From NCBI RefSeq assembly GCF_001270745.1, contig NZ_KQ434752.1, forward strand, positions 1-41,114: 41,114 nt of DNA. Direction: 5' to 3'. Below, in pieces: positions 1-41,114 of this stretch. Numbering within the stretch: position 1 is the first letter of the stretch; each line of letters begins with the position of its first letter. The position numbers were made by a program, and so were the translations under genes. The notes beneath the pieces are model-generated. The model did not search any database. It was not told the origin of the DNA and saw only the letters and a program-made list of their open reading frames with translations. This DNA is from Jiangella muralis (lineage in GTDB: Bacteria; Actinomycetota; Actinomycetes; Jiangellales; Jiangellaceae).

Positions 1-610
1 CGGACCAGGCGGCCGGGATGCGCACGGAGCCGCCCTGGTCGCCGCCGTAGGCGATGTCGACCTCTCCCGCCGCGACCGCCACCGCGCCGCCCGACGAGGT
101 CCCGCCGGCCAGCCGGGACGGGTCGTGCGGGTTCTTCGGCCGCCGGTCATCGCCCACCTCGCCGAACCCGCCGACGACCGCGTTCGTGCCGATGAGGGTC
201 GCGCCCGCCTCCAGCGCACGCCGCGCCACCGTCGAGTCGAAGTCGGGCATCAGCCGGTCACCGCCGAACGATCCCAGCGTCGACGCGATGCCCGCGACCG
301 CGATGGTGTCCTTCACCGAGACCGTCCGCCCGCCCAGCCGCCCCCCCCCATCGCCGCCGCCGCCGAACGAGCACTTGCGCAGCCACGCGTTCAGCGGTTC
401 CCCCGCCGCGGAGGGCTTGTACGGCACATCCCGCCGCACCGCCGCCACCGGCGGCGGCGGATCCTGCAGCCGCGCGTTCATGAACTCGTCGACGCCCTTC
501 AGCCAGTCGGCCAAGAACCGCTGATACGTCGCGACCTCGTGCCCGGCCACCTCGAAGCCCAGCGACCGGGCAACCCGCTGGATCTCCGCAGTCTCGGGCA
601 CCATGAACAT
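1..610 (-). CDS. Amidase signature family protein, N-terminal 203 codons (cut by window edge)
   Basis: Amidase signature enzymes hydrolyse amide bonds with a Ser-cisSer-Lys triad. The frame read from ATG 610 to the window edge shows all three elements: VSVKD (Lys about residue 100), GGTSSGG (residues 169-175) and GGSIR (Ser about 195). The start is supported by GGGGAGG 5 nt upstream. The first 60 residues (PETAEIQRVARSLGFEVAGH) are a typical helical lead-in. The C-terminal two thirds lies outside the window, so substrate type cannot be judged. A run of nine C at 341-349 looks risky for a frameshift, but the frame is continuous through it and gives a Gly-rich loop before the catalytic Lys. The next gene, asnB, is on the same strand 182 bp upstream, so an operon is possible but not shown. 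Confidence 0.85.
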   Translation of the reverse strand, partial: MFMVPETAEIQRVARSLGFEVAGHEVATYQRFLADWLKGVDEFMNARLQDPPPPVAAVRRDVPYKPSAAGEPLNAWLRKCSFGGGGDGGGRLGGRTVSVKDTIAVAGIASTLGSFGGDRLMPDFDSTVARRALEAGATLIGTNAVVGGFGEVGDDRRPKNPHDPSRLAGGTSSGGAVAVAAGEVDIAYGGDQGGSVRIPAAWS

Positions 611-792
611 GCCGACCTCCCCGCCGATTCACACGAAACAACCGTTTCGCCTATTGAATCACGGGCGCCGGGGTGGCCGCCACCAGGACGGTTTGGCGCT
701 ATGGAGTCAGCGGTGTCACCGCCCTACCGGCGTAGTGGCCCGGGGCGACATCGGTGACGACGTGCTGAGCAGACGAGCCGCGAGCCCCAGTG

Positions 793-2640
793 TCAAAGCT
801 CGAGGCGCGGCTTGTAGAGATCGAACCAGTGATGCAGGTCCAATGCGGCCTCGATGCCGGACCTCGTGCTCCGAGGCGTACTCTCGGCGTCCACCTTCGC
901 GGCGTGCTCCAGCCAGGACCGGTCGATCAGCTCGAACACGGGACTCGACGGCACGCCGAGCACTTCCTGCGCCTGTTCCTGGATATTTCGTAGATAGTCC
1001 GCGTCCTGCGTCAAGGGGTAGCCCGCCTTCTTCCGGTTGCGGATCGAACGGGGAACGACGTCTCCGCTCGCTGCCCGGAGCAGGCTCTTCTCCTGGCCGT
1101 CGAAGGTCTTCAGCGACCACGGCACGTTGTAGACGTACTCGACAAGCCGATGGTCGCAGAACGGCACCCTTACCTCGAGGCCTACGGCCATCGACAGGCG
1201 GTCTTTCCGATCGAGCAGGTAGCGAACGAATCGAGCGATGCTCAAATAGAAGACGGTGCGCATGCGCCGCTCCGATTCGCCGACGTCGTCGAGGTAGTCG
1301 ATCTCGGCTGCGGCGCTTCGATAGAGATCGTCGATGTAGTGGTTGAGATCCATCGTGCGCCGTAGTTCCCCCGACACCCACGGAAGCGGGTCATCGGTCC
1401 GCGCCCTGATGAAGGAGATCCAGGGGAAGGTCGAGTCTCGCTGCGCGGCCTCGTCGTGCATCCACGGGTAGCCGCCGAACACTTCGTCGGCTGTTTCTCC
1501 GGACAGAGCGACAGTCGAGTTGGACTTAATGGCGTCGAACAGGAGATAGAGGGAGGTGTCGAAATCACCGAAACCGCTCGGCAGGTCGCGGGCCGCGATG
1601 CGGGCCCTGCGCACGGCCGGATCCTTCAGCGTCTCCGCATCCAGCATCACCACCTCGTGCCTCAGCTGCCGGTAGGCGACCATGTCACGGACGAACCGGG
1701 AGTCCGGCTCCTCCCAGCCTGGTTCCCGAGTGAAGTTCTGCTCGTGGCCGGCGAAGTCGACGGAGAACGTCCGCAGTGAAGAGCCGTCATTGTCGAGTTG
1801 CCGGGCGGCGAGGCCCGTGATCGTGCTGGAGTCGAGCCCGCCGGAGAGCAGTACGCACCGCGGGACGTCGGCGACGAGTTGCCGCTGGACGATGTCGTCC
1901 AGGAGTTCCCGCACGTGTTCGATGGTCGACTGACGGTCGTCACGATGCTCCGAAGGCTGCAGCTGCCAGTAGGTGCGGCTCCTGATGCCGTCGGCGTCGA
2001 CGGACACGACCGTCCCCGGCAGGACCTCGCTCATGCCCTTCCACAGCGACCATCCCGGCGGCTTGGTGAACAGAGCGTGCGACATGAGGCCGCGAAGACC
2101 TTCGAGGTCGACGACCTTCTTGACGAACGGATGGGCGAGAATCGCCTTGGGCTCCGACCCGAAGAGGACGCCGTCGGCGGTCGGATAGTAGTAGAGCGGC
2201 TTCACGCCGAGACGATCGCGGATCAGCAGTAGGCGGGAGTCACGGTCGTCCCAGAGCGCGAAGGCGAACATCCCGTTGAGGTGGTCGACGAGCGTGTCGC
2301 CCCACTCGGCATAGGCGTTCAGGACGACTTCCGTGTCGCTCTGCGTCCGGAACCGGTGCCCCTTGCCGATCAGTTCCCGGCGCAGTTCCTGGTAGTTGTA
2401 GACCTCACCGCTGTAGGTGAGCGCCACGGTGCCGTTCGGTGTGCGGATCGTCATGGGCTGCTTGCCGCCGTCAAGATCGATCACCGCGAGTCGGCGATGA
2501 CCGAGCGCGACGTTGCGGCGCAGCCAGACGCCGGAGTCGTCCGGCCCGCGGCGCTCCATGGTGGCGACCATGTCGTCGATGACGTGCCTCCTGGATCGCA
2601 GGTCCGAGTCGTATGACACCCATCCCGTGATGCCGCACAC
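793..2640 (-). CDS. asnB: Asparagine synthase (glutamine-hydrolysing), AsnB type
   Basis: It makes asparagine from aspartate, glutamine and ATP in the cytoplasm. The 615-residue protein starts MCGITGW, so removal of Met exposes the Cys nucleophile of a class II glutaminase domain (about residues 2-200, with GHRRL near 47-51 and GEVYNY near 78-83). The synthetase domain follows, with the ATP-pyrophosphatase loop SGGLDSS at about 266-272. Length and motif order fit standard AsnB. The start is a GTG at 2640, fixed by the required MCG terminus and by an AGAAGG sequence 4 nt upstream. No neighbour suggests a secondary-metabolite role, although AsnB-like amidotransferases occur in such clusters. 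Upstream lies only a decayed GH3 gene on the other strand. Confidence 0.93.
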   Translation of the reverse strand: MCGITGWVSYDSDLRSRRHVIDDMVATMERRGPDDSGVWLRRNVALGHRRLAVIDLDGGKQPMTIRTPNGTVALTYSGEVYNYQELRRELIGKGHRFRTQSDTEVVLNAYAEWGDTLVDHLNGMFAFALWDDRDSRLLLIRDRLGVKPLYYYPTADGVLFGSEPKAILAHPFVKKVVDLEGLRGLMSHALFTKPPGWSLWKGMSEVLPGTVVSVDADGIRSRTYWQLQPSEHRDDRQSTIEHVRELLDDIVQRQLVADVPRCVLLSGGLDSSTITGLAARQLDNDGSSLRTFSVDFAGHEQNFTREPGWEEPDSRFVRDMVAYRQLRHEVVMLDAETLKDPAVRRARIAARDLPSGFGDFDTSLYLLFDAIKSNSTVALSGETADEVFGGYPWMHDEAAQRDSTFPWISFIRARTDDPLPWVSGELRRTMDLNHYIDDLYRSAAAEIDYLDDVGESERRMRTVFYLSIARFVRYLLDRKDRLSMAVGLEVRVPFCDHRLVEYVYNVPWSLKTFDGQEKSLLRAASGDVVPRSIRNRKKAGYPLTQDADYLRNIQEQAQEVLGVPSSPVFELIDRSWLEHAAKVDAESTPRSTRSGIEAALDLHHWFDLYKPRLEL

Positions 2641-2761
2641 GTCGCCTTCTCTCGTCGGAGGTCACGGTTGTGGCCTGGTGTCATTGAATTCGCCGCGGCG
2701 ACGCTCGAGCCAGGGGGAGATCTTCGCTCGACGTGGAACGGGCCGGGTCAGCCCAGCGGCG

Positions 2762-3537
2762 CGGTTGTAGCTGCGTTGGCGACTCCCCCGACCAACCGCG
2801 CGCAGGCCCGGAGGTTGGCCGAGCGGTCGGTCGTGCTGCCGGCAAACGACGGCACGCTGCCGCTCAGGCCCACGGCCCTCCGCGTGGCCGTCGTCGGGAC
2901 GACCGCGTCGAGGCGCGCACGTTCCTGGGCTGCTACTCGTTCCCGAACCACGTGCTGGCCAGCACGGCGGCGACGCGCCGGTGCCGCACGAGGCCGGCGC
3001 CGCGATCACCGGCGACGACGGGTTCCGGGTTCGCGGGGGCGGTGGCTCTGGCGGCGGAGTCCGACGCCGCGATCGTGATCGTCGGTGACCTCGCCGGGCT
3101 GTTCCGCCGCGGCACGTCCGGCGAGGGCTGCGACGCGTCCGACCTCGACCTGCCGGGCGTCCAGTCCGAGCTGGCCACGGCCGTGCTGGACACCGGGACG
3201 CCGGTGGTGCTGGTGGTGGTGTCCGGGCGGCCGTACGCGCTCAGCGATCTCGCACCCCGCTGCGCGGCCGTCGTCCAGGCGTTCTTCCCGGGTGAGAAGG
3301 GCGGCGCCCCTGGACCAGGGCACCGACGGCATCCCCGACCTCGACCCGCGCCGCTGCACCCGTTCGGCCGCGGCCGGTCCCACACGACCGTGGAGTATCG
3401 GGACCTGACGCTGGGCGCGCCGGCCATCCCGTGGTCTGGCCGGTGCGCGAGCTGATCGGCTACCGGCGACGCGCCGCGGGTGCTCGACGGCGCGCGCGTC
3501 ATGACCACACCCGCCCACCTCGACGACGTCACCTGAT
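2762..3537 (+). pseudogene. Glycoside hydrolase family 3 (beta-glucosidase) remnant
   Basis: Pieces of a GH3 C-terminal half are spread over two frames. LAERSVVLPANDGTLPL lies in one frame (about 2806-2870). LGCYSFPNHVL, then GLFRRGTSGEGCDASDLDLP and VVQAFFPGEKGG, lie in a second frame (about 2925-3305). The tail pieces DGIPDLDP and HPFGRGRSHTTVEY again lie in different frames, followed by a VWPVRELIGY fibronectin-like piece. The N-terminal catalytic barrel is missing, and the segment between FFPGEKGG and the PFG motif is shortened. At least two frameshifts plus deletions make an active enzyme impossible. I infer a gene in late decay. No transposase is visible at either end. Confidence 0.8.
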
Positions 3538-3672
3538 CAACTTCCCGTCGACGATCAGGTGACGAAGGCGCGCCCATTCGGGCGGGTTCGTCACCTGATC
3601 GTCTCCACCATGTGGACGACCGATGATCAGGTGACGTTCCGGCACGATCGAGGGCCGTTGTGTCACCTGATC
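3528..3672. repeat. Five alternating copies of the 11-mer GTCACCTGATC
   Basis: GTCACCTGATC occurs at 3528-3538, 3590-3600 and 3662-3672. Its reverse complement GATCAGGTGAC occurs at 3553-3563 and 3625-3635. Start-to-start distances are 25, 37, 35 and 37 nt. The second and third copies form a hairpin with 15-bp perfect arms (3552-3566 and 3587-3601) and an inner CGCCC/GGGCG stem. The fourth and fifth form a second hairpin with 11-bp arms. The array fills the gap between the GH3 remnant and the MerR-type promoter. It looks like a REP/BIME-style intergenic palindromic array. Confidence 0.8.
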
Positions 3673-3740
3673 GTTCTGCGCACGCCGACCGCGACCAGGC
3701 CGCCCGCGACCAGCCGCGCATCGTCACCGCCATGCGCGGC

Positions 3741-3778
3741 TTGCATCCGGTACCCGGGTACGGGTTTACCGTCGAAGC
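3741..3778 (+). promoter_or_regulatory. MerR-type long-spacer promoter with palindromic operator
   Basis: A -35-like TTGCAT (3741-3746) and a -10-like TACCGT (3767-3772) are separated by 20 bp, the overlong spacing typical of promoters activated by MerR-family proteins. The perfect palindrome GTACCCGGGTAC (3750-3761) sits in the middle of the spacer. The -10 ends 6 nt before ATG 3779, so the transcript is probably leaderless. The MerR protein encoded by the second gene of the operon is the likely regulator. Confidence 0.6.
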
Positions 3779-4090
3779 ATGGACCTCGACGCCTCGTTCC
3801 TTCCGTCATCGTGCACGCTGCCCACGGCCGACCGCCCGCTGCGGCTGGCCGAGTTCGCCGACCTGTTCGCCCGCTCCGCCACCCGCCCGGTCCGGGTCTC
3901 CCCGACCCGGCTGCGGCTCACCCTCGACGACGACCCCGGCGTCCTCGCGACCGCCCGTGACCTCGCCGGACGCGAGTCGGCCTGCTGCTCGTTCTTCACC
4001 TTCGACGTCGGCGACGACGGCGCGCTGACGGTCGACGTGCCGCCGGCGCAGGCGATGGTGCTGGACGGCCTGGAGCGGCTGGCCCGATGA
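3779..4090 (+). CDS. Small Cys-containing protein co-transcribed with merR
   Basis: This is a 103-residue soluble protein with no signal peptide or membrane segment. Notable features are SCTLPTADRPLRLAEF at residues 11-26 and a vicinal cysteine pair in ESACCSFFTF (Cys69-Cys70), plus Cys12. I recognise the general type as a short actinobacterial protein found beside metal-type MerR regulators, but I cannot name a reaction. The CC pair and the partner gene suggest binding of a thiophilic metal. It overlaps the merR start by 4 nt (ATGA), so the two are translationally coupled. ATG 3779 is chosen because a -10 hexamer ends 6 nt upstream. Confidence 0.75.
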   Translation: MDLDASFLPSSCTLPTADRPLRLAEFADLFARSATRPVRVSPTRLRLTLDDDPGVLATARDLAGRESACCSFFTFDVGDDGALTVDVPPAQAMVLDGLERLAR

Positions 4091-4503
4091 CGCTGCGCAG
4101 CGGCGAACTGGCCACGGCGGCCGGCGTCAACCTGCAGACGCTGCGCTACTACGAGCGTCGCGGGCTGCTGGCCGCGCCGGAGCGCACCCTCGGCGGCCAC
4201 CGCACCTACCCGGACGGCGCCGTCACCACCGTCCGCGTCATCAAGGCGGCGCAGCGGCTCGGCTTCACGCTGGACGAGATCGCCGAACTGGCCGACACCG
4301 GCCGCGGCCACGCCCACTCCGACGCCGACCTGCGCGAGCGCGCCACCGCGAAGATCGCCGAGATCGAGGGCCGGATCGCCGACCTCGCCGCCATCCGCGA
4401 CACCCTGAGAGCCGCGCTCGACGCCGGCTGCCACGACCTGCGCGACTGCGCCGGCAGCCCGGACTGCCCGATCCCGTTCACCGACCTGGCCCACGACGGG
4501 TGA
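4087..4503 (+). CDS. MerR-family transcriptional regulator, heavy-metal type
   Basis: The 138-residue protein has the MerR winged helix (LRSGELATAAGVNLQTLRYYERRGLL, residues 3-28), a wing with GGHRTY, and a dimerisation helix to about residue 112. The C-terminus carries Cys115, Cys121 and Cys127 in GCHDLRDCAGSPDCPIPF. By alignment in mind with mercury MerR, Cys127-Pro-Ile resembles the last metal Cys. The position of the first metal Cys near the start of the long helix is instead occupied by HAH (residues 75-77). Metal specificity may therefore differ from Hg(II). It should bind the palindrome in the 20-bp spacer upstream of its operon and switch it on by DNA distortion. A GC hairpin follows the stop. 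Confidence 0.9.
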   Translation: MTLRSGELATAAGVNLQTLRYYERRGLLAAPERTLGGHRTYPDGAVTTVRVIKAAQRLGFTLDEIAELADTGRGHAHSDADLRERATAKIAEIEGRIADLAAIRDTLRAALDAGCHDLRDCAGSPDCPIPFTDLAHDG

Positions 4504-4505
4504 GG

Positions 4506-4535
4506 GCGCCTCGGGCGGTGACCCACCCGAGGCGC
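4506..4535. terminator. GC hairpin between convergent merR and micro-ORF copy 2
   Basis: GCGCCTCGGG (4506-4515) pairs perfectly with CCCGAGGCGC (4526-4535) across a 10-nt loop. It starts 3 nt after the merR stop and lies 15 nt downstream of the minus-strand micro-ORF stop, so it can end transcription from both sides. There is only a weak T tract (CCTTTGC) on the plus side. Confidence 0.6.
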
Positions 4536-4550
4536 GCCTTTGCGGCTGGG

Positions 4551-4595
4551 TCAGTGCTCCCAGTCCCAGCTGCGGTTCCAGTCACGGTCGCGCAT
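4551..4595 (-). CDS. 14-residue micro-ORF, copy 2 (MRDRDWNRSWDWEH)
   Basis: Fourteen codons run from ATG 4595 to TGA 4551 and encode MRDRDWNRSWDWEH: three Trp, three Asp, three Arg, one Glu and one His. A strong GAGGAGGAGG ribosome site stands about 2-8 nt upstream. The almost identical copy at 4676-4720 differs in the peptide only at residue 3 (Asp here, Asn there). Conservation of ORF and ribosome site in both units argues that it is translated. There is no signal peptide. I do not recognise the peptide. Leader peptide, small regulatory peptide or RiPP-like precursor are all open; no modifying enzyme or tryptophan gene is adjacent. Confidence 0.6.
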   Translation of the reverse strand: MRDRDWNRSWDWEH

Positions 4596-4629
4596 GCCTC
4601 CTCCTCTCCGCCGCTCGACACACGGATGA

Positions 4630-4663
4630 GGGCGCCCCGGGCGGTCGTCCACCCGAGGCGCCC
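4630..4663. terminator. GC hairpin after micro-ORF copy 1
   Basis: A 12-bp stem (4630-4641 with 4652-4663, one mismatch) and a 10-nt loop lie 12 nt past the stop of the micro-ORF at 4676-4720 on the minus strand. It repeats the hairpin after the other copy. Read on the minus strand, no clear U tract follows, so it may attenuate or stabilise rather than fully terminate. Confidence 0.5.
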
Positions 4664-4675
4664 CTAGCGGCTGGG

Positions 4676-4720
4676 TCAGTGCTCCCAGTCCCAGCTGCGG
4701 TTCCAGTCACGGTTGCGCAT
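4676..4720 (-). CDS. 14-residue micro-ORF, copy 1 (MRNRDWNRSWDWEH)
   Basis: It runs from ATG 4720 to TGA 4676 with a GAGGAGGAGG ribosome site just upstream. The ORF starts inside the last codons of the MFS gene (MFS stop at 4707-4709), so the two overlap by 14 nt in different frames and could be translationally coupled. The peptide MRNRDWNRSWDWEH is charged and Trp-rich. Its near-identical duplicate and hairpin follow downstream. The physical link to an exporter raises the idea of an exported or sensed peptide, but this is inference only. Confidence 0.6.
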   Translation of the reverse strand: MRNRDWNRSWDWEH

Positions 4721-5942
4721 GCCTCCTCCTCTCCTCCGCTCGACGGACGGCCGGGCCGATGTGGTCGCGGCCGCGCAGCAGCGCCGCCCAGACCAGCACC
4801 GCACCCAGCGAACCGGCGGCCGCGCACGCGGCGACGGCCACCGACGGCGGCAGCAGTTCCGCCAGCCCGCCGGCCAGCAGGACGCCGGCGCCCTGCGCCG
4901 ACTGCAGGCCGGCCGACGCGAAGCCGATGGCGCGCCCGCGCATCTCGTCGGCCAGTTCCTCGGTGAACGCCACCTGCGCCAGCACCATGTAGGTCGCGAG
5001 CAGCCCGGAGAGCGCCCACAACACCACCGTCACCGGCAGCGGCGGGCCGGCGACCGTCGCCACCAGCGGCACCCCGGTCGCGACGGCGAGCGGCACCATC
5101 AGCCGGTCCCGCCAGGCCCGCCCCACCCGGGTCACCAGCGCGGCGCCGACCACCGAGCCCACCACGTCGGCCGCCATCAGCAACCCGACGGCGGCGGCGC
5201 CGGCGCCGATCTGGTCCGCGTACGGCGCCGCGAGGGCCTCCGGACCCAGGAAGAGGCCGAACAGCCAGATCAGCGACACCAGCCCGAGCAGCCTCCGGTC
5301 ACGGACCACCAGACGAACGCCGGCCAGCGCGAATCCGGACGGCCGCCGCGCGGAGTCCCCGCTGGGCCGGTGCGGCCGCAGCCCCCACCGCAGCAGCGCC
5401 GCCGACAGCAGGAACGTGACGGCGTTGGCGGCCAGCGCGACGTGCGGCCCGCCCGCCCACACGACCATCAGGCCGCCGACGGTGAAACCAGCGATCTGGG
5501 CCAGCCCATCGGTCGCCGTCATGATGCCCATCCCGACGGCGAACCGGTCGCCGGTCAGCACGGCCGGCAGGGTCGCGGTCCGGCCGGCGGCGAACAGCGG
5601 TTGCAGGCACGTCATCGCGACCACGAGTGCCGCGAGCAGCGGCAGCGGCATCCCGGGGATCGCCATCAGCCCGGCGAACATCGCCCGCGCGACGTCGACG
5701 GACACCAGCACCGTCCGGCGCGGGTACCGGTCCGCCAGCCCGGCCAGCAGCGGCGCCGTGAACAGCGGCGGCAGCAGGGTGAGCGCGTAGATCAGCGCCG
5801 TCAGCCCGGCCGAGGCGGTCCGCTCGTACACCAACAGCGCCAGCGCCACCCGAGCCAGCTGGTCGCCGACGCGCGACTGGGTCTGGGCCAGCCAGAGCAC
5901 GCGGAACTCGGCGACGGCGAACACCTCGCGCCAGCCGGCCAT
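4707..5942 (-). CDS. MFS transporter
   Basis: A 411-residue membrane protein of the major facilitator superfamily, the single-component drug/metabolite exporter kind. It has about 11-12 hydrophobic segments. The loop between TM2 and TM3 reads GLADRYPRRTV, the MFS signature. A long hydrophilic loop near residues 190-210 (GLRPHRPSGDSARRPSG) separates the two halves. ATG 5942 is preceded by GGAGGG at 4 nt spacing. The C-terminal tail (RRAEERRRHAQP) is encoded by the ribosome site of the downstream 14-codon ORF. The substrate cannot be told. No regulator lies immediately upstream; the next gene in that direction is a PPOX protein 111 bp away on the same strand. Confidence 0.88.
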   Translation of the reverse strand: MAGWREVFAVAEFRVLWLAQTQSRVGDQLARVALALLVYERTASAGLTALIYALTLLPPLFTAPLLAGLADRYPRRTVLVSVDVARAMFAGLMAIPGMPLPLLAALVVAMTCLQPLFAAGRTATLPAVLTGDRFAVGMGIMTATDGLAQIAGFTVGGLMVVWAGGPHVALAANAVTFLLSAALLRWGLRPHRPSGDSARRPSGFALAGVRLVVRDRRLLGLVSLIWLFGLFLGPEALAAPYADQIGAGAAAVGLLMAADVVGSVVGAALVTRVGRAWRDRLMVPLAVATGVPLVATVAGPPLPVTVVLWALSGLLATYMVLAQVAFTEELADEMRGRAIGFASAGLQSAQGAGVLLAGGLAELLPPSVAVAACAAAGSLGAVLVWAALLRGRDHIGPAVRRAEERRRHAQP

Positions 5943-6053
5943 CCGTCCCTCCGCGCCGGCACCGCACCGGCTCGGGACCGACGGTAGGAGCAGCCTGCTT
6001 CAGCCCGGCTTCACCACGTCTTCACGGCAGGTCAACGGCGGGCGGGCGACGGC

Positions 6054-6443
6054 TCAGCCGACGGCGGTGTCCTGGGGCACCGGGGCGAGCAGCGGGCCGA
6101 TGCGCCGGCCACGGACGATCTTCGGCCGGATCCGCAGGCCGCGTTCGTCGGCCGCGGATTGCCCGATCGTGACGACGCACCAGCCGGTGTGGCTGACCTC
6201 GTCGTACTCGTCGGCCTGGAACGCGACGACGCCGAGGCGGTCGGCCGGCGGCAGCACGGGCGACGAACCGACCTCGACGATCACGTCCTCGCCGTCCAGG
6301 TGGAAGCGGACCGGCTCGATCGCCGGCAGCGCGCCCTCGGTGAAGACCAGGCGGCCGATCGGGGCGCGAGCGAGCAGCGCGTAACACGTTTGCCGGTCCA
6401 GCGGGTCCGGGCTGGACGTGATCGAGGGAAGCACGCGCCCCAC
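6054..6443 (-). CDS. Pyridoxamine 5'-phosphate oxidase-like flavin-binding protein
   Basis: A 129-residue protein with the split-barrel PPOX fold: LARAPIGRLVFTEGALPAIEPVRFHLDGEDVIVEV, then VAFQADEYDEVSHTGWCVVTIGQ. Proteins of this kind bind FMN, F420 or haem, and many are reductases of unknown substrate. A PPOX-like gene (Rv3129) belongs to the mycobacterial DosR regulon. Here the gene is divergent from dosR and shares its GGGAC-N4-GTCCC box, about 35 bp upstream of the start. GTG 6443 is the longest start. GTG 6434 is equally plausible, since TAGGAG stands 10 nt before it. The mature protein probably is cytoplasmic. Confidence 0.85.
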   Translation of the reverse strand: MGRVLPSITSSPDPLDRQTCYALLARAPIGRLVFTEGALPAIEPVRFHLDGEDVIVEVGSSPVLPPADRLGVVAFQADEYDEVSHTGWCVVTIGQSAADERGLRIRPKIVRGRRIGPLLAPVPQDTAVG

Positions 6444-6470
6444 GCTCCTACGAACCGGCCCGCGCCGGAA

Positions 6471-6484
6471 GGGACGAAGGTCCC
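6471..6484. promoter_or_regulatory. DosR-type box GGGACGAAGGTCCC upstream of dosR
   Basis: This palindrome matches the core GGGAC-N4-GTCCC of the mycobacterial DosR box. Its centre is about 43 bp before GTG 6521, which has a TACCGT -10 (6508-6513) 7 nt upstream. If transcription starts at the GTG, the box is at -43.5, the classical activator position. It also faces the divergent PPOX gene. Confidence 0.6.
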
Positions 6485-6520
6485 ATGCCGACCCCCGCTG
6501 GCTGGAGTACCGTCGTGCAC

Positions 6521-7189
6521 GTGAGCACCGATCGTGTCGTCCGCGTGTTCCTCCTCGACGACCACGAGGTGGTCCGGCGCGGCGTGTCCGCCCTGCTCGA
6601 GACCGAGCCCGACATCGAGGTCGTCGGCGAGGCCGGCACCGCCGAACAGGCCATGGCCCGCATCCCCGCCCTCGAGCCCGACGTCGCCATCCTCGACGTC
6701 CGCCTTCCCGACGGCGACGGCGTCACCGTCTGCCGCGAGATGCGCTCACGCCTCCCCCACCTGCAATGCCTCATGTTCACCTCGTTCGCCGACGACGACG
6801 CCCTGTTCGACGCCGTCATGGCCGGCGCCGCCGGATACGTCCTCAAGCAGGTCCACGGCACCGACCTCATCGGTGCGGTCCGGGCGCTGGCCGAGGGCAA
6901 GTCGCTGCTCGATCCCGAGAGCACCGCCCGCATGCTGGCCCGGCTGCGCGACCGCGCCACCCGGGCCGACCCGCTGGCCGCGCTCACCGACCAGGAGCGG
7001 CGCATCCTCGACCTCATCGGCGAGGGCCTGACGAACCGCCAGATCGGCGAGCGGATGTTCCTCGCCGAGAAGACCATCAAGAACTACGTCTCCAACCTGC
7101 TGGCCAAACTCGACATGAGCCGCCGCACCCAGGCGGCGGCGCTGTCGGCGCAGCTCAAGGCCGAGGCGAAAGACCATCCCAGCAGCTGA
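6521..7189 (+). CDS. dosR: NarL/LuxR-family response regulator, DosR/DevR type
   Basis: Response regulator of the hypoxia/redox dormancy two-component system. The receiver domain begins VRVFLLDDHEVVRRG. The acidic pair DD, the phospho-Asp in DVAILDVRLPDGDG, Thr/Ser in MFTSF and Lys in YVLKQ are all present. The C-terminal helix-turn-helix is LTDQERRILDLIGEGLTNRQIGERMFLAEKTIKNYVSNLLAKL, almost the mycobacterial DosR wording. I prefer GTG 6521 (222 residues, close to DosR at 217) because a TANNNT hexamer ends 7 nt before it. An in-frame ATG at 6485 would run through the DosR box and lacks a ribosome site. Cognate kinase: DosS at 9577-11298. Confidence 0.9.
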   Translation: MSTDRVVRVFLLDDHEVVRRGVSALLETEPDIEVVGEAGTAEQAMARIPALEPDVAILDVRLPDGDGVTVCREMRSRLPHLQCLMFTSFADDDALFDAVMAGAAGYVLKQVHGTDLIGAVRALAEGKSLLDPESTARMLARLRDRATRADPLAALTDQERRILDLIGEGLTNRQIGERMFLAEKTIKNYVSNLLAKLDMSRRTQAAALSAQLKAEAKDHPSS

Positions 7190-7198
7190 CGCCGCCGC

Positions 7199-7210
7199 TA
7201 AGGTCGTCCC
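7199..7210 (+). promoter_or_regulatory. Leaderless -10 element for the P-type ATPase gene
   Basis: TAAGGT (7199-7204) ends 6 nt before ATG 7211, and no ribosome site is present. This fits leaderless transcription directly from the ATG. The dosR stop is only a few bases before the hexamer, so read-through from dosR is also possible. Confidence 0.45.
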
Positions 7211-9598
7211 ATGAGCTCCGACCCGACGACCATGCCGGCCGACGTGGGGCGCGGGCTCTCGACCGCGGAGGTGGCGGCCCGCATCGCCGCCGGCCGCACC
7301 AACGACGTCCCGGCGCGGGCCAGCCGCGGCACCTGGGAGATCGTCCGCGCCAACGTCTTCACCCGCATCAACGCGATCCTCCTGGTGCTGTTCCTCATCG
7401 TGCTCGGCACCGGCTCGCTGCTCGACGGCCTGTTCGGCGGCATGATCGTCGCGAACAGCGTCGTGGGCATCGTCCAGGAGCTGCGCGCCAAGCGCACCCT
7501 CGACCGCCTCACCATCGTCGGGCAGGCCCGGCCGCGGGTGCGCCGCGACGGCGTCGCCGTCGAGCTGGCCCCGAACGAGGTGGTCGCCGACGACGTCATC
7601 GAGATGGGCGCCGGCGACCAGGTCGTCGTCGACGGCGAGGTGGTGGCGGCCGACGCGCTGGAGGTCGACGAGTCGCTGCTGACCGGCGAGTCCGACCCGG
7701 TCGTGAAGCACACCGGCGACCCGGTGATGTCGGGCAGTTTCGTGGTGGCCGGCAACGGCGCCTACCGGGCCACGAAGGTGGGCCGCGAGGCGTACGCGGC
7801 CCGGCTGTCCGAGGAGGCGAGCCGGTTCACGCTGGTCAACTCCGACCTGCGCAACGGCGTCAACACCATCCTGCGGTTCATCACCTACCTGCTGATCCCG
7901 GCCGGCGCGCTGTCCATCTACAACCAGTTGTCCGGCGACCAGGATCTGCCCGACGCGCTGCGTGGCATGGTCGCGGCGCTGGTGCCGATGGTGCCCGAGG
8001 GCCTGGTGCTCATGCTGTCCATCGCGTTCGCGGTCGGCGTGGTCCGGCTGGGCCGGCGGCAGTGCCTGGTCAACGAGCTGCCGGCGATCGAGGGGCTGGC
8101 CCGGGTCGACGTCGTGTGCGCCGACAAGACCGGCACGCTGACGGAGAACGCCATGCGGCTGGCCGAGATCCGCGACCTCGACGGCGACCCCGCCACCACG
8201 CGGACGGCGCTGGGCGCGCTGGCCGCCGCCGACCCGCGCCCGAACGCCAGCCTGCAGGCCATCGCCGAGGCGCACCCCGACGACCCCGGCTGGCAGGTCA
8301 CCGGGGTGGCGCCGTTCTCGTCGGCGCGCAAGTGGAGCGGCGCGAGCTTCGACGGCGACGGGAACTGGGTGCTCGGCGCGCCCGACGTGCTGCTGCCCGC
8401 CGGCGACGCCGTCCGCGACGACGCCGAGCGGACCGGCTCGCAGGGACTGCGGGTGCTGCTGCTCGGCCGCTCCGAACAGCCGGTCGACGCCGGCGGCGCG
8501 CCCGGCGCCGTCACCCCGGCGGCGCTGCTGGTGCTGGAGCAGAAGGTCCGCCCCGACGCCAAGGACACGCTGGCCTACTTCGCCGAGCAGAACGTCACCG
8601 TCAAGGTGATCTCCGGCGACAACGCGGCCTCAGTGGGCGCCGTCGCCGGGTCGCTCGGGCTGCCCGGCGCCGCACACACCGTCGACGCCCGCACGCTGCC
8701 CGAGCAGCGCGACGCGCTCGCCGACGTGCTCGCCGACAACGCCGTCTTCGGCCGCGTCACGCCCGACCAGAAGCGGGCCATGGTCGGGGCGCTGCAGTCG
8801 CGCGGGCACACCGTCGCGATGACCGGCGACGGCGTCAACGACGTGCTCGCGCTCAAGGACGCCGACATCGGCGTCGCGATGGGCGCCGGCAGCCCGGCCA
8901 CCCGGTCCGTCGCGCAGATCGTGCTGCTCGACAACAAGTTCGCCACGCTGCCGCACGTCGTGGCCGAGGGCCGCCGCGTCATCGGCAACATCGAGCGGGT
9001 CGCCACGCTGTTCCTCACCAAGACGGTGTACTCGGTGCTGCTGGCGTTCCTGGTGGGCGTGCCCGGGCTGGTCGGCTTCGACCCGCTGCCGTACCCGTTC
9101 TTCCCGCGCCACGTCACCATCACCGGCTGGTTCACCATCGGCCTGCCGGCCTTCGTGCTGTCGCTGGCGCCGAACACCGAGCGGGCCCGGCCCGGCTTCG
9201 TCGGCCGGGTCATGCGCACATCGGTGCCGGCCGGCATCGTCATCGGGGCGGCCTGCTTCGTCGCCTACCTGCTCACCTACCAGGGCGCCGACGCGAGCGA
9301 GGCCGAGCGCACCCAGTCCACCACCACGGCACTGATCACGCTGACGATCATCGCGCTCTGGGTGCTGGCCATCGTCGCCCGCCCGTACGCGCCGTGGAAG
9401 ATCGCGCTCGTCGTCGTCATGGCGTCGTCGTCGGCGCTGATGTTCCTGCTGCCGTTCACCCAGGACCTGTTCCTGCTCGACCCCAGCAACACCGGCTACA
9501 CCGTCATCGGGCTGATCTGCGCGGCGGTCGGGATCGTGCTGGTCGAGCTGGTCTGGGCGTGGAGCGGGCGGCAGCGTCAGGCCGACACCGACGACTGA
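7211..9598 (+). CDS. ctpE: Cation-translocating P-type ATPase, CtpE type
   Basis: An integral membrane ATPase of 795 residues that moves cations across the cytoplasmic membrane. Motifs in order: actuator TGES at about 158-161, MVPEGL in TM4 at 260-265, phosphorylation loop DKTGT at 305-309, and hinge [17 protein letters not shown] near 538-554. The N-terminal region ([30 protein letters not shown]) and overall length match mycobacterial CtpE, which is linked to calcium uptake. CtpF, a different P-ATPase, is the one known in the DosR regulon. The gene lies 21 bp after dosR and converges with dosS, overlapping its end by 22 bp. Its position inside the dosR-dosS pair suggests a role in the same stress response. 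Confidence 0.9.
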
Positions 9599-11298
9599 GC
9601 GCCGCCGGCGGGGACGTCCCAGCGCACCTCGGTGCCGCCGTCCGGGCCCGGCCCGGCGGTGAACGTCCCGCCCAGGCGAGCGGCCCGCTCGGCAAGGTTG
9701 GCCAGCCCGCTGCGGCGCGGCTGGTCCGGCAGCCCGACCCCGTTGTCGGTGACGGTGACCCGGACGCGGCCGCCGGACAGCTCGACGACGGCGCCGGCGC
9801 GGGACGCCTTGGCGTGCCTGACGACGTTGGACAACGACTCCTGCAGCACCGGCACCAGCTGGTCGGCGATCTCGTCGGAGACGGCGTTGTCGAGCTCGCC
9901 GATCAGCTGCAGGCCGGGCGCGAACCCGAGCTGCTCCCCCGCCGACTGGACGACGGCGACCAGCCGGCCGCGCAGGGTGTCGGTGACGTCCTCCTTGGCC
10001 GACTGCAGCGCGAAAATCGTCGAGCGGATCTGCCGGATCGTCGCGTCGAGGTCGTCGACGGTGCGCTCCACCCGGGCGGCGACGTCGGGCCGGTCGATCA
10101 GCCGGGCCGCCGCGGTGAGGCTCATCGCGCTGGCGAACAGCCGCTGGACGACGACGTCGTGCAGGTCGCGGGCGATGCGCTCGCGGTCGTCGACCAGCCC
10201 GTGCCGTTCGGCGTCCTTGCGCGCGTCGGCCAGCTCCAGCCCGACGGCGGCTTGGCTGGCGAACGCCTGCAGCATACGCACCGTCGGCCCGGCGAACGGG
10301 TGCTCGCCGCGCTGTCGCGCCAGCACCAGCACGCCGCGGACCTGCGGCGGCGCGCCCAGCGGCACCAGCAGTACGGGACCGGCCGGCAGCCGGTCCAGCA
10401 GCGGCGCCGGCTCGACGCCGCGGCGGATCTCGACGACGACGCGCGCCTCGCCGGAGCTCAGCACCGACTCGGACAGCGTCCCCTCGGCGGAGAACCGCAG
10501 CCCGCCCAGTGCGTCGGCGCCGTCGCCGTCGGCCGTCAGCACCCGCATCAGTCCGGCAGCGGCGTCGTCGGGCGCGATGACCACCGCGGTGCGCGACGAC
10601 GACATCGTCCGCGCGTGCGAGGCGATCAGCCGCAACGCGTCGTCGACCGAACTGCCCGACAGCAACGCCTGGGTGACCTCGGCGGACGCGTCGAGCCAGG
10701 TCTCGCGGCGGCGGCTGGCGTCGTACAGGCGGGCGTTCTCGATGGCGATGCCCGCGGCCGTGGCCAGCGCCGTCACGGCGGTCTCGTCCTGCTCGTCGAA
10801 GTCGCGGCCGCCGTTCTTCTCCGTCAGGTACAGGTTCCCGAACACGGCGTCGCGGACCCGGATCGGGACGCCGAGGAAGCCGTGCATCGGCGGGTGTCCC
10901 TCGGGGAACCCGTACGACTCGGGATGCTCGGAGATCTCACCCAGGCGCAGCGACCGCGGCTCCTTGATCAGCAGGCCGAGCAGGCCGCGGCCGTGCGGCC
11001 ACTCGGCGATGTGCGCGATCTCGTCCCCGGACAGGCCGACCGGGATGAACTGCGCCAGCTGGCCGTCGTCGCCGATGACGCCGAGCGCGCCGTAGCGGCA
11101 GTCGACGAGGTCGGTCGCGACCTCGACGATGCGCCGCAGCGCCGCCTCGAGTTCCAGCTCGCGCCCGATCGACACCACGGCCTCGAGCAGGGCGTGCACA
11201 CCGTCGCGGGCCGCCACCACGGCCTGCAGTCGCGCCTGCACCTCCGCCATCAGGCGATCGAGCGGCACTTTGGGGAGAAGTTGTTCCGACTCGTACAC
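9577..11298 (-). CDS. dosS: GAF-domain histidine kinase, DosS/DevS type
   Basis: Sensor kinase partner of DosR. From GTG 11298 (AGGGGG ribosome site about 6 nt upstream) it has 573 residues; mycobacterial DosS has 578. Two GAF domains lie at roughly residues 50-190 and 215-355. In DosS the first GAF binds haem and senses O2/NO/CO, and here it contains [19 protein letters not shown] with candidate His ligands. The HisKA_3 box [17 protein letters not shown] places the phospho-accepting His near 380. The ATPase domain has [13 protein letters not shown] and TDNGVGLP. Reading upstream of 11298 gives only low-complexity sequence, so longer starts are rejected. A DosR-type box lies about 86 bp upstream of the start. 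Confidence 0.9.
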
Positions 11299-11383
11299 GA
11301 TCGACCCCCTACCGCCCGCGCCAAGTTTCGCATCGAGCAGCGACGATGTCGAGGATGCGGCAGGCCGAGGGTCCCGGCGTGGC

Positions 11384-11397
11384 GGGACCTTGGTCCC
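11384..11397. promoter_or_regulatory. DosR-type box GGGACCTTGGTCCC upstream of dosS
   Basis: A second GGGAC-N4-GTCCC palindrome, with the same geometry as the one before dosR. A further GGTCCC half-site lies beside it (GGTCCC at 11370-11375, then GGGACC starting at 11384). Relative to a CATCCT hexamer at 11352-11357 on the minus strand, the box would sit near -44. It could also serve the divergent DUF1905 gene. Confidence 0.55.
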
Positions 11398-11562
11398 ATG
11401 GGCACCGGACCTTCGGCCGCTCCCGCTGGACGCGACAACGCGGTGCACTGTGGGGGTGGGGTGGATCACAGCCACACTCGCGGGGGACGGCTCGGGGCCG
11501 GCATCGGGGGTTGCCGGTCCCGAGCCGAGTCCGTTGTCGGCGCCGGCTGCGACACTGGCGCG

Positions 11563-11859
11563 GTGTTGGAATTCACCTTCGCCGCCGGCCTGTGGGAGTA
11601 CGGCGGCGAGATGTCGTGGTTCTTCGTCACCGTACCGCCCGACGTCTCGGCCGAGATCCGCGCCGTCCCCCGCCCGCCGCGGCGTGGCTTCGGCTCGCTG
11701 AAGGTCGGCGTGCGGCTCGGCGGCTCCTCCTGGTCCACGTCGATCTTCCCCGACTCCACCAGCGGCTGCTACGTGCTGCCGGTGAAGAAGGCGGTCCGCA
11801 CCGCCGAGGGCGTCGACGACGGCGACACCGTCACCGTCGAGCTGACCGTCCACGACTAG
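11563..11859 (+). CDS. DUF1905 domain protein
   Basis: A 98-residue protein beginning VLEFTFAAGLWEYGGEMSWFFVTVPPDVSAEI and ending GVDDGDTVTVELTVHD. This is the small beta-barrel pattern of DUF1905 (often with the WSTSIFP and YVLPVKKAVR segments, both present). The biochemical role of the family is not established. GTG 11563 is chosen because the family starts with [MV]-x-[EF]-x-F and because GACACT lies 6 nt upstream as a possible leaderless -10. It is divergent from dosS. Confidence 0.8.
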   Translation: MLEFTFAAGLWEYGGEMSWFFVTVPPDVSAEIRAVPRPPRRGFGSLKVGVRLGGSSWSTSIFPDSTSGCYVLPVKKAVRTAEGVDDGDTVTVELTVHD

Positions 11860-12093
11860 TCGACCGAACCGGACCATGCCCAGACTGCACCGTCAACGTG
11901 CGGCCCCGGCGCACGGCGACGCAGCGGGCAACGGCAGTCAAGCGGCGCACGATCACAGTCCGATGCCGGCGGCTCGGTGCGTTGGTACGCCCCAGCGTCG
12001 GGCGGCTGGTCACTGTGGCCCGTGACGACGTACGCACCGATGAGAACCGGCGCTGGCTCGCAGCTGTTCCCCGCCAGGCGCGGAAGACCTCCA

Positions 12094-12127
12094 GCACACC
12101 CGTCACCGGGCGGCCGCAGCCGGACTC
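12094..12127 (+). repeat. 34-bp direct repeat, left copy
   Basis: It begins GCACACCCG and ends GCAGCCGGACTC. It matches 12998-13031 with a single mismatch (T/G at the tenth base), including a perfect 24-bp core. The two copies bracket the inverted-repeat structure. Whether they are target duplications, recombination scars or members of a dispersed family cannot be told here. Confidence 0.75.
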
Positions 12128-12407
12128 CCCCAGCTTCGCTTGAGTCTCCGAAACCCCGACACTCGGACCGAGTTTGAGCGGGCGTCGCGTGGCGGCGCGT
12201 CACTGGGTGGGATCACTGTGCGTGCTGGGTGGCGTCGCTGTTGCCAGAGCAACAGTGATCCGCCCCACCCGGCGCAGCGATCTCACACCGTGAGTTGGGG
12301 ATCGCGCCGGTCGGCCCGGTCCGCTCGGTCGGCCTGGTCCGCTCGATTGGGCCGGGCTTCTCGTTGGCTGGCCGGCCGTTCGCCCGGATCTGCCGACCGT
12401 GCGCCGG

Positions 12408-12562
12408 GGGTCTGCCGCGTTGGCCGTCCCCCTGGCGCCCATTCTCTCAGCCGCGTGACCGCGCCTCAAGCGGACCCTGATGGCGCTTCGCGCGACGGGT
12501 GACCGCTTGACCCGCGGTCCCGCGGCCAAGAACGGGCACCTATCAGGGGGACGGGGGGAGTC
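12408..12562 (+). repeat. Long imperfect inverted repeat, left arm
   Basis: It pairs in inverted orientation with 12749-12940. Well-conserved blocks include GGGTCTGCCGCGTTGGCCG (12408-12426), GCGCCTCAAGCGG (about 12461-12473) and CTATCAGGGGGACGGGGG (about 12540-12557). About 190 bp of unpaired sequence lies between the arms. No transposase frame is present, so this may be a non-autonomous palindromic element. Confidence 0.7.
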
Positions 12563-12748
12563 TGGGCACACCTCACTTCACCCGCGCCGGGATCACCTCA
12601 CCCGCGCCAGCACCGCACAACCGCCGCCGACGACCGTCATCCGGTGCTACGGCGGGTGACGTGCCCACCACGCGAGTGACGTCGACGCCCTGGGACGTCT
12701 CCGGGAGTCGAGGACGGGTGAACGGTGCACCCGGGCGGGCTCTGCCCG

Positions 12749-12940
12749 CACTTCCCCCGTCCCCCTGATAGCTGCCCGTACTTGGCCGCGGTGCCGCGGG
12801 TCAAGCGGTGCTTCGCCCGCGCGAAGCGCCCTCTGGCTCCGCTTGAGGCGCGGTGCCGCGGCTAAGAAAATGGGCAGCAGGGGACGGCCCACTACCGCAA
12901 GGCGGCCAACTAGCGCCAAGCGGCCAACGCGGCAGACCCC
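12749..12940 (-). repeat. Long imperfect inverted repeat, right arm
   Basis: This is the inverted partner of 12408-12562. It is longer because it holds an extra stretch around 12893-12921. The CGGCCAACGCGGCAGACCC block at 12922-12940 is the exact reverse complement of 12408-12426. Confidence 0.7.
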
Positions 12941-12997
12941 GCCAACCGCCGCACCACGAGGCGAGCACTACACCCACCGCCACGCCCGGCGCACCCG

Positions 12998-13031
12998 GCA
13001 CACCCGGCACCGGGCGGCCGCAGCCGGACTC
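12998..13031 (+). repeat. 34-bp direct repeat, right copy
   Basis: Second copy of the border repeat, 904 bp from the first. It ends 22 bp before the stop of the membrane protein gene at 13053. Confidence 0.75.
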
Positions 13032-13052
13032 ACTCCCCTAGCGCGGCCGGCG

Positions 13053-13400
13053 TCACCCGGTCCAGACGGCGATCAGCCCGATCTGCACGGCGAGCACGAC
13101 GGCGATGGCCAACCACTGCCGGCCGACCGGCCAGTGCCGGGCGACGGTCGCCACCAGCAGCACAGCCCCGCCAACGCCGCCGGCGACGCCCGTGACAGCG
13201 GGTCCGGCCGAGCCCGACATCAGCCCGCCGACCGCGACCAGCAATGCGAGCGTCGCCGTCCCGATGATCATGGAGTCGCGCACGAACCCCTCGGCCAGCG
13301 ACGAGAGCGCGGCGGGGATGGCGCCGCGGCGGCGCGGCTGGATCCGGGACGGCTCGGGCGCGGTTTCCTCGGCGGGCTCGTCACCGGACATATCGGCCAC
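13053..13400 (-). CDS. Small membrane protein, unknown family
   Basis: A 115-residue protein. A charged N-terminus (MSGDEPAEETAPEPSRIQPRRRG) is followed by three hydrophobic segments at about 45-62 (GTATLALLVAVGGLM), 66-85 and 95-113. I do not recognise a family. GTG 13400 or ATG 13391 can start it; neither has a good ribosome site. It is divergent from the DUF7144 gene, and the TCACCC-N5-GGGTGA site at 13422-13438 lies between them, 21 bp from this start. The segments and length suggest a small inner-membrane protein of the stress block. Confidence 0.6.
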   Translation of the reverse strand: MADMSGDEPAEETAPEPSRIQPRRRGAIPAALSSLAEGFVRDSMIIGTATLALLVAVGGLMSGSAGPAVTGVAGGVGGAVLLVATVARHWPVGRQWLAIAVVLAVQIGLIAVWTG

Positions 13401-13421
13401 TCTACGGAGTATCCGGCGGGA

Positions 13422-13438
13422 TCACCCCCGGTGGGTGA
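13422..13438. promoter_or_regulatory. Stress-block palindrome, site 1 (exact)
   Basis: TCACCC-CCGGT-GGGTGA, followed by TGCCGC. It lies 71 nt upstream of ATG 13510 (DUF7144) and 21 nt upstream of the divergent small membrane protein. One of seven sites with identical geometry. Confidence 0.65.
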
Positions 13439-13509
13439 TGCCGCTACCGCCGCACCGCCGGAAAAGTGGGAAACCGGGGACCTCCCCGCGTCACCTCGCA
13501 GGAGGAGTC

Positions 13510-13935
13510 ATGACCGATTTCCGCACCTCGCCGACCGAGGCGCCCAAGTCCGAGCCGTCCGGCTGGGCGACCGGCGGCGTCATCTTCGCGGCCACGATGA
13601 TGGTCCTCATCGGCGTCTTCCAGGCGCTCGAGGGCCTGGCGGCGATCATCGACGACAATTTCTTCGTCGTGCTGCCCAACTACACCTTCGACCTGGACAC
13701 CACCGCATGGGGCTGGGTGCACCTGATCCTCGGCATCGTCATCGCCCTGGCCGGGTTCTTCCTGTTCACCGGCAGCGCCGTGGCCGGCGGGGTCGCGATC
13801 GGGCTCGCCGGACTGAGCGCGATCGCCAACTTCTTCTTCATCCCGTACTACCCGTTCTGGTCGCTGCTGATCATCGCGATCGACATCTTCGTGATCTGGG
13901 CGATCGCACGGTCCGGCATCCTCAGTTCCAGGTAG
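13510..13935 (+). CDS. DUF7144-type four-helix membrane protein
   Basis: A 141-residue integral membrane protein with four hydrophobic helices: GGVIFAATMMVLIGVFQALEG; WGWVHLILGIVIALAGFFLF; a Gly/Ala-rich third; and FWSLLIIAIDIFVIWAIA. The extracytoplasmic loop YTFDLDTTAWGWVH and the FFIPYYPFWSL motif are characteristic of this actinobacterial family. Its molecular role is not known to me. It has an excellent ribosome site (AGGAGG, 4 nt before ATG 13510). The 17-bp palindrome 71 nt upstream places it in the proposed regulon. It converges on the gene at 13937 with a 1-bp gap. Confidence 0.85.
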   Translation: MTDFRTSPTEAPKSEPSGWATGGVIFAATMMVLIGVFQALEGLAAIIDDNFFVVLPNYTFDLDTTAWGWVHLILGIVIALAGFFLFTGSAVAGGVAIGLAGLSAIANFFFIPYYPFWSLLIIAIDIFVIWAIARSGILSSR

Positions 13936-13936
13936 C

Positions 13937-15040
13937 TCAGCGCAGCAGGACCGGCCGGTAGCAGCCGAACTCGGCCTGCCAGCCCTCGACCTCGGTGTCG
14001 CCGGAGACGACGAGATCGCGGCCGCCGGGCAGCACGCCGTCGTCGACGATGCTGCGCAGGCCGGTCCACGCGGCGGGGTCGTCGTGCCCGTGGATCTCCG
14101 ACTGCACCGGCCAGTCCGGCACACCGGCGAGCGCGGTCGTGGCGGCCTCCGCCGCGGCCGCGTCACCGGCGTCGGTGGCCCGGATCCAGCTCTCGATCCA
14201 GGCGCACCGGGCCTCGGACTCGACGGTGTAGGCCAGCGCGTGCCGGGTGGTGACGCCGCCCGACGGCGCGATCTCCAGGCCGCCCGGCAGTGCCGCGCCG
14301 CCGAGCAGCTGCTCCGCGGTCGCGACGATGTCCTCGGACCGGATGACGTCGCCGGGCAGCGCGGACAGCCAGTCCTCCGCGTCGACCCGGGTCACGGCGC
14401 CCAGCAGCTCCGCGAAGGCGGCGTCGTCCATCGGCGACCGCCAGGTCAACAGCTCCGCGAAGGCGTCGCCCTGCTGCCAGACGGCGCTCCATTCGCCGTC
14501 GCCGTACGAGAACACGGTCGCCTGGTGGCCGGCGACGACGGCCTCGGTGACGGCGTCCGCCGCGCCCGCGCGGCTGGCGATCGCGGCCGCCGGATCGGCC
14601 GAGACGCTCCACGACAGCCGCACCTCGCTGGTGCCGTCGGTGAACCACATGTATCCGTCGCCGGGGTCCAGCTCGTCGGCGCTCTCGACCCGCCAGCCCG
14701 GCGCGTCGACGAGCAGCCGCGGCGTCTGGTCGGCCATGGCGATCGCCTCGGCCGCCCATGCCTGCGGCGCGTCGTCGCCGCCCTGCGTGCTGACCAGGGC
14801 GGTGACGCCGACGGCGGCGGCCGCGGCGACGGCGCCCAGCGCGGCCAGCCGGCGGACCCGGCGGCGCGGCCGCCGAGCCGGCCGCCGAGCCGGCGGGCGG
14901 GCCGCCGGAAGCAGCGGCTCGGGAGCGGCCAGGATCCGCGTCATCAGCTCCGCCTCGGCGGCGCTGCCGGTCAGTGTGACGATCTCCTCGTCGCTGTGCT
15001 GCGCGGCCCGGCGGACCAGCGCGGTCATGGGGTCGGTCAC
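13937..15040 (-). CDS. Membrane-anchored partner of the adjacent ECF sigma factor (CU044_5270-like)
   Basis: A 367-residue protein: a cytoplasmic N-terminal 60 residues, an Arg-rich stretch (RRPARRPRRRVRRL), one transmembrane helix (LAALGAVAAAAAVGVTALV), then a large extracytoplasmic domain (WRVESADELDPGDGYMWF and so on). This layout is that of actinobacterial proteins encoded directly after a sigma factor and assumed to control it. The start is GTG 15040, with AGGAGG 4-5 nt upstream, and it overlaps the sigma stop by 4 nt (GTGA). Since the sigma gene upstream looks broken, this protein may now lack its partner. Stop 13937 abuts the convergent DUF7144 gene. Confidence 0.7.
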   Translation of the reverse strand: MTDPMTALVRRAAQHSDEEIVTLTGSAAEAELMTRILAAPEPLLPAARPPARRPARRPRRRVRRLAALGAVAAAAAVGVTALVSTQGGDDAPQAWAAEAIAMADQTPRLLVDAPGWRVESADELDPGDGYMWFTDGTSEVRLSWSVSADPAAAIASRAGAADAVTEAVVAGHQATVFSYGDGEWSAVWQQGDAFAELLTWRSPMDDAAFAELLGAVTRVDAEDWLSALPGDVIRSEDIVATAEQLLGGAALPGGLEIAPSGGVTTRHALAYTVESEARCAWIESWIRATDAGDAAAAEAATTALAGVPDWPVQSEIHGHDDPAAWTGLRSIVDDGVLPGGRDLVVSGDTEVEGWQAEFGCYRPVLLR

Positions 15041-15779
15041 GATTCCTCCTGGTCGTCGTGGGGGTGCGGCGCGGTCCAGCCGAGCGTCTCGAGCTCGGCC
15101 CGCAGCCGCCGGCGGGCTCGCTGCAGCCGGCTGCGCAGCGTCGACGGCGGCACCGTCAGCACCGCGGCCGCCTCGGCCGGCGTCAGGCCCTCCCAGCTGG
15201 TCAGCTCGATGACCTCGCGGTCGGCCGGGTCGAGCCGGCGCATGGCGGCCCGGACGAGTTCGGCCTGCGGATCGTCGCCCGGCCGGTCGGTACGGGCCCG
15301 GGTGGCGAGGTGGTCGCGCAGCCGTGCGGCCAGCGCGTCGCGGCGGCGGTCGCCGCGGTGGTGGTTGGCGAGGACGCGCCGGGCGACGCCGTACAGCCAG
15401 GGTGTGTCTCCCGGGTCTCGGCCGTAGCGAGCGGCGTCCAGGTGGATGCCTCGCAAGGCCGAGGAAGGAGTCATAGCGGGGTTCTATGACGACTGACGAG
15501 AACGCCGCGAGGCGCCGCCTGGGCGTCGCGCAGTAGGCCATGGACCCGGGAGACACACCCTCGCCTGGCCTCGTCGCCGGACGGGACGTCGTCGATGCGC
15601 CGCCAGGCGACCACGAACGTCTCGGCGATGACGTCGGCCGCGTCGGCGGCGACCTCCACCCGGCGCAGCGCGTACGCGAGCACCGTCGAGGAATGGGCGG
15701 TGAACAGGGCCTCGAACCGCTGGCGGCGCGAGGTCAGGTGATAGTCGGCGGGGTCGGGCGCTCGGGTCGTGGCCGGCAC
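15037..15779 (-). pseudogene. ECF-type RNA polymerase sigma factor, interrupted
   Basis: Region 2 is intact from GTG 15779 (GGGAG ribosome site): RQRFEALFTAHSSTVLAYALRRVEVAADAADVIAETFVVAWRRIDDVP. The sequence then diverges into unrelated residues. The rest resumes in another frame at about 15405 with DTPWLYGVARRVLANHHRGDRRR, and region 4 follows (LDPADREVIELTSWEGLTPAEAAAVL...STLRSRLQRARRRLRAEL) to the stop at 15037. In normal members DDVP is followed within a few residues by PWLYGVARR. Here about 160 bp forming a quasi-palindrome intervene and change the frame. A short region-4-only ORF could start at ATG 15474. I infer loss of function unless the palindrome is excised or mis-assembled. Confidence 0.65.
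15400..15560. repeat. 161-bp quasi-palindrome inside the sigma gene
   Basis: The ends are perfect 18-bp inverted repeats (GGGTGTGTCTCCCGGGTC at 15400-15417, its complement at 15543-15560). The centre is a 7-bp hairpin GTCATAG/CTATGAC at 15470-15490. Both share the same symmetry point at 15480. The intervening arms pair partially, with blocks such as CCAGG and GCCTCGC in register. Confidence 0.75.
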
Positions 15780-15850
15780 GGTCTCCCTCTCTACGCGGAA
15801 CGTTGACGTAGAGGGATGTCCGGTGCGGGTCGCCGCGTCCCAGCCGGGAC

Positions 15851-16774
15851 TCAGACGTCCGCGACGCAGCGGAAGCCGATGTTGCCGGCCGAGCTGTCGG
15901 GCGTGTTGGAGCTGCGCGCGTCGACGCGGTAGCGGAAGCAGTAGCTGTCGTGGCACAGGTAGGAGCCGCCGCGCATCGCCTTGGCGCCGGCCCGGGTGGG
16001 GCTGCGCTGGTCGAACCAGTTCGCGCACCATTCCCACACGTTGCCGGTCATGTTGTGCAGGCCGTAGCCGTTGGGCGGGAACGCGTCGGCGGGCGCGGTG
16101 CCGACGTAGCCGTCGGCGGCGGTGTTCGTCGCGGGGAAGGTGCCCTGCCAGACGTTCATCCGGTGCTCGCCGCCGGGCTCGCGCTCATCGCCCCACGGGT
16201 AGTGGTGCTGCACGAGGCCGCCGCGGGCCGCGTACTCCCACTCCTCCTCGGTGGGCAGCCGCTTGCCCGCCCAGCGTGCGTAGGCGCGGGCGTCGCGCCA
16301 GGTGACGTGCACGACGGGGTGGTCGAGGCGGTCGTCCAGCTTCGACGCCGGGCCCTCCGGGTGCCGCCAGTCGGCGCCGTACACCTCACGCCACCACGGC
16401 GCCGCCGCGACGCCGCGGGTCGGCGGGTGGTCGTCGGGCAGCAGCCCGGCGAAGACGAACGACGTGCCGAACCGCTCGGCCAGCGTCACCCACCCGGTGG
16501 CCTCGACGAACTCAGCGAACGCCGCGTTCGTCACCGTGGTGACGTCGATGCGGAACGGCGCCACCGTCACCTCGCGGACCGGGCCCTCGCCGTCGGCCGG
16601 GTAGCCGTCGCCGGCGTCGGTGCCCATGAGGAACGCGCCGCCGGGCAGCGTCGCCATGGCGCCGCCGGCGGGCCGCGCAGCCGCTGGCGGCGCCGTCACC
16701 GACGGCACCGCCAGCAGTTGATGCGTCTCGCGACCGGCCGCGCAACACGGCGCCGGGTCACTCGGCGAAGGCAT
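15851..16774 (-). CDS. Formylglycine-generating enzyme (sulfatase-activating, SUMF1 family)
   Basis: It oxidises the Cys of a CxPxR motif to formylglycine, the catalytic residue of type I sulfatases. The 307-residue protein shows the FGE fold motifs: LPGGAFLMGTDAGDGYPADGEGPVREV, ERFGTSFVF, HPVVHVTWRDARAYARWAGKRLPTEEEWEYAARGG, NVWEWC, and GGSYLCHDSYCFRYRV. Its two cysteines (about 274 and 279) are the copper-binding pair of the active site. It lies in one minus-strand operon with the sulfatase at 17279-19600, its obvious substrate. ATG 16774 overlaps the end of the DUF1269 gene by 17 bp. The N-terminal CCAAG segment is outside the catalytic fold. Cytoplasmic. Confidence 0.93.
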   Translation of the reverse strand: MPSPSDPAPCCAAGRETHQLLAVPSVTAPPAAARPAGGAMATLPGGAFLMGTDAGDGYPADGEGPVREVTVAPFRIDVTTVTNAAFAEFVEATGWVTLAERFGTSFVFAGLLPDDHPPTRGVAAAPWWREVYGADWRHPEGPASKLDDRLDHPVVHVTWRDARAYARWAGKRLPTEEEWEYAARGGLVQHHYPWGDEREPGGEHRMNVWQGTFPATNTAADGYVGTAPADAFPPNGYGLHNMTGNVWEWCANWFDQRSPTRAGAKAMRGGSYLCHDSYCFRYRVDARSSNTPDSSAGNIGFRCVADV

Positions 16775-17249
16775 CGCGGAGTTTCTCCTCCTGCTCCGTC
16801 GTCAGGTTGGACTGGACCAGTTCCGGGTTCATGCCGGACTCCTCGAACGCCTGCAGAACCTTGTCCTGGACGGCGTCGCTGGTGAGGACGAACAGTGCGG
16901 ACGTCCCAGGAGTGACCTTATCGCGGGTCTGCCGGATGAAGTCGTCGTCGATGCCGACGTCGCTGAGCGACCCGCCGATCGCGCCCGCGGCCGCGCCGAC
17001 CGCGACGCCCAGCAGCGGCACGAAGAACAGCAGGCCGAACAGCAGCCCCCAGAACGCGCCGCCGAGCGCGCCGATCCTTTTCATGCTGGACAGCTGCCGC
17101 GTCTTCGGCTTCTTCTTGTCCGGCTCCCACGACACCGTGGCGGCGTCGTGGACCTGGATCAGCTCCTGCTTCTGCAACGACTCCAGCAGCGTGACGGCGC
17201 GGTCGGCGGCGCTGGGGTTGTCGAACTTCCAGACGGTGAACGTGGCCAT
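16758..17249 (-). CDS. DUF1269 family protein
   Basis: A 163-residue protein. MATFTVWKFDNPSAADRAVTLLESLQKQELIQVHDAATVSWE is the N-terminal alpha/beta half of DUF1269. A Gly-rich hydrophobic hairpin follows (IGALGGAFWGLLFGLLFFVPLLGVAVGAAAGAIGG, residues 59-93), then the conserved GIDDDFIRQTRDKVTPGTSALFVL. Members are membrane-associated and frequent in actinobacterial stress loci; no activity is established. GAGGAGAA precedes ATG 17249. It stands between sulfatase (29 bp upstream) and FGE (overlapping), which ties it to that operon. A second DUF1269 gene lies at 31111-31620. Confidence 0.88.
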   Translation of the reverse strand: MATFTVWKFDNPSAADRAVTLLESLQKQELIQVHDAATVSWEPDKKKPKTRQLSSMKRIGALGGAFWGLLFGLLFFVPLLGVAVGAAAGAIGGSLSDVGIDDDFIRQTRDKVTPGTSALFVLTSDAVQDKVLQAFEESGMNPELVQSNLTTEQEEKLRDAFAE

Positions 17250-17278
17250 GGCGGTTCTCCTCACTCTCGGTGCGTCAT

Positions 17279-19600
17279 CTAGTCGCGGGCCAGGGCGGCG
17301 TGCAACTGCCGCTCGAGGTCCAGGTAACGGTCGTCGGCCACGTTGACCTCGACCTTCACGATCCGGCCGCCGGCGAACGGGAATCGCGGCGGGTACTGCC
17401 GGGTGACGGCGTCGCCGCCGTCGTAGCCCACACACAGGCCCTCGCCGCACAGCGAGTAGTGCCCGGACTGGGTGCGCAGCGGGCCCGTGGCCACCTCGGC
17501 CTCGTCGACGTAGAGCCGCGCGGTGCCGTGCGACTCCCCGTGCTCGCCGGTGCGCTCCTTGACGAACTCGACGCCGACGACGTGCCGGCCGCCGGGCAGC
17601 GGCCCGGACGTCAGCTCCTGCTCCGGCGCGAGGCCGAGGAAGTTGTAGACGTAGTGCAGCCGGCCGTCCTTGACGAACAGCGCGTGGCCGCCGAAGCGCG
17701 ACCCCTGCGCCAGGATCACGCCCTCGGCCGACGGCGACAGCTCCACCTCGGCGAGGATCCGGTACGAGACGCCGTGCGTGTTGGCCGCCGACCGCTCCGG
17801 CACCTCGGCCGTGCCCGGGTAGTAGGTGTACGTGCCGCCGGCCGGCGCCGGCGCCTGGAACTCGTACTTCATGTATTCGAGCACGCCGACGTCGTTGAGC
17901 GGCAGCACGTCGTACTTGCCGGCCTCCTCGAACCAGAGGTCGACCAGCTCGCGCACCTTCTCCGGGTGCTCGGCGGTGAGGTCGTGCGCCTCGGCGCGGT
18001 CGACGTCGGTGTGGAACAGCTGCCACTGGTCGTCGCCGAAGTGCCCGACGTCCGACGGCAGCGGCCCGTGCACCGCGACGACCTTCCAGCCGTCGTGCCA
18101 CAGCCCGCGGGTGCCGAGCATCTCGTAGTACTGCGTGCGCCGGGTCGTCGGCGCGCTCGCGTCGTCGAAGCTGTAGCGCATCGACTCCCCCGGCAGCGGC
18201 GTCTGCTCGTAGCCGAGCACGGAGCCGGGCATCTCGACACCGCAGCAGTCGAGGACCGTCGGCACGATGTCGATCGCGTGGTGGTACTGGCCGCGCACCT
18301 CGCCGCGGGCCTCGATACCCCGAGGCCACGAGATCACCATCGGGTCGCAGACGCCGCCCTGGTAGGAGTACCGCTTGAACATGCGGTACGGCGTCGAGAA
18401 CGCCATCGCCCAGCCGGTCGGGTAGTGGTTGTAGGTGTCCGGGCTGCCCAGCCGGTCGATCATCGGCAGGTTCTCCTCGATGCTGTCCGGCCAGCTGTTG
18501 AAGAACTTGTTCTCGTTCACCGAGCCGTTCGGGCTGCCCTCCCCCGACGCGCCGTTGTCCGCGCAGTAGAAGACCAGCGTGTTCTCCAGCTGGCCGGACT
18601 CCTCCAGGTAGTCGACCAGCCGGCCGACCTCGTGGTCGGTGTACTCGGAGAAGCCCGCGTACACCTCCGCCATCCGCGAGAACAGCCGCTTCTCGTCGGC
18701 GCTGAGCGAGTCCCACGGCCGGACGGCGTCGCCCGGGCTGGTGGTGCCCTCCGGCATCGGGTTCATCGGGGTCAGATCGGTGTCCGGCGGCAGGATCCCG
18801 CGCTCCTTCATCCGCGGCAGCACCCACTCGCGGTAGGCCTCGTAGCCGTCGTCGAACGCGCCGCGGTACTTGTCGATCCACTCCTGCGGCGCGTGGTGCG
18901 GCGCGTGGTTGGCGCCCGGGCAGAAGAACATGTACCAGGGCTTGTCCGGGTCGCTCTGCCGGCTGTCGCGGACGAACGAGATCGCCTTGTCCGTCAGGTC
19001 CTTGGACAGGTGGTAGCCGTCCTCGGGGAGGTACGGCTGCTCGGCGTAGTGGTCGTCCTCGGCGAGATCCGGGTACCACTGGTTGGTCTCGCCGCCGATG
19101 AAGCCGTAGAACCGGTCGAAGCCGCGGCGGATCGGCCAGTTCCGCTTCGACGCGCCCATCGCGAACTCGTCCACCGGGACGTTGTGGTTCTTGCCGACCC
19201 AGAACGTGTTCCAGCCGGCGTCGCCGAGCACCTGGGCCAGGAAGGCGTTCTCCATCGGGATGTGGGTGTGGTTGCCGGGGAAGCCGGTGGCCGTCTCGGC
19301 GATGGTGGCGAACGCGTTCTGGTGGTGGTTGCGGCCGGTCAGCAGGCACGAGCGGGTCGGGCCGCACAGCGCCGTCGTGTGCCACTGGCTGTAGGTGAGG
19401 CCGTCGGCGGCGAGCCGGTCCAGCGTCGGCATCGAGATCCGCCCGCCGTACGGCGACCACGCCGCCTGCCCGGTGTCGTCATAGAGGATGACCAGGACGT
19501 TCGGCGCGCCCTCGGGCGCCCGGGGCGCCAGGAACGGCTCCCAGTCCGGCACGGAGTCACGGATGTCCAGGTTGATGACGCCGTTGAACCGCTTGGGCAT
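17279..19600 (-). CDS. Type I arylsulfatase
   Basis: Formylglycine-dependent sulfatase hydrolysing sulfate esters. The 773-residue protein has PNVLVILYDDTG (metal-binding Asp pair, about residues 33-44) and the maturation motif ALCGPTRSCLLTGRN, with the Cys for formylglycine at about 79. The C-terminal third (about 540-770) is a beta-rich domain seen in large bacterial arylsulfatases. No signal peptide is visible, so it is probably cytoplasmic, unlike many sulfatases. ATG 19600 is preceded by GAGGGGG. An upstream in-frame start at 19639 would overlap SulP and has no ribosome site. It follows SulP by 35 bp and precedes DUF1269 and FGE, so one operon can import sulfated or sulfate substrates, cleave them and activate the enzyme. 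Confidence 0.92.
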   Translation of the reverse strand: MPKRFNGVINLDIRDSVPDWEPFLAPRAPEGAPNVLVILYDDTGQAAWSPYGGRISMPTLDRLAADGLTYSQWHTTALCGPTRSCLLTGRNHHQNAFATIAETATGFPGNHTHIPMENAFLAQVLGDAGWNTFWVGKNHNVPVDEFAMGASKRNWPIRRGFDRFYGFIGGETNQWYPDLAEDDHYAEQPYLPEDGYHLSKDLTDKAISFVRDSRQSDPDKPWYMFFCPGANHAPHHAPQEWIDKYRGAFDDGYEAYREWVLPRMKERGILPPDTDLTPMNPMPEGTTSPGDAVRPWDSLSADEKRLFSRMAEVYAGFSEYTDHEVGRLVDYLEESGQLENTLVFYCADNGASGEGSPNGSVNENKFFNSWPDSIEENLPMIDRLGSPDTYNHYPTGWAMAFSTPYRMFKRYSYQGGVCDPMVISWPRGIEARGEVRGQYHHAIDIVPTVLDCCGVEMPGSVLGYEQTPLPGESMRYSFDDASAPTTRRTQYYEMLGTRGLWHDGWKVVAVHGPLPSDVGHFGDDQWQLFHTDVDRAEAHDLTAEHPEKVRELVDLWFEEAGKYDVLPLNDVGVLEYMKYEFQAPAPAGGTYTYYPGTAEVPERSAANTHGVSYRILAEVELSPSAEGVILAQGSRFGGHALFVKDGRLHYVYNFLGLAPEQELTSGPLPGGRHVVGVEFVKERTGEHGESHGTARLYVDEAEVATGPLRTQSGHYSLCGEGLCVGYDGGDAVTRQYPPRFPFAGGRIVKVEVNVADDRYLDLERQLHAALARD

Positions 19601-19635
19601 GGGGTCCCCCTCGTCTGCATCCGCCGTCGGTGGCC

Positions 19636-21369
19636 TCATCGTCGGGCGGCGCCGTCCCCGGCGGCGTCACCTTCTCCGGGTGAGGTCGCCGCGACCGCCG
19701 CGTCGACCGTCGGGTAGAGCCGGTCCAGCACGTCCGCGGCGCCGGCCCGCCGCAGCACGTCGCGCACCTGGCCGACGTCGCCGACGGCGAGCAGGCGCAC
19801 GCCGCGGGCGGCCAGCTCCGTCGCGGTGTCGCGGAGCATCCCGGCCGCGGTGACGTCGATGGACGGGACGGTGGCGGCGTCGAACACCAGCGCGCGGACG
19901 CCGTCGGCGCCGGCCAGTTCCAGCAGCCGGTCCTGCACGGCGTCGGCGTTGGCGAAGTAGAGCGCGCTCTCCACCCGGACCACGACGACGCCGTCAACCG
20001 GGGAGCTCCCCGGATCCCGGGCGACGTCGACCCACTGCCCGGTCCCGCCCGCGACCCGGCCGAGCACCGCGACGTGCGGGTGCGCCGTCCGCGCCAGCAG
20101 CAGCACGACCGACAGGACGACGCCGATCAGCAGGCCGGGCAGCGTGTCGAAGAACAGCACGCCGAGCATGGCGCCGATGGCGCAGATGAAGTCCGCCCGG
20201 GCGGCGCGGCCGTAGATCGAGGCCAGCGCCGCGGAGTTGACCTCGTACAGCCGCCGCAGCCCGCCGATGTCGACCAGCTCGATCACCGCCGCGATGACGA
20301 CGGCGGCCAGCACCGGCTCCGGCAACTCCGCGAACAGCGGCGTCAGGATCAGCAGTGTCAGCACCGTCAGCGCGGCGACCGTCCAGCCGGACACCTGCGA
20401 CCGCGCGCCCGCGCCGGCGTTGACCGCGGTCTTCGACAGGCTGCCGTTGACCACCATGCCGTTGAAGAAGCCGGCGCCGAGGTTGGCCGCGCCCAGCCCG
20501 GCCAGCTCCCGGTTCGCGTCGATCCGGTAGCCGTCGCGGCGGGCGTAGGTCTTCGCCGCGCCGAGCCCTTCGGCGAAGCCGACCAGCATGACGCCGGCCG
20601 CGCCGGACAGCAGTAGCGGGACGTCCGACACGGCGTTGAGGTCGGGTACGCCCGGCGCCGGCAGCCCCGCGTCGATGTGCCCGACGACGGTGACGCCGCG
20701 GTCCTCCAGGCCGAGCACGGCCGACAGCACGATGCCGAGCACCACCGCGGCCAGCGACCCCGGCACCAGCGGCGCGGTCCGCCGCAGGACCAGGACGAGC
20801 GCGAGGCAGCCCAGGCCCACCAGCGCCGACCACCCGTTGGTGTCCCCCAGCGCCGTCAGCACCTCCCACAGTTTCTGGAAGAAGTTGCCCTCGCCGCCCT
20901 CGACGCCGAACAGCTTCGGCAGCTGCCCGACGATGATCACCAGCGCCATCCCGACGATGAAGCCCTTCAGCACCGGCTCGGAGATGAAGTTGGCCAGGAA
21001 GCCCAGCCGCAGCAGCCCGGCCAGCACCGCCAGCGTGCCGACGGCGAGCGCCAGGCCCGCGGTATAAGCGGGGAACTCCCCAGATCCGTTCGACACGATC
21101 CCGCCGACCACCCCCGCCGACAGCGCCGCCGTCGCCGACATCGGCCCGACCACCAGGTGCCGCGAACTGCCCAGCACCGGGTACAGCAGCAGCGCCGGGA
21201 TCGCCGCGTACAGCCCGATCACGGGCGAGACGCCGGCGATCGACGCGTAGGCCAGCGACTCCGGGATCAGCACCGCCCACACCGTCAGCCCGGCCACCAG
21301 GTCGCGGCGCAGCCACGATCGCCGGTAGCCGCGCAGCGACCCCCACATCCACGCCGGCATGCGCCCCAT
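19636..21369 (-). CDS. SulP-family anion transporter with STAS domain
   Basis: A 577-residue inner-membrane transporter. The N-terminal SulP signature LVAGLTVWAVLIPESLAYASIAGVSPVIGLYAA (about residues 25-57) is followed by ten or more hydrophobic segments. A C-terminal STAS domain (about 440-560: GVVVVRVESALYFANADAVQDRLLELAGADGVRALVFDAATVPSIDVTAAGML) completes the protein. SulP proteins carry sulfate, bicarbonate or dicarboxylates. The sulfatase downstream makes sulfate likely, but this is inference. Start ATG 21369 or 21360; the latter has GGGGCGC before it. The divergent promoter region holds palindrome site 3. Confidence 0.9.
   Translation of the reverse strand: MGRMPAWMWGSLRGYRRSWLRRDLVAGLTVWAVLIPESLAYASIAGVSPVIGLYAAIPALLLYPVLGSSRHLVVGPMSATAALSAGVVGGIVSNGSGEFPAYTAGLALAVGTLAVLAGLLRLGFLANFISEPVLKGFIVGMALVIIVGQLPKLFGVEGGEGNFFQKLWEVLTALGDTNGWSALVGLGCLALVLVLRRTAPLVPGSLAAVVLGIVLSAVLGLEDRGVTVVGHIDAGLPAPGVPDLNAVSDVPLLLSGAAGVMLVGFAEGLGAAKTYARRDGYRIDANRELAGLGAANLGAGFFNGMVVNGSLSKTAVNAGAGARSQVSGWTVAALTVLTLLILTPLFAELPEPVLAAVVIAAVIELVDIGGLRRLYEVNSAALASIYGRAARADFICAIGAMLGVLFFDTLPGLLIGVVLSVVLLLARTAHPHVAVLGRVAGGTGQWVDVARDPGSSPVDGVVVVRVESALYFANADAVQDRLLELAGADGVRALVFDAATVPSIDVTAAGMLRDTATELAARGVRLLAVGDVGQVRDVLRRAGAADVLDRLYPTVDAAVAATSPGEGDAAGDGAARR
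19667..19683. promoter_or_regulatory. Stress-block palindrome, site 2 (one mismatch)
   Basis: Read on the minus strand it is TCACCC-GGAGA-AGGTGA, followed by CGCCGC. It lies inside the last codons of SulP and 66 nt upstream of the sulfatase ATG, suggesting an internal promoter for the sulfatase-DUF1269-FGE genes. Confidence 0.55.
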
Positions 21370-21396
21370 CGTCGGCGCGGACCGGCGGCCGGGTCC

Positions 21397-21413
21397 TCAC
21401 CCCGATCGGGTGA
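21397..21413. promoter_or_regulatory. Stress-block palindrome, site 3 (exact)
   Basis: TCACCC-CGATC-GGGTGA, followed by CGCCGC on the plus side. It lies between divergent genes, 66 nt before the GAP-family ATG (21480) and 27 nt before the longest SulP start (21369). Confidence 0.65.
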
Positions 21414-21479
21414 CGCCGCCCGTCGCCGGCCGCCGCGACCATGAACGCGATGTGACGTGACGCGACGGGCGGAGGCGGC

Positions 21480-22157
21480 ATGGGCGAGGCGATCGGGGCA
21501 GTCCTGCCGCTCGGGGTGGGCGTCGCGCTCAGCCCGCTGCCGATCGTCGCCGTCGTGCTGATGCTCGGCAGCAGCCGCGGGCGGGTGACCGGGCCGGCGT
21601 TCCTGGCCGGCTGGCTGCTCGGACTGACCGTCGTCGGCACCGTCGTACTGCTGGTCGCGGCCGCCGCCGGACCGGCCGACGACGGCGAGCCGGCGACGTG
21701 GGTGGGCTGGCTGAAGCTGGTCCTCGGCGTCCTCGTCCTGCTGCTGGCCGTGCGCACCTGGCGGCAGCGGCCCCGCGGCGACGTCGAACCGGAGCTGCCC
21801 GGCTGGATGGCGGCGCTGGACTCGTGGTCGCCGGGCAAGGCGCTGGGGCTGGGCGCGCTGCTGTCCGCCGCCAACCCGAAGAACCTCATGCTCACCATCG
21901 CGGCCGCCGCGGCCATCGCGCAGACGGGCGTCGACGCCGGCGGGCAGGCCGTCGCGCTGGCGGTGTTCGTGCTGATCGGGGCGCTCGGGCCGGGGCTGCC
22001 GGTGCTGCTCGCGTTCGCGCTCGGCGACCGCGCCACCGAGATGCTGGCCGATCTCAAGACCTGGCTGGCCCGGCACAACGCGGCCGTGCTGACGGTCGTG
22101 CTGCTGGTGATCGGCGCGAAGCTGATCGGCGACGGCATCGCCGGGCTGTCCGGGTGA
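21480..22157 (+). CDS. GAP family membrane protein (Sap-like, LysE-like fold)
   Basis: A 225-residue protein with six hydrophobic helices. The first is AVLPLGVGVALSPLPIVAVVLML, the signature of the GAP/Sap family, named from the mycobacterial protein that supports sulfolipid surface export. ALGLGALLSAANPKNLMLTIAAAAAIA is the second conserved block. These proteins are thought to help move lipids or solutes through the membrane. ATG 21480 has GGAGGCGGC before it. It overlaps the following SulP gene by 4 nt (GTGA), so both are translated together. Palindrome site 3 precedes it by 66 nt. Confidence 0.85.
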   Translation: MGEAIGAVLPLGVGVALSPLPIVAVVLMLGSSRGRVTGPAFLAGWLLGLTVVGTVVLLVAAAAGPADDGEPATWVGWLKLVLGVLVLLLAVRTWRQRPRGDVEPELPGWMAALDSWSPGKALGLGALLSAANPKNLMLTIAAAAAIAQTGVDAGGQAVALAVFVLIGALGPGLPVLLAFALGDRATEMLADLKTWLARHNAAVLTVVLLVIGAKLIGDGIAGLSG

Positions 22158-23740
22158 GCCGCTCCGACATCGTCGCGGGGGTCGTCGCCGGCGCCGTCGT
22201 CATCCCGCAGGCCATGGGCTACGCCGGCGTCGCCGGGCTGCCGGTGCAGGTCGGGCTGTACACGTGCATCGTGCCGATGGCGGCGTACGCGCTGCTCGGC
22301 GGCGCCCGGAAGCTGAGCATGAGCACGACGTCCACCATCGTGGCGCTGGCCGGGCTGGCGCTGGCGGCCGCGGGCACGACGGACGACCCCGACGAGGCGA
22401 TGGCCGCGGTCAGCACGCTGACGCTGCTCACCGGCCTGGCGTTGCTGCTGTTCTGGCTGCTGCGGATCGGCTGGGTGGTCGACGCGATCTCCGACACCGT
22501 CGTCAGCGGCCTGAAGGTGGGCGTCGGGCTGACCATCATCGTCGACCAGCTGCCGAACCTGCTCGGCATCGACGCCGGACCGGACGGGTTCCTGCGCGGC
22601 GTCGGGCACGCCGTGACGCACCTCGGCGACGCGAACCGCGCCACCGTCGTCGTCGCCGTCCTGACGCTGGCCGGCATGTGGGCGCTGCGACGGTGGGTGC
22701 CGCGGGTGCCCGGCCCGCTGCTGGCGGTCGCCGGCGGGATCCTGGCGACGGCGTGGGCGGACCTGCCCGCACGGGGCGTCGAGCTGATCCCGCCGGTGCC
22801 GAGCGGCCTGCCGACGCCGGCCGTCCCGCCGCTGGACGACGCGTGGACGATGCTGCCGTACGCGCTGGCCATCGCGCTGATGGCGTTCATGGAGACGATC
22901 GCCGTCGGCCGCAGCACCCGCGAGCCGCAGGACCCGCCGATCGTCACCGGCCGCGAGCTGCTGGCGAACGGGACGGCCGCGATCGCCGGGGCGTTCGTCG
23001 CGACGGCGCCACCCGCCGGCGGGTTCTCGCAGACGATGGTCAACGTCGGCGCGGGCGCCCGCACCCAGCTCAGTTCGCTGGTGACGGCCGGGGTCGCGGT
23101 GGCGGCGGCGCTGTTCCTGGCGCCGGTGCTCAGCGACCTGCCGGAGGCCACGCTGGCCGCCGTCGTCGTGGTCGCGGTGATCGGCCTGGTGGACGTCCGC
23201 GAACTGCGCCGGATCGGCCGCATCGACCGGGCCGAACTGGTCGTCGCGCTGGTCACGGCGGCGATCGCGCTGGTGTCGAACCTGCTGGCGGGTGTCGTCG
23301 CGGGCGTGTTCCTCACCTACTACCTGGTGCTGCGGCGGCTGAACCACCCGGTGCTGCTGGAGCAGCGGCCGGCGCCGGGGCTGCTGGTGATCCGGATCGA
23401 GGGCGCTCTGTACACGATGAACGTGCGCACCGTGCAGGCCGAGCTGCTGCGCCGGGCGACGGCGGACCAACCGCGGACGCGGGTCCTGCTGCTCGACCTC
23501 GGCGCGACGCTGGACACCTCCGTCACCGTGATGGACGCGTTCACGGCGGCCGAACAGCAGTTGGCGAAGGACGGCGTCGAGCTCTGGGTGGCCCGGGTCC
23601 CCGAAGCGGCGCTGGCGAAGGCGCGGCGGACGGCGGCCTGGCCGGCCTGGCGCGACGGCGGCCGGGTGCACACGACGGTGCAGGCCGCCGTCGACGCCTA
23701 CGAAGGGCTGGCGGCCGAAGGGCCGGACGGCGCCGCCTGA
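22154..23740 (+). CDS. SulP-family anion transporter with STAS domain, second copy
   Basis: A 528-residue protein starting at GTG 22154, overlapping the GAP gene stop. It reads SRSDIVAGVVAGAVVIPQAMGYAGVAGLPVQVGLYTC, the SulP entry signature. It then has about ten hydrophobic segments and a C-terminal STAS-like domain (LLVIRIEGALYTMNVRTVQAELL... VLLLDLGATLDTSVTVMDAF). It is clearly divergent from the SulP at 19636-21369, so this is not a recent duplication. The usual Asp-Ser STAS phosphosite region reads DTSVTV. The 3' end overlaps the convergent gene at 23698 by 43 bp. Confidence 0.9.
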   Translation: MSRSDIVAGVVAGAVVIPQAMGYAGVAGLPVQVGLYTCIVPMAAYALLGGARKLSMSTTSTIVALAGLALAAAGTTDDPDEAMAAVSTLTLLTGLALLLFWLLRIGWVVDAISDTVVSGLKVGVGLTIIVDQLPNLLGIDAGPDGFLRGVGHAVTHLGDANRATVVVAVLTLAGMWALRRWVPRVPGPLLAVAGGILATAWADLPARGVELIPPVPSGLPTPAVPPLDDAWTMLPYALAIALMAFMETIAVGRSTREPQDPPIVTGRELLANGTAAIAGAFVATAPPAGGFSQTMVNVGAGARTQLSSLVTAGVAVAAALFLAPVLSDLPEATLAAVVVVAVIGLVDVRELRRIGRIDRAELVVALVTAAIALVSNLLAGVVAGVFLTYYLVLRRLNHPVLLEQRPAPGLLVIRIEGALYTMNVRTVQAELLRRATADQPRTRVLLLDLGATLDTSVTVMDAFTAAEQQLAKDGVELWVARVPEAALAKARRTAAWPAWRDGGRVHTTVQAAVDAYEGLAAEGPDGAA

Positions 23741-25155
23741 CCCGTCGCCAGCTCGAGGGCGGCCAGCAGCACGCCCGCGACCAGCAGGATCCCCAGCACC
23801 ACGGCGGCGTTCGGGTAGTTCCAGAACACGAACACCAGGACCGCGACGGACAGGACGGCGATCTGGACGGGCCGCTTGTGCTGGCGCAGCCAGGCGGTCG
23901 CCGCCGAGTCCCGCCAGCCCCACCCGGAGCCGACGTCGCCCAACCGCGCGACTCCCCGGCGCAGCCCCACCGCCTGCGGCGACGGCCCGGTCAGCCACGC
24001 CACCAGCGCCACGACCAGCCCGACGGCCAGCACCATCCGCAGCGTCGTCCGCAGCAGCGACACCACCTGGTCGAACAGCGCGCCCGCCGCGGCGTCGTCC
24101 ACCTCCGGCGGCAGTGCGCCCAGGTACAGCGGACGGGCGATCGTCAGCGCCGCGCCGAGCAGCAGCATCGCCGCTGCCAGCCCGATCCCGGCGCCGATCA
24201 GCGCGCGCCGCCGGCCGCGGGCCACCAGCACGCCGGCCGCGATCAACGCGAGCGCGATGACCGGCAGCCAGGTGCCCAGCCGGTCCACCAGCCGGAACCC
24301 GGCCTGCGCCTTCTCCACGTCGTCGGACTGGAACAGCGTCAGCGTCATGTCCGTCGACGGTATCGCCGACGCCCGCGAGAACCCCGCGTCGACCAGCCGC
24401 TGCTTCGCGTCCTCGACGATCGGCGCCAGCTGGATGCTGACGGTGTTGCTCTCGACCTGGACGGCGCCGTTCTCGTTCTTGCCGGTGAGCGCGGCCACGA
24501 GCGCCTGGTGCGCGGCCCGGTTGGCCTGCGTCCACGCGTCGGCGAACCGGTCGCTGGCGACGACCGCGCCGACCTGGTCGTGCACCCAGCCCTGCACCGC
24601 CCCGTCGATCGGCCCGGCCAGATCGTTCAGTGTCGTCGTCAGCCGCGGCCGGGCCCCCTGCGCCGCCAGCAGGTCCGACGCCTCCTTCACCACTCCCGGC
24701 ACGTCGATCTCCTGCATGAGCCGGTTGGTGACACGGTTGGTGACGGCCCGCTCGATGTCCGGGTCCCGGGCCAGCGGGCCGACGGTGTCGACGTAGCGGT
24801 CGGTGTTCGTGACGACGGAGTCCACCCAGACGGCGGCGGTCGCGGGGATCGCCAGCAGGCAGCCGAGCAGGATCAGGAAGGGTGCGAGCCAGGCCCGCCA
24901 CCGCCCGCCCGAGGGCGGTCCGGCGGTAACGGCCTGGACGCCGGCGGCGCCGCCGGCGTCCGAGGCGCCGGCGCGCAGCCGGTCCACCTCGGCGCGCAGC
25001 CGCGCCAGCTCCGCCCGCTCCCCGGTGCTGAGACCGTCCCCGCCCACGTCGGCGGGGTGCTCGCCGGACGGCGCGTCACCGATGCGTGGCGCATCGGTGC
25101 CACCGGTGTCGTCGGCGGGGCCGCCGGTCGGCGGGGTCCGCGGCTCGTCAGCCAT
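23698..25155 (-). CDS. Multi-spanning membrane protein with large extracytoplasmic domain
   Basis: A 485-residue protein. A disordered Pro/Gly/Asp-rich N-terminus includes a short coiled coil (ERAELARLRAEVDRLRAG, about 46-63). TM1 (FLILLGCLLAIPATAAVWVDSVV, about 92-114) leads into a roughly 190-residue outer domain beginning NTDRYVDTVGPLARDPDIERAVTNRVTNRLMQ. Four or more C-terminal helices follow. The NTDRYVxTVxPLAxDPxxxxAV wording is common in actinobacterial membrane proteins of unknown role. ATG 25155 has GGGCGG upstream. It follows the 102-residue gene at 25168 by 12 bp, so it is the last gene of the first DUF6325 operon. Confidence 0.8.
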   Translation of the reverse strand: MADEPRTPPTGGPADDTGGTDAPRIGDAPSGEHPADVGGDGLSTGERAELARLRAEVDRLRAGASDAGGAAGVQAVTAGPPSGGRWRAWLAPFLILLGCLLAIPATAAVWVDSVVTNTDRYVDTVGPLARDPDIERAVTNRVTNRLMQEIDVPGVVKEASDLLAAQGARPRLTTTLNDLAGPIDGAVQGWVHDQVGAVVASDRFADAWTQANRAAHQALVAALTGKNENGAVQVESNTVSIQLAPIVEDAKQRLVDAGFSRASAIPSTDMTLTLFQSDDVEKAQAGFRLVDRLGTWLPVIALALIAAGVLVARGRRRALIGAGIGLAAAMLLLGAALTIARPLYLGALPPEVDDAAAGALFDQVVSLLRTTLRMVLAVGLVVALVAWLTGPSPQAVGLRRGVARLGDVGSGWGWRDSAATAWLRQHKRPVQIAVLSVAVLVFVFWNYPNAAVVLGILLVAGVLLAALELATGQAAPSGPSAASPS

Positions 25156-25167
25156 GGCAGCCGCCCG

Positions 25168-25476
25168 TCAGTCCGCGCCGCCCCGGGCCGTGACCAGCCG
25201 CCGGCCGGCCCGGGTGGTCCGGCCCCCCGGGCCAGGCTGCGCCGGAACCACTGACCCGCTCGACCCGGTCGCCCCGGCCGCCCCGGCCGGCTCTGACCGC
25301 CCGGCCGGCTCGGCGGCCGCGGCCGGGGCCGCTTCGCTCTCTCCCCCGGCGCCTGGCGCCGGCCGCCGGGCGGTGGCGTGCGTCACCGCGTTCCGGATCA
25401 CCTGCGGAGTCCCGTCCAGGACCGCGGCGCTGGTCACAGCACCCAGCAATCCGGGCCGATCGAACCGTCCGGTCAT
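25168..25476 (-). CDS. Short low-complexity protein following DUF6325
   Basis: A 102-residue protein. It begins MTGRFDRPGLLGAVTSAAVLDGTPQVIRNAVTHATARRP, then Ala/Pro/Gly/Glu-rich sequence and a basic end (RTTRAGRRLVTARGGAD). Position and N-terminal style match the SHOCT gene that follows the other DUF6325 copy (MGLLRGMARTAVVAGTATAVSNRVSRR). However, the C-terminal SHOCT helix pair (LADLKAQGVLTDEEFAAAKARLL) is absent here, so I read it as a SHOCT-less or decayed relative. ATG 25476 overlaps the DUF6325 stop (ATGA) and has GAGGGGG upstream. Confidence 0.65.
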   Translation of the reverse strand: MTGRFDRPGLLGAVTSAAVLDGTPQVIRNAVTHATARRPAPGAGGESEAAPAAAAEPAGRSEPAGAAGATGSSGSVVPAQPGPGGRTTRAGRRLVTARGGAD

Positions 25477-25886
25477 GAGTTCCCCCTCAACACGTCGTCG
25501 GCTGCTTCCGACGGGATCAGGACGTGCAGCGCGACCTGGCCGCCGGCATCCCGGACGGCCTCGGACACGCGGCGCACCCAGGTGTTCTCGTAGGCGATGA
25601 GCACCGCCGAATGTCCTGGCGGCAGCGCATCGGCGACGACGGCGATGTCCTCGTCGTTGACCAGTTCGCCCTCGGCGATCTCCACCCCGCCGAAGCCGAA
25701 CGCGTCGGCGCCGTCGGCGAACTCGACGACCCGGAGGTCGCCGTTCGCCTCGCGCGCCGCGAACACGATGTCCAATAGCGTGACGTCCCCCATGTCGACG
25801 ACGCCGCGCAGCGCCTCGACGGCGAGCGGGTCGACCCGCTCGCCGGGAAAGGTCAGGATCAGCACCTCCACCGGCCGGAACCTCAT
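25473..25886 (-). CDS. DUF6325 family protein, copy A
   Basis: A 137-residue cytoplasmic protein: MRFRPVEVLILTFPGERVDPLAVEALRGVVDMGDVTLLDIVFAAREANGDLRVVEFAD, then ALPPGHSAVLIAYENTWVRRVSEAVRDAGGQV. The pattern V-L-x-F-P-G, D-I-V-F and E-N-T-W is shared with the copy at 29788-30225. No catalytic residues are evident, and the family is usually near stress and membrane genes. ATG 25886 is chosen because homology begins there; an extended frame to 25973 is only Gly/Arg-rich. Palindrome site 4 lies 83 nt upstream. It heads an operon with the genes at 25168 and 23698. Confidence 0.85.
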   Translation of the reverse strand: MRFRPVEVLILTFPGERVDPLAVEALRGVVDMGDVTLLDIVFAAREANGDLRVVEFADGADAFGFGGVEIAEGELVNDEDIAVVADALPPGHSAVLIAYENTWVRRVSEAVRDAGGQVALHVLIPSEAADDVLRGNS

Positions 25887-25969
25887 CGCAGCCCCCGTCT
25901 GCGCATGGCCATACTCCACCCCGTTCCCCCAGCCCGCCCACAGCCTGCCCAGCTGTGCTCGGGTCCGCC

Positions 25970-25986
25970 TCACCCACCCCGGGTGA
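25970..25986. promoter_or_regulatory. Stress-block palindrome, site 4 (exact)
   Basis: TCACCC-ACCCC-GGGTGA within a longer GCCTCACCC...GGGTGAGGC symmetry. It lies 83 nt before the DUF6325 copy A start on the minus strand and 5 nt after the stop of the LuxR-type regulator. Confidence 0.65.
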
Positions 25987-25991
25987 GGCCC

Positions 25992-28664
25992 CTACAAAAG
26001 GCCCAATTCCCTCGCCCGGTCGACGGCCTGACGACGGCTGCCGACGTCGAACTTGCGGTAGATCGCCTTGAGATGTGTCTTGACGGTGTTGACGCTCAGC
26101 ACGTGCGCCCCGGCGATCTCCTCCAGCGACAGCAGCGACGGCAGGTCGCGCAGCAGTTCCAGCTCACGCGCCGTCAGCGCTTCGCCGGACACCGTCGCCC
26201 GCTGCGCGTCACCCTCGTCGTCGCCGAACAGGCCGATGGCGGTGTGGACGAACTCCTCGTGCCGGCCGAACCTCCCTTCCCCGTGGATGAGCAGCGACCG
26301 GACCCGCCCGGACGCCCCGACGAACTCCCGGAACATCCGCCGCGGCTCGGCGAGGTCCAGGGCGTGCAGCAGCGCGTCGTGCGCGCGGGCCGGCTCGTCC
26401 AGTTCGGCAGCGAAGTGCGCCGACAGCAGCCAGCCGGTGATCTCGTTGCTGACGAGGTGACACGGCACCGTCCCGGCCAGCACCGGCTGCAACGCCGCCC
26501 GGGCCGCCGCCTTGCGCCCGTCGTGCGCGTGCGCCAGCGCCCGCAGCACGAGCAGGTCGCCGGTGTCGTCGAGCAGCCGCTCGGCCCGGGTCAGGGCCTC
26601 GGCGACCGCCGCCCGGTCGCCCGCCGCCAGCGCCAGTTGCAGCTCGGTGAGGCAGAAGTAGCTGGCACCCACCGGCGGCAGCGCGCTGTCGTCGTACGGC
26701 CAGGCGCGGCGCAGCAGCCGGGCCGCCTCGTGCCGGTTCGGCGTCTCGGCCGCGGCCAGGCAGGCCCGCAGCAGCCGGGTGGACAACTCGACCTCGGGCT
26801 CGACGTCGGCGTCGATGGCGCCGGCCAGGGCCAGGTAGCGGCGGGTCTCGTCGTGGTCCAGCCGCTGGAACGCCGTACCGGCGGCCAGGAGGTAGACCGG
26901 CGTCATCCGCCCGGTGCCGGACCAGCCGCGCCGCCCGGCGAAGTCGATCGCCTCGGTGACCCGCCGGGTGACGGTCTCGGCGTCGCCCCGCGCGGCGGCG
27001 CCGACCGCGAGGTAGGACAGGCATTCCAGCGCCAGCGCGTCGCGGCCGTCGCGGCGGGCCATGCGCAGCGCCTCGCGCAGGTCCTCCTCGGCCGCGTCGT
27101 ACTCGCGGAACCAGATCCGGAGGATTCCCCGGTTGACCGCGGCGAGCAGCAGCAGATCCGGCTCGCCGGGCACCTGCTCCTCGCTCAGCCCGAGCAACTC
27201 GGCCAGCTCCGGGCCGCGGTCGCCGCGCAGCCGCCCCTCGTACATGAGCGCGGTGGTGTGCAGCAGCCGCAGCCGCGCGGACCGGTGCCGGGACGGGTCG
27301 CGCCCGACGAGGTCGATGTGGCGGCGGGCCACCGGGAGCGCGCCGTCCTGCAGCGCCGCCAGCGCCGCGACCAGCGCCGTCACCGGTTCGGCGACGAGGT
27401 CGTCGGGCAGCTGCCGCACCGTCGCCGACAGCCGGGTGGCGTCGCCGGACAGCAGCAGCCGCAACCCGTACCGGTCGACGAGGTCCGCGGCGCGCGGCCA
27501 GTCGGCGCCGTCGGCGGCGTGGTCCATCGCCGGCCCGGGCAGCCCGTGGTCCAGGAACCACCCCGACGCCTCGACGTGGTGCTGCCGCTGCGCCACGACG
27601 TCGCGCCGGTTGCCCTCGGCCAGCAGGAAGCTGCGCAGCAGGCCGTGCACCCGGTACGACGTCGGCGCCCGGCCCACGCGCGCCACCAGCGCGTTGTCGC
27701 GGGCCAGCCGGGCCAGGACGGCGCCGGCGTCGGCCCGGCCGGACAGCCGGCTGGCGAGATCGGCGGTGAGCGTCTCGGCCACCGCCGTGGCCAGCAGCAG
27801 GTCGACGGTCTCGGCGGAGAGCGCGTCGAGCACCTCCGCGACGAGGTAGTCGGCCAGCGGCCGCTCGTCGCCGGCGAACCCGGCGATGTACTTGGTGACG
27901 TCGTCCTGCGACGCCAGCGACAGCGCGGCCAGGCTGAGCCCGGCCGCCCAGCCCTCGGTCCGCTCCAGCAGCAGCGCGAGGTCGGGCTCGTCCAGCTCGA
28001 GGTGCCGGCGGCGCAGCAGGAGGTCGGCCTCGTCGAGGTCGAACGCGAGGTCGGCGGCGCGCACCTCCGTCGCCTGGCCGTCCAGGACCATCCGGGCCAC
28101 CGGCAGCGGCGGGTCGAACCGGCTGCCCAGCACCAGCCGCAGCCCGGCCGGACGGTAGCGGATCAGCCCGGCGAGGCAGGCCAGCCCGCGCGGCGACGCG
28201 ATGACGTGGACGTCGTCCAGCAGCACCCACAGCGGCTGCCGCAGCGCGTCGACGGCCTCGGCGAACGCGGTCAGGAAGCCGCGGTTGCCGGCGTCGCCCG
28301 GCGGGGTCAGCGCGGCCAGCCGCACCTCGGCGGCGGCGTCGACACCGCGGACGGCCCGCCCGCAGGCGCGCAGCAGCCCGGACCACAGCACGTACGGGTC
28401 GTCGTCGTGTTCGTCGAGGGCCAGCCAGGCGACCGGGACGCCGGCCGATCGCAGCCGCTGCCGCCACTGCGCCAGCAGCATGGTCTTCCCCGCGCCGGCC
28501 GGGGCCGAGACCAGCGCGAGCACGCGACCCTCCGCCTCCGCGACCCCCAGGGCACGGAGCAGTCGGGTGCGGGACACCACGCCGGCTGGCATCCGAGGAG
28601 CCCGTAGTTTCTGTTCCAGGATCCTCGCACGCCCCGCGTGAGGGGCAGCTACGACCACGATCAT
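25992..28664 (-). CDS. LuxR-family ATP-binding regulator (MalT/LAL type)
   Basis: A large STAND-class transcription activator of about 890 residues. It opens LEQKLRAPRMPAGVVSRTRLLRAL, the MalT-like entry. The Walker A motif is SAPAGAGKT, followed by LWVLLDDVHVI (Walker B with the Asp pair). A long TPR-like helical region runs from about residues 320 to 800. The C-terminal LuxR helix-turn-helix is LTARELELLRDLPSLLSLEEIAGAHVLSVNTVKTHLKAIYRKFDV. Such proteins bind ATP and an inducer, then oligomerise on DNA. The start is uncertain: ATG 28664 is taken, but 28712, 28709 and 28592 are also in frame and none has a good ribosome site. Its promoter region carries palindrome site 5 and a second dyad at 28707. 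Confidence 0.88.
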   Translation of the reverse strand: MIVVVAAPHAGRARILEQKLRAPRMPAGVVSRTRLLRALGVAEAEGRVLALVSAPAGAGKTMLLAQWRQRLRSAGVPVAWLALDEHDDDPYVLWSGLLRACGRAVRGVDAAAEVRLAALTPPGDAGNRGFLTAFAEAVDALRQPLWVLLDDVHVIASPRGLACLAGLIRYRPAGLRLVLGSRFDPPLPVARMVLDGQATEVRAADLAFDLDEADLLLRRRHLELDEPDLALLLERTEGWAAGLSLAALSLASQDDVTKYIAGFAGDERPLADYLVAEVLDALSAETVDLLLATAVAETLTADLASRLSGRADAGAVLARLARDNALVARVGRAPTSYRVHGLLRSFLLAEGNRRDVVAQRQHHVEASGWFLDHGLPGPAMDHAADGADWPRAADLVDRYGLRLLLSGDATRLSATVRQLPDDLVAEPVTALVAALAALQDGALPVARRHIDLVGRDPSRHRSARLRLLHTTALMYEGRLRGDRGPELAELLGLSEEQVPGEPDLLLLAAVNRGILRIWFREYDAAEEDLREALRMARRDGRDALALECLSYLAVGAAARGDAETVTRRVTEAIDFAGRRGWSGTGRMTPVYLLAAGTAFQRLDHDETRRYLALAGAIDADVEPEVELSTRLLRACLAAAETPNRHEAARLLRRAWPYDDSALPPVGASYFCLTELQLALAAGDRAAVAEALTRAERLLDDTGDLLVLRALAHAHDGRKAAARAALQPVLAGTVPCHLVSNEITGWLLSAHFAAELDEPARAHDALLHALDLAEPRRMFREFVGASGRVRSLLIHGEGRFGRHEEFVHTAIGLFGDDEGDAQRATVSGEALTARELELLRDLPSLLSLEEIAGAHVLSVNTVKTHLKAIYRKFDVGSRRQAVDRARELGLL

Positions 28665-28706
28665 CACAGTAGCGGCGAATTGTCGATCTCGACCTCGCTT
28701 TGACCC

Positions 28707-28723
28707 CATCACCTCAGGTGATG
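28707..28723. promoter_or_regulatory. Perfect 17-bp dyad CATCACCT-C-AGGTGATG
   Basis: Perfect symmetry about 28715, 43 bp upstream of the regulator's assumed start. It resembles the stress-block palindrome in the TCACC/GGTGA words but has a 3-nt rather than a 7-nt gap between them, so it is a different site. A candidate autoregulatory operator. Confidence 0.5.
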
Positions 28724-28745
28724 TTGCGCGGCACCCGCGCGCCCC

Positions 28746-28762
28746 TCACCCGGTGCGGGTGA
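28746..28762. promoter_or_regulatory. Stress-block palindrome, site 5 (exact)
   Basis: TCACCC-GGTGC-GGGTGA, followed by GCCGTGCC. It lies 67 nt upstream of ATG 28830 and 81 nt upstream of the regulator's assumed start on the other strand. Confidence 0.65.
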
Positions 28763-28829
28763 GCCGTGCCGCCCCTCCGCCGGGCGATGGTGGGGTGTGT
28801 CCCGCTCGAGAACCTGGGGGCGCATTCAC

Positions 28830-29030
28830 ATGCGCTACGAGTTCCTCGTCACCGGCCGCGTCTCCGACACCGTCCGGGCGGCGTTCCCCGAATTCGATGT
28901 TGCCGACGGCCCGGCCGGCGGCACGTCGATCTATGGGCCGGTGCGCGACTGGGCCGCGCTGCGGGGCGTGCTCGCCCGGCTGGACGCCCTGGGGCTGACG
29001 GTCGTGGAGATGCGCAAGCTGCCCGACTGA
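28830..29030 (+). CDS. 66-residue protein of unknown function
   Basis: MRYEFLVTGRVSDTVRAAFPEFDVADGPAGGTSIYGPVRDWAALRGVLARLDALGLTVVEMRKLPD in essence: a compact ferredoxin-like beta-alpha-beta-beta-alpha-beta pattern without cysteines. I recall similar short actinobacterial proteins but no function. GGGGGCG stands about 9 nt before ATG 28830; an in-frame GTG farther upstream is possible but adds only basic residues. It is divergent from the large regulator, is followed 19 bp later by the DUF6069 gene, and is preceded at 67 nt by palindrome site 5. Confidence 0.7.
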   Translation: MRYEFLVTGRVSDTVRAAFPEFDVADGPAGGTSIYGPVRDWAALRGVLARLDALGLTVVEMRKLPD

Positions 29031-29049
29031 GCCCGAGGAGGCATGCCGT

Positions 29050-29544
29050 ATGACCAGCGACCCCACCAGCCGGTCCGGACCACCTGTCGTCGACGCCGGT
29101 CGCCTGTGGGCGGGTGGCGTCGCCACCGCCGTCATCGGCGCGCTCATCGCGGTCGTCGGGATCGTCCTGATCCGCGGCGTGTTCGACATCCCGATCCTGG
29201 CGCCGGAGGGCGAGGGCACGTGGGGCGACGCGGGCACCGGCTGGTACGCCGCCGGCGCGGCGCTGGCCGCGCTGGCGGCGACCGCACTGGTGCACGTGCT
29301 GCTGCTGACGACGCCGCAGCCGCTGCGGTTCTTCTCCTGGGTGATCGGGCTCGCGACGGTGATCGGCGTCGTGGCGCCGTTCACGTCCAACGCCGACCTC
29401 GACGCGGAGGTCGCGACCGCCGGGCTGAACCTGGTGCTCGGGGTCGCGATCGGCACGCTGGTCTCGTCGGTGGCGCGCAGCGCGAGCCGGCCCGCGCGGC
29501 GCCGCCGACCGGAGCCGCCGCCGCCCGGGCCTGCCGCCTACTGA
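29050..29544 (+). CDS. DUF6069 four-helix membrane protein
   Basis: A 164-residue integral membrane protein. Four hydrophobic helices: WAGGVATAVIGALIAVVGIVLIRG; WYAAGAALAALAATALVHVLLL; FFSWVIGLATVIGVVAPF; and GLNLVLGVAIGTLVSSVA. The loop FDIPILAPEGEGTWGDAGTGWY and the ADLDAEVATAGLNL segment are the family hallmarks. The C-terminus is Arg/Pro-rich and cytoplasmic. Function unknown. A GAGGAGG ribosome site stands 9 nt upstream of ATG 29050. It forms an operon with the 66-residue gene and is followed by a strong hairpin at 29596. Confidence 0.82.
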   Translation: MTSDPTSRSGPPVVDAGRLWAGGVATAVIGALIAVVGIVLIRGVFDIPILAPEGEGTWGDAGTGWYAAGAALAALAATALVHVLLLTTPQPLRFFSWVIGLATVIGVVAPFTSNADLDAEVATAGLNLVLGVAIGTLVSSVARSASRPARRRRPEPPPPGPAAY

Positions 29545-29595
29545 CGGGACCTGGCCGGCCGCGCCGCCGCGCCTGGCTGGTTGCTGTTCGGCGGA

Positions 29596-29632
29596 GGTGA
29601 CACCAGCGCCAACAATTGGCGCTGGTGTCACC
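29596..29632. terminator. Perfect 17-bp-stem hairpin after the DUF6069 gene
   Basis: The arms GGTGACACCAGCGCCAA (29596-29612) and its complement (29616-29632) enclose a CAA loop. There is no T tract, so it may be a factor-assisted terminator or a dispersed palindromic repeat. It lies 51 nt past the stop. Confidence 0.6.
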
Positions 29633-29735
29633 CTGCCCCACACAGCGGTGCCGCTCCGGGGCGGCGTCGGAGAAGGTGGACCGCACCGCCTCCGGCGTGG
29701 AGCCGCCGGCCACGCCCTGAGGCCGCGACGTCGCC

Positions 29736-29752
29736 TCACCCGCGACGGGTGA
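29736..29752. promoter_or_regulatory. Stress-block palindrome, site 6 (exact)
   Basis: TCACCC-GCGAC-GGGTGA with outer GCC/GGC symmetry. It lies 35 nt upstream of ATG 29788, closer than at the other sites. Confidence 0.65.
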
Positions 29753-29787
29753 GGCGGTCGCCGCCGCGGCGGCGAAGGCTGGGCCGC

Positions 29788-30225
29788 ATGGACACCGTGG
29801 ACGTGGGACCGGTCGACATCCTGATGCTGCGCTTCCCGGGCAATCAGTTCAAGGGCGAGATCGTGCCGGCGATGCGCGATCTCGTCGTGAACGGACTGGT
29901 CCGGATCGTCGACCTGATGTTCGTGTATCGCGACGCCGACGGCACCGTCGGCTCGATCGAGCTGGCCGGGCTCGGGCCCGACCTGGAACCCGCCTTCGCC
30001 GACCTGGACGGTCAGCTCGGTGGCGGCCTGCTGGATGCCGAGGACGTGGAGGAGGTCGCGGAGAGCCTGCCGCCGGGCAACTCCGTCGCCGTCCTCGTCG
30101 TCGAGAACACCTGGGCGATCCCGTTCGTGAACGCGGTCCGCGCGGCCGGCGGCGAGGTCACCGACCAGGCCCGCGTCCCGGCCGAGACGGCGGCCCGCGC
30201 GCTGCGCGGCCTCGACATCGGCTGA
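29788..30225 (+). CDS. DUF6325 family protein, copy B
   Basis: A 145-residue cytoplasmic protein: VGPVDILMLRFPGNQFKGEIVPAMRDLVVNGLVRIVDLMFVYRDADGTVGSIELA, then SLPPGNSVAVLVVENTWAIPFVNAVRAAGGEV. It is closer to the typical DUF6325 wording than copy A at 25473. ATG 29788 is chosen at the start of homology, with GAAGG and GGG upstream. It leads a four-gene operon (SHOCT, lipoprotein, DUF1269). Copy A also leads an operon. This parallel, with the same palindrome upstream of both, points to paralogous operons under common control. Confidence 0.87.
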   Translation: MDTVDVGPVDILMLRFPGNQFKGEIVPAMRDLVVNGLVRIVDLMFVYRDADGTVGSIELAGLGPDLEPAFADLDGQLGGGLLDAEDVEEVAESLPPGNSVAVLVVENTWAIPFVNAVRAAGGEVTDQARVPAETAARALRGLDIG

Positions 30226-30238
30226 GGGGGCGGACGCG

Positions 30239-30538
30239 ATGGGACTGCTGCGAGGGATGGCCCGGACCGCGGTCGTGGCGGGCACGGCGACCGCGGTGTC
30301 GAACCGGGTGTCGCGCCGCCAGGCCGGCCGCTGGCAGCAACAGGAGTACGAGCAGCAGGCGATGGCGCAGCCCGCGCCCCAGCCCGCCCCTCCGGCCCCG
30401 GCCCCGGCCCCGGCGCCGGAGGCGCCCGCCGAGGACTCGCTCGCCGACCAACTGGCCCGGCTCGCCGACCTCAAGGCGCAGGGCGTGCTCACCGACGAGG
30501 AGTTCGCCGCGGCCAAGGCGCGATTGCTGACCGGGTGA
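30239..30538 (+). CDS. SHOCT-domain protein
   Basis: A 99-residue protein. A short hydrophobic/basic start (MGLLRGMARTAVVAGTATAVSNRVSRRQAGRW) is followed by a Gln/Ala/Pro linker with PAP repeats (about 40-64). The C-terminal SHOCT helix pair is DQLARLADLKAQGVLTDEEFAAAKARLL. SHOCT tails are oligomerisation or nucleic-acid-contact modules found on many small bacterial proteins. GAGGGGG lies 7 nt before the ATG. It sits 13 bp after DUF6325 copy B and 6 bp before the lipoprotein gene. Confidence 0.85.
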   Translation: MGLLRGMARTAVVAGTATAVSNRVSRRQAGRWQQQEYEQQAMAQPAPQPAPPAPAPAPAPEAPAEDSLADQLARLADLKAQGVLTDEEFAAAKARLLTG

Positions 30539-30544
30539 GCTCCG

Positions 30545-31114
30545 ATGCGACCCCGCGTGCTCGCCCTCGCCGCCGCGATCGTGCTGGTGGCCGGCTGCAG
30601 CAGCGACGAGTCGCCGGAGGAGGGGTGGGCCGACGGCGTCTGCTCGGCGTGGAACGAGTTGTCCGCCGACCTCCGCGGCCTGACCGACGGCCTGAACGTC
30701 GACTCGCTGACGCCTGAGGCGCTGGACCAGCTCAGCAACGAGATCTCCGACCGGGTCGACGCCGTCCAGGCCAGCGCGCAGAACCTCGCCGACGCCGTCG
30801 CCGACACCCCGGAGGGCGCCGACCAGGCGGTCGAGAACGCGCAGCAGGAGCTCGGCGACGAGGCCGACGACGTCCGGGCCGGGCTGGACTCGGCCGGCGA
30901 GGCGATCCAGAGCCTGTCCGGCGCGACCACCGGCGAGGACATCACCGGCGCGCTGTCCGACGCGCAGGCCGCGCTCACCCAGGCCGGGCAGGCGCTCAGC
31001 GCGCTCGGCGACACCGTCGCCGGCTACCTGTCATCGGCCGACGACACACTCCGGCAGGCGTTCGACGACGCGCAGTCCTGCCAGCAGACCCATACGGGAG
31101 GGACCCCATCATGA
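30545..31114 (+). CDS. Putative lipoprotein, helical
   Basis: A 189-residue protein. MRPRVLALAAAIVLVAGCSSDE is a lipoprotein signal with lipobox LVAGC, so the mature protein is anchored by Cys18 to the outer face of the membrane. The rest is almost all alpha-helical and very acidic (VDAVQASAQNLADAVADTPEGADQAVENAQQELGDEADDVRAG), as in phage-tail-like or coiled-coil scaffold proteins. A conserved-looking Cys pair stands near 36 and 180. No enzyme family is recognised. The stop overlaps the start of the DUF1269 gene (ATGA). Confidence 0.8.
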   Translation: MRPRVLALAAAIVLVAGCSSDESPEEGWADGVCSAWNELSADLRGLTDGLNVDSLTPEALDQLSNEISDRVDAVQASAQNLADAVADTPEGADQAVENAQQELGDEADDVRAGLDSAGEAIQSLSGATTGEDITGALSDAQAALTQAGQALSALGDTVAGYLSSADDTLRQAFDDAQSCQQTHTGGTPS

Positions 31115-31620
31115 GTGACAGCAACGTCGAGGTCTTCGTGGCCGCGTTCGGCACCGAGGACGAGGCCGGCCAGGCCTTGAAGGACTTCCGCGCGATGGCC
31201 CGCGAGGGCTCCATCGACCTCATCGACGCCGCCGTCGTGGTCCGCCGCGCCGACGGCAAGGTGACGTTCCAGGAGACCACCGACCCCAGCGGCAAGACGT
31301 GGGCCAAGCGCGGCGCCGTCGCAGGCGGTCTCGTCGGCCTGATCTTCCCGCCGAGCCTGCTCGTGTCCGCCGCGGTCGGCGCGGCCGGCGGCGGCATCTG
31401 GGGCAAGGTGCGCGACAAGGGCTTCCAGGACTCGGACCTGCGCTCCATCGGCGACAGCCTCGAGCCCGGCACGTCCGCCATCATCGCCGTCGCCGAGGAC
31501 CGGATGATCGAGCGGCTGCAGGCCGGGCTCGAGGGCTACCGCAACATCGCGCGGCACGCCGTCAGCGCCGCGGCCGCGGCCGCCGTCATCGCCGCCCCGG
31601 AAGAGGACTCACCGTCCTGA
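31111..31620 (+). CDS. DUF1269 family protein, second copy
   Basis: A 169-residue protein. It opens VEVFVAAFGTEDEAGQALKDFRAMAREGSIDLIDAAVVVRRADGKVTFQET, then WAKRGAVAGGLVGLIFPPSLLVSAAVGAAGGGIWGKVRDKGF (the Gly-rich membrane-hairpin region), then LRSIGDSLEPGTSAIIAVAEDRMIERLQ. It shares the order of motifs with the gene at 16758-17249 but is clearly diverged. GGGAGGG precedes ATG 31111. Last gene of the DUF6325-B operon; its end overlaps the convergent CYTH gene by 12 bp. Confidence 0.88.
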   Translation: MSDSNVEVFVAAFGTEDEAGQALKDFRAMAREGSIDLIDAAVVVRRADGKVTFQETTDPSGKTWAKRGAVAGGLVGLIFPPSLLVSAAVGAAGGGIWGKVRDKGFQDSDLRSIGDSLEPGTSAIIAVAEDRMIERLQAGLEGYRNIARHAVSAAAAAAVIAAPEEDSPS

Positions 31621-32385
31621 CGTGAGCTGCTCGGAGAAGTACGTCAGCGCCGTCCGGGTCTTCGTCTGCTGCACGCCACCGAGGTCGATGCCGCGCTCGC
31701 CGAGGAAGGCCCGCGACTCCGCGGCCACGTTGAGCGCCTCACCCGGCAGGCACTTGGTGGACAGTTCGAGGATGCGGCCGCCGTCCGGGTACAACCACAG
31801 CTCGGCGACCAGCCGGCGGCCGTAGTCGCCGGGCGTGAACTTGAGCTTCATGATCGGGATCGGCCCGAGCGGGCTCAGGTCGTCCAGCTCCACCCCTTCG
31901 GGCGCGTGCGCCGCGAACAGGTCGCGCTGCTGCTTGGTGAACAACTTGCGGATCGGCCGCCGCCCGGCCAGCACGTCGCTGACGTGAGTGTTGTCGACCG
32001 GCGCCTTGAGCCGTCCGGACGCCACGAACGAGCCGCCCGGCATCGCGTCGACCTCCACCCCGAAGTCCGGCGACCGCCGCAGCGCCGGCGACAGCTTTTT
32101 CGGCTCCACCGGGCGCAGCTTCACCACCGCGTCGCCGGGCCGGCGTTGCACCCGCCGGGCCCGGACCACCACGCCGGCGCGGTCCAGCGCGAGGTCCGGC
32201 GTGTCGAAGAACACCACCTGCCGGATCTGAGCGTCCAGCGGGTCCATGCCCAGCGCCGTGACGGCGGAACGTTGGTCGACGTCCGGCACGCTCAGCTTCA
32301 GCTCGACGGTATCGGCGTCCTTGAACAACGCGAGTAACTCCCCCAGCCGTTTGCTGGACATGATCGGCAGCGCCGTTTCGGTCAT
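31609..32385 (-). CDS. CYTH-like domain protein
   Basis: A 258-residue protein. ADTVELKLSVPD near residue 24 gives the E-x-K of the CYTH signature, although the first Glu of ExExK is Thr here. Further features are QVVFFDTPDLALDRAGVVVRARRVQRRPGDAVVKLRPVE and a late basic-acidic strand pattern (GRRLVAELWLYPDGGRILELSTK). CYTH enzymes act on triphosphates such as polyphosphate, ATP or thiamine triphosphate, with divalent metal. The weakened signature leaves activity open. ATG 32385 is chosen at the start of homology; upstream frame is low complexity. It is divergent from the SnoaL-like gene, with palindrome site 7 between them. Confidence 0.75.
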   Translation of the reverse strand: MTETALPIMSSKRLGELLALFKDADTVELKLSVPDVDQRSAVTALGMDPLDAQIRQVVFFDTPDLALDRAGVVVRARRVQRRPGDAVVKLRPVEPKKLSPALRRSPDFGVEVDAMPGGSFVASGRLKAPVDNTHVSDVLAGRRPIRKLFTKQQRDLFAAHAPEGVELDDLSPLGPIPIMKLKFTPGDYGRRLVAELWLYPDGGRILELSTKCLPGEALNVAAESRAFLGERGIDLGGVQQTKTRTALTYFSEQLTSGR

Positions 32386-32433
32386 CCGGACCACCCCCCG
32401 TCTGGATCGTCGCGCCCCCGGCCCGGCCCGGCC

Positions 32434-32450
32434 CCACCCGATCCGGGTGA
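32434..32450. promoter_or_regulatory. Stress-block palindrome, site 7 (one mismatch)
   Basis: CCACCC-GATCC-GGGTGA, followed by TGCCGCC. It lies between divergent genes, 46 nt before ATG 32497 and 48 nt before ATG 32385. Confidence 0.55.
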
Positions 32451-32458
32451 TGCCGCCC

Positions 32459-32489
32459 TTGACCTCAACTATGGTTGAGGTAGCAGGCT
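32459..32489 (+). promoter_or_regulatory. MerR/SoxR-style promoter with ACCTCAAC-TATG-GTTGAGGT dyad
   Basis: TTGACC (32459-32464) and CAGGCT (32484-32489) stand 19 bp apart around a perfect 8-4-8 dyad (32462-32481). The dyad closely resembles operators of SoxR-like MerR proteins. No cognate regulator is encoded beside it, so it would be controlled in trans. Confidence 0.5.
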
Positions 32490-32496
32490 TGGAGGC

Positions 32497-32946
32497 ATGA
32501 CAACAGAGATCGAGGCCGTGGCCGCCGAGGCCGAGCTGGACGCCATCCGCCGCGTCGTCGACGTCGTCGAGCACGCGCAGAACAACGAGTTGCCCGACGA
32601 GTTCCTGGCGCTGTTCCGCACCGACGCCATCTGGACCACCGGCGGCGGGAAGCGGCTCTACGGCCTGGACGAGATCGCCGCGTTCACCCGGCAGGTGCTC
32701 CCCGGCGGCATGAGGGGCATGTCGATGCGGTTCGAGCTGGAGCACGTGCTGTTCATCCGCCCCGACGTCGCCGCCGTGAAGCTGCGCCAGGTCTACACGA
32801 CGCCCGACGGGCTGGATGTCGGGTCGCCGCTGTGGATCATGGCCAAGGAGGACGGCCGCTGGCTGCTCACCGCCTGCCAGAACATCGGCGTCCCCGACGA
32901 CGAGGAGGTCGCGCCCGGGCGGCCGGTGTTCGGCGCCGCGTCCTGA
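32497..32946 (+). CDS. SnoaL-like / SgcJ-EcaC family protein
   Basis: A 149-residue NTF2-fold protein. It opens EAELDAIRRVVDVVEHAQNNELPDEFLALFRTDAIWTTGGGKRLYGLDEIAAFTRQVLPG, then VLFIRPDVAAVKLRQVYTTPDG and GSPLWIMAKEDGRWLLTACQN. This is the SgcJ/EcaC wording. Members are cone-shaped barrels that bind small ligands, and few have a proven reaction. GGAGGC precedes ATG 32497. Upstream are both palindrome site 7 and a MerR-style dyad, so two inputs may meet here. The SDR gene follows 29 bp later. Confidence 0.85.
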   Translation: MTTEIEAVAAEAELDAIRRVVDVVEHAQNNELPDEFLALFRTDAIWTTGGGKRLYGLDEIAAFTRQVLPGGMRGMSMRFELEHVLFIRPDVAAVKLRQVYTTPDGLDVGSPLWIMAKEDGRWLLTACQNIGVPDDEEVAPGRPVFGAAS

Positions 32947-32975
32947 CCGCGGGCGGCACGCCGTAGGCTCGCGGC

Positions 32976-33797
32976 GTGCGGATCGCGGTGACGGGGGCCG
33001 GCGGACGGCTGGGCGGCCAGGTGGCCGCGCTGCTGGCGCCCGAGCACGAGGTGGTGGCGCTGGTGCGCCGGCCCGGCGCGTACGACCCGCCGCATGGCGT
33101 CACCGTCGCCGTCGCGGACTATGCCGACCCCTCGTCGTTGCGGACGGCGCTGACCGGCGTCGACACGCTGGTGTTCGTGTCCAGCGACGGCCACGCGGCC
33201 ACCGTCATGCTGCACCACGCGAACGTCGTGCGGGCGGCCGTGGACGCCGGGGTCGGGCACGTCGTCGCGCTGAGCGGGTTGGACGCCGACGCCGGGTCGC
33301 CGTTCTGCTACGCCGTCACCAACGGGCACACCGAGGAGCTGCTGGCGGCCGCCGGTTGCGGCTACTCGCTGGCCCGCGCGTCGGTGTTCGCGGAGTTCTT
33401 CGCCGCGCTGGTCCGCGGCGCCCGGCACGGCGACGAAGTGTGGCTGCCGGCCGGCGACGCGCGGGTGTCGCTGGTCGCGCGGGCCGACGTCGGGCGGGCC
33501 CTGGCCGCGCTGGCGGTGCGGACGCCGTCGAACACGCACCATGACCTCACGGGCCCGGCCTCGTTGCCGGTCGCCGACGTCGTCGCGGCGTACGCGCCCG
33601 GCGCCGGCTACGTCGACGTCCCGGCGAGCGCTTACGTGGCGGCGCTGCTGGACAGCGGCGAGACATCCTGGTGGGCGCACGCCTACGCGACGATGCTGGA
33701 GTCCATCCGCCTGGGCCGCTGGGCCGCCGTCACCGACGACGTCGCCACGCTCACCGGCCGCCCGCCCGCCGAAGTGCTGGGCGTCCGGCCCGGCTAG
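32976..33797 (+). CDS. NAD(P)-binding NmrA-like SDR protein
   Basis: A 273-residue protein with the Rossmann glycine motif VTGAGGRLGGQVAALL at the N-terminus. It continues with DYADPSSLRTALTGVDTLVFVSS, HVVALSGLDADAGSPFCYAVTNGHTEE and YSLARASVFAEFF. It lacks the Tyr-x-x-x-Lys catalytic pair of classical reductases, as is usual for NmrA-like redox sensors and NAD(P)H:quinone oxidoreductase relatives. GTG 32976 is preceded by TAGGCT (32964-32969) with a 6-nt gap, a likely leaderless start. The end overlaps the convergent CDF gene by 4 bp. Confidence 0.85.
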   Translation: MRIAVTGAGGRLGGQVAALLAPEHEVVALVRRPGAYDPPHGVTVAVADYADPSSLRTALTGVDTLVFVSSDGHAATVMLHHANVVRAAVDAGVGHVVALSGLDADAGSPFCYAVTNGHTEELLAAAGCGYSLARASVFAEFFAALVRGARHGDEVWLPAGDARVSLVARADVGRALAALAVRTPSNTHHDLTGPASLPVADVVAAYAPGAGYVDVPASAYVAALLDSGETSWWAHAYATMLESIRLGRWAAVTDDVATLTGRPPAEVLGVRPG

Positions 33798-34471
33798 CAG
33801 CAGTCGCAGTCGGGGCCGCAGCCGTCGGTCTCGGGGTCGCGCAGCAGCGCACCGGCCGACGTCGCGCAGGCGTCGCCGCGCCATGCCTCGGCCCCTTCGC
33901 GGACGGCGAACCCGGCGATGACCAGCGCGGCCAGCGGGTCGGCCCACCACCAGCCGAGCGCGGAGTTCAGCACCAGCCCGGCCAGCAGCACCGCCGACAG
34001 GTAGCTGCAGATCAGCGTCTGCTTGGAGTCGGCGACGACGGCGGCCGAGCCCAGCTCGCGCCCGGTGCGCCGTTCGGCGAACGACAGCGCCGGCATGACC
34101 GCCAGGCTCACCGCCGCGAGCACGATGCCGACGGTGCTGTGGTCCGGTTCCTCGGCGCCGGCCAGCGCGCGGACCGCCTCCAACGTCACGTACGCCGCCA
34201 GGGCGAAGAACGAGAAGGCGACGACGCGCAGCGCGGTCCGCTCGCGCGCCTCGTGGTCGCGGCCGGCGAACTGCCAGGCGATGGCGGCGGCCGACACCAC
34301 CTCGACGACGGAGTCCAGGCCGAACCCGATCAGCGCGGCCGACGACGCCGCCGTGCCGGCCGAGATCGCGATGACCGCCTCGACCACGTTGTAGCCGATG
34401 GTCATCGCGACGATCAGCCGCACCCGCCGGCGCAGCACGTCGCGCCGCGTCAGCGTCGTCTCCGCGCTCAT
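33794..34471 (-). CDS. Cation diffusion facilitator family transporter
   Basis: A 225-residue membrane protein with five to six helices. GFGLDSVVEVVSAAAIAWQF supplies the D-x-x-x-[DE] metal-site helix. Later AAVVADSKQTLICSYLSAVLLAG and WWWADPLAALVIAGFAVREG provide the paired helix. The cytoplasmic C-terminal domain of classic CDF proteins is missing. In its place is a short Cys-rich tail, DPETDGCGPDCDCC, that could bind metal. ATG 34471 overlaps the arsR stop (ATGA), so the two are coupled. Likely an exporter of the metal sensed by the ArsR protein. Confidence 0.88.
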   Translation of the reverse strand: MSAETTLTRRDVLRRRVRLIVAMTIGYNVVEAVIAISAGTAASSAALIGFGLDSVVEVVSAAAIAWQFAGRDHEARERTALRVVAFSFFALAAYVTLEAVRALAGAEEPDHSTVGIVLAAVSLAVMPALSFAERRTGRELGSAAVVADSKQTLICSYLSAVLLAGLVLNSALGWWWADPLAALVIAGFAVREGAEAWRGDACATSAGALLRDPETDGCGPDCDCC

Positions 34472-34800
34472 CGGCACGAGCACCCGTCCGGGCCGCAGCA
34501 GCCCGGATCGACGACCAGCACCAGTGACAGCAGCTCGCCCAGCGCCCGGGCCAGGTGCGCGTCGGCCAGCCGGTACCGCGTGCGCCGGCCCTCCGGCTCG
34601 GCCTGGACCAGCCCGCAGCCGCGCAGGCAGGCCAGTTGATTCGACATCACCTGCTTGGAGACGCCCAGTTCGGAGGCCAGATCGGACGGGAAGGACGGCG
34701 CGGTGCGCAGCGCCAGCAGGATGCGCGCCCTCGTGCCGTCGGACAGCGCGTAGCCGAGCCGCGCCAGTGCGTCGGTGTGCGACGCCGTCACCGTGGTCAT
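34468..34800 (-). CDS. ArsR/SmtB-family metal-responsive repressor, CmtR type
   Basis: A 110-residue winged-helix repressor. ALARLGYALSDGTRARILLAL, then LGVSKQVMSNQLACLRGCGLV, places Cys58 and Cys62 in the recognition helix exactly as in mycobacterial CmtR (Cys57 and Cys61), which senses Cd(II)/Pb(II). The C-terminal tail VDPGCCGPDGCSCR has four more Cys (101, 102, 107, 109), more than CmtR's single Cys102. ATG 34800 has a TACTGT hexamer 7 nt upstream, so it is probably leaderless, and that -10 overlaps the operator dyad. Confidence 0.9.
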   Translation of the reverse strand: MTTVTASHTDALARLGYALSDGTRARILLALRTAPSFPSDLASELGVSKQVMSNQLACLRGCGLVQAEPEGRRTRYRLADAHLARALGELLSLVLVVDPGCCGPDGCSCR

Positions 34801-34807
34801 GCGACGG

Positions 34808-34829
34808 ACAGTACAGTAAACGCTGTACT
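34808..34829 (-). promoter_or_regulatory. ArsR operator and leaderless promoter
   Basis: AGTACAG-TAAACG-CTGTACT is a perfect 7-6-7 dyad (34810-34829). On the minus strand, TACTGT (34808-34813) lies 7 nt before ATG 34800. Repressor bound at the dyad would block the -10. Confidence 0.65.
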
Positions 34830-34844
34830 CAGGGAACCCTCGCG

Positions 34845-35819
34845 TCAGGCGAAGCCGGTCGGCCGGCGCGGCGTGTACGGCGCCTCCAGCGCGGCCACGT
34901 CGTCGTCGGTGAGCCCGAGGCTCATGGCCGCCACCGCGTCGGGCAGGTGGTGCGGCTTCGTCGGCCCGACGATGGGCGCGCTGACGACCGGGTTGCGCAG
35001 CACCCACGCCAGCGCCACCTGCGCCATCGGCACGCCGCGCGCCGCGGCCACCTGCTGGACGGCGTCGGCGATCGGCTTGTCGTCGGCCTCGGTGTAGCGC
35101 TCGCGCAGGAGTTCGTCGGTGTCGCCGCGCACGGTCCGCTCGCTCCACGGCCGGGCCAGCCGCCCCCTGGCCAGCGGGCTCCACGGGATGCTGCCGACGT
35201 CCTGGTCGGCGAGCAGGCCGAACAACTCGCGCTCGTCCTCGCGCTGCATGAGGTTGTACTGGTTCTGCATGGACACGAACCGGGTCCAGCCGCCGAGGTC
35301 GGCGGTGTACTGCAACTTCGCGAACTGCCACGCCCACATCGACGACGCGCCGAGGTAGCGCGCCTTGCCCGCCTTGACGACGTCGTGCAGGGCCTCCATC
35401 GTCTCGTCGGCCGGCGTGTCAGGGTCGAGGCGGTGGATCTGGTAGAGGTCCACATAGTCGGTGCCGAGCCGGCGCAGCGACGCGTCGATCTGCTCCATGA
35501 TCGCCTTGCGCGACAACCCCGACCCGCCCGGGCCGTCGTGCATGGGGAAGAACACCTTCGTGGCCAGGACGACGTCCTCGCGGCGGGTGTAGCGGCGGAC
35601 GGCCCGGCCGACGATCTCCTCGGACGACCCGAAGCCGTACACGTTGGCGGTGTCCCAGAACGTGATGCCGAGGTCGACGGCCTGCCGGAAGATCGGCTCG
35701 GCCGCGTCGTCGTCGAGGGCCCAGTCGCCGTAGCCGCGGGACGGGTCGCCGAAGCTCATGCAGCCGAGCGCGATGCGGCTCACCTTCAGGCCCGAGCCGC
35801 CCAGCCGCGTGTACTCCAT
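34845..35819 (-). CDS. Aldo/keto reductase
   Basis: A 324-residue NADPH-dependent oxidoreductase of the AKR superfamily with the YajO/Tas-like pattern: MEYTRLGGSGLKVSRIALGCMSFGDP; FWDTANVYGFGSSEEIVG (catalytic Asp and Tyr); VVLATKVFFP (catalytic Lys); and YVDLYQIHRLDPDTP (catalytic His). The cofactor end reads VGPTKPHHLPDAV. ATG 35819 is preferred over 35843 because it matches family starts and has GGAGG about 10 nt upstream. The gene is preceded by a 26-bp perfect hairpin at 35832. Confidence 0.9.
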   Translation of the reverse strand: MEYTRLGGSGLKVSRIALGCMSFGDPSRGYGDWALDDDAAEPIFRQAVDLGITFWDTANVYGFGSSEEIVGRAVRRYTRREDVVLATKVFFPMHDGPGGSGLSRKAIMEQIDASLRRLGTDYVDLYQIHRLDPDTPADETMEALHDVVKAGKARYLGASSMWAWQFAKLQYTADLGGWTRFVSMQNQYNLMQREDERELFGLLADQDVGSIPWSPLARGRLARPWSERTVRGDTDELLRERYTEADDKPIADAVQQVAAARGVPMAQVALAWVLRNPVVSAPIVGPTKPHHLPDAVAAMSLGLTDDDVAALEAPYTPRRPTGFA

Positions 35820-35831
35820 CGCCCCATCCTC

Positions 35832-35891
35832 CCCCATGATCATCGGCGATCGACCACATCATGGCGTGGTCGATCGCCGATGATCATGGGG
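35832..35891. repeat. Perfect 26-bp inverted repeat with 8-nt loop
   Basis: The left arm is 35832-35857 (starts CCCCATGATCATCGGCG) and the right arm is 35866-35891, perfectly complementary. The loop is ATCATGGC. It begins 13 nt upstream of the reductase start and ends 6 nt past the stop of the hydrolase gene, both read on the minus strand. It has no T tract. It may terminate hydrolase transcripts or be a dispersed palindromic element rich in GATC. Confidence 0.8.
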
Positions 35892-35897
35892 CGAGGG

Positions 35898-36692
35898 TCA
35901 GCGCGCGTGCTCGACGGCCCAGGCCAGGACGTCGTCGGCGATCTGCTCCCAGCCCTGCTGGGCGGGCAGCAGGTGCGCGTAGCCCTCGTACTCGCGGATC
36001 TCGGTGACCGTGTCGGACTTGTAGTGCTTGTGGTTCGACTGCTGGATCGCCGGCGGCATGAGGTGGTCCTCGCCGCCGGAGACGAACAGCAGCGGCGCGC
36101 GGCCGTCGTTCTTGTAATCGACCCAGGTCTCCTGCGGGCCGGGCTCGAAGTTGGCCAGGACGCTCCCCCACAGGATGCCGCCGTTGGCCGGGACGTGGTA
36201 CCGCTCGTACAGCGCGGCCGACTCCTCCTCGGTGAACGTGTTGGCGAACGCGTAGCGCCACTGCTCCGCCGTCAGCCCGACGGCCTTGTGCCGGTTGGCC
36301 GGGCTCTTCAGCACCGGGAACGTCGACTTGACCTGCGAGAACGGCACGACCCGCACGCCCTCGGTCGGCGCGGAGTTCAGGGCGACGCCGGCCGCGCCGA
36401 AGCCGTGGTCGAGCAGGATCTGGGTGAACGCGCCGCCGGCGGAGTGGCCCATGATGATCGGCGGACGGTCCAGCTCGCGGACGATCCCCTCCAGCTTCTC
36501 GATGATCGCGGGGACGGTGACGTCGACGATGATCTGCGGGTTCGCGCGCAGCGCCTCGACCTCGACCTCGAAGCCCGGGTAGCCCGGCGCGATGACCGTG
36601 TACCCCTTGGCCTCGTAGTGGGTGATCCAGTGTTCCCAGCTCCGGGGCGTCACCCAGAAGCCGTGCACGAGCACGATGGTGTCCGGTTCCAT
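35898..36692 (-). CDS. Alpha/beta hydrolase
   Basis: A 264-residue cytoplasmic hydrolase. TIVLVHGFWVTPRSWEHWI supplies the oxyanion-hole HG. IIMGHSAGGAFTQILLD is the nucleophile elbow (Ser). LLFVSGGEDHLMPP carries the acid, and EGYAHLLPAQQGWEQIA the catalytic His. This group resembles esterases of the AB hydrolase-6 kind; substrate unknown. ATG 36692 is chosen at the start of homology; a longer frame to 36764 runs into the promoter. It is divergent from the GlxA-type regulator, which makes it that regulator's likely target. Confidence 0.88.
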   Translation of the reverse strand: MEPDTIVLVHGFWVTPRSWEHWITHYEAKGYTVIAPGYPGFEVEVEALRANPQIIVDVTVPAIIEKLEGIVRELDRPPIIMGHSAGGAFTQILLDHGFGAAGVALNSAPTEGVRVVPFSQVKSTFPVLKSPANRHKAVGLTAEQWRYAFANTFTEEESAALYERYHVPANGGILWGSVLANFEPGPQETWVDYKNDGRAPLLFVSGGEDHLMPPAIQQSNHKHYKSDTVTEIREYEGYAHLLPAQQGWEQIADDVLAWAVEHAR

Positions 36693-36701
36693 CACCCGAT
36701 C

Positions 36702-36755
36702 ATCGTGGGAAACCCGCTGGCCAGGCGCTACGCTGAACGCCAGAGTTCCCACGAT
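36702..36755. promoter_or_regulatory. Inverted operator half-sites in a divergent promoter
   Basis: ATCGTGGGAA (36702-36711) and TTCCCACGAT (36746-36755) are a perfect 10-bp inverted pair with 34 nt between them. A GCTACGCTG -10-like stretch lies inside. The pair brackets the promoters of the hydrolase and the GlxA regulator. Confidence 0.5.
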
Positions 36756-36775
36756 TCCGGCCACGGGGGGTAGGA

Positions 36776-37759
36776 GTGGGCCGACACCGGGTGGCCATGC
36801 TCGTCCTCGGCGGGACGTTCGTCCTCGACCTCGCCGTGGCCGTGCAGGCGTTCGGCCGCCGGCCGTCGGTGTTCGCGAAGATCCGCGACGAACCGGAGGC
36901 GCCGTACGAGATCGGCGTCTGCGGCCTGGCCCCGACCCCGACGTCGCTCGGGTTCACCATGAGCGACCTCAAGCCGGTCGACTGGATCACCGGCGCCGAC
37001 ACCGTCGTCGTCCCCGGGCTGGAGGCGCCGTGGGCGCCGCAGGATCCGGCCGTCCTCGCCGCCGTGGCCCGGGCCGCCCATGATGGCGCGCGCCTGGTCT
37101 CGCTGTGCGCCGGCGCGTTCGTGCTCGGGCAGGCCGGTGTGCTGGACGGACACCGCGTCACCACGCACTGGGCGCTGGCCGACGAGTTCCGCGCGGCGTT
37201 CCCGGAGACCGAGCTGGTCGAGCACGCCCTGTACGTCGACGACGGGCAGGTCCTGTCGTCGGGCGGCATGCTCGCGTCGGCCGACCTGTGCCTGTACGTC
37301 CTCGGCCAGGACCACGGCCAGTCGTACGCGAACGACGTCTCCCGCGTGCTGGTCAGCCCGCCACACCGCGCCGGCGGCCAGGCCCAGTACGCCAAGGCGG
37401 GGCCGCGCCCGTCCGGGCCGCTCACCCCCGTCCTCGCCTGGCTCGACGAGCACCTCGCCGAGCCGCTCAGCCTCCGCGACGTCGCGGCCCAGGCGCACAT
37501 GAGCCCTCGCACGCTCGAGCGGCGGTTCCGCGAGGAGACCGGCGACAGCATGGCCGCCTGGATCGCCCGGCGGCGGGTCGAGCGGGTCCGCGCCCTGCTC
37601 GAGGACTCCCAGCTGACGGTGACGCAGATCGCCTACGACGCGGGATTCGGGTCGACGGAGTCGATGCGCCGGCACTTCCTGACCTACGCCGGCACCACGC
37701 CGCGCTCGTACCGCGAGACGTTCCGCGGCGCCGGCTCGCTAGGGCGTCACTTCCAGTAG
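36776..37759 (+). CDS. GlxA-type transcription regulator (DJ-1/PfpI plus AraC HTH)
   Basis: A 327-residue regulator. The N-terminal DJ-1/PfpI-like domain (about 1-200) includes DTVVVPGLEAPWAPQDP, VSLCAGAFVLGQAGVLDGHRVTTHWALADEF and the nucleophile-elbow Cys in LCAGAF. The C-terminal AraC double helix-turn-helix includes LSLRDVAAQAHMSPRTLERRFREETGDSMAAWIARRRVERVRALLEDS and VTQIAYDAGFGSTESMRRHFLTYAGTTPRSYRETF. GTG 36776 follows a GGGGGGTAGG ribosome site. Ligand unknown. It probably acts on its own promoter and on the divergent hydrolase. Confidence 0.9.
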   Translation: MGRHRVAMLVLGGTFVLDLAVAVQAFGRRPSVFAKIRDEPEAPYEIGVCGLAPTPTSLGFTMSDLKPVDWITGADTVVVPGLEAPWAPQDPAVLAAVARAAHDGARLVSLCAGAFVLGQAGVLDGHRVTTHWALADEFRAAFPETELVEHALYVDDGQVLSSGGMLASADLCLYVLGQDHGQSYANDVSRVLVSPPHRAGGQAQYAKAGPRPSGPLTPVLAWLDEHLAEPLSLRDVAAQAHMSPRTLERRFREETGDSMAAWIARRRVERVRALLEDSQLTVTQIAYDAGFGSTESMRRHFLTYAGTTPRSYRETFRGAGSLGRHFQ

Positions 37760-38025
37760 TGGAAGTAGTAGCCCTGAGCCGAGTGGTAGCACGGCCCGGT
37801 GCCCGGCATGGTGTAGGTGCCGCCCGCACGGATCAGCGCCATCGTGAAGAAGCACGCACTCGCATTCGAGTAGTAGTCGGAGTGGTGCCACGCCTTCGCG
37901 GTGATGGGTCCCGGCGACGGCGCCGGCGCGGTCTGCGTCGTGGCGGCGGCGGGTGCGCCGCCCGCGAGAGCGGCGGCACCCAGCGCGCCCGCGGCGAGCA
38001 GGCTGGTGGTGATCTTCCTCAGCAT
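37747..38025 (-). CDS. Small secreted protein
   Basis: A 92-residue protein. A Sec signal peptide (MLRKITTSLLAAGALGAAALAGGAPAAA) with cleavage after Ala-Ala-Ala leaves a mature part of about 64 residues. This contains AKAWHHSDYYSNASACFFTMALIRAGGTYTMPGTGPCYHSAQGYYFHYWK. Two cysteines (about 58 and 79) can form one disulfide, and aromatic residues are abundant. I do not recognise a family. AGGAGG stands 4 nt before ATG 38025. The 3' end overlaps the convergent GlxA gene by 13 bp. Confidence 0.75.
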   Translation of the reverse strand: MLRKITTSLLAAGALGAAALAGGAPAAATTQTAPAPSPGPITAKAWHHSDYYSNASACFFTMALIRAGGTYTMPGTGPCYHSAQGYYFHYWK

Positions 38026-38116
38026 CGTTCCTCCTGTGTTCGCTGTCGCGGCCGACGCTACGGAGCGGCATCTTCACAGCGTCTTCAGATCCGCTTCTCC
38101 GCAGCGCAGCAGGGCG

Positions 38117-38128
38117 TAACCTGCCGGT
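38117..38128 (+). promoter_or_regulatory. Leaderless -10 for the NYN protein
   Basis: TAACCT (38117-38122) ends 6 nt before GTG 38129, and no ribosome site is visible. Confidence 0.45.
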
Positions 38129-39190
38129 GTGGACGACGAAGATCGCATCGCCCTGTTCCTCGACTACGAGAATCTCGCCATCGGCGCCCGTGAGGACCTC
38201 GGCGGGCTGGCCTTCGACATGCGCCCGATCGCCGACGCCCTGGCCGAGCGCGGCCGGGTGGTCGTGCGGCGGGCGTACGCCGACTGGTCCTACTTCGACG
38301 AGGACCGGCGCATGCTCACCCGCTCGCACGTCGAGCTGATCGAGATGCCGCAGCGCATGGGCGCCTCCCGCAAGAACGCCGCCGACATCAAGTTGTCCGT
38401 CGACGCGATCGAGCTGGCGTTCGTCCGCGGCTACGTGTCCACCTTCGTGGTGTGCACCGGCGACAGCGACTTCACCCCGCTGGTCTACAAGCTGCGCGAG
38501 CTGAACAAGCGCGTCATCGGCGTCGGCATCCGGGCCTCGACGTCGGCGTTGCTGCCGCCGGCGTGCGACGAGTTCCTCTACTACGACGACCTCGAAGGGG
38601 TGGAGCCGGGGCCGGCCCGCGGCGCCGCCCGACGCCGCCGGCCCGCGGCGGAGCCGGCCGCCGAACCCACCCCGGTCCAGGAGCCGGAGCCCGCCGAGGA
38701 GCCCCCACGCGACCTCGACGACCTCGCCGTCGTCGTCGCGCAGAGCGTGGCCGGCCTGCAGCGCACCGGCGGGCCGGTGACGGCGTCGACGCTCAAGCGC
38801 ACCCTGCTGCGCAAGGACCCGACCTTCAACGAGGCCGACCACGGCTTCCGCGCCTTCGGCGAACTGCTGCGCCACCTGGCCGAGCGGCACGTCGTCGAGC
38901 TGGCCGACGGCCCCACCAAGGGCGACCCCGAGGTCCTGCTCCCGGCGCTGGACGGACAGCAGGACGCGTTCGACCTGCTCCGCTCGGTGGTCCAGGAGCT
39001 GACGGCGAAGCACGGCCGGGCGGCGCTGTCCGGGCTCAAGGACCAGCTCCGCCGGGCCCGGCCCGGGTTCAGCGAGCAGGCGCTCGGGTTCCGCAGTTTC
39101 CTGCAGTTCGTCCGGGCCGCCGCCACGACCGGCACCATCGAGCTGCGCTGGGACGACGACGCGGACGACTACCTGCTCACCGTCCCGTAG
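38129..39190 (+). CDS. NYN (PIN-like) domain protein with two OST-HTH/LOTUS domains
   Basis: A 353-residue protein. The N-terminal NYN nuclease fold (about 5-160) includes RIALFLDYENLAIG (first acidic residues), KNAADIKLSVDAIELAF and VVCTGDSDFTPLVYKLRELNKRVIGVG (the second acidic cluster). A Pro/Glu/Ala linker (about 163-195) leads to two winged-helix OST-HTH/LOTUS repeats, each with a similar F-x-E/Q-x-x-x-x-GFRxFxxxL/V core (NEADHGFRAFGELLRHL and SEQALGFRSFLQFVRAA). This is the bacterial counterpart of LabA/MARF1-like RNases, presumed to act on RNA or RNA-DNA hybrids. GTG 38129 appears leaderless. Confidence 0.9.
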   Translation: MDDEDRIALFLDYENLAIGAREDLGGLAFDMRPIADALAERGRVVVRRAYADWSYFDEDRRMLTRSHVELIEMPQRMGASRKNAADIKLSVDAIELAFVRGYVSTFVVCTGDSDFTPLVYKLRELNKRVIGVGIRASTSALLPPACDEFLYYDDLEGVEPGPARGAARRRRPAAEPAAEPTPVQEPEPAEEPPRDLDDLAVVVAQSVAGLQRTGGPVTASTLKRTLLRKDPTFNEADHGFRAFGELLRHLAERHVVELADGPTKGDPEVLLPALDGQQDAFDLLRSVVQELTAKHGRAALSGLKDQLRRARPGFSEQALGFRSFLQFVRAAATTGTIELRWDDDADDYLLTVP

Positions 39191-39205
39191 CGTTCTGTCA
39201 TCCTT

Positions 39206-39240
39206 GGTTGACAACCACGGCGCCGTCAACCTAGGTTGAC
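39206..39240 (+). promoter_or_regulatory. Strong promoter embedded in a GTTGAC operator cluster
   Basis: The -35 is TTGACA (39208-39213) and the -10 is TAGGTT (39232-39237), with an 18-bp spacer; the -10 ends 6 nt before ATG 39244 (leaderless). Three half-sites overlap it: GGTTGAC (39206-39212), GTCAACC (39225-39231) and GGTTGAC (39234-39240). The last two form the perfect palindrome GTCAACCTAGGTTGAC (39225-39240). This arrangement is a typical repressor target. Confidence 0.7.
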
Positions 39241-39243
39241 GGC

Positions 39244-40215
39244 ATGATTCCACGCGTGGACGGCGACGCCCGGCTCGGACTCCGGCTGGCCGAGGAACTC
39301 GGCCCACGGCACCCGGTCGCGGCGGTCGCCGTCGTCACCCCAGCCGATATCCGCACGGCCGCCAACGGCGCGGGTCTCGGCTCGGACTTCGAGCTCGCGT
39401 CGGTGTCGAAGGCACTGACCGGCCTGCTCTACGCCGACGCCCTGGAGCGCGGCGAGGTCCGGCCGGACACCACGCTCGGCGAGCTGCTCCCACTGGACGG
39501 CGCGCCGGTCGCCCGGGCCCGGCTGAACGCGCTCAGCACGCACCGCGCCGGACTCCCCCGGCTGCCGTCCGCCGCCCAGCCGTGGCGGCGCACCCTCCAG
39601 CTGTGGCGGCACGGGACGAACCCGTACGTCGAGAGCCTGGACGAGCTGCTCGAGCAGGCCCGCGGGGTCCGCGTCCGCCGCACCGCCAAGCCGCGCTACT
39701 CCAACCTCGGCTTCGAGCTGCTCGGGCACGGCCTCGCCGCCGCAACCGGCACGACGTACGCGACCCTGCTCGACCGGCGGCTGGCCGGCCCGCTGGAGCT
39801 GACCGGCCTGTACGTGCCGGCCGACGCGTCCGAACTGCGGCCCACGGCACTGGACGGACGCAGCCGCCGGGGCGCGCCGCGCGAGCCGTGGGCCAACGCG
39901 GCGCTCGGCCCGGCCGGCGGGGTGCGCGCGTCGATCGGCGACCTCGCCCGGCTGCTCGAGGCGCTGCTGGACGGGACGGCGCCCGGCGCGGCCGCGCTGG
40001 AGCCGGTCGCGAGGTTCGCCGGCGGCACCCGCATCGGCGCCGGCTGGGTCATCACCACGCTGCGCGGCCGCGAGGTCACCTGGCACAACGGCGCGTCCGG
40101 CGGGTTCCGGTCGTGGATCGGCCTCGACCGCGCGGCCGACACCGGCGTCGCCGTGCTCTCGGCCACCGCGGCCTCCGTCGACGGCATCGGATTCCGGCTG
40201 CTCGCGTCGCCCTGA
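39244..40215 (+). CDS. Serine hydrolase of the class C beta-lactamase family
   Basis: A 323-residue protein. ELASVSKALTGLL holds the SxxK nucleophile and base (about residues 53-56). KPRYSNLGFELLGHGL holds the YxN motif. HNGASGGFRSWIGL holds the H-x-G motif of strand B3. The family includes esterases, D-aminopeptidases and carboxypeptidases; there is no signal peptide, so an intracellular esterase is more likely than a beta-lactamase. It is shorter than average for the family. ATG 39244 is 3 nt after a 16-bp palindrome and 6 nt after a TAGGTT -10, so it is leaderless and probably tightly repressed. Confidence 0.88.
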   Translation: MIPRVDGDARLGLRLAEELGPRHPVAAVAVVTPADIRTAANGAGLGSDFELASVSKALTGLLYADALERGEVRPDTTLGELLPLDGAPVARARLNALSTHRAGLPRLPSAAQPWRRTLQLWRHGTNPYVESLDELLEQARGVRVRRTAKPRYSNLGFELLGHGLAAATGTTYATLLDRRLAGPLELTGLYVPADASELRPTALDGRSRRGAPREPWANAALGPAGGVRASIGDLARLLEALLDGTAPGAAALEPVARFAGGTRIGAGWVITTLRGREVTWHNGASGGFRSWIGLDRAADTGVAVLSATAASVDGIGFRLLASP

Positions 40216-40228
40216 CCGCCGGAATATA

Positions 40229-40259
40229 TGGTTGCAGCAGGCAACCAATCGGGTAGTCT
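40229..40259 (+). promoter_or_regulatory. MarR-style operator and promoter of the MFS gene
   Basis: TGGTTGC-AGCAG-GCAACCA (40229-40247) is a perfect 7-5-7 dyad. It overlaps the -35 TTGCAG (40232-40237), with -10 TAGTCT (40254-40259) 16 bp away. TTGC-N5-GCAA is the usual form of MarR-family operators. The regulator is not in the window. Confidence 0.6.
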
Positions 40260-40321
40260 GACGGAGCACGTCGCCGCCGCCGTGCCCAGGACACGCCCGC
40301 CCCGGTACGGCAGGAGCCCGC

Positions 40322-41114
40322 ATGACCGACGCTGTCGCCACCCTCACCGCCGAGCGCCCCGGGGCCCGCCGCACCGCGACCCCGGGGCTCACGCTGCTGG
40401 CGCTGGGCGCGGCCGGTCTCGTGGTCTCGCTCCAGCAGACGCTGGTGCTGCCGCTGCTCCCCCGGCTGCAGCAGACCTTCGACACGTCCGTCACCGCCGT
40501 CTCGTGGGTGTTCACGGCGACGCTGCTGGCCGGCGCGGTCGCGACCCCGCTGTTGTCGCGGTTCGGCGACATGTACGGCAAGAAGCGGATGATCACCGTC
40601 ACCATGGGCCTGCTCGTGGCCGGCTCGGCGGTGTGCGCGCTGTCCGACTCCCTCGGCGTGCTGATCGCCGGGCGGGCCCTGCAGGGCGCGGCCGCGGCGG
40701 TCATCCCGCTGGCCATCGGCATCATCCGCGACACCTTCCCGCGCGAGCGGGTGATGTCGGCCATCGGCATCGTCAGCGCCACCATGGGCGTCGGCGGCAG
40801 CGCGGGCATGCTGGTCACCGGCGTCATCGCCGACCACACCACCAGCCACCACCCGGTGTTCTGGATCTCGGCCGGCATGGCCGGGCTGGCCATGGTGCTG
40901 GTCGTGCGGTTCACCGTCGAGGCGGGCGAGCGACGCGGCGGCCGGCCCGACATCGCCGGCGCGCTGCTGCTGGCCGGCTGGCTGGTCGGGCTGCTGCTGG
41001 GGATCAGCCAGGGCAACTCGTGGGGGTGGACCGACGAGCGCACGCTCGGCCTGTTCGCCGCCGCCGTCGTGCTGTGCGTGACGTGGGTGCTGCTCGAGCG
41101 GCGGGGGGGCGGGG
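40322..41114 (+). CDS. MFS multidrug exporter, DHA2 (EmrB/QacA) type, 3' end cut
   Basis: 264 codons are present. GLTLLALGAAGLVVSLQQTLVLPLLPRLQQTFDTS is TM1, followed by the DHA2 motif SWVFTATLLAGAVATPLLSRFGDMYGKKRMI. The antiporter motif C region is SAIGIVSATMGVGGSAGMLVTGVI. About eight helices are visible, and fourteen are expected in the family. AGGAG lies 6 nt before ATG 40322. The window ends in a G-rich run inside the gene. A MarR-style operator overlaps its promoter. The substrate is probably a toxic hydrophobic compound, by family. Confidence 0.88.
   Translation, partial: MTDAVATLTAERPGARRTATPGLTLLALGAAGLVVSLQQTLVLPLLPRLQQTFDTSVTAVSWVFTATLLAGAVATPLLSRFGDMYGKKRMITVTMGLLVAGSAVCALSDSLGVLIAGRALQGAAAAVIPLAIGIIRDTFPRERVMSAIGIVSATMGVGGSAGMLVTGVIADHTTSHHPVFWISAGMAGLAMVLVVRFTVEAGERRGGRPDIAGALLLAGWLVGLLLGISQGNSWGWTDERTLGLFAAAVVLCVTWVLLERRGGG

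Follow-up and report, generated by a model that had tools for sequence, protein, structure and literature searches.

We analysed a 41,114-nucleotide stretch of Jiangella muralis DNA (the window) and propose, with a probability of roughly 0.8, that the 17-bp palindrome TCACCC-N5-GGGTGA found in it is the operator of LAL1, a MalT-like activator of the LAL (large ATP-binding LuxR) family, which would switch on a dispersed regulon from a fixed −10 element. That the palindrome defines a real regulon is strongly supported by sequence comparisons, and close paralogues of LAL1 probably use the same operator. LAL regulators are abundant in actinobacteria and, to our knowledge, few of them have a known operator. 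With a bipartite promoter that is precise and can be searched for, orphan LAL regulons could be read from sequence, and DUF7144, DUF6325, DUF1269, DUF6069 and SHOCT proteins would be grouped with sulfatases and SulP permeases as one module. Such a promoter also suggests how one spacer base separates LAL sites from BldM sites with the same arms.

Sites and promoters in the window

A pattern scan of the window recovered the seven sites listed by the first-pass annotation, five exact and two with one mismatch, all with a gap of 5 nt. At up to two mismatches the window holds eight matches, against a shuffle mean of 2.58, and 1 of 100 shuffles reached eight. The annotation had seen none in 1-13 kb or 33-41 kb, which is right except for one match with two mismatches, at 4487. 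Its distances from site to start codon (71, 66, 66, 67, 35 and 46/48 nt) agree with ours; the 83 nt given for the site at 25970 is correct from an ATG at 25886, and becomes 98 nt from the gene-caller start. Judged by the −10 element, the seven sites form eight promoters rather than seven, directed at DUF7144, the sulfatase, SfLAP, SulP, DUF6325a, the 66-aa/DUF6069 genes, DUF6325b and the 258-aa gene. The features are as follows.

13422-13438: exact palindrome, promoter towards DUF7144 (+); −10 ANNNT at 13463-13467
13510-13935, + strand: DUF7144 membrane protein, 141 aa (PF23636, E 5.3e-42)
15851-16657, − strand: FGE sulfatase-modifying enzyme (PF03781 on 15851-16774; start from gene caller)
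17279-19600, − strand: sulfatase (PF00884 on 17279-19639; start from gene caller)
19667-19683: palindrome with one mismatch, inside the SulP 3′ end, towards the sulfatase (−); −10 ANNNT at 19642-19638
19636-21369, − strand: SulP permease with STAS, 577 aa (PF00916, PF01740)
21397-21413: exact palindrome flanked by two −10 elements, towards SfLAP (+, 21438-21442) and SulP (−, 21372-21368)
21480-22157, + strand: SfLAP (Sap), 225 aa (PF11139)
22154-23740, + strand: second SulP/STAS permease, immediately downstream of SfLAP, 528 aa (PF00916, PF01740)
25473-25886, − strand: DUF6325 protein (a) (PF19850 on 25473-25871; ATG at 25886)
25970-25986: exact palindrome, 5 nt past the stop codon of LAL1, towards DUF6325a (−); −10 ANNNT at 25946-25942
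25992-28592, − strand: LAL1, MalT-like LuxR-family regulator, 866 aa, or 906 aa with the GTG at 28712 as start
28746-28762: exact palindrome, towards the 66-aa and DUF6069 genes (+); −10 ANNNT at 28787-28791
28830-29030, + strand: 66-aa protein without a Pfam family (gene caller)
29050-29544, + strand: DUF6069 protein (PF19545)
29736-29752: exact palindrome, towards DUF6325b (+); −10 ANNNT at 29776-29780
29788-30225, + strand: DUF6325 protein (b) (PF19850)
30239-30538, + strand: SHOCT protein (PF09851)
31111-31620, + strand: DUF1269 protein (PF06897)
31609-32385, − strand: 258-aa protein without a Pfam family at E 0.001
32434-32450: palindrome with one mismatch, towards the 258-aa gene (−); −10 ANNNT at 32410-32406 and no such element on the SnoaL side

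DUF6325b heads a run of genes that includes SHOCT, DUF1269 and a lipoprotein-like gene. Relatives of the 66-aa protein adjoin LAL genes in several genomes. The structural model of the DUF7144 protein has four helices and a hairpin (pLDDT 86.8) and matched no PDB entry at E ≤ 0.001, and an NCBIfam search with ten window proteins returned 0 matches. As for SulP, the −10 overlaps the called start codon, and a later SulP start would therefore be needed.

Some of the earlier gene readings had to be replaced. The gene called GAP encodes SfLAP, the 258-aa protein called CYTH has no Pfam domain at E 0.001, and SnoaL is probably no target, the site at 32434 pointing at the 258-aa gene by the −10 criterion. 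Nor do the targets show a link to 'stress': among them are hydrolases of sulfate esters, SulP permeases, channels and small membrane proteins without assigned function.

The palindrome and its −10 across genomes

The exact palindrome occurs 14 times in the 7.27-Mb genome, 5 times in the window and 9 times outside it, compared with 0 copies of the reversed pattern; allowing at most one mismatch gives 51 copies versus 7 for the reversed control. Some one-mismatch copies are identical 17-mers, perhaps repeats. Each of the 14 exact copies is followed by a −10-like ANNNT whose A sits at +40/+41, counted from the start of the site (background 712/8800, 8%), and because of this the palindrome is, as read from sequence, half of a bipartite promoter, covering the −35 region. 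In seven genomes, 92 of the 96 exact sites have a −10 at that distance (a set in which 16 of 107 −10-oriented promoters have a first gene that is unclassified or more than 300 nt away). Of 113 non-redundant entries, 82 have it at +39 to +42, compared with a mean of 9.8 at other positions. Among the one-mismatch genomic sites, 19 of 37 were covered by the −10 analysis. The 113 entries contained no TTGAC −35 in the stretch from the site to the −10, and the promoters therefore look activator-dependent. Transcription starts, predicted from the −10 rather than mapped, would lie about 35 nt past the palindrome.

In relatives, an exact site is present upstream of 39 of 64 DUF7144 domains (65 matches were above the cut-off; one at a contig edge, without upstream sequence, was left out), where seven control patterns gave 0 exact matches. 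Zero is the count there for other spacers, including N4, and for the direct repeat GGGTGA-N5-GGGTGA. Genes were called by a simple script, which missed the DUF7144 gene on C14, recovered by family search, and the control rows of the wider scans of relatives (exact-site and bipartite) were counted by eye; site totals per genome are complete. The palindrome arms are conserved in the sites of relatives while the spacer letters vary; the YGCCGC reported behind the site proved not to be general, the flank being G/T-G-C over 177 gene-oriented entries. Conservation of the site extends to gene families other than DUF7144, and the same promoter type recurs together with LAL and the gene families in other families and classes.

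The regulon predicted from the palindrome thus stands, by promoter location genome-wide, conservation upstream of DUF7144 and other families, and fixed −10 spacing; the checks that the first-pass annotation had set as able to refute it came out in favour of the regulon. What does not stand is the idea of one local block, since members are scattered through the genome and the regulon occurs well outside the genus; the annotation also named no regulator. Among the open-access papers searched, we found none on the motif strings, the paired DUF names or this regulon.

LAL1 as the candidate regulator

LAL1 carries a GerE/LuxR helix-turn-helix (PF00196, residues 845-900 of the 906-aa form), which together with its large size fits the LAL family. 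Its AAA_16 match is at the cut-off (32.7 versus 32.6), and residues 6-411 match MalT (8bob, E 1.8e-32), aligned over the Walker-type SAPAGAGKT and LLDDVH. On these sequence features LAL1 is a member of the family. Its gene is flanked by the sites at 25970 and 28746. Autoregulation through the latter by this type of promoter was rejected, as the site points away from LAL1 and has no −10 at the right distance towards it. The palindrome ATCACCTCAGGTGAT (28708-28722) was likewise rejected as a conserved LAL1 promoter element, being absent from 14 other loci (L073-L086), some of them with little upstream DNA.

Sites and LAL genes co-occur. Across 22 Jiangellaceae genomes, at least six sites were found in 14 of 15 with LAL1 and in 0 of 7 without it, two of these seven being only 75-81% complete and Fisher's test ignoring relatedness. 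Neighbourhoods of LAL, DUF7144, SHOCT, SulP and sulfatase genes with sites are found in other families. In a tree of 51 LALs (two short rows of 53 were left out), 31 of 33 site-associated LALs fall in one clade of 38, with the 'motif' label set by hand, partly from one-mismatch sites. A LAL is present in 11 of 18 site-rich regions (L309-L326), a proportion biased upward because the regions were picked mostly where several bipartite matches clustered; fragments or weak matches occur in 3 more, and L327 and L328, fetched for their LAL genes, are excluded from the count. Among the f19 genomes, the LAL test covered 6/7 with at least four sites and 6/6 with none, and the scan of named genomes with LAL1 gave 4 loci only. 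Furthermore, one Jiangellaceae genome (G007) offers a single case of covariation, with three TCATCC-N5-GGATGA sites clustered in the 6 kb around a LAL whose recognition helix is altered; this variant has 0 exact copies in the J. muralis genome and, among the 22 family genomes, is found only in G007 (3) and G018 (1).

Several genomes speak against LAL1 as the binder. G019 has LAL1 (50% identity) but one exact genomic site, and one one-mismatch site beside LAL1. G168 has ten sites, but none lies in the 16 kb surrounding its best LAL (C7); a site is found at most about 4 kb from a weaker LAL on C8. G256, of the same genus, carries a LAL but lacks any exact site. In G106 there are five exact sites and three bipartite matches without a LAL at 1e-15, and in G040 LAL, DUF7144, sulfatase and DUF6325 genes lie together with no site there. 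Genomes carry several LALs (three matches in G000), and any one of these may act at a given site.

By analogy with MalT, LAL1 would be activated by an inducer and ATP. It may then bind, as a dimer, to the two inverted MalT-box-like half-sites, which span the −35 region and have their centre near −43, and recruit RNA polymerase to the −10 (ANNNT), whose A is 24-25 nt past the last site base, with no TTGAC −35. The predicted regulon would comprise DUF7144, SHOCT, DUF6325, DUF1269, DUF6069 and 66-aa proteins, SulP, SfLAP, arylsulfatases with FGE, alkyl sulfatase, MscS, AI-2E and other channels, with a putative role in the envelope or in sulfate-ester handling. On balance we lean, with little more than even confidence, towards a broader picture, in which a LAL clade across Actinomycetota reads TCAYCC-N5-GGRTGA plus the fixed −10, without a −35, the arm base varying with the recognition helix, and controls an old envelope/sulfate-ester module, arranged as an island or scattered.

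It is conceivable, if unlikely, that BldM or another NarL-type response regulator binds the sites and that the LAL genes, which themselves adjoin sites, are mere targets. The BldM homodimer (Group I) of Streptomyces, which has a LuxR/NarL-type helix-turn-helix, has the consensus TCACcCgnncGgGTGA with the same six-base arms (excerpts of PMC4125116). Its spacer, however, is 4 bp, not the 5 of all seven window sites. Exact N4 copies are present in 41 of 60 relatives, with 1 in this genome, and do not track LAL1 (mean 1.5 versus 0.7, p 0.14), whereas in Jiangellaceae N5 sites do; 30 N4 sites showed no −10 peak at +40/41, and N4 gave no exact match upstream of the 64 DUF7144 domains. BldM as the simplest reading was rejected on this different distribution and the lack of a fixed −10.

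Quite improbable, too, is that the LAL binds as a repressor or jointly with another factor. Repressors can act at the −35 position, which the site overlaps, and SCO6993, a LAL, does repress (excerpts of PMC9628970); yet the promoters look activator-dependent, and the Actinoplanes LAL of the same geometry activates (excerpts of PMC7567727). Chance, base composition or a mobile repeat is hardly credible, even in a G+C-rich genome where one shuffle in 100 matched the window count at two mismatches and some one-mismatch copies are identical: arms are conserved while spacers vary, the −10 distance is fixed and other spacers gave no exact match upstream of DUF7144. Chance itself was ruled out by the 0 reversed-control copies versus 14 exact ones.

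Comparison with other LAL systems

The closest known system is MalT (ACSP50_3915) of Actinoplanes sp. SE50/110, a LAL that activates a maltose-regulated 51-gene region, as demonstrated by deletion and overexpression (Droste et al. 2020, excerpts of PMC7567727). Its site, TCATCC-5nt-GGATGA, overlaps the −35, and the 3′ end lies 34.4 ± 1.0 nt before the start. The system proposed here shares with it, as far as those excerpts go, the LAL gene among the targets, 6-base arms, a 5-nt spacer, the −35 overlap and a start at about 35 nt (predicted here), as well as many targets that are membrane proteins or without known function. The arms differ by one symmetric base (TCATCC/GGATGA there, TCACCC/GGGTGA here), and one contiguous region there contrasts with sites scattered over the genome here. 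Arginine deiminase, permeases and peptidases, the genes named in the excerpts of PMC7567727, are not among the targets here.

The GGGTGA half-site differs by a single base from the MalT core GGA(T/G)GA (excerpts of PMC9628970 and PMC7567727). MalT boxes of E. coli and Klebsiella are direct repeats at maltose genes (excerpts of PMC6099782), whereas the repeats here are inverted and no maltose genes are among the classified targets. Two further actinobacterial LALs, of the same family as LAL1, have promoter binding proposed or shown in the excerpts available: for TpdR a 15-nt direct repeat was proposed (PMC6099782), and SCO6993 has palindromes without a common consensus (PMC9628970). The regulon described here is thus new by its arm letters and genome-wide scatter, while the pairing of a LAL with such a palindrome is of a kind already known from Actinoplanes.

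Palindromic sites and the genes they precede

All seven palindromes (TCACCC-N5-GGGTGA, 17 bp; each site is named here by its first coordinate) that the first-pass annotation had placed in the window were found as described by a sequence scan. The 7.27-Mb assembly, in which the window is C2:1-41114, contains 14 exact copies versus none for a reversed control (the pattern read backwards), and 51 matches versus 7 with up to one mismatch allowed. By script gene calls, 12 of the 14 exact copies fall between genes; a copy on contig C14 lies upstream of a DUF7144 gene missed by the gene caller, and one on C41 overlaps the 3′ end of an ion-channel gene and stands 46 nt ahead of a SHOCT gene. The one-mismatch matches include six identical 17-mers, GCACCCGGCGCGGGTGA, on either strand (C6:193771, C10:171444, C11:232333, C13:162685, C14:132459 and C20:52809) and three copies of GCACCCTTGATGGGTGA (C1:83477, C4:308970 and C4:466924); these are perhaps dispersed repeats.

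In the J. muralis genome all six above-cut-off DUF7144 genes have a site, which is exact in five and carries a single mismatch in the other. In 60 relatives, 64 DUF7144 domains had sequence available upstream; 39 of them are preceded by an exact site, the remaining upstream regions showing one (4), two (2), three (2) or four or more (17) mismatches. No exact match to any of the seven control patterns (four with other spacers, one everted, one reversed and one direct repeat) occurred there. Genes for arylsulfatases, alkyl sulfatase, SulP, SfLAP, SHOCT and DUF6325 are recurrent targets as well, and so are those for DUF1269, DUF6069, a 66-aa protein, AI-2E and MscS. In one relative (G018) most of the recurrent target genes are grouped with the regulator gene LAL1 in ~21 kb, and in G168, from another family, ten sites adjoin SulP, SHOCT, DUF6325, DUF1269, sulfatase and DUF7144 genes, among others. 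Sulfate-ester hydrolases (with FGE) recur among the targets, as do SulP permeases, channels and small membrane proteins, which suggests that the regulon may be an envelope or sulfate-ester response.

A fixed −10 element downstream of the palindrome

We aligned the flanks of 138 exact sites from 18 genomes as 177 gene-oriented entries. Beyond the arms and a short conserved G/T-G-C flank, conservation was strongest, relative to the start of the site, for an A at +40/+41 and a T at +44/+45; a fainter mirror image of this signal upstream of the site fits divergent promoters. ANNNT was counted 69 and 67 times at the two offsets, with a mean of ~5 per offset over the tested range, both peaks included. 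In a non-redundant set it occurred at +39 to +42 in 82 of 113 entries (elsewhere mean 9.8, maximum 17), and TTGAC was found between site and −10 in none of the 113. ANNNT is the −10 motif reported for S. griseus in an excerpt of PMC8914203.

In J. muralis this −10 accompanies 14/14 exact sites, compared with 8.1% of random positions, and, within fetched loci, 10/19 one-mismatch and 2/16 two-mismatch sites; the one-mismatch site of the DUF7144 gene on C33 is without it at +40/41. Across seven genomes it is present at 92 of 96 exact sites, a count in which one of the 11 sites of G018 fell outside the fetched stretches. Relative to the predicted start sites, the palindrome would have its centre near −43 and would span the −35 region, the position expected for an activator touching RNA polymerase.

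LAL1 as the candidate activator

Features around LAL1 (window coordinates)
25970, palindrome site
25992-28592 (-), LAL1, MalT-like LuxR-family regulator, proposed to read the palindrome
28708-28722, palindrome ATCACCTCAGGTGAT, upstream of LAL1
28746, palindrome site
28830-29030, 66-aa protein

LAL1 has site 25970 on one side and site 28746 on the other. Its residues 6-411 are MalT-like (PDB 8bob, E 1.8e-32), it has a LuxR HTH, and it is found at 86-90% identity in Jiangella rhizosphaerae, J. endophytica and J. anatolica. The palindrome ATCACCTCAGGTGAT, between the gene and site 28746, differs from the site type and was not found in 14 other LAL1 loci (L073-L086). The 66-aa protein is without a Pfam family; its relatives stand near LAL genes in several genomes, and it is possibly a partner of the regulator.

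LAL1 was counted as present in Jiangellaceae at ≥48% identity over nearly full length. At least six exact sites were found in 14 of the 15 genomes with LAL1, the exception being Phytoactinopolyspora halotolerans (G019), with one; none of the seven without it (two of which are 75-81% complete) has more than two (Fisher p 4.7e-5 over 22 genomes, in a test that ignores relatedness). LAL1, above-cut-off DUF7144 and sites are all missing together from one congener (G003), and G016 and G019 have LAL1 without DUF7144. In a distant genus (f19), five of six tested genomes with at least four sites have a LAL match below 1e-49, G106 being the exception, and a LAL at 1e-15 was found in none of six genomes without a site. 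In a LAL tree of 51 rows, 31 of the 33 LALs that we scored as site-associated fall in one clade of 38 (97/95); the matches of G014, G015, G017 and G021 lie outside it.

A variant locus in one relative (G007) bears on specificity. At locus L170 (G007:C57:1-12000) a divergent LAL is surrounded by three perfect TCATCC-N5-GGATGA sites inside 6 kb (at 4153, 6413 and 10114), and a single other copy of this sequence occurs in the 22 Jiangellaceae genomes. The recognition helix of the divergent LAL is SPNTIKSQAISIYRKL versus SVNTVKTHLKAIYRKF in LAL1. The locus also holds MscS, DUF7144, sulfatase and DUF6325 genes and one canonical site; it is a small copy of the regulon with Actinoplanes-type arms, and G007 has the canonical regulon too. 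The symmetric operator change accompanying a changed helix, in this one case, points to LAL as the putative specificity factor. Counting against this, however, the 16 kb surrounding the best LAL of G168 contain none of that genome's ten sites, exact sites are absent from G256, which has a LAL, and G040 has a LAL together with the usual genes and no site there.

Wider distribution and comparison with known systems

In a class-wide sample the exact palindrome occurs in 142 of 296 genomes and the reversed control, counted by eye, in 25. The palindrome plus its −10 was found in 34 of 396 genomes of a phylum-wide sample, several of them from the same phylum and not the same class. The reversed form of this bipartite pattern was seen by eye in 16, 12 of which belong to one family (f50), which may thus use an unrelated motif of such shape. 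Eighteen regions from bipartite-pattern genomes, picked mostly for clustered sites, hold a LAL gene in 11 cases, and many also hold SulP, SfLAP, alkyl sulfatase, DUF7144, DUF6325 or SHOCT genes.

Searches of one open-access library with the motif strings and paired DUF names found no paper. The BldM homodimer site, as given in an excerpt of PMC4125116, shares its arms with the palindrome here and has a spacer of 4 bp. Exact copies of this type do not track LAL1 in their distribution, and they show no −10 peak at +40/41. In Actinoplanes, according to excerpts of Droste et al. 2020 (PMC7567727), a LAL activates a 51-gene region via TCATCC-5nt-GGATGA, which overlaps the −35 and, for 17 start sites, lies 34.4 ± 1.0 nt ahead of the start; 42 of the 51 genes fell in expression on deletion of the LAL gene, and 39 rose when it was overexpressed. 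The arm letters and genomic layout differ from those described here, as do the genes named for that regulon, in a comparison covering part of the paper's genes. The geometry of the Actinoplanes promoters, as given in those excerpts, is that of the palindrome promoters here.
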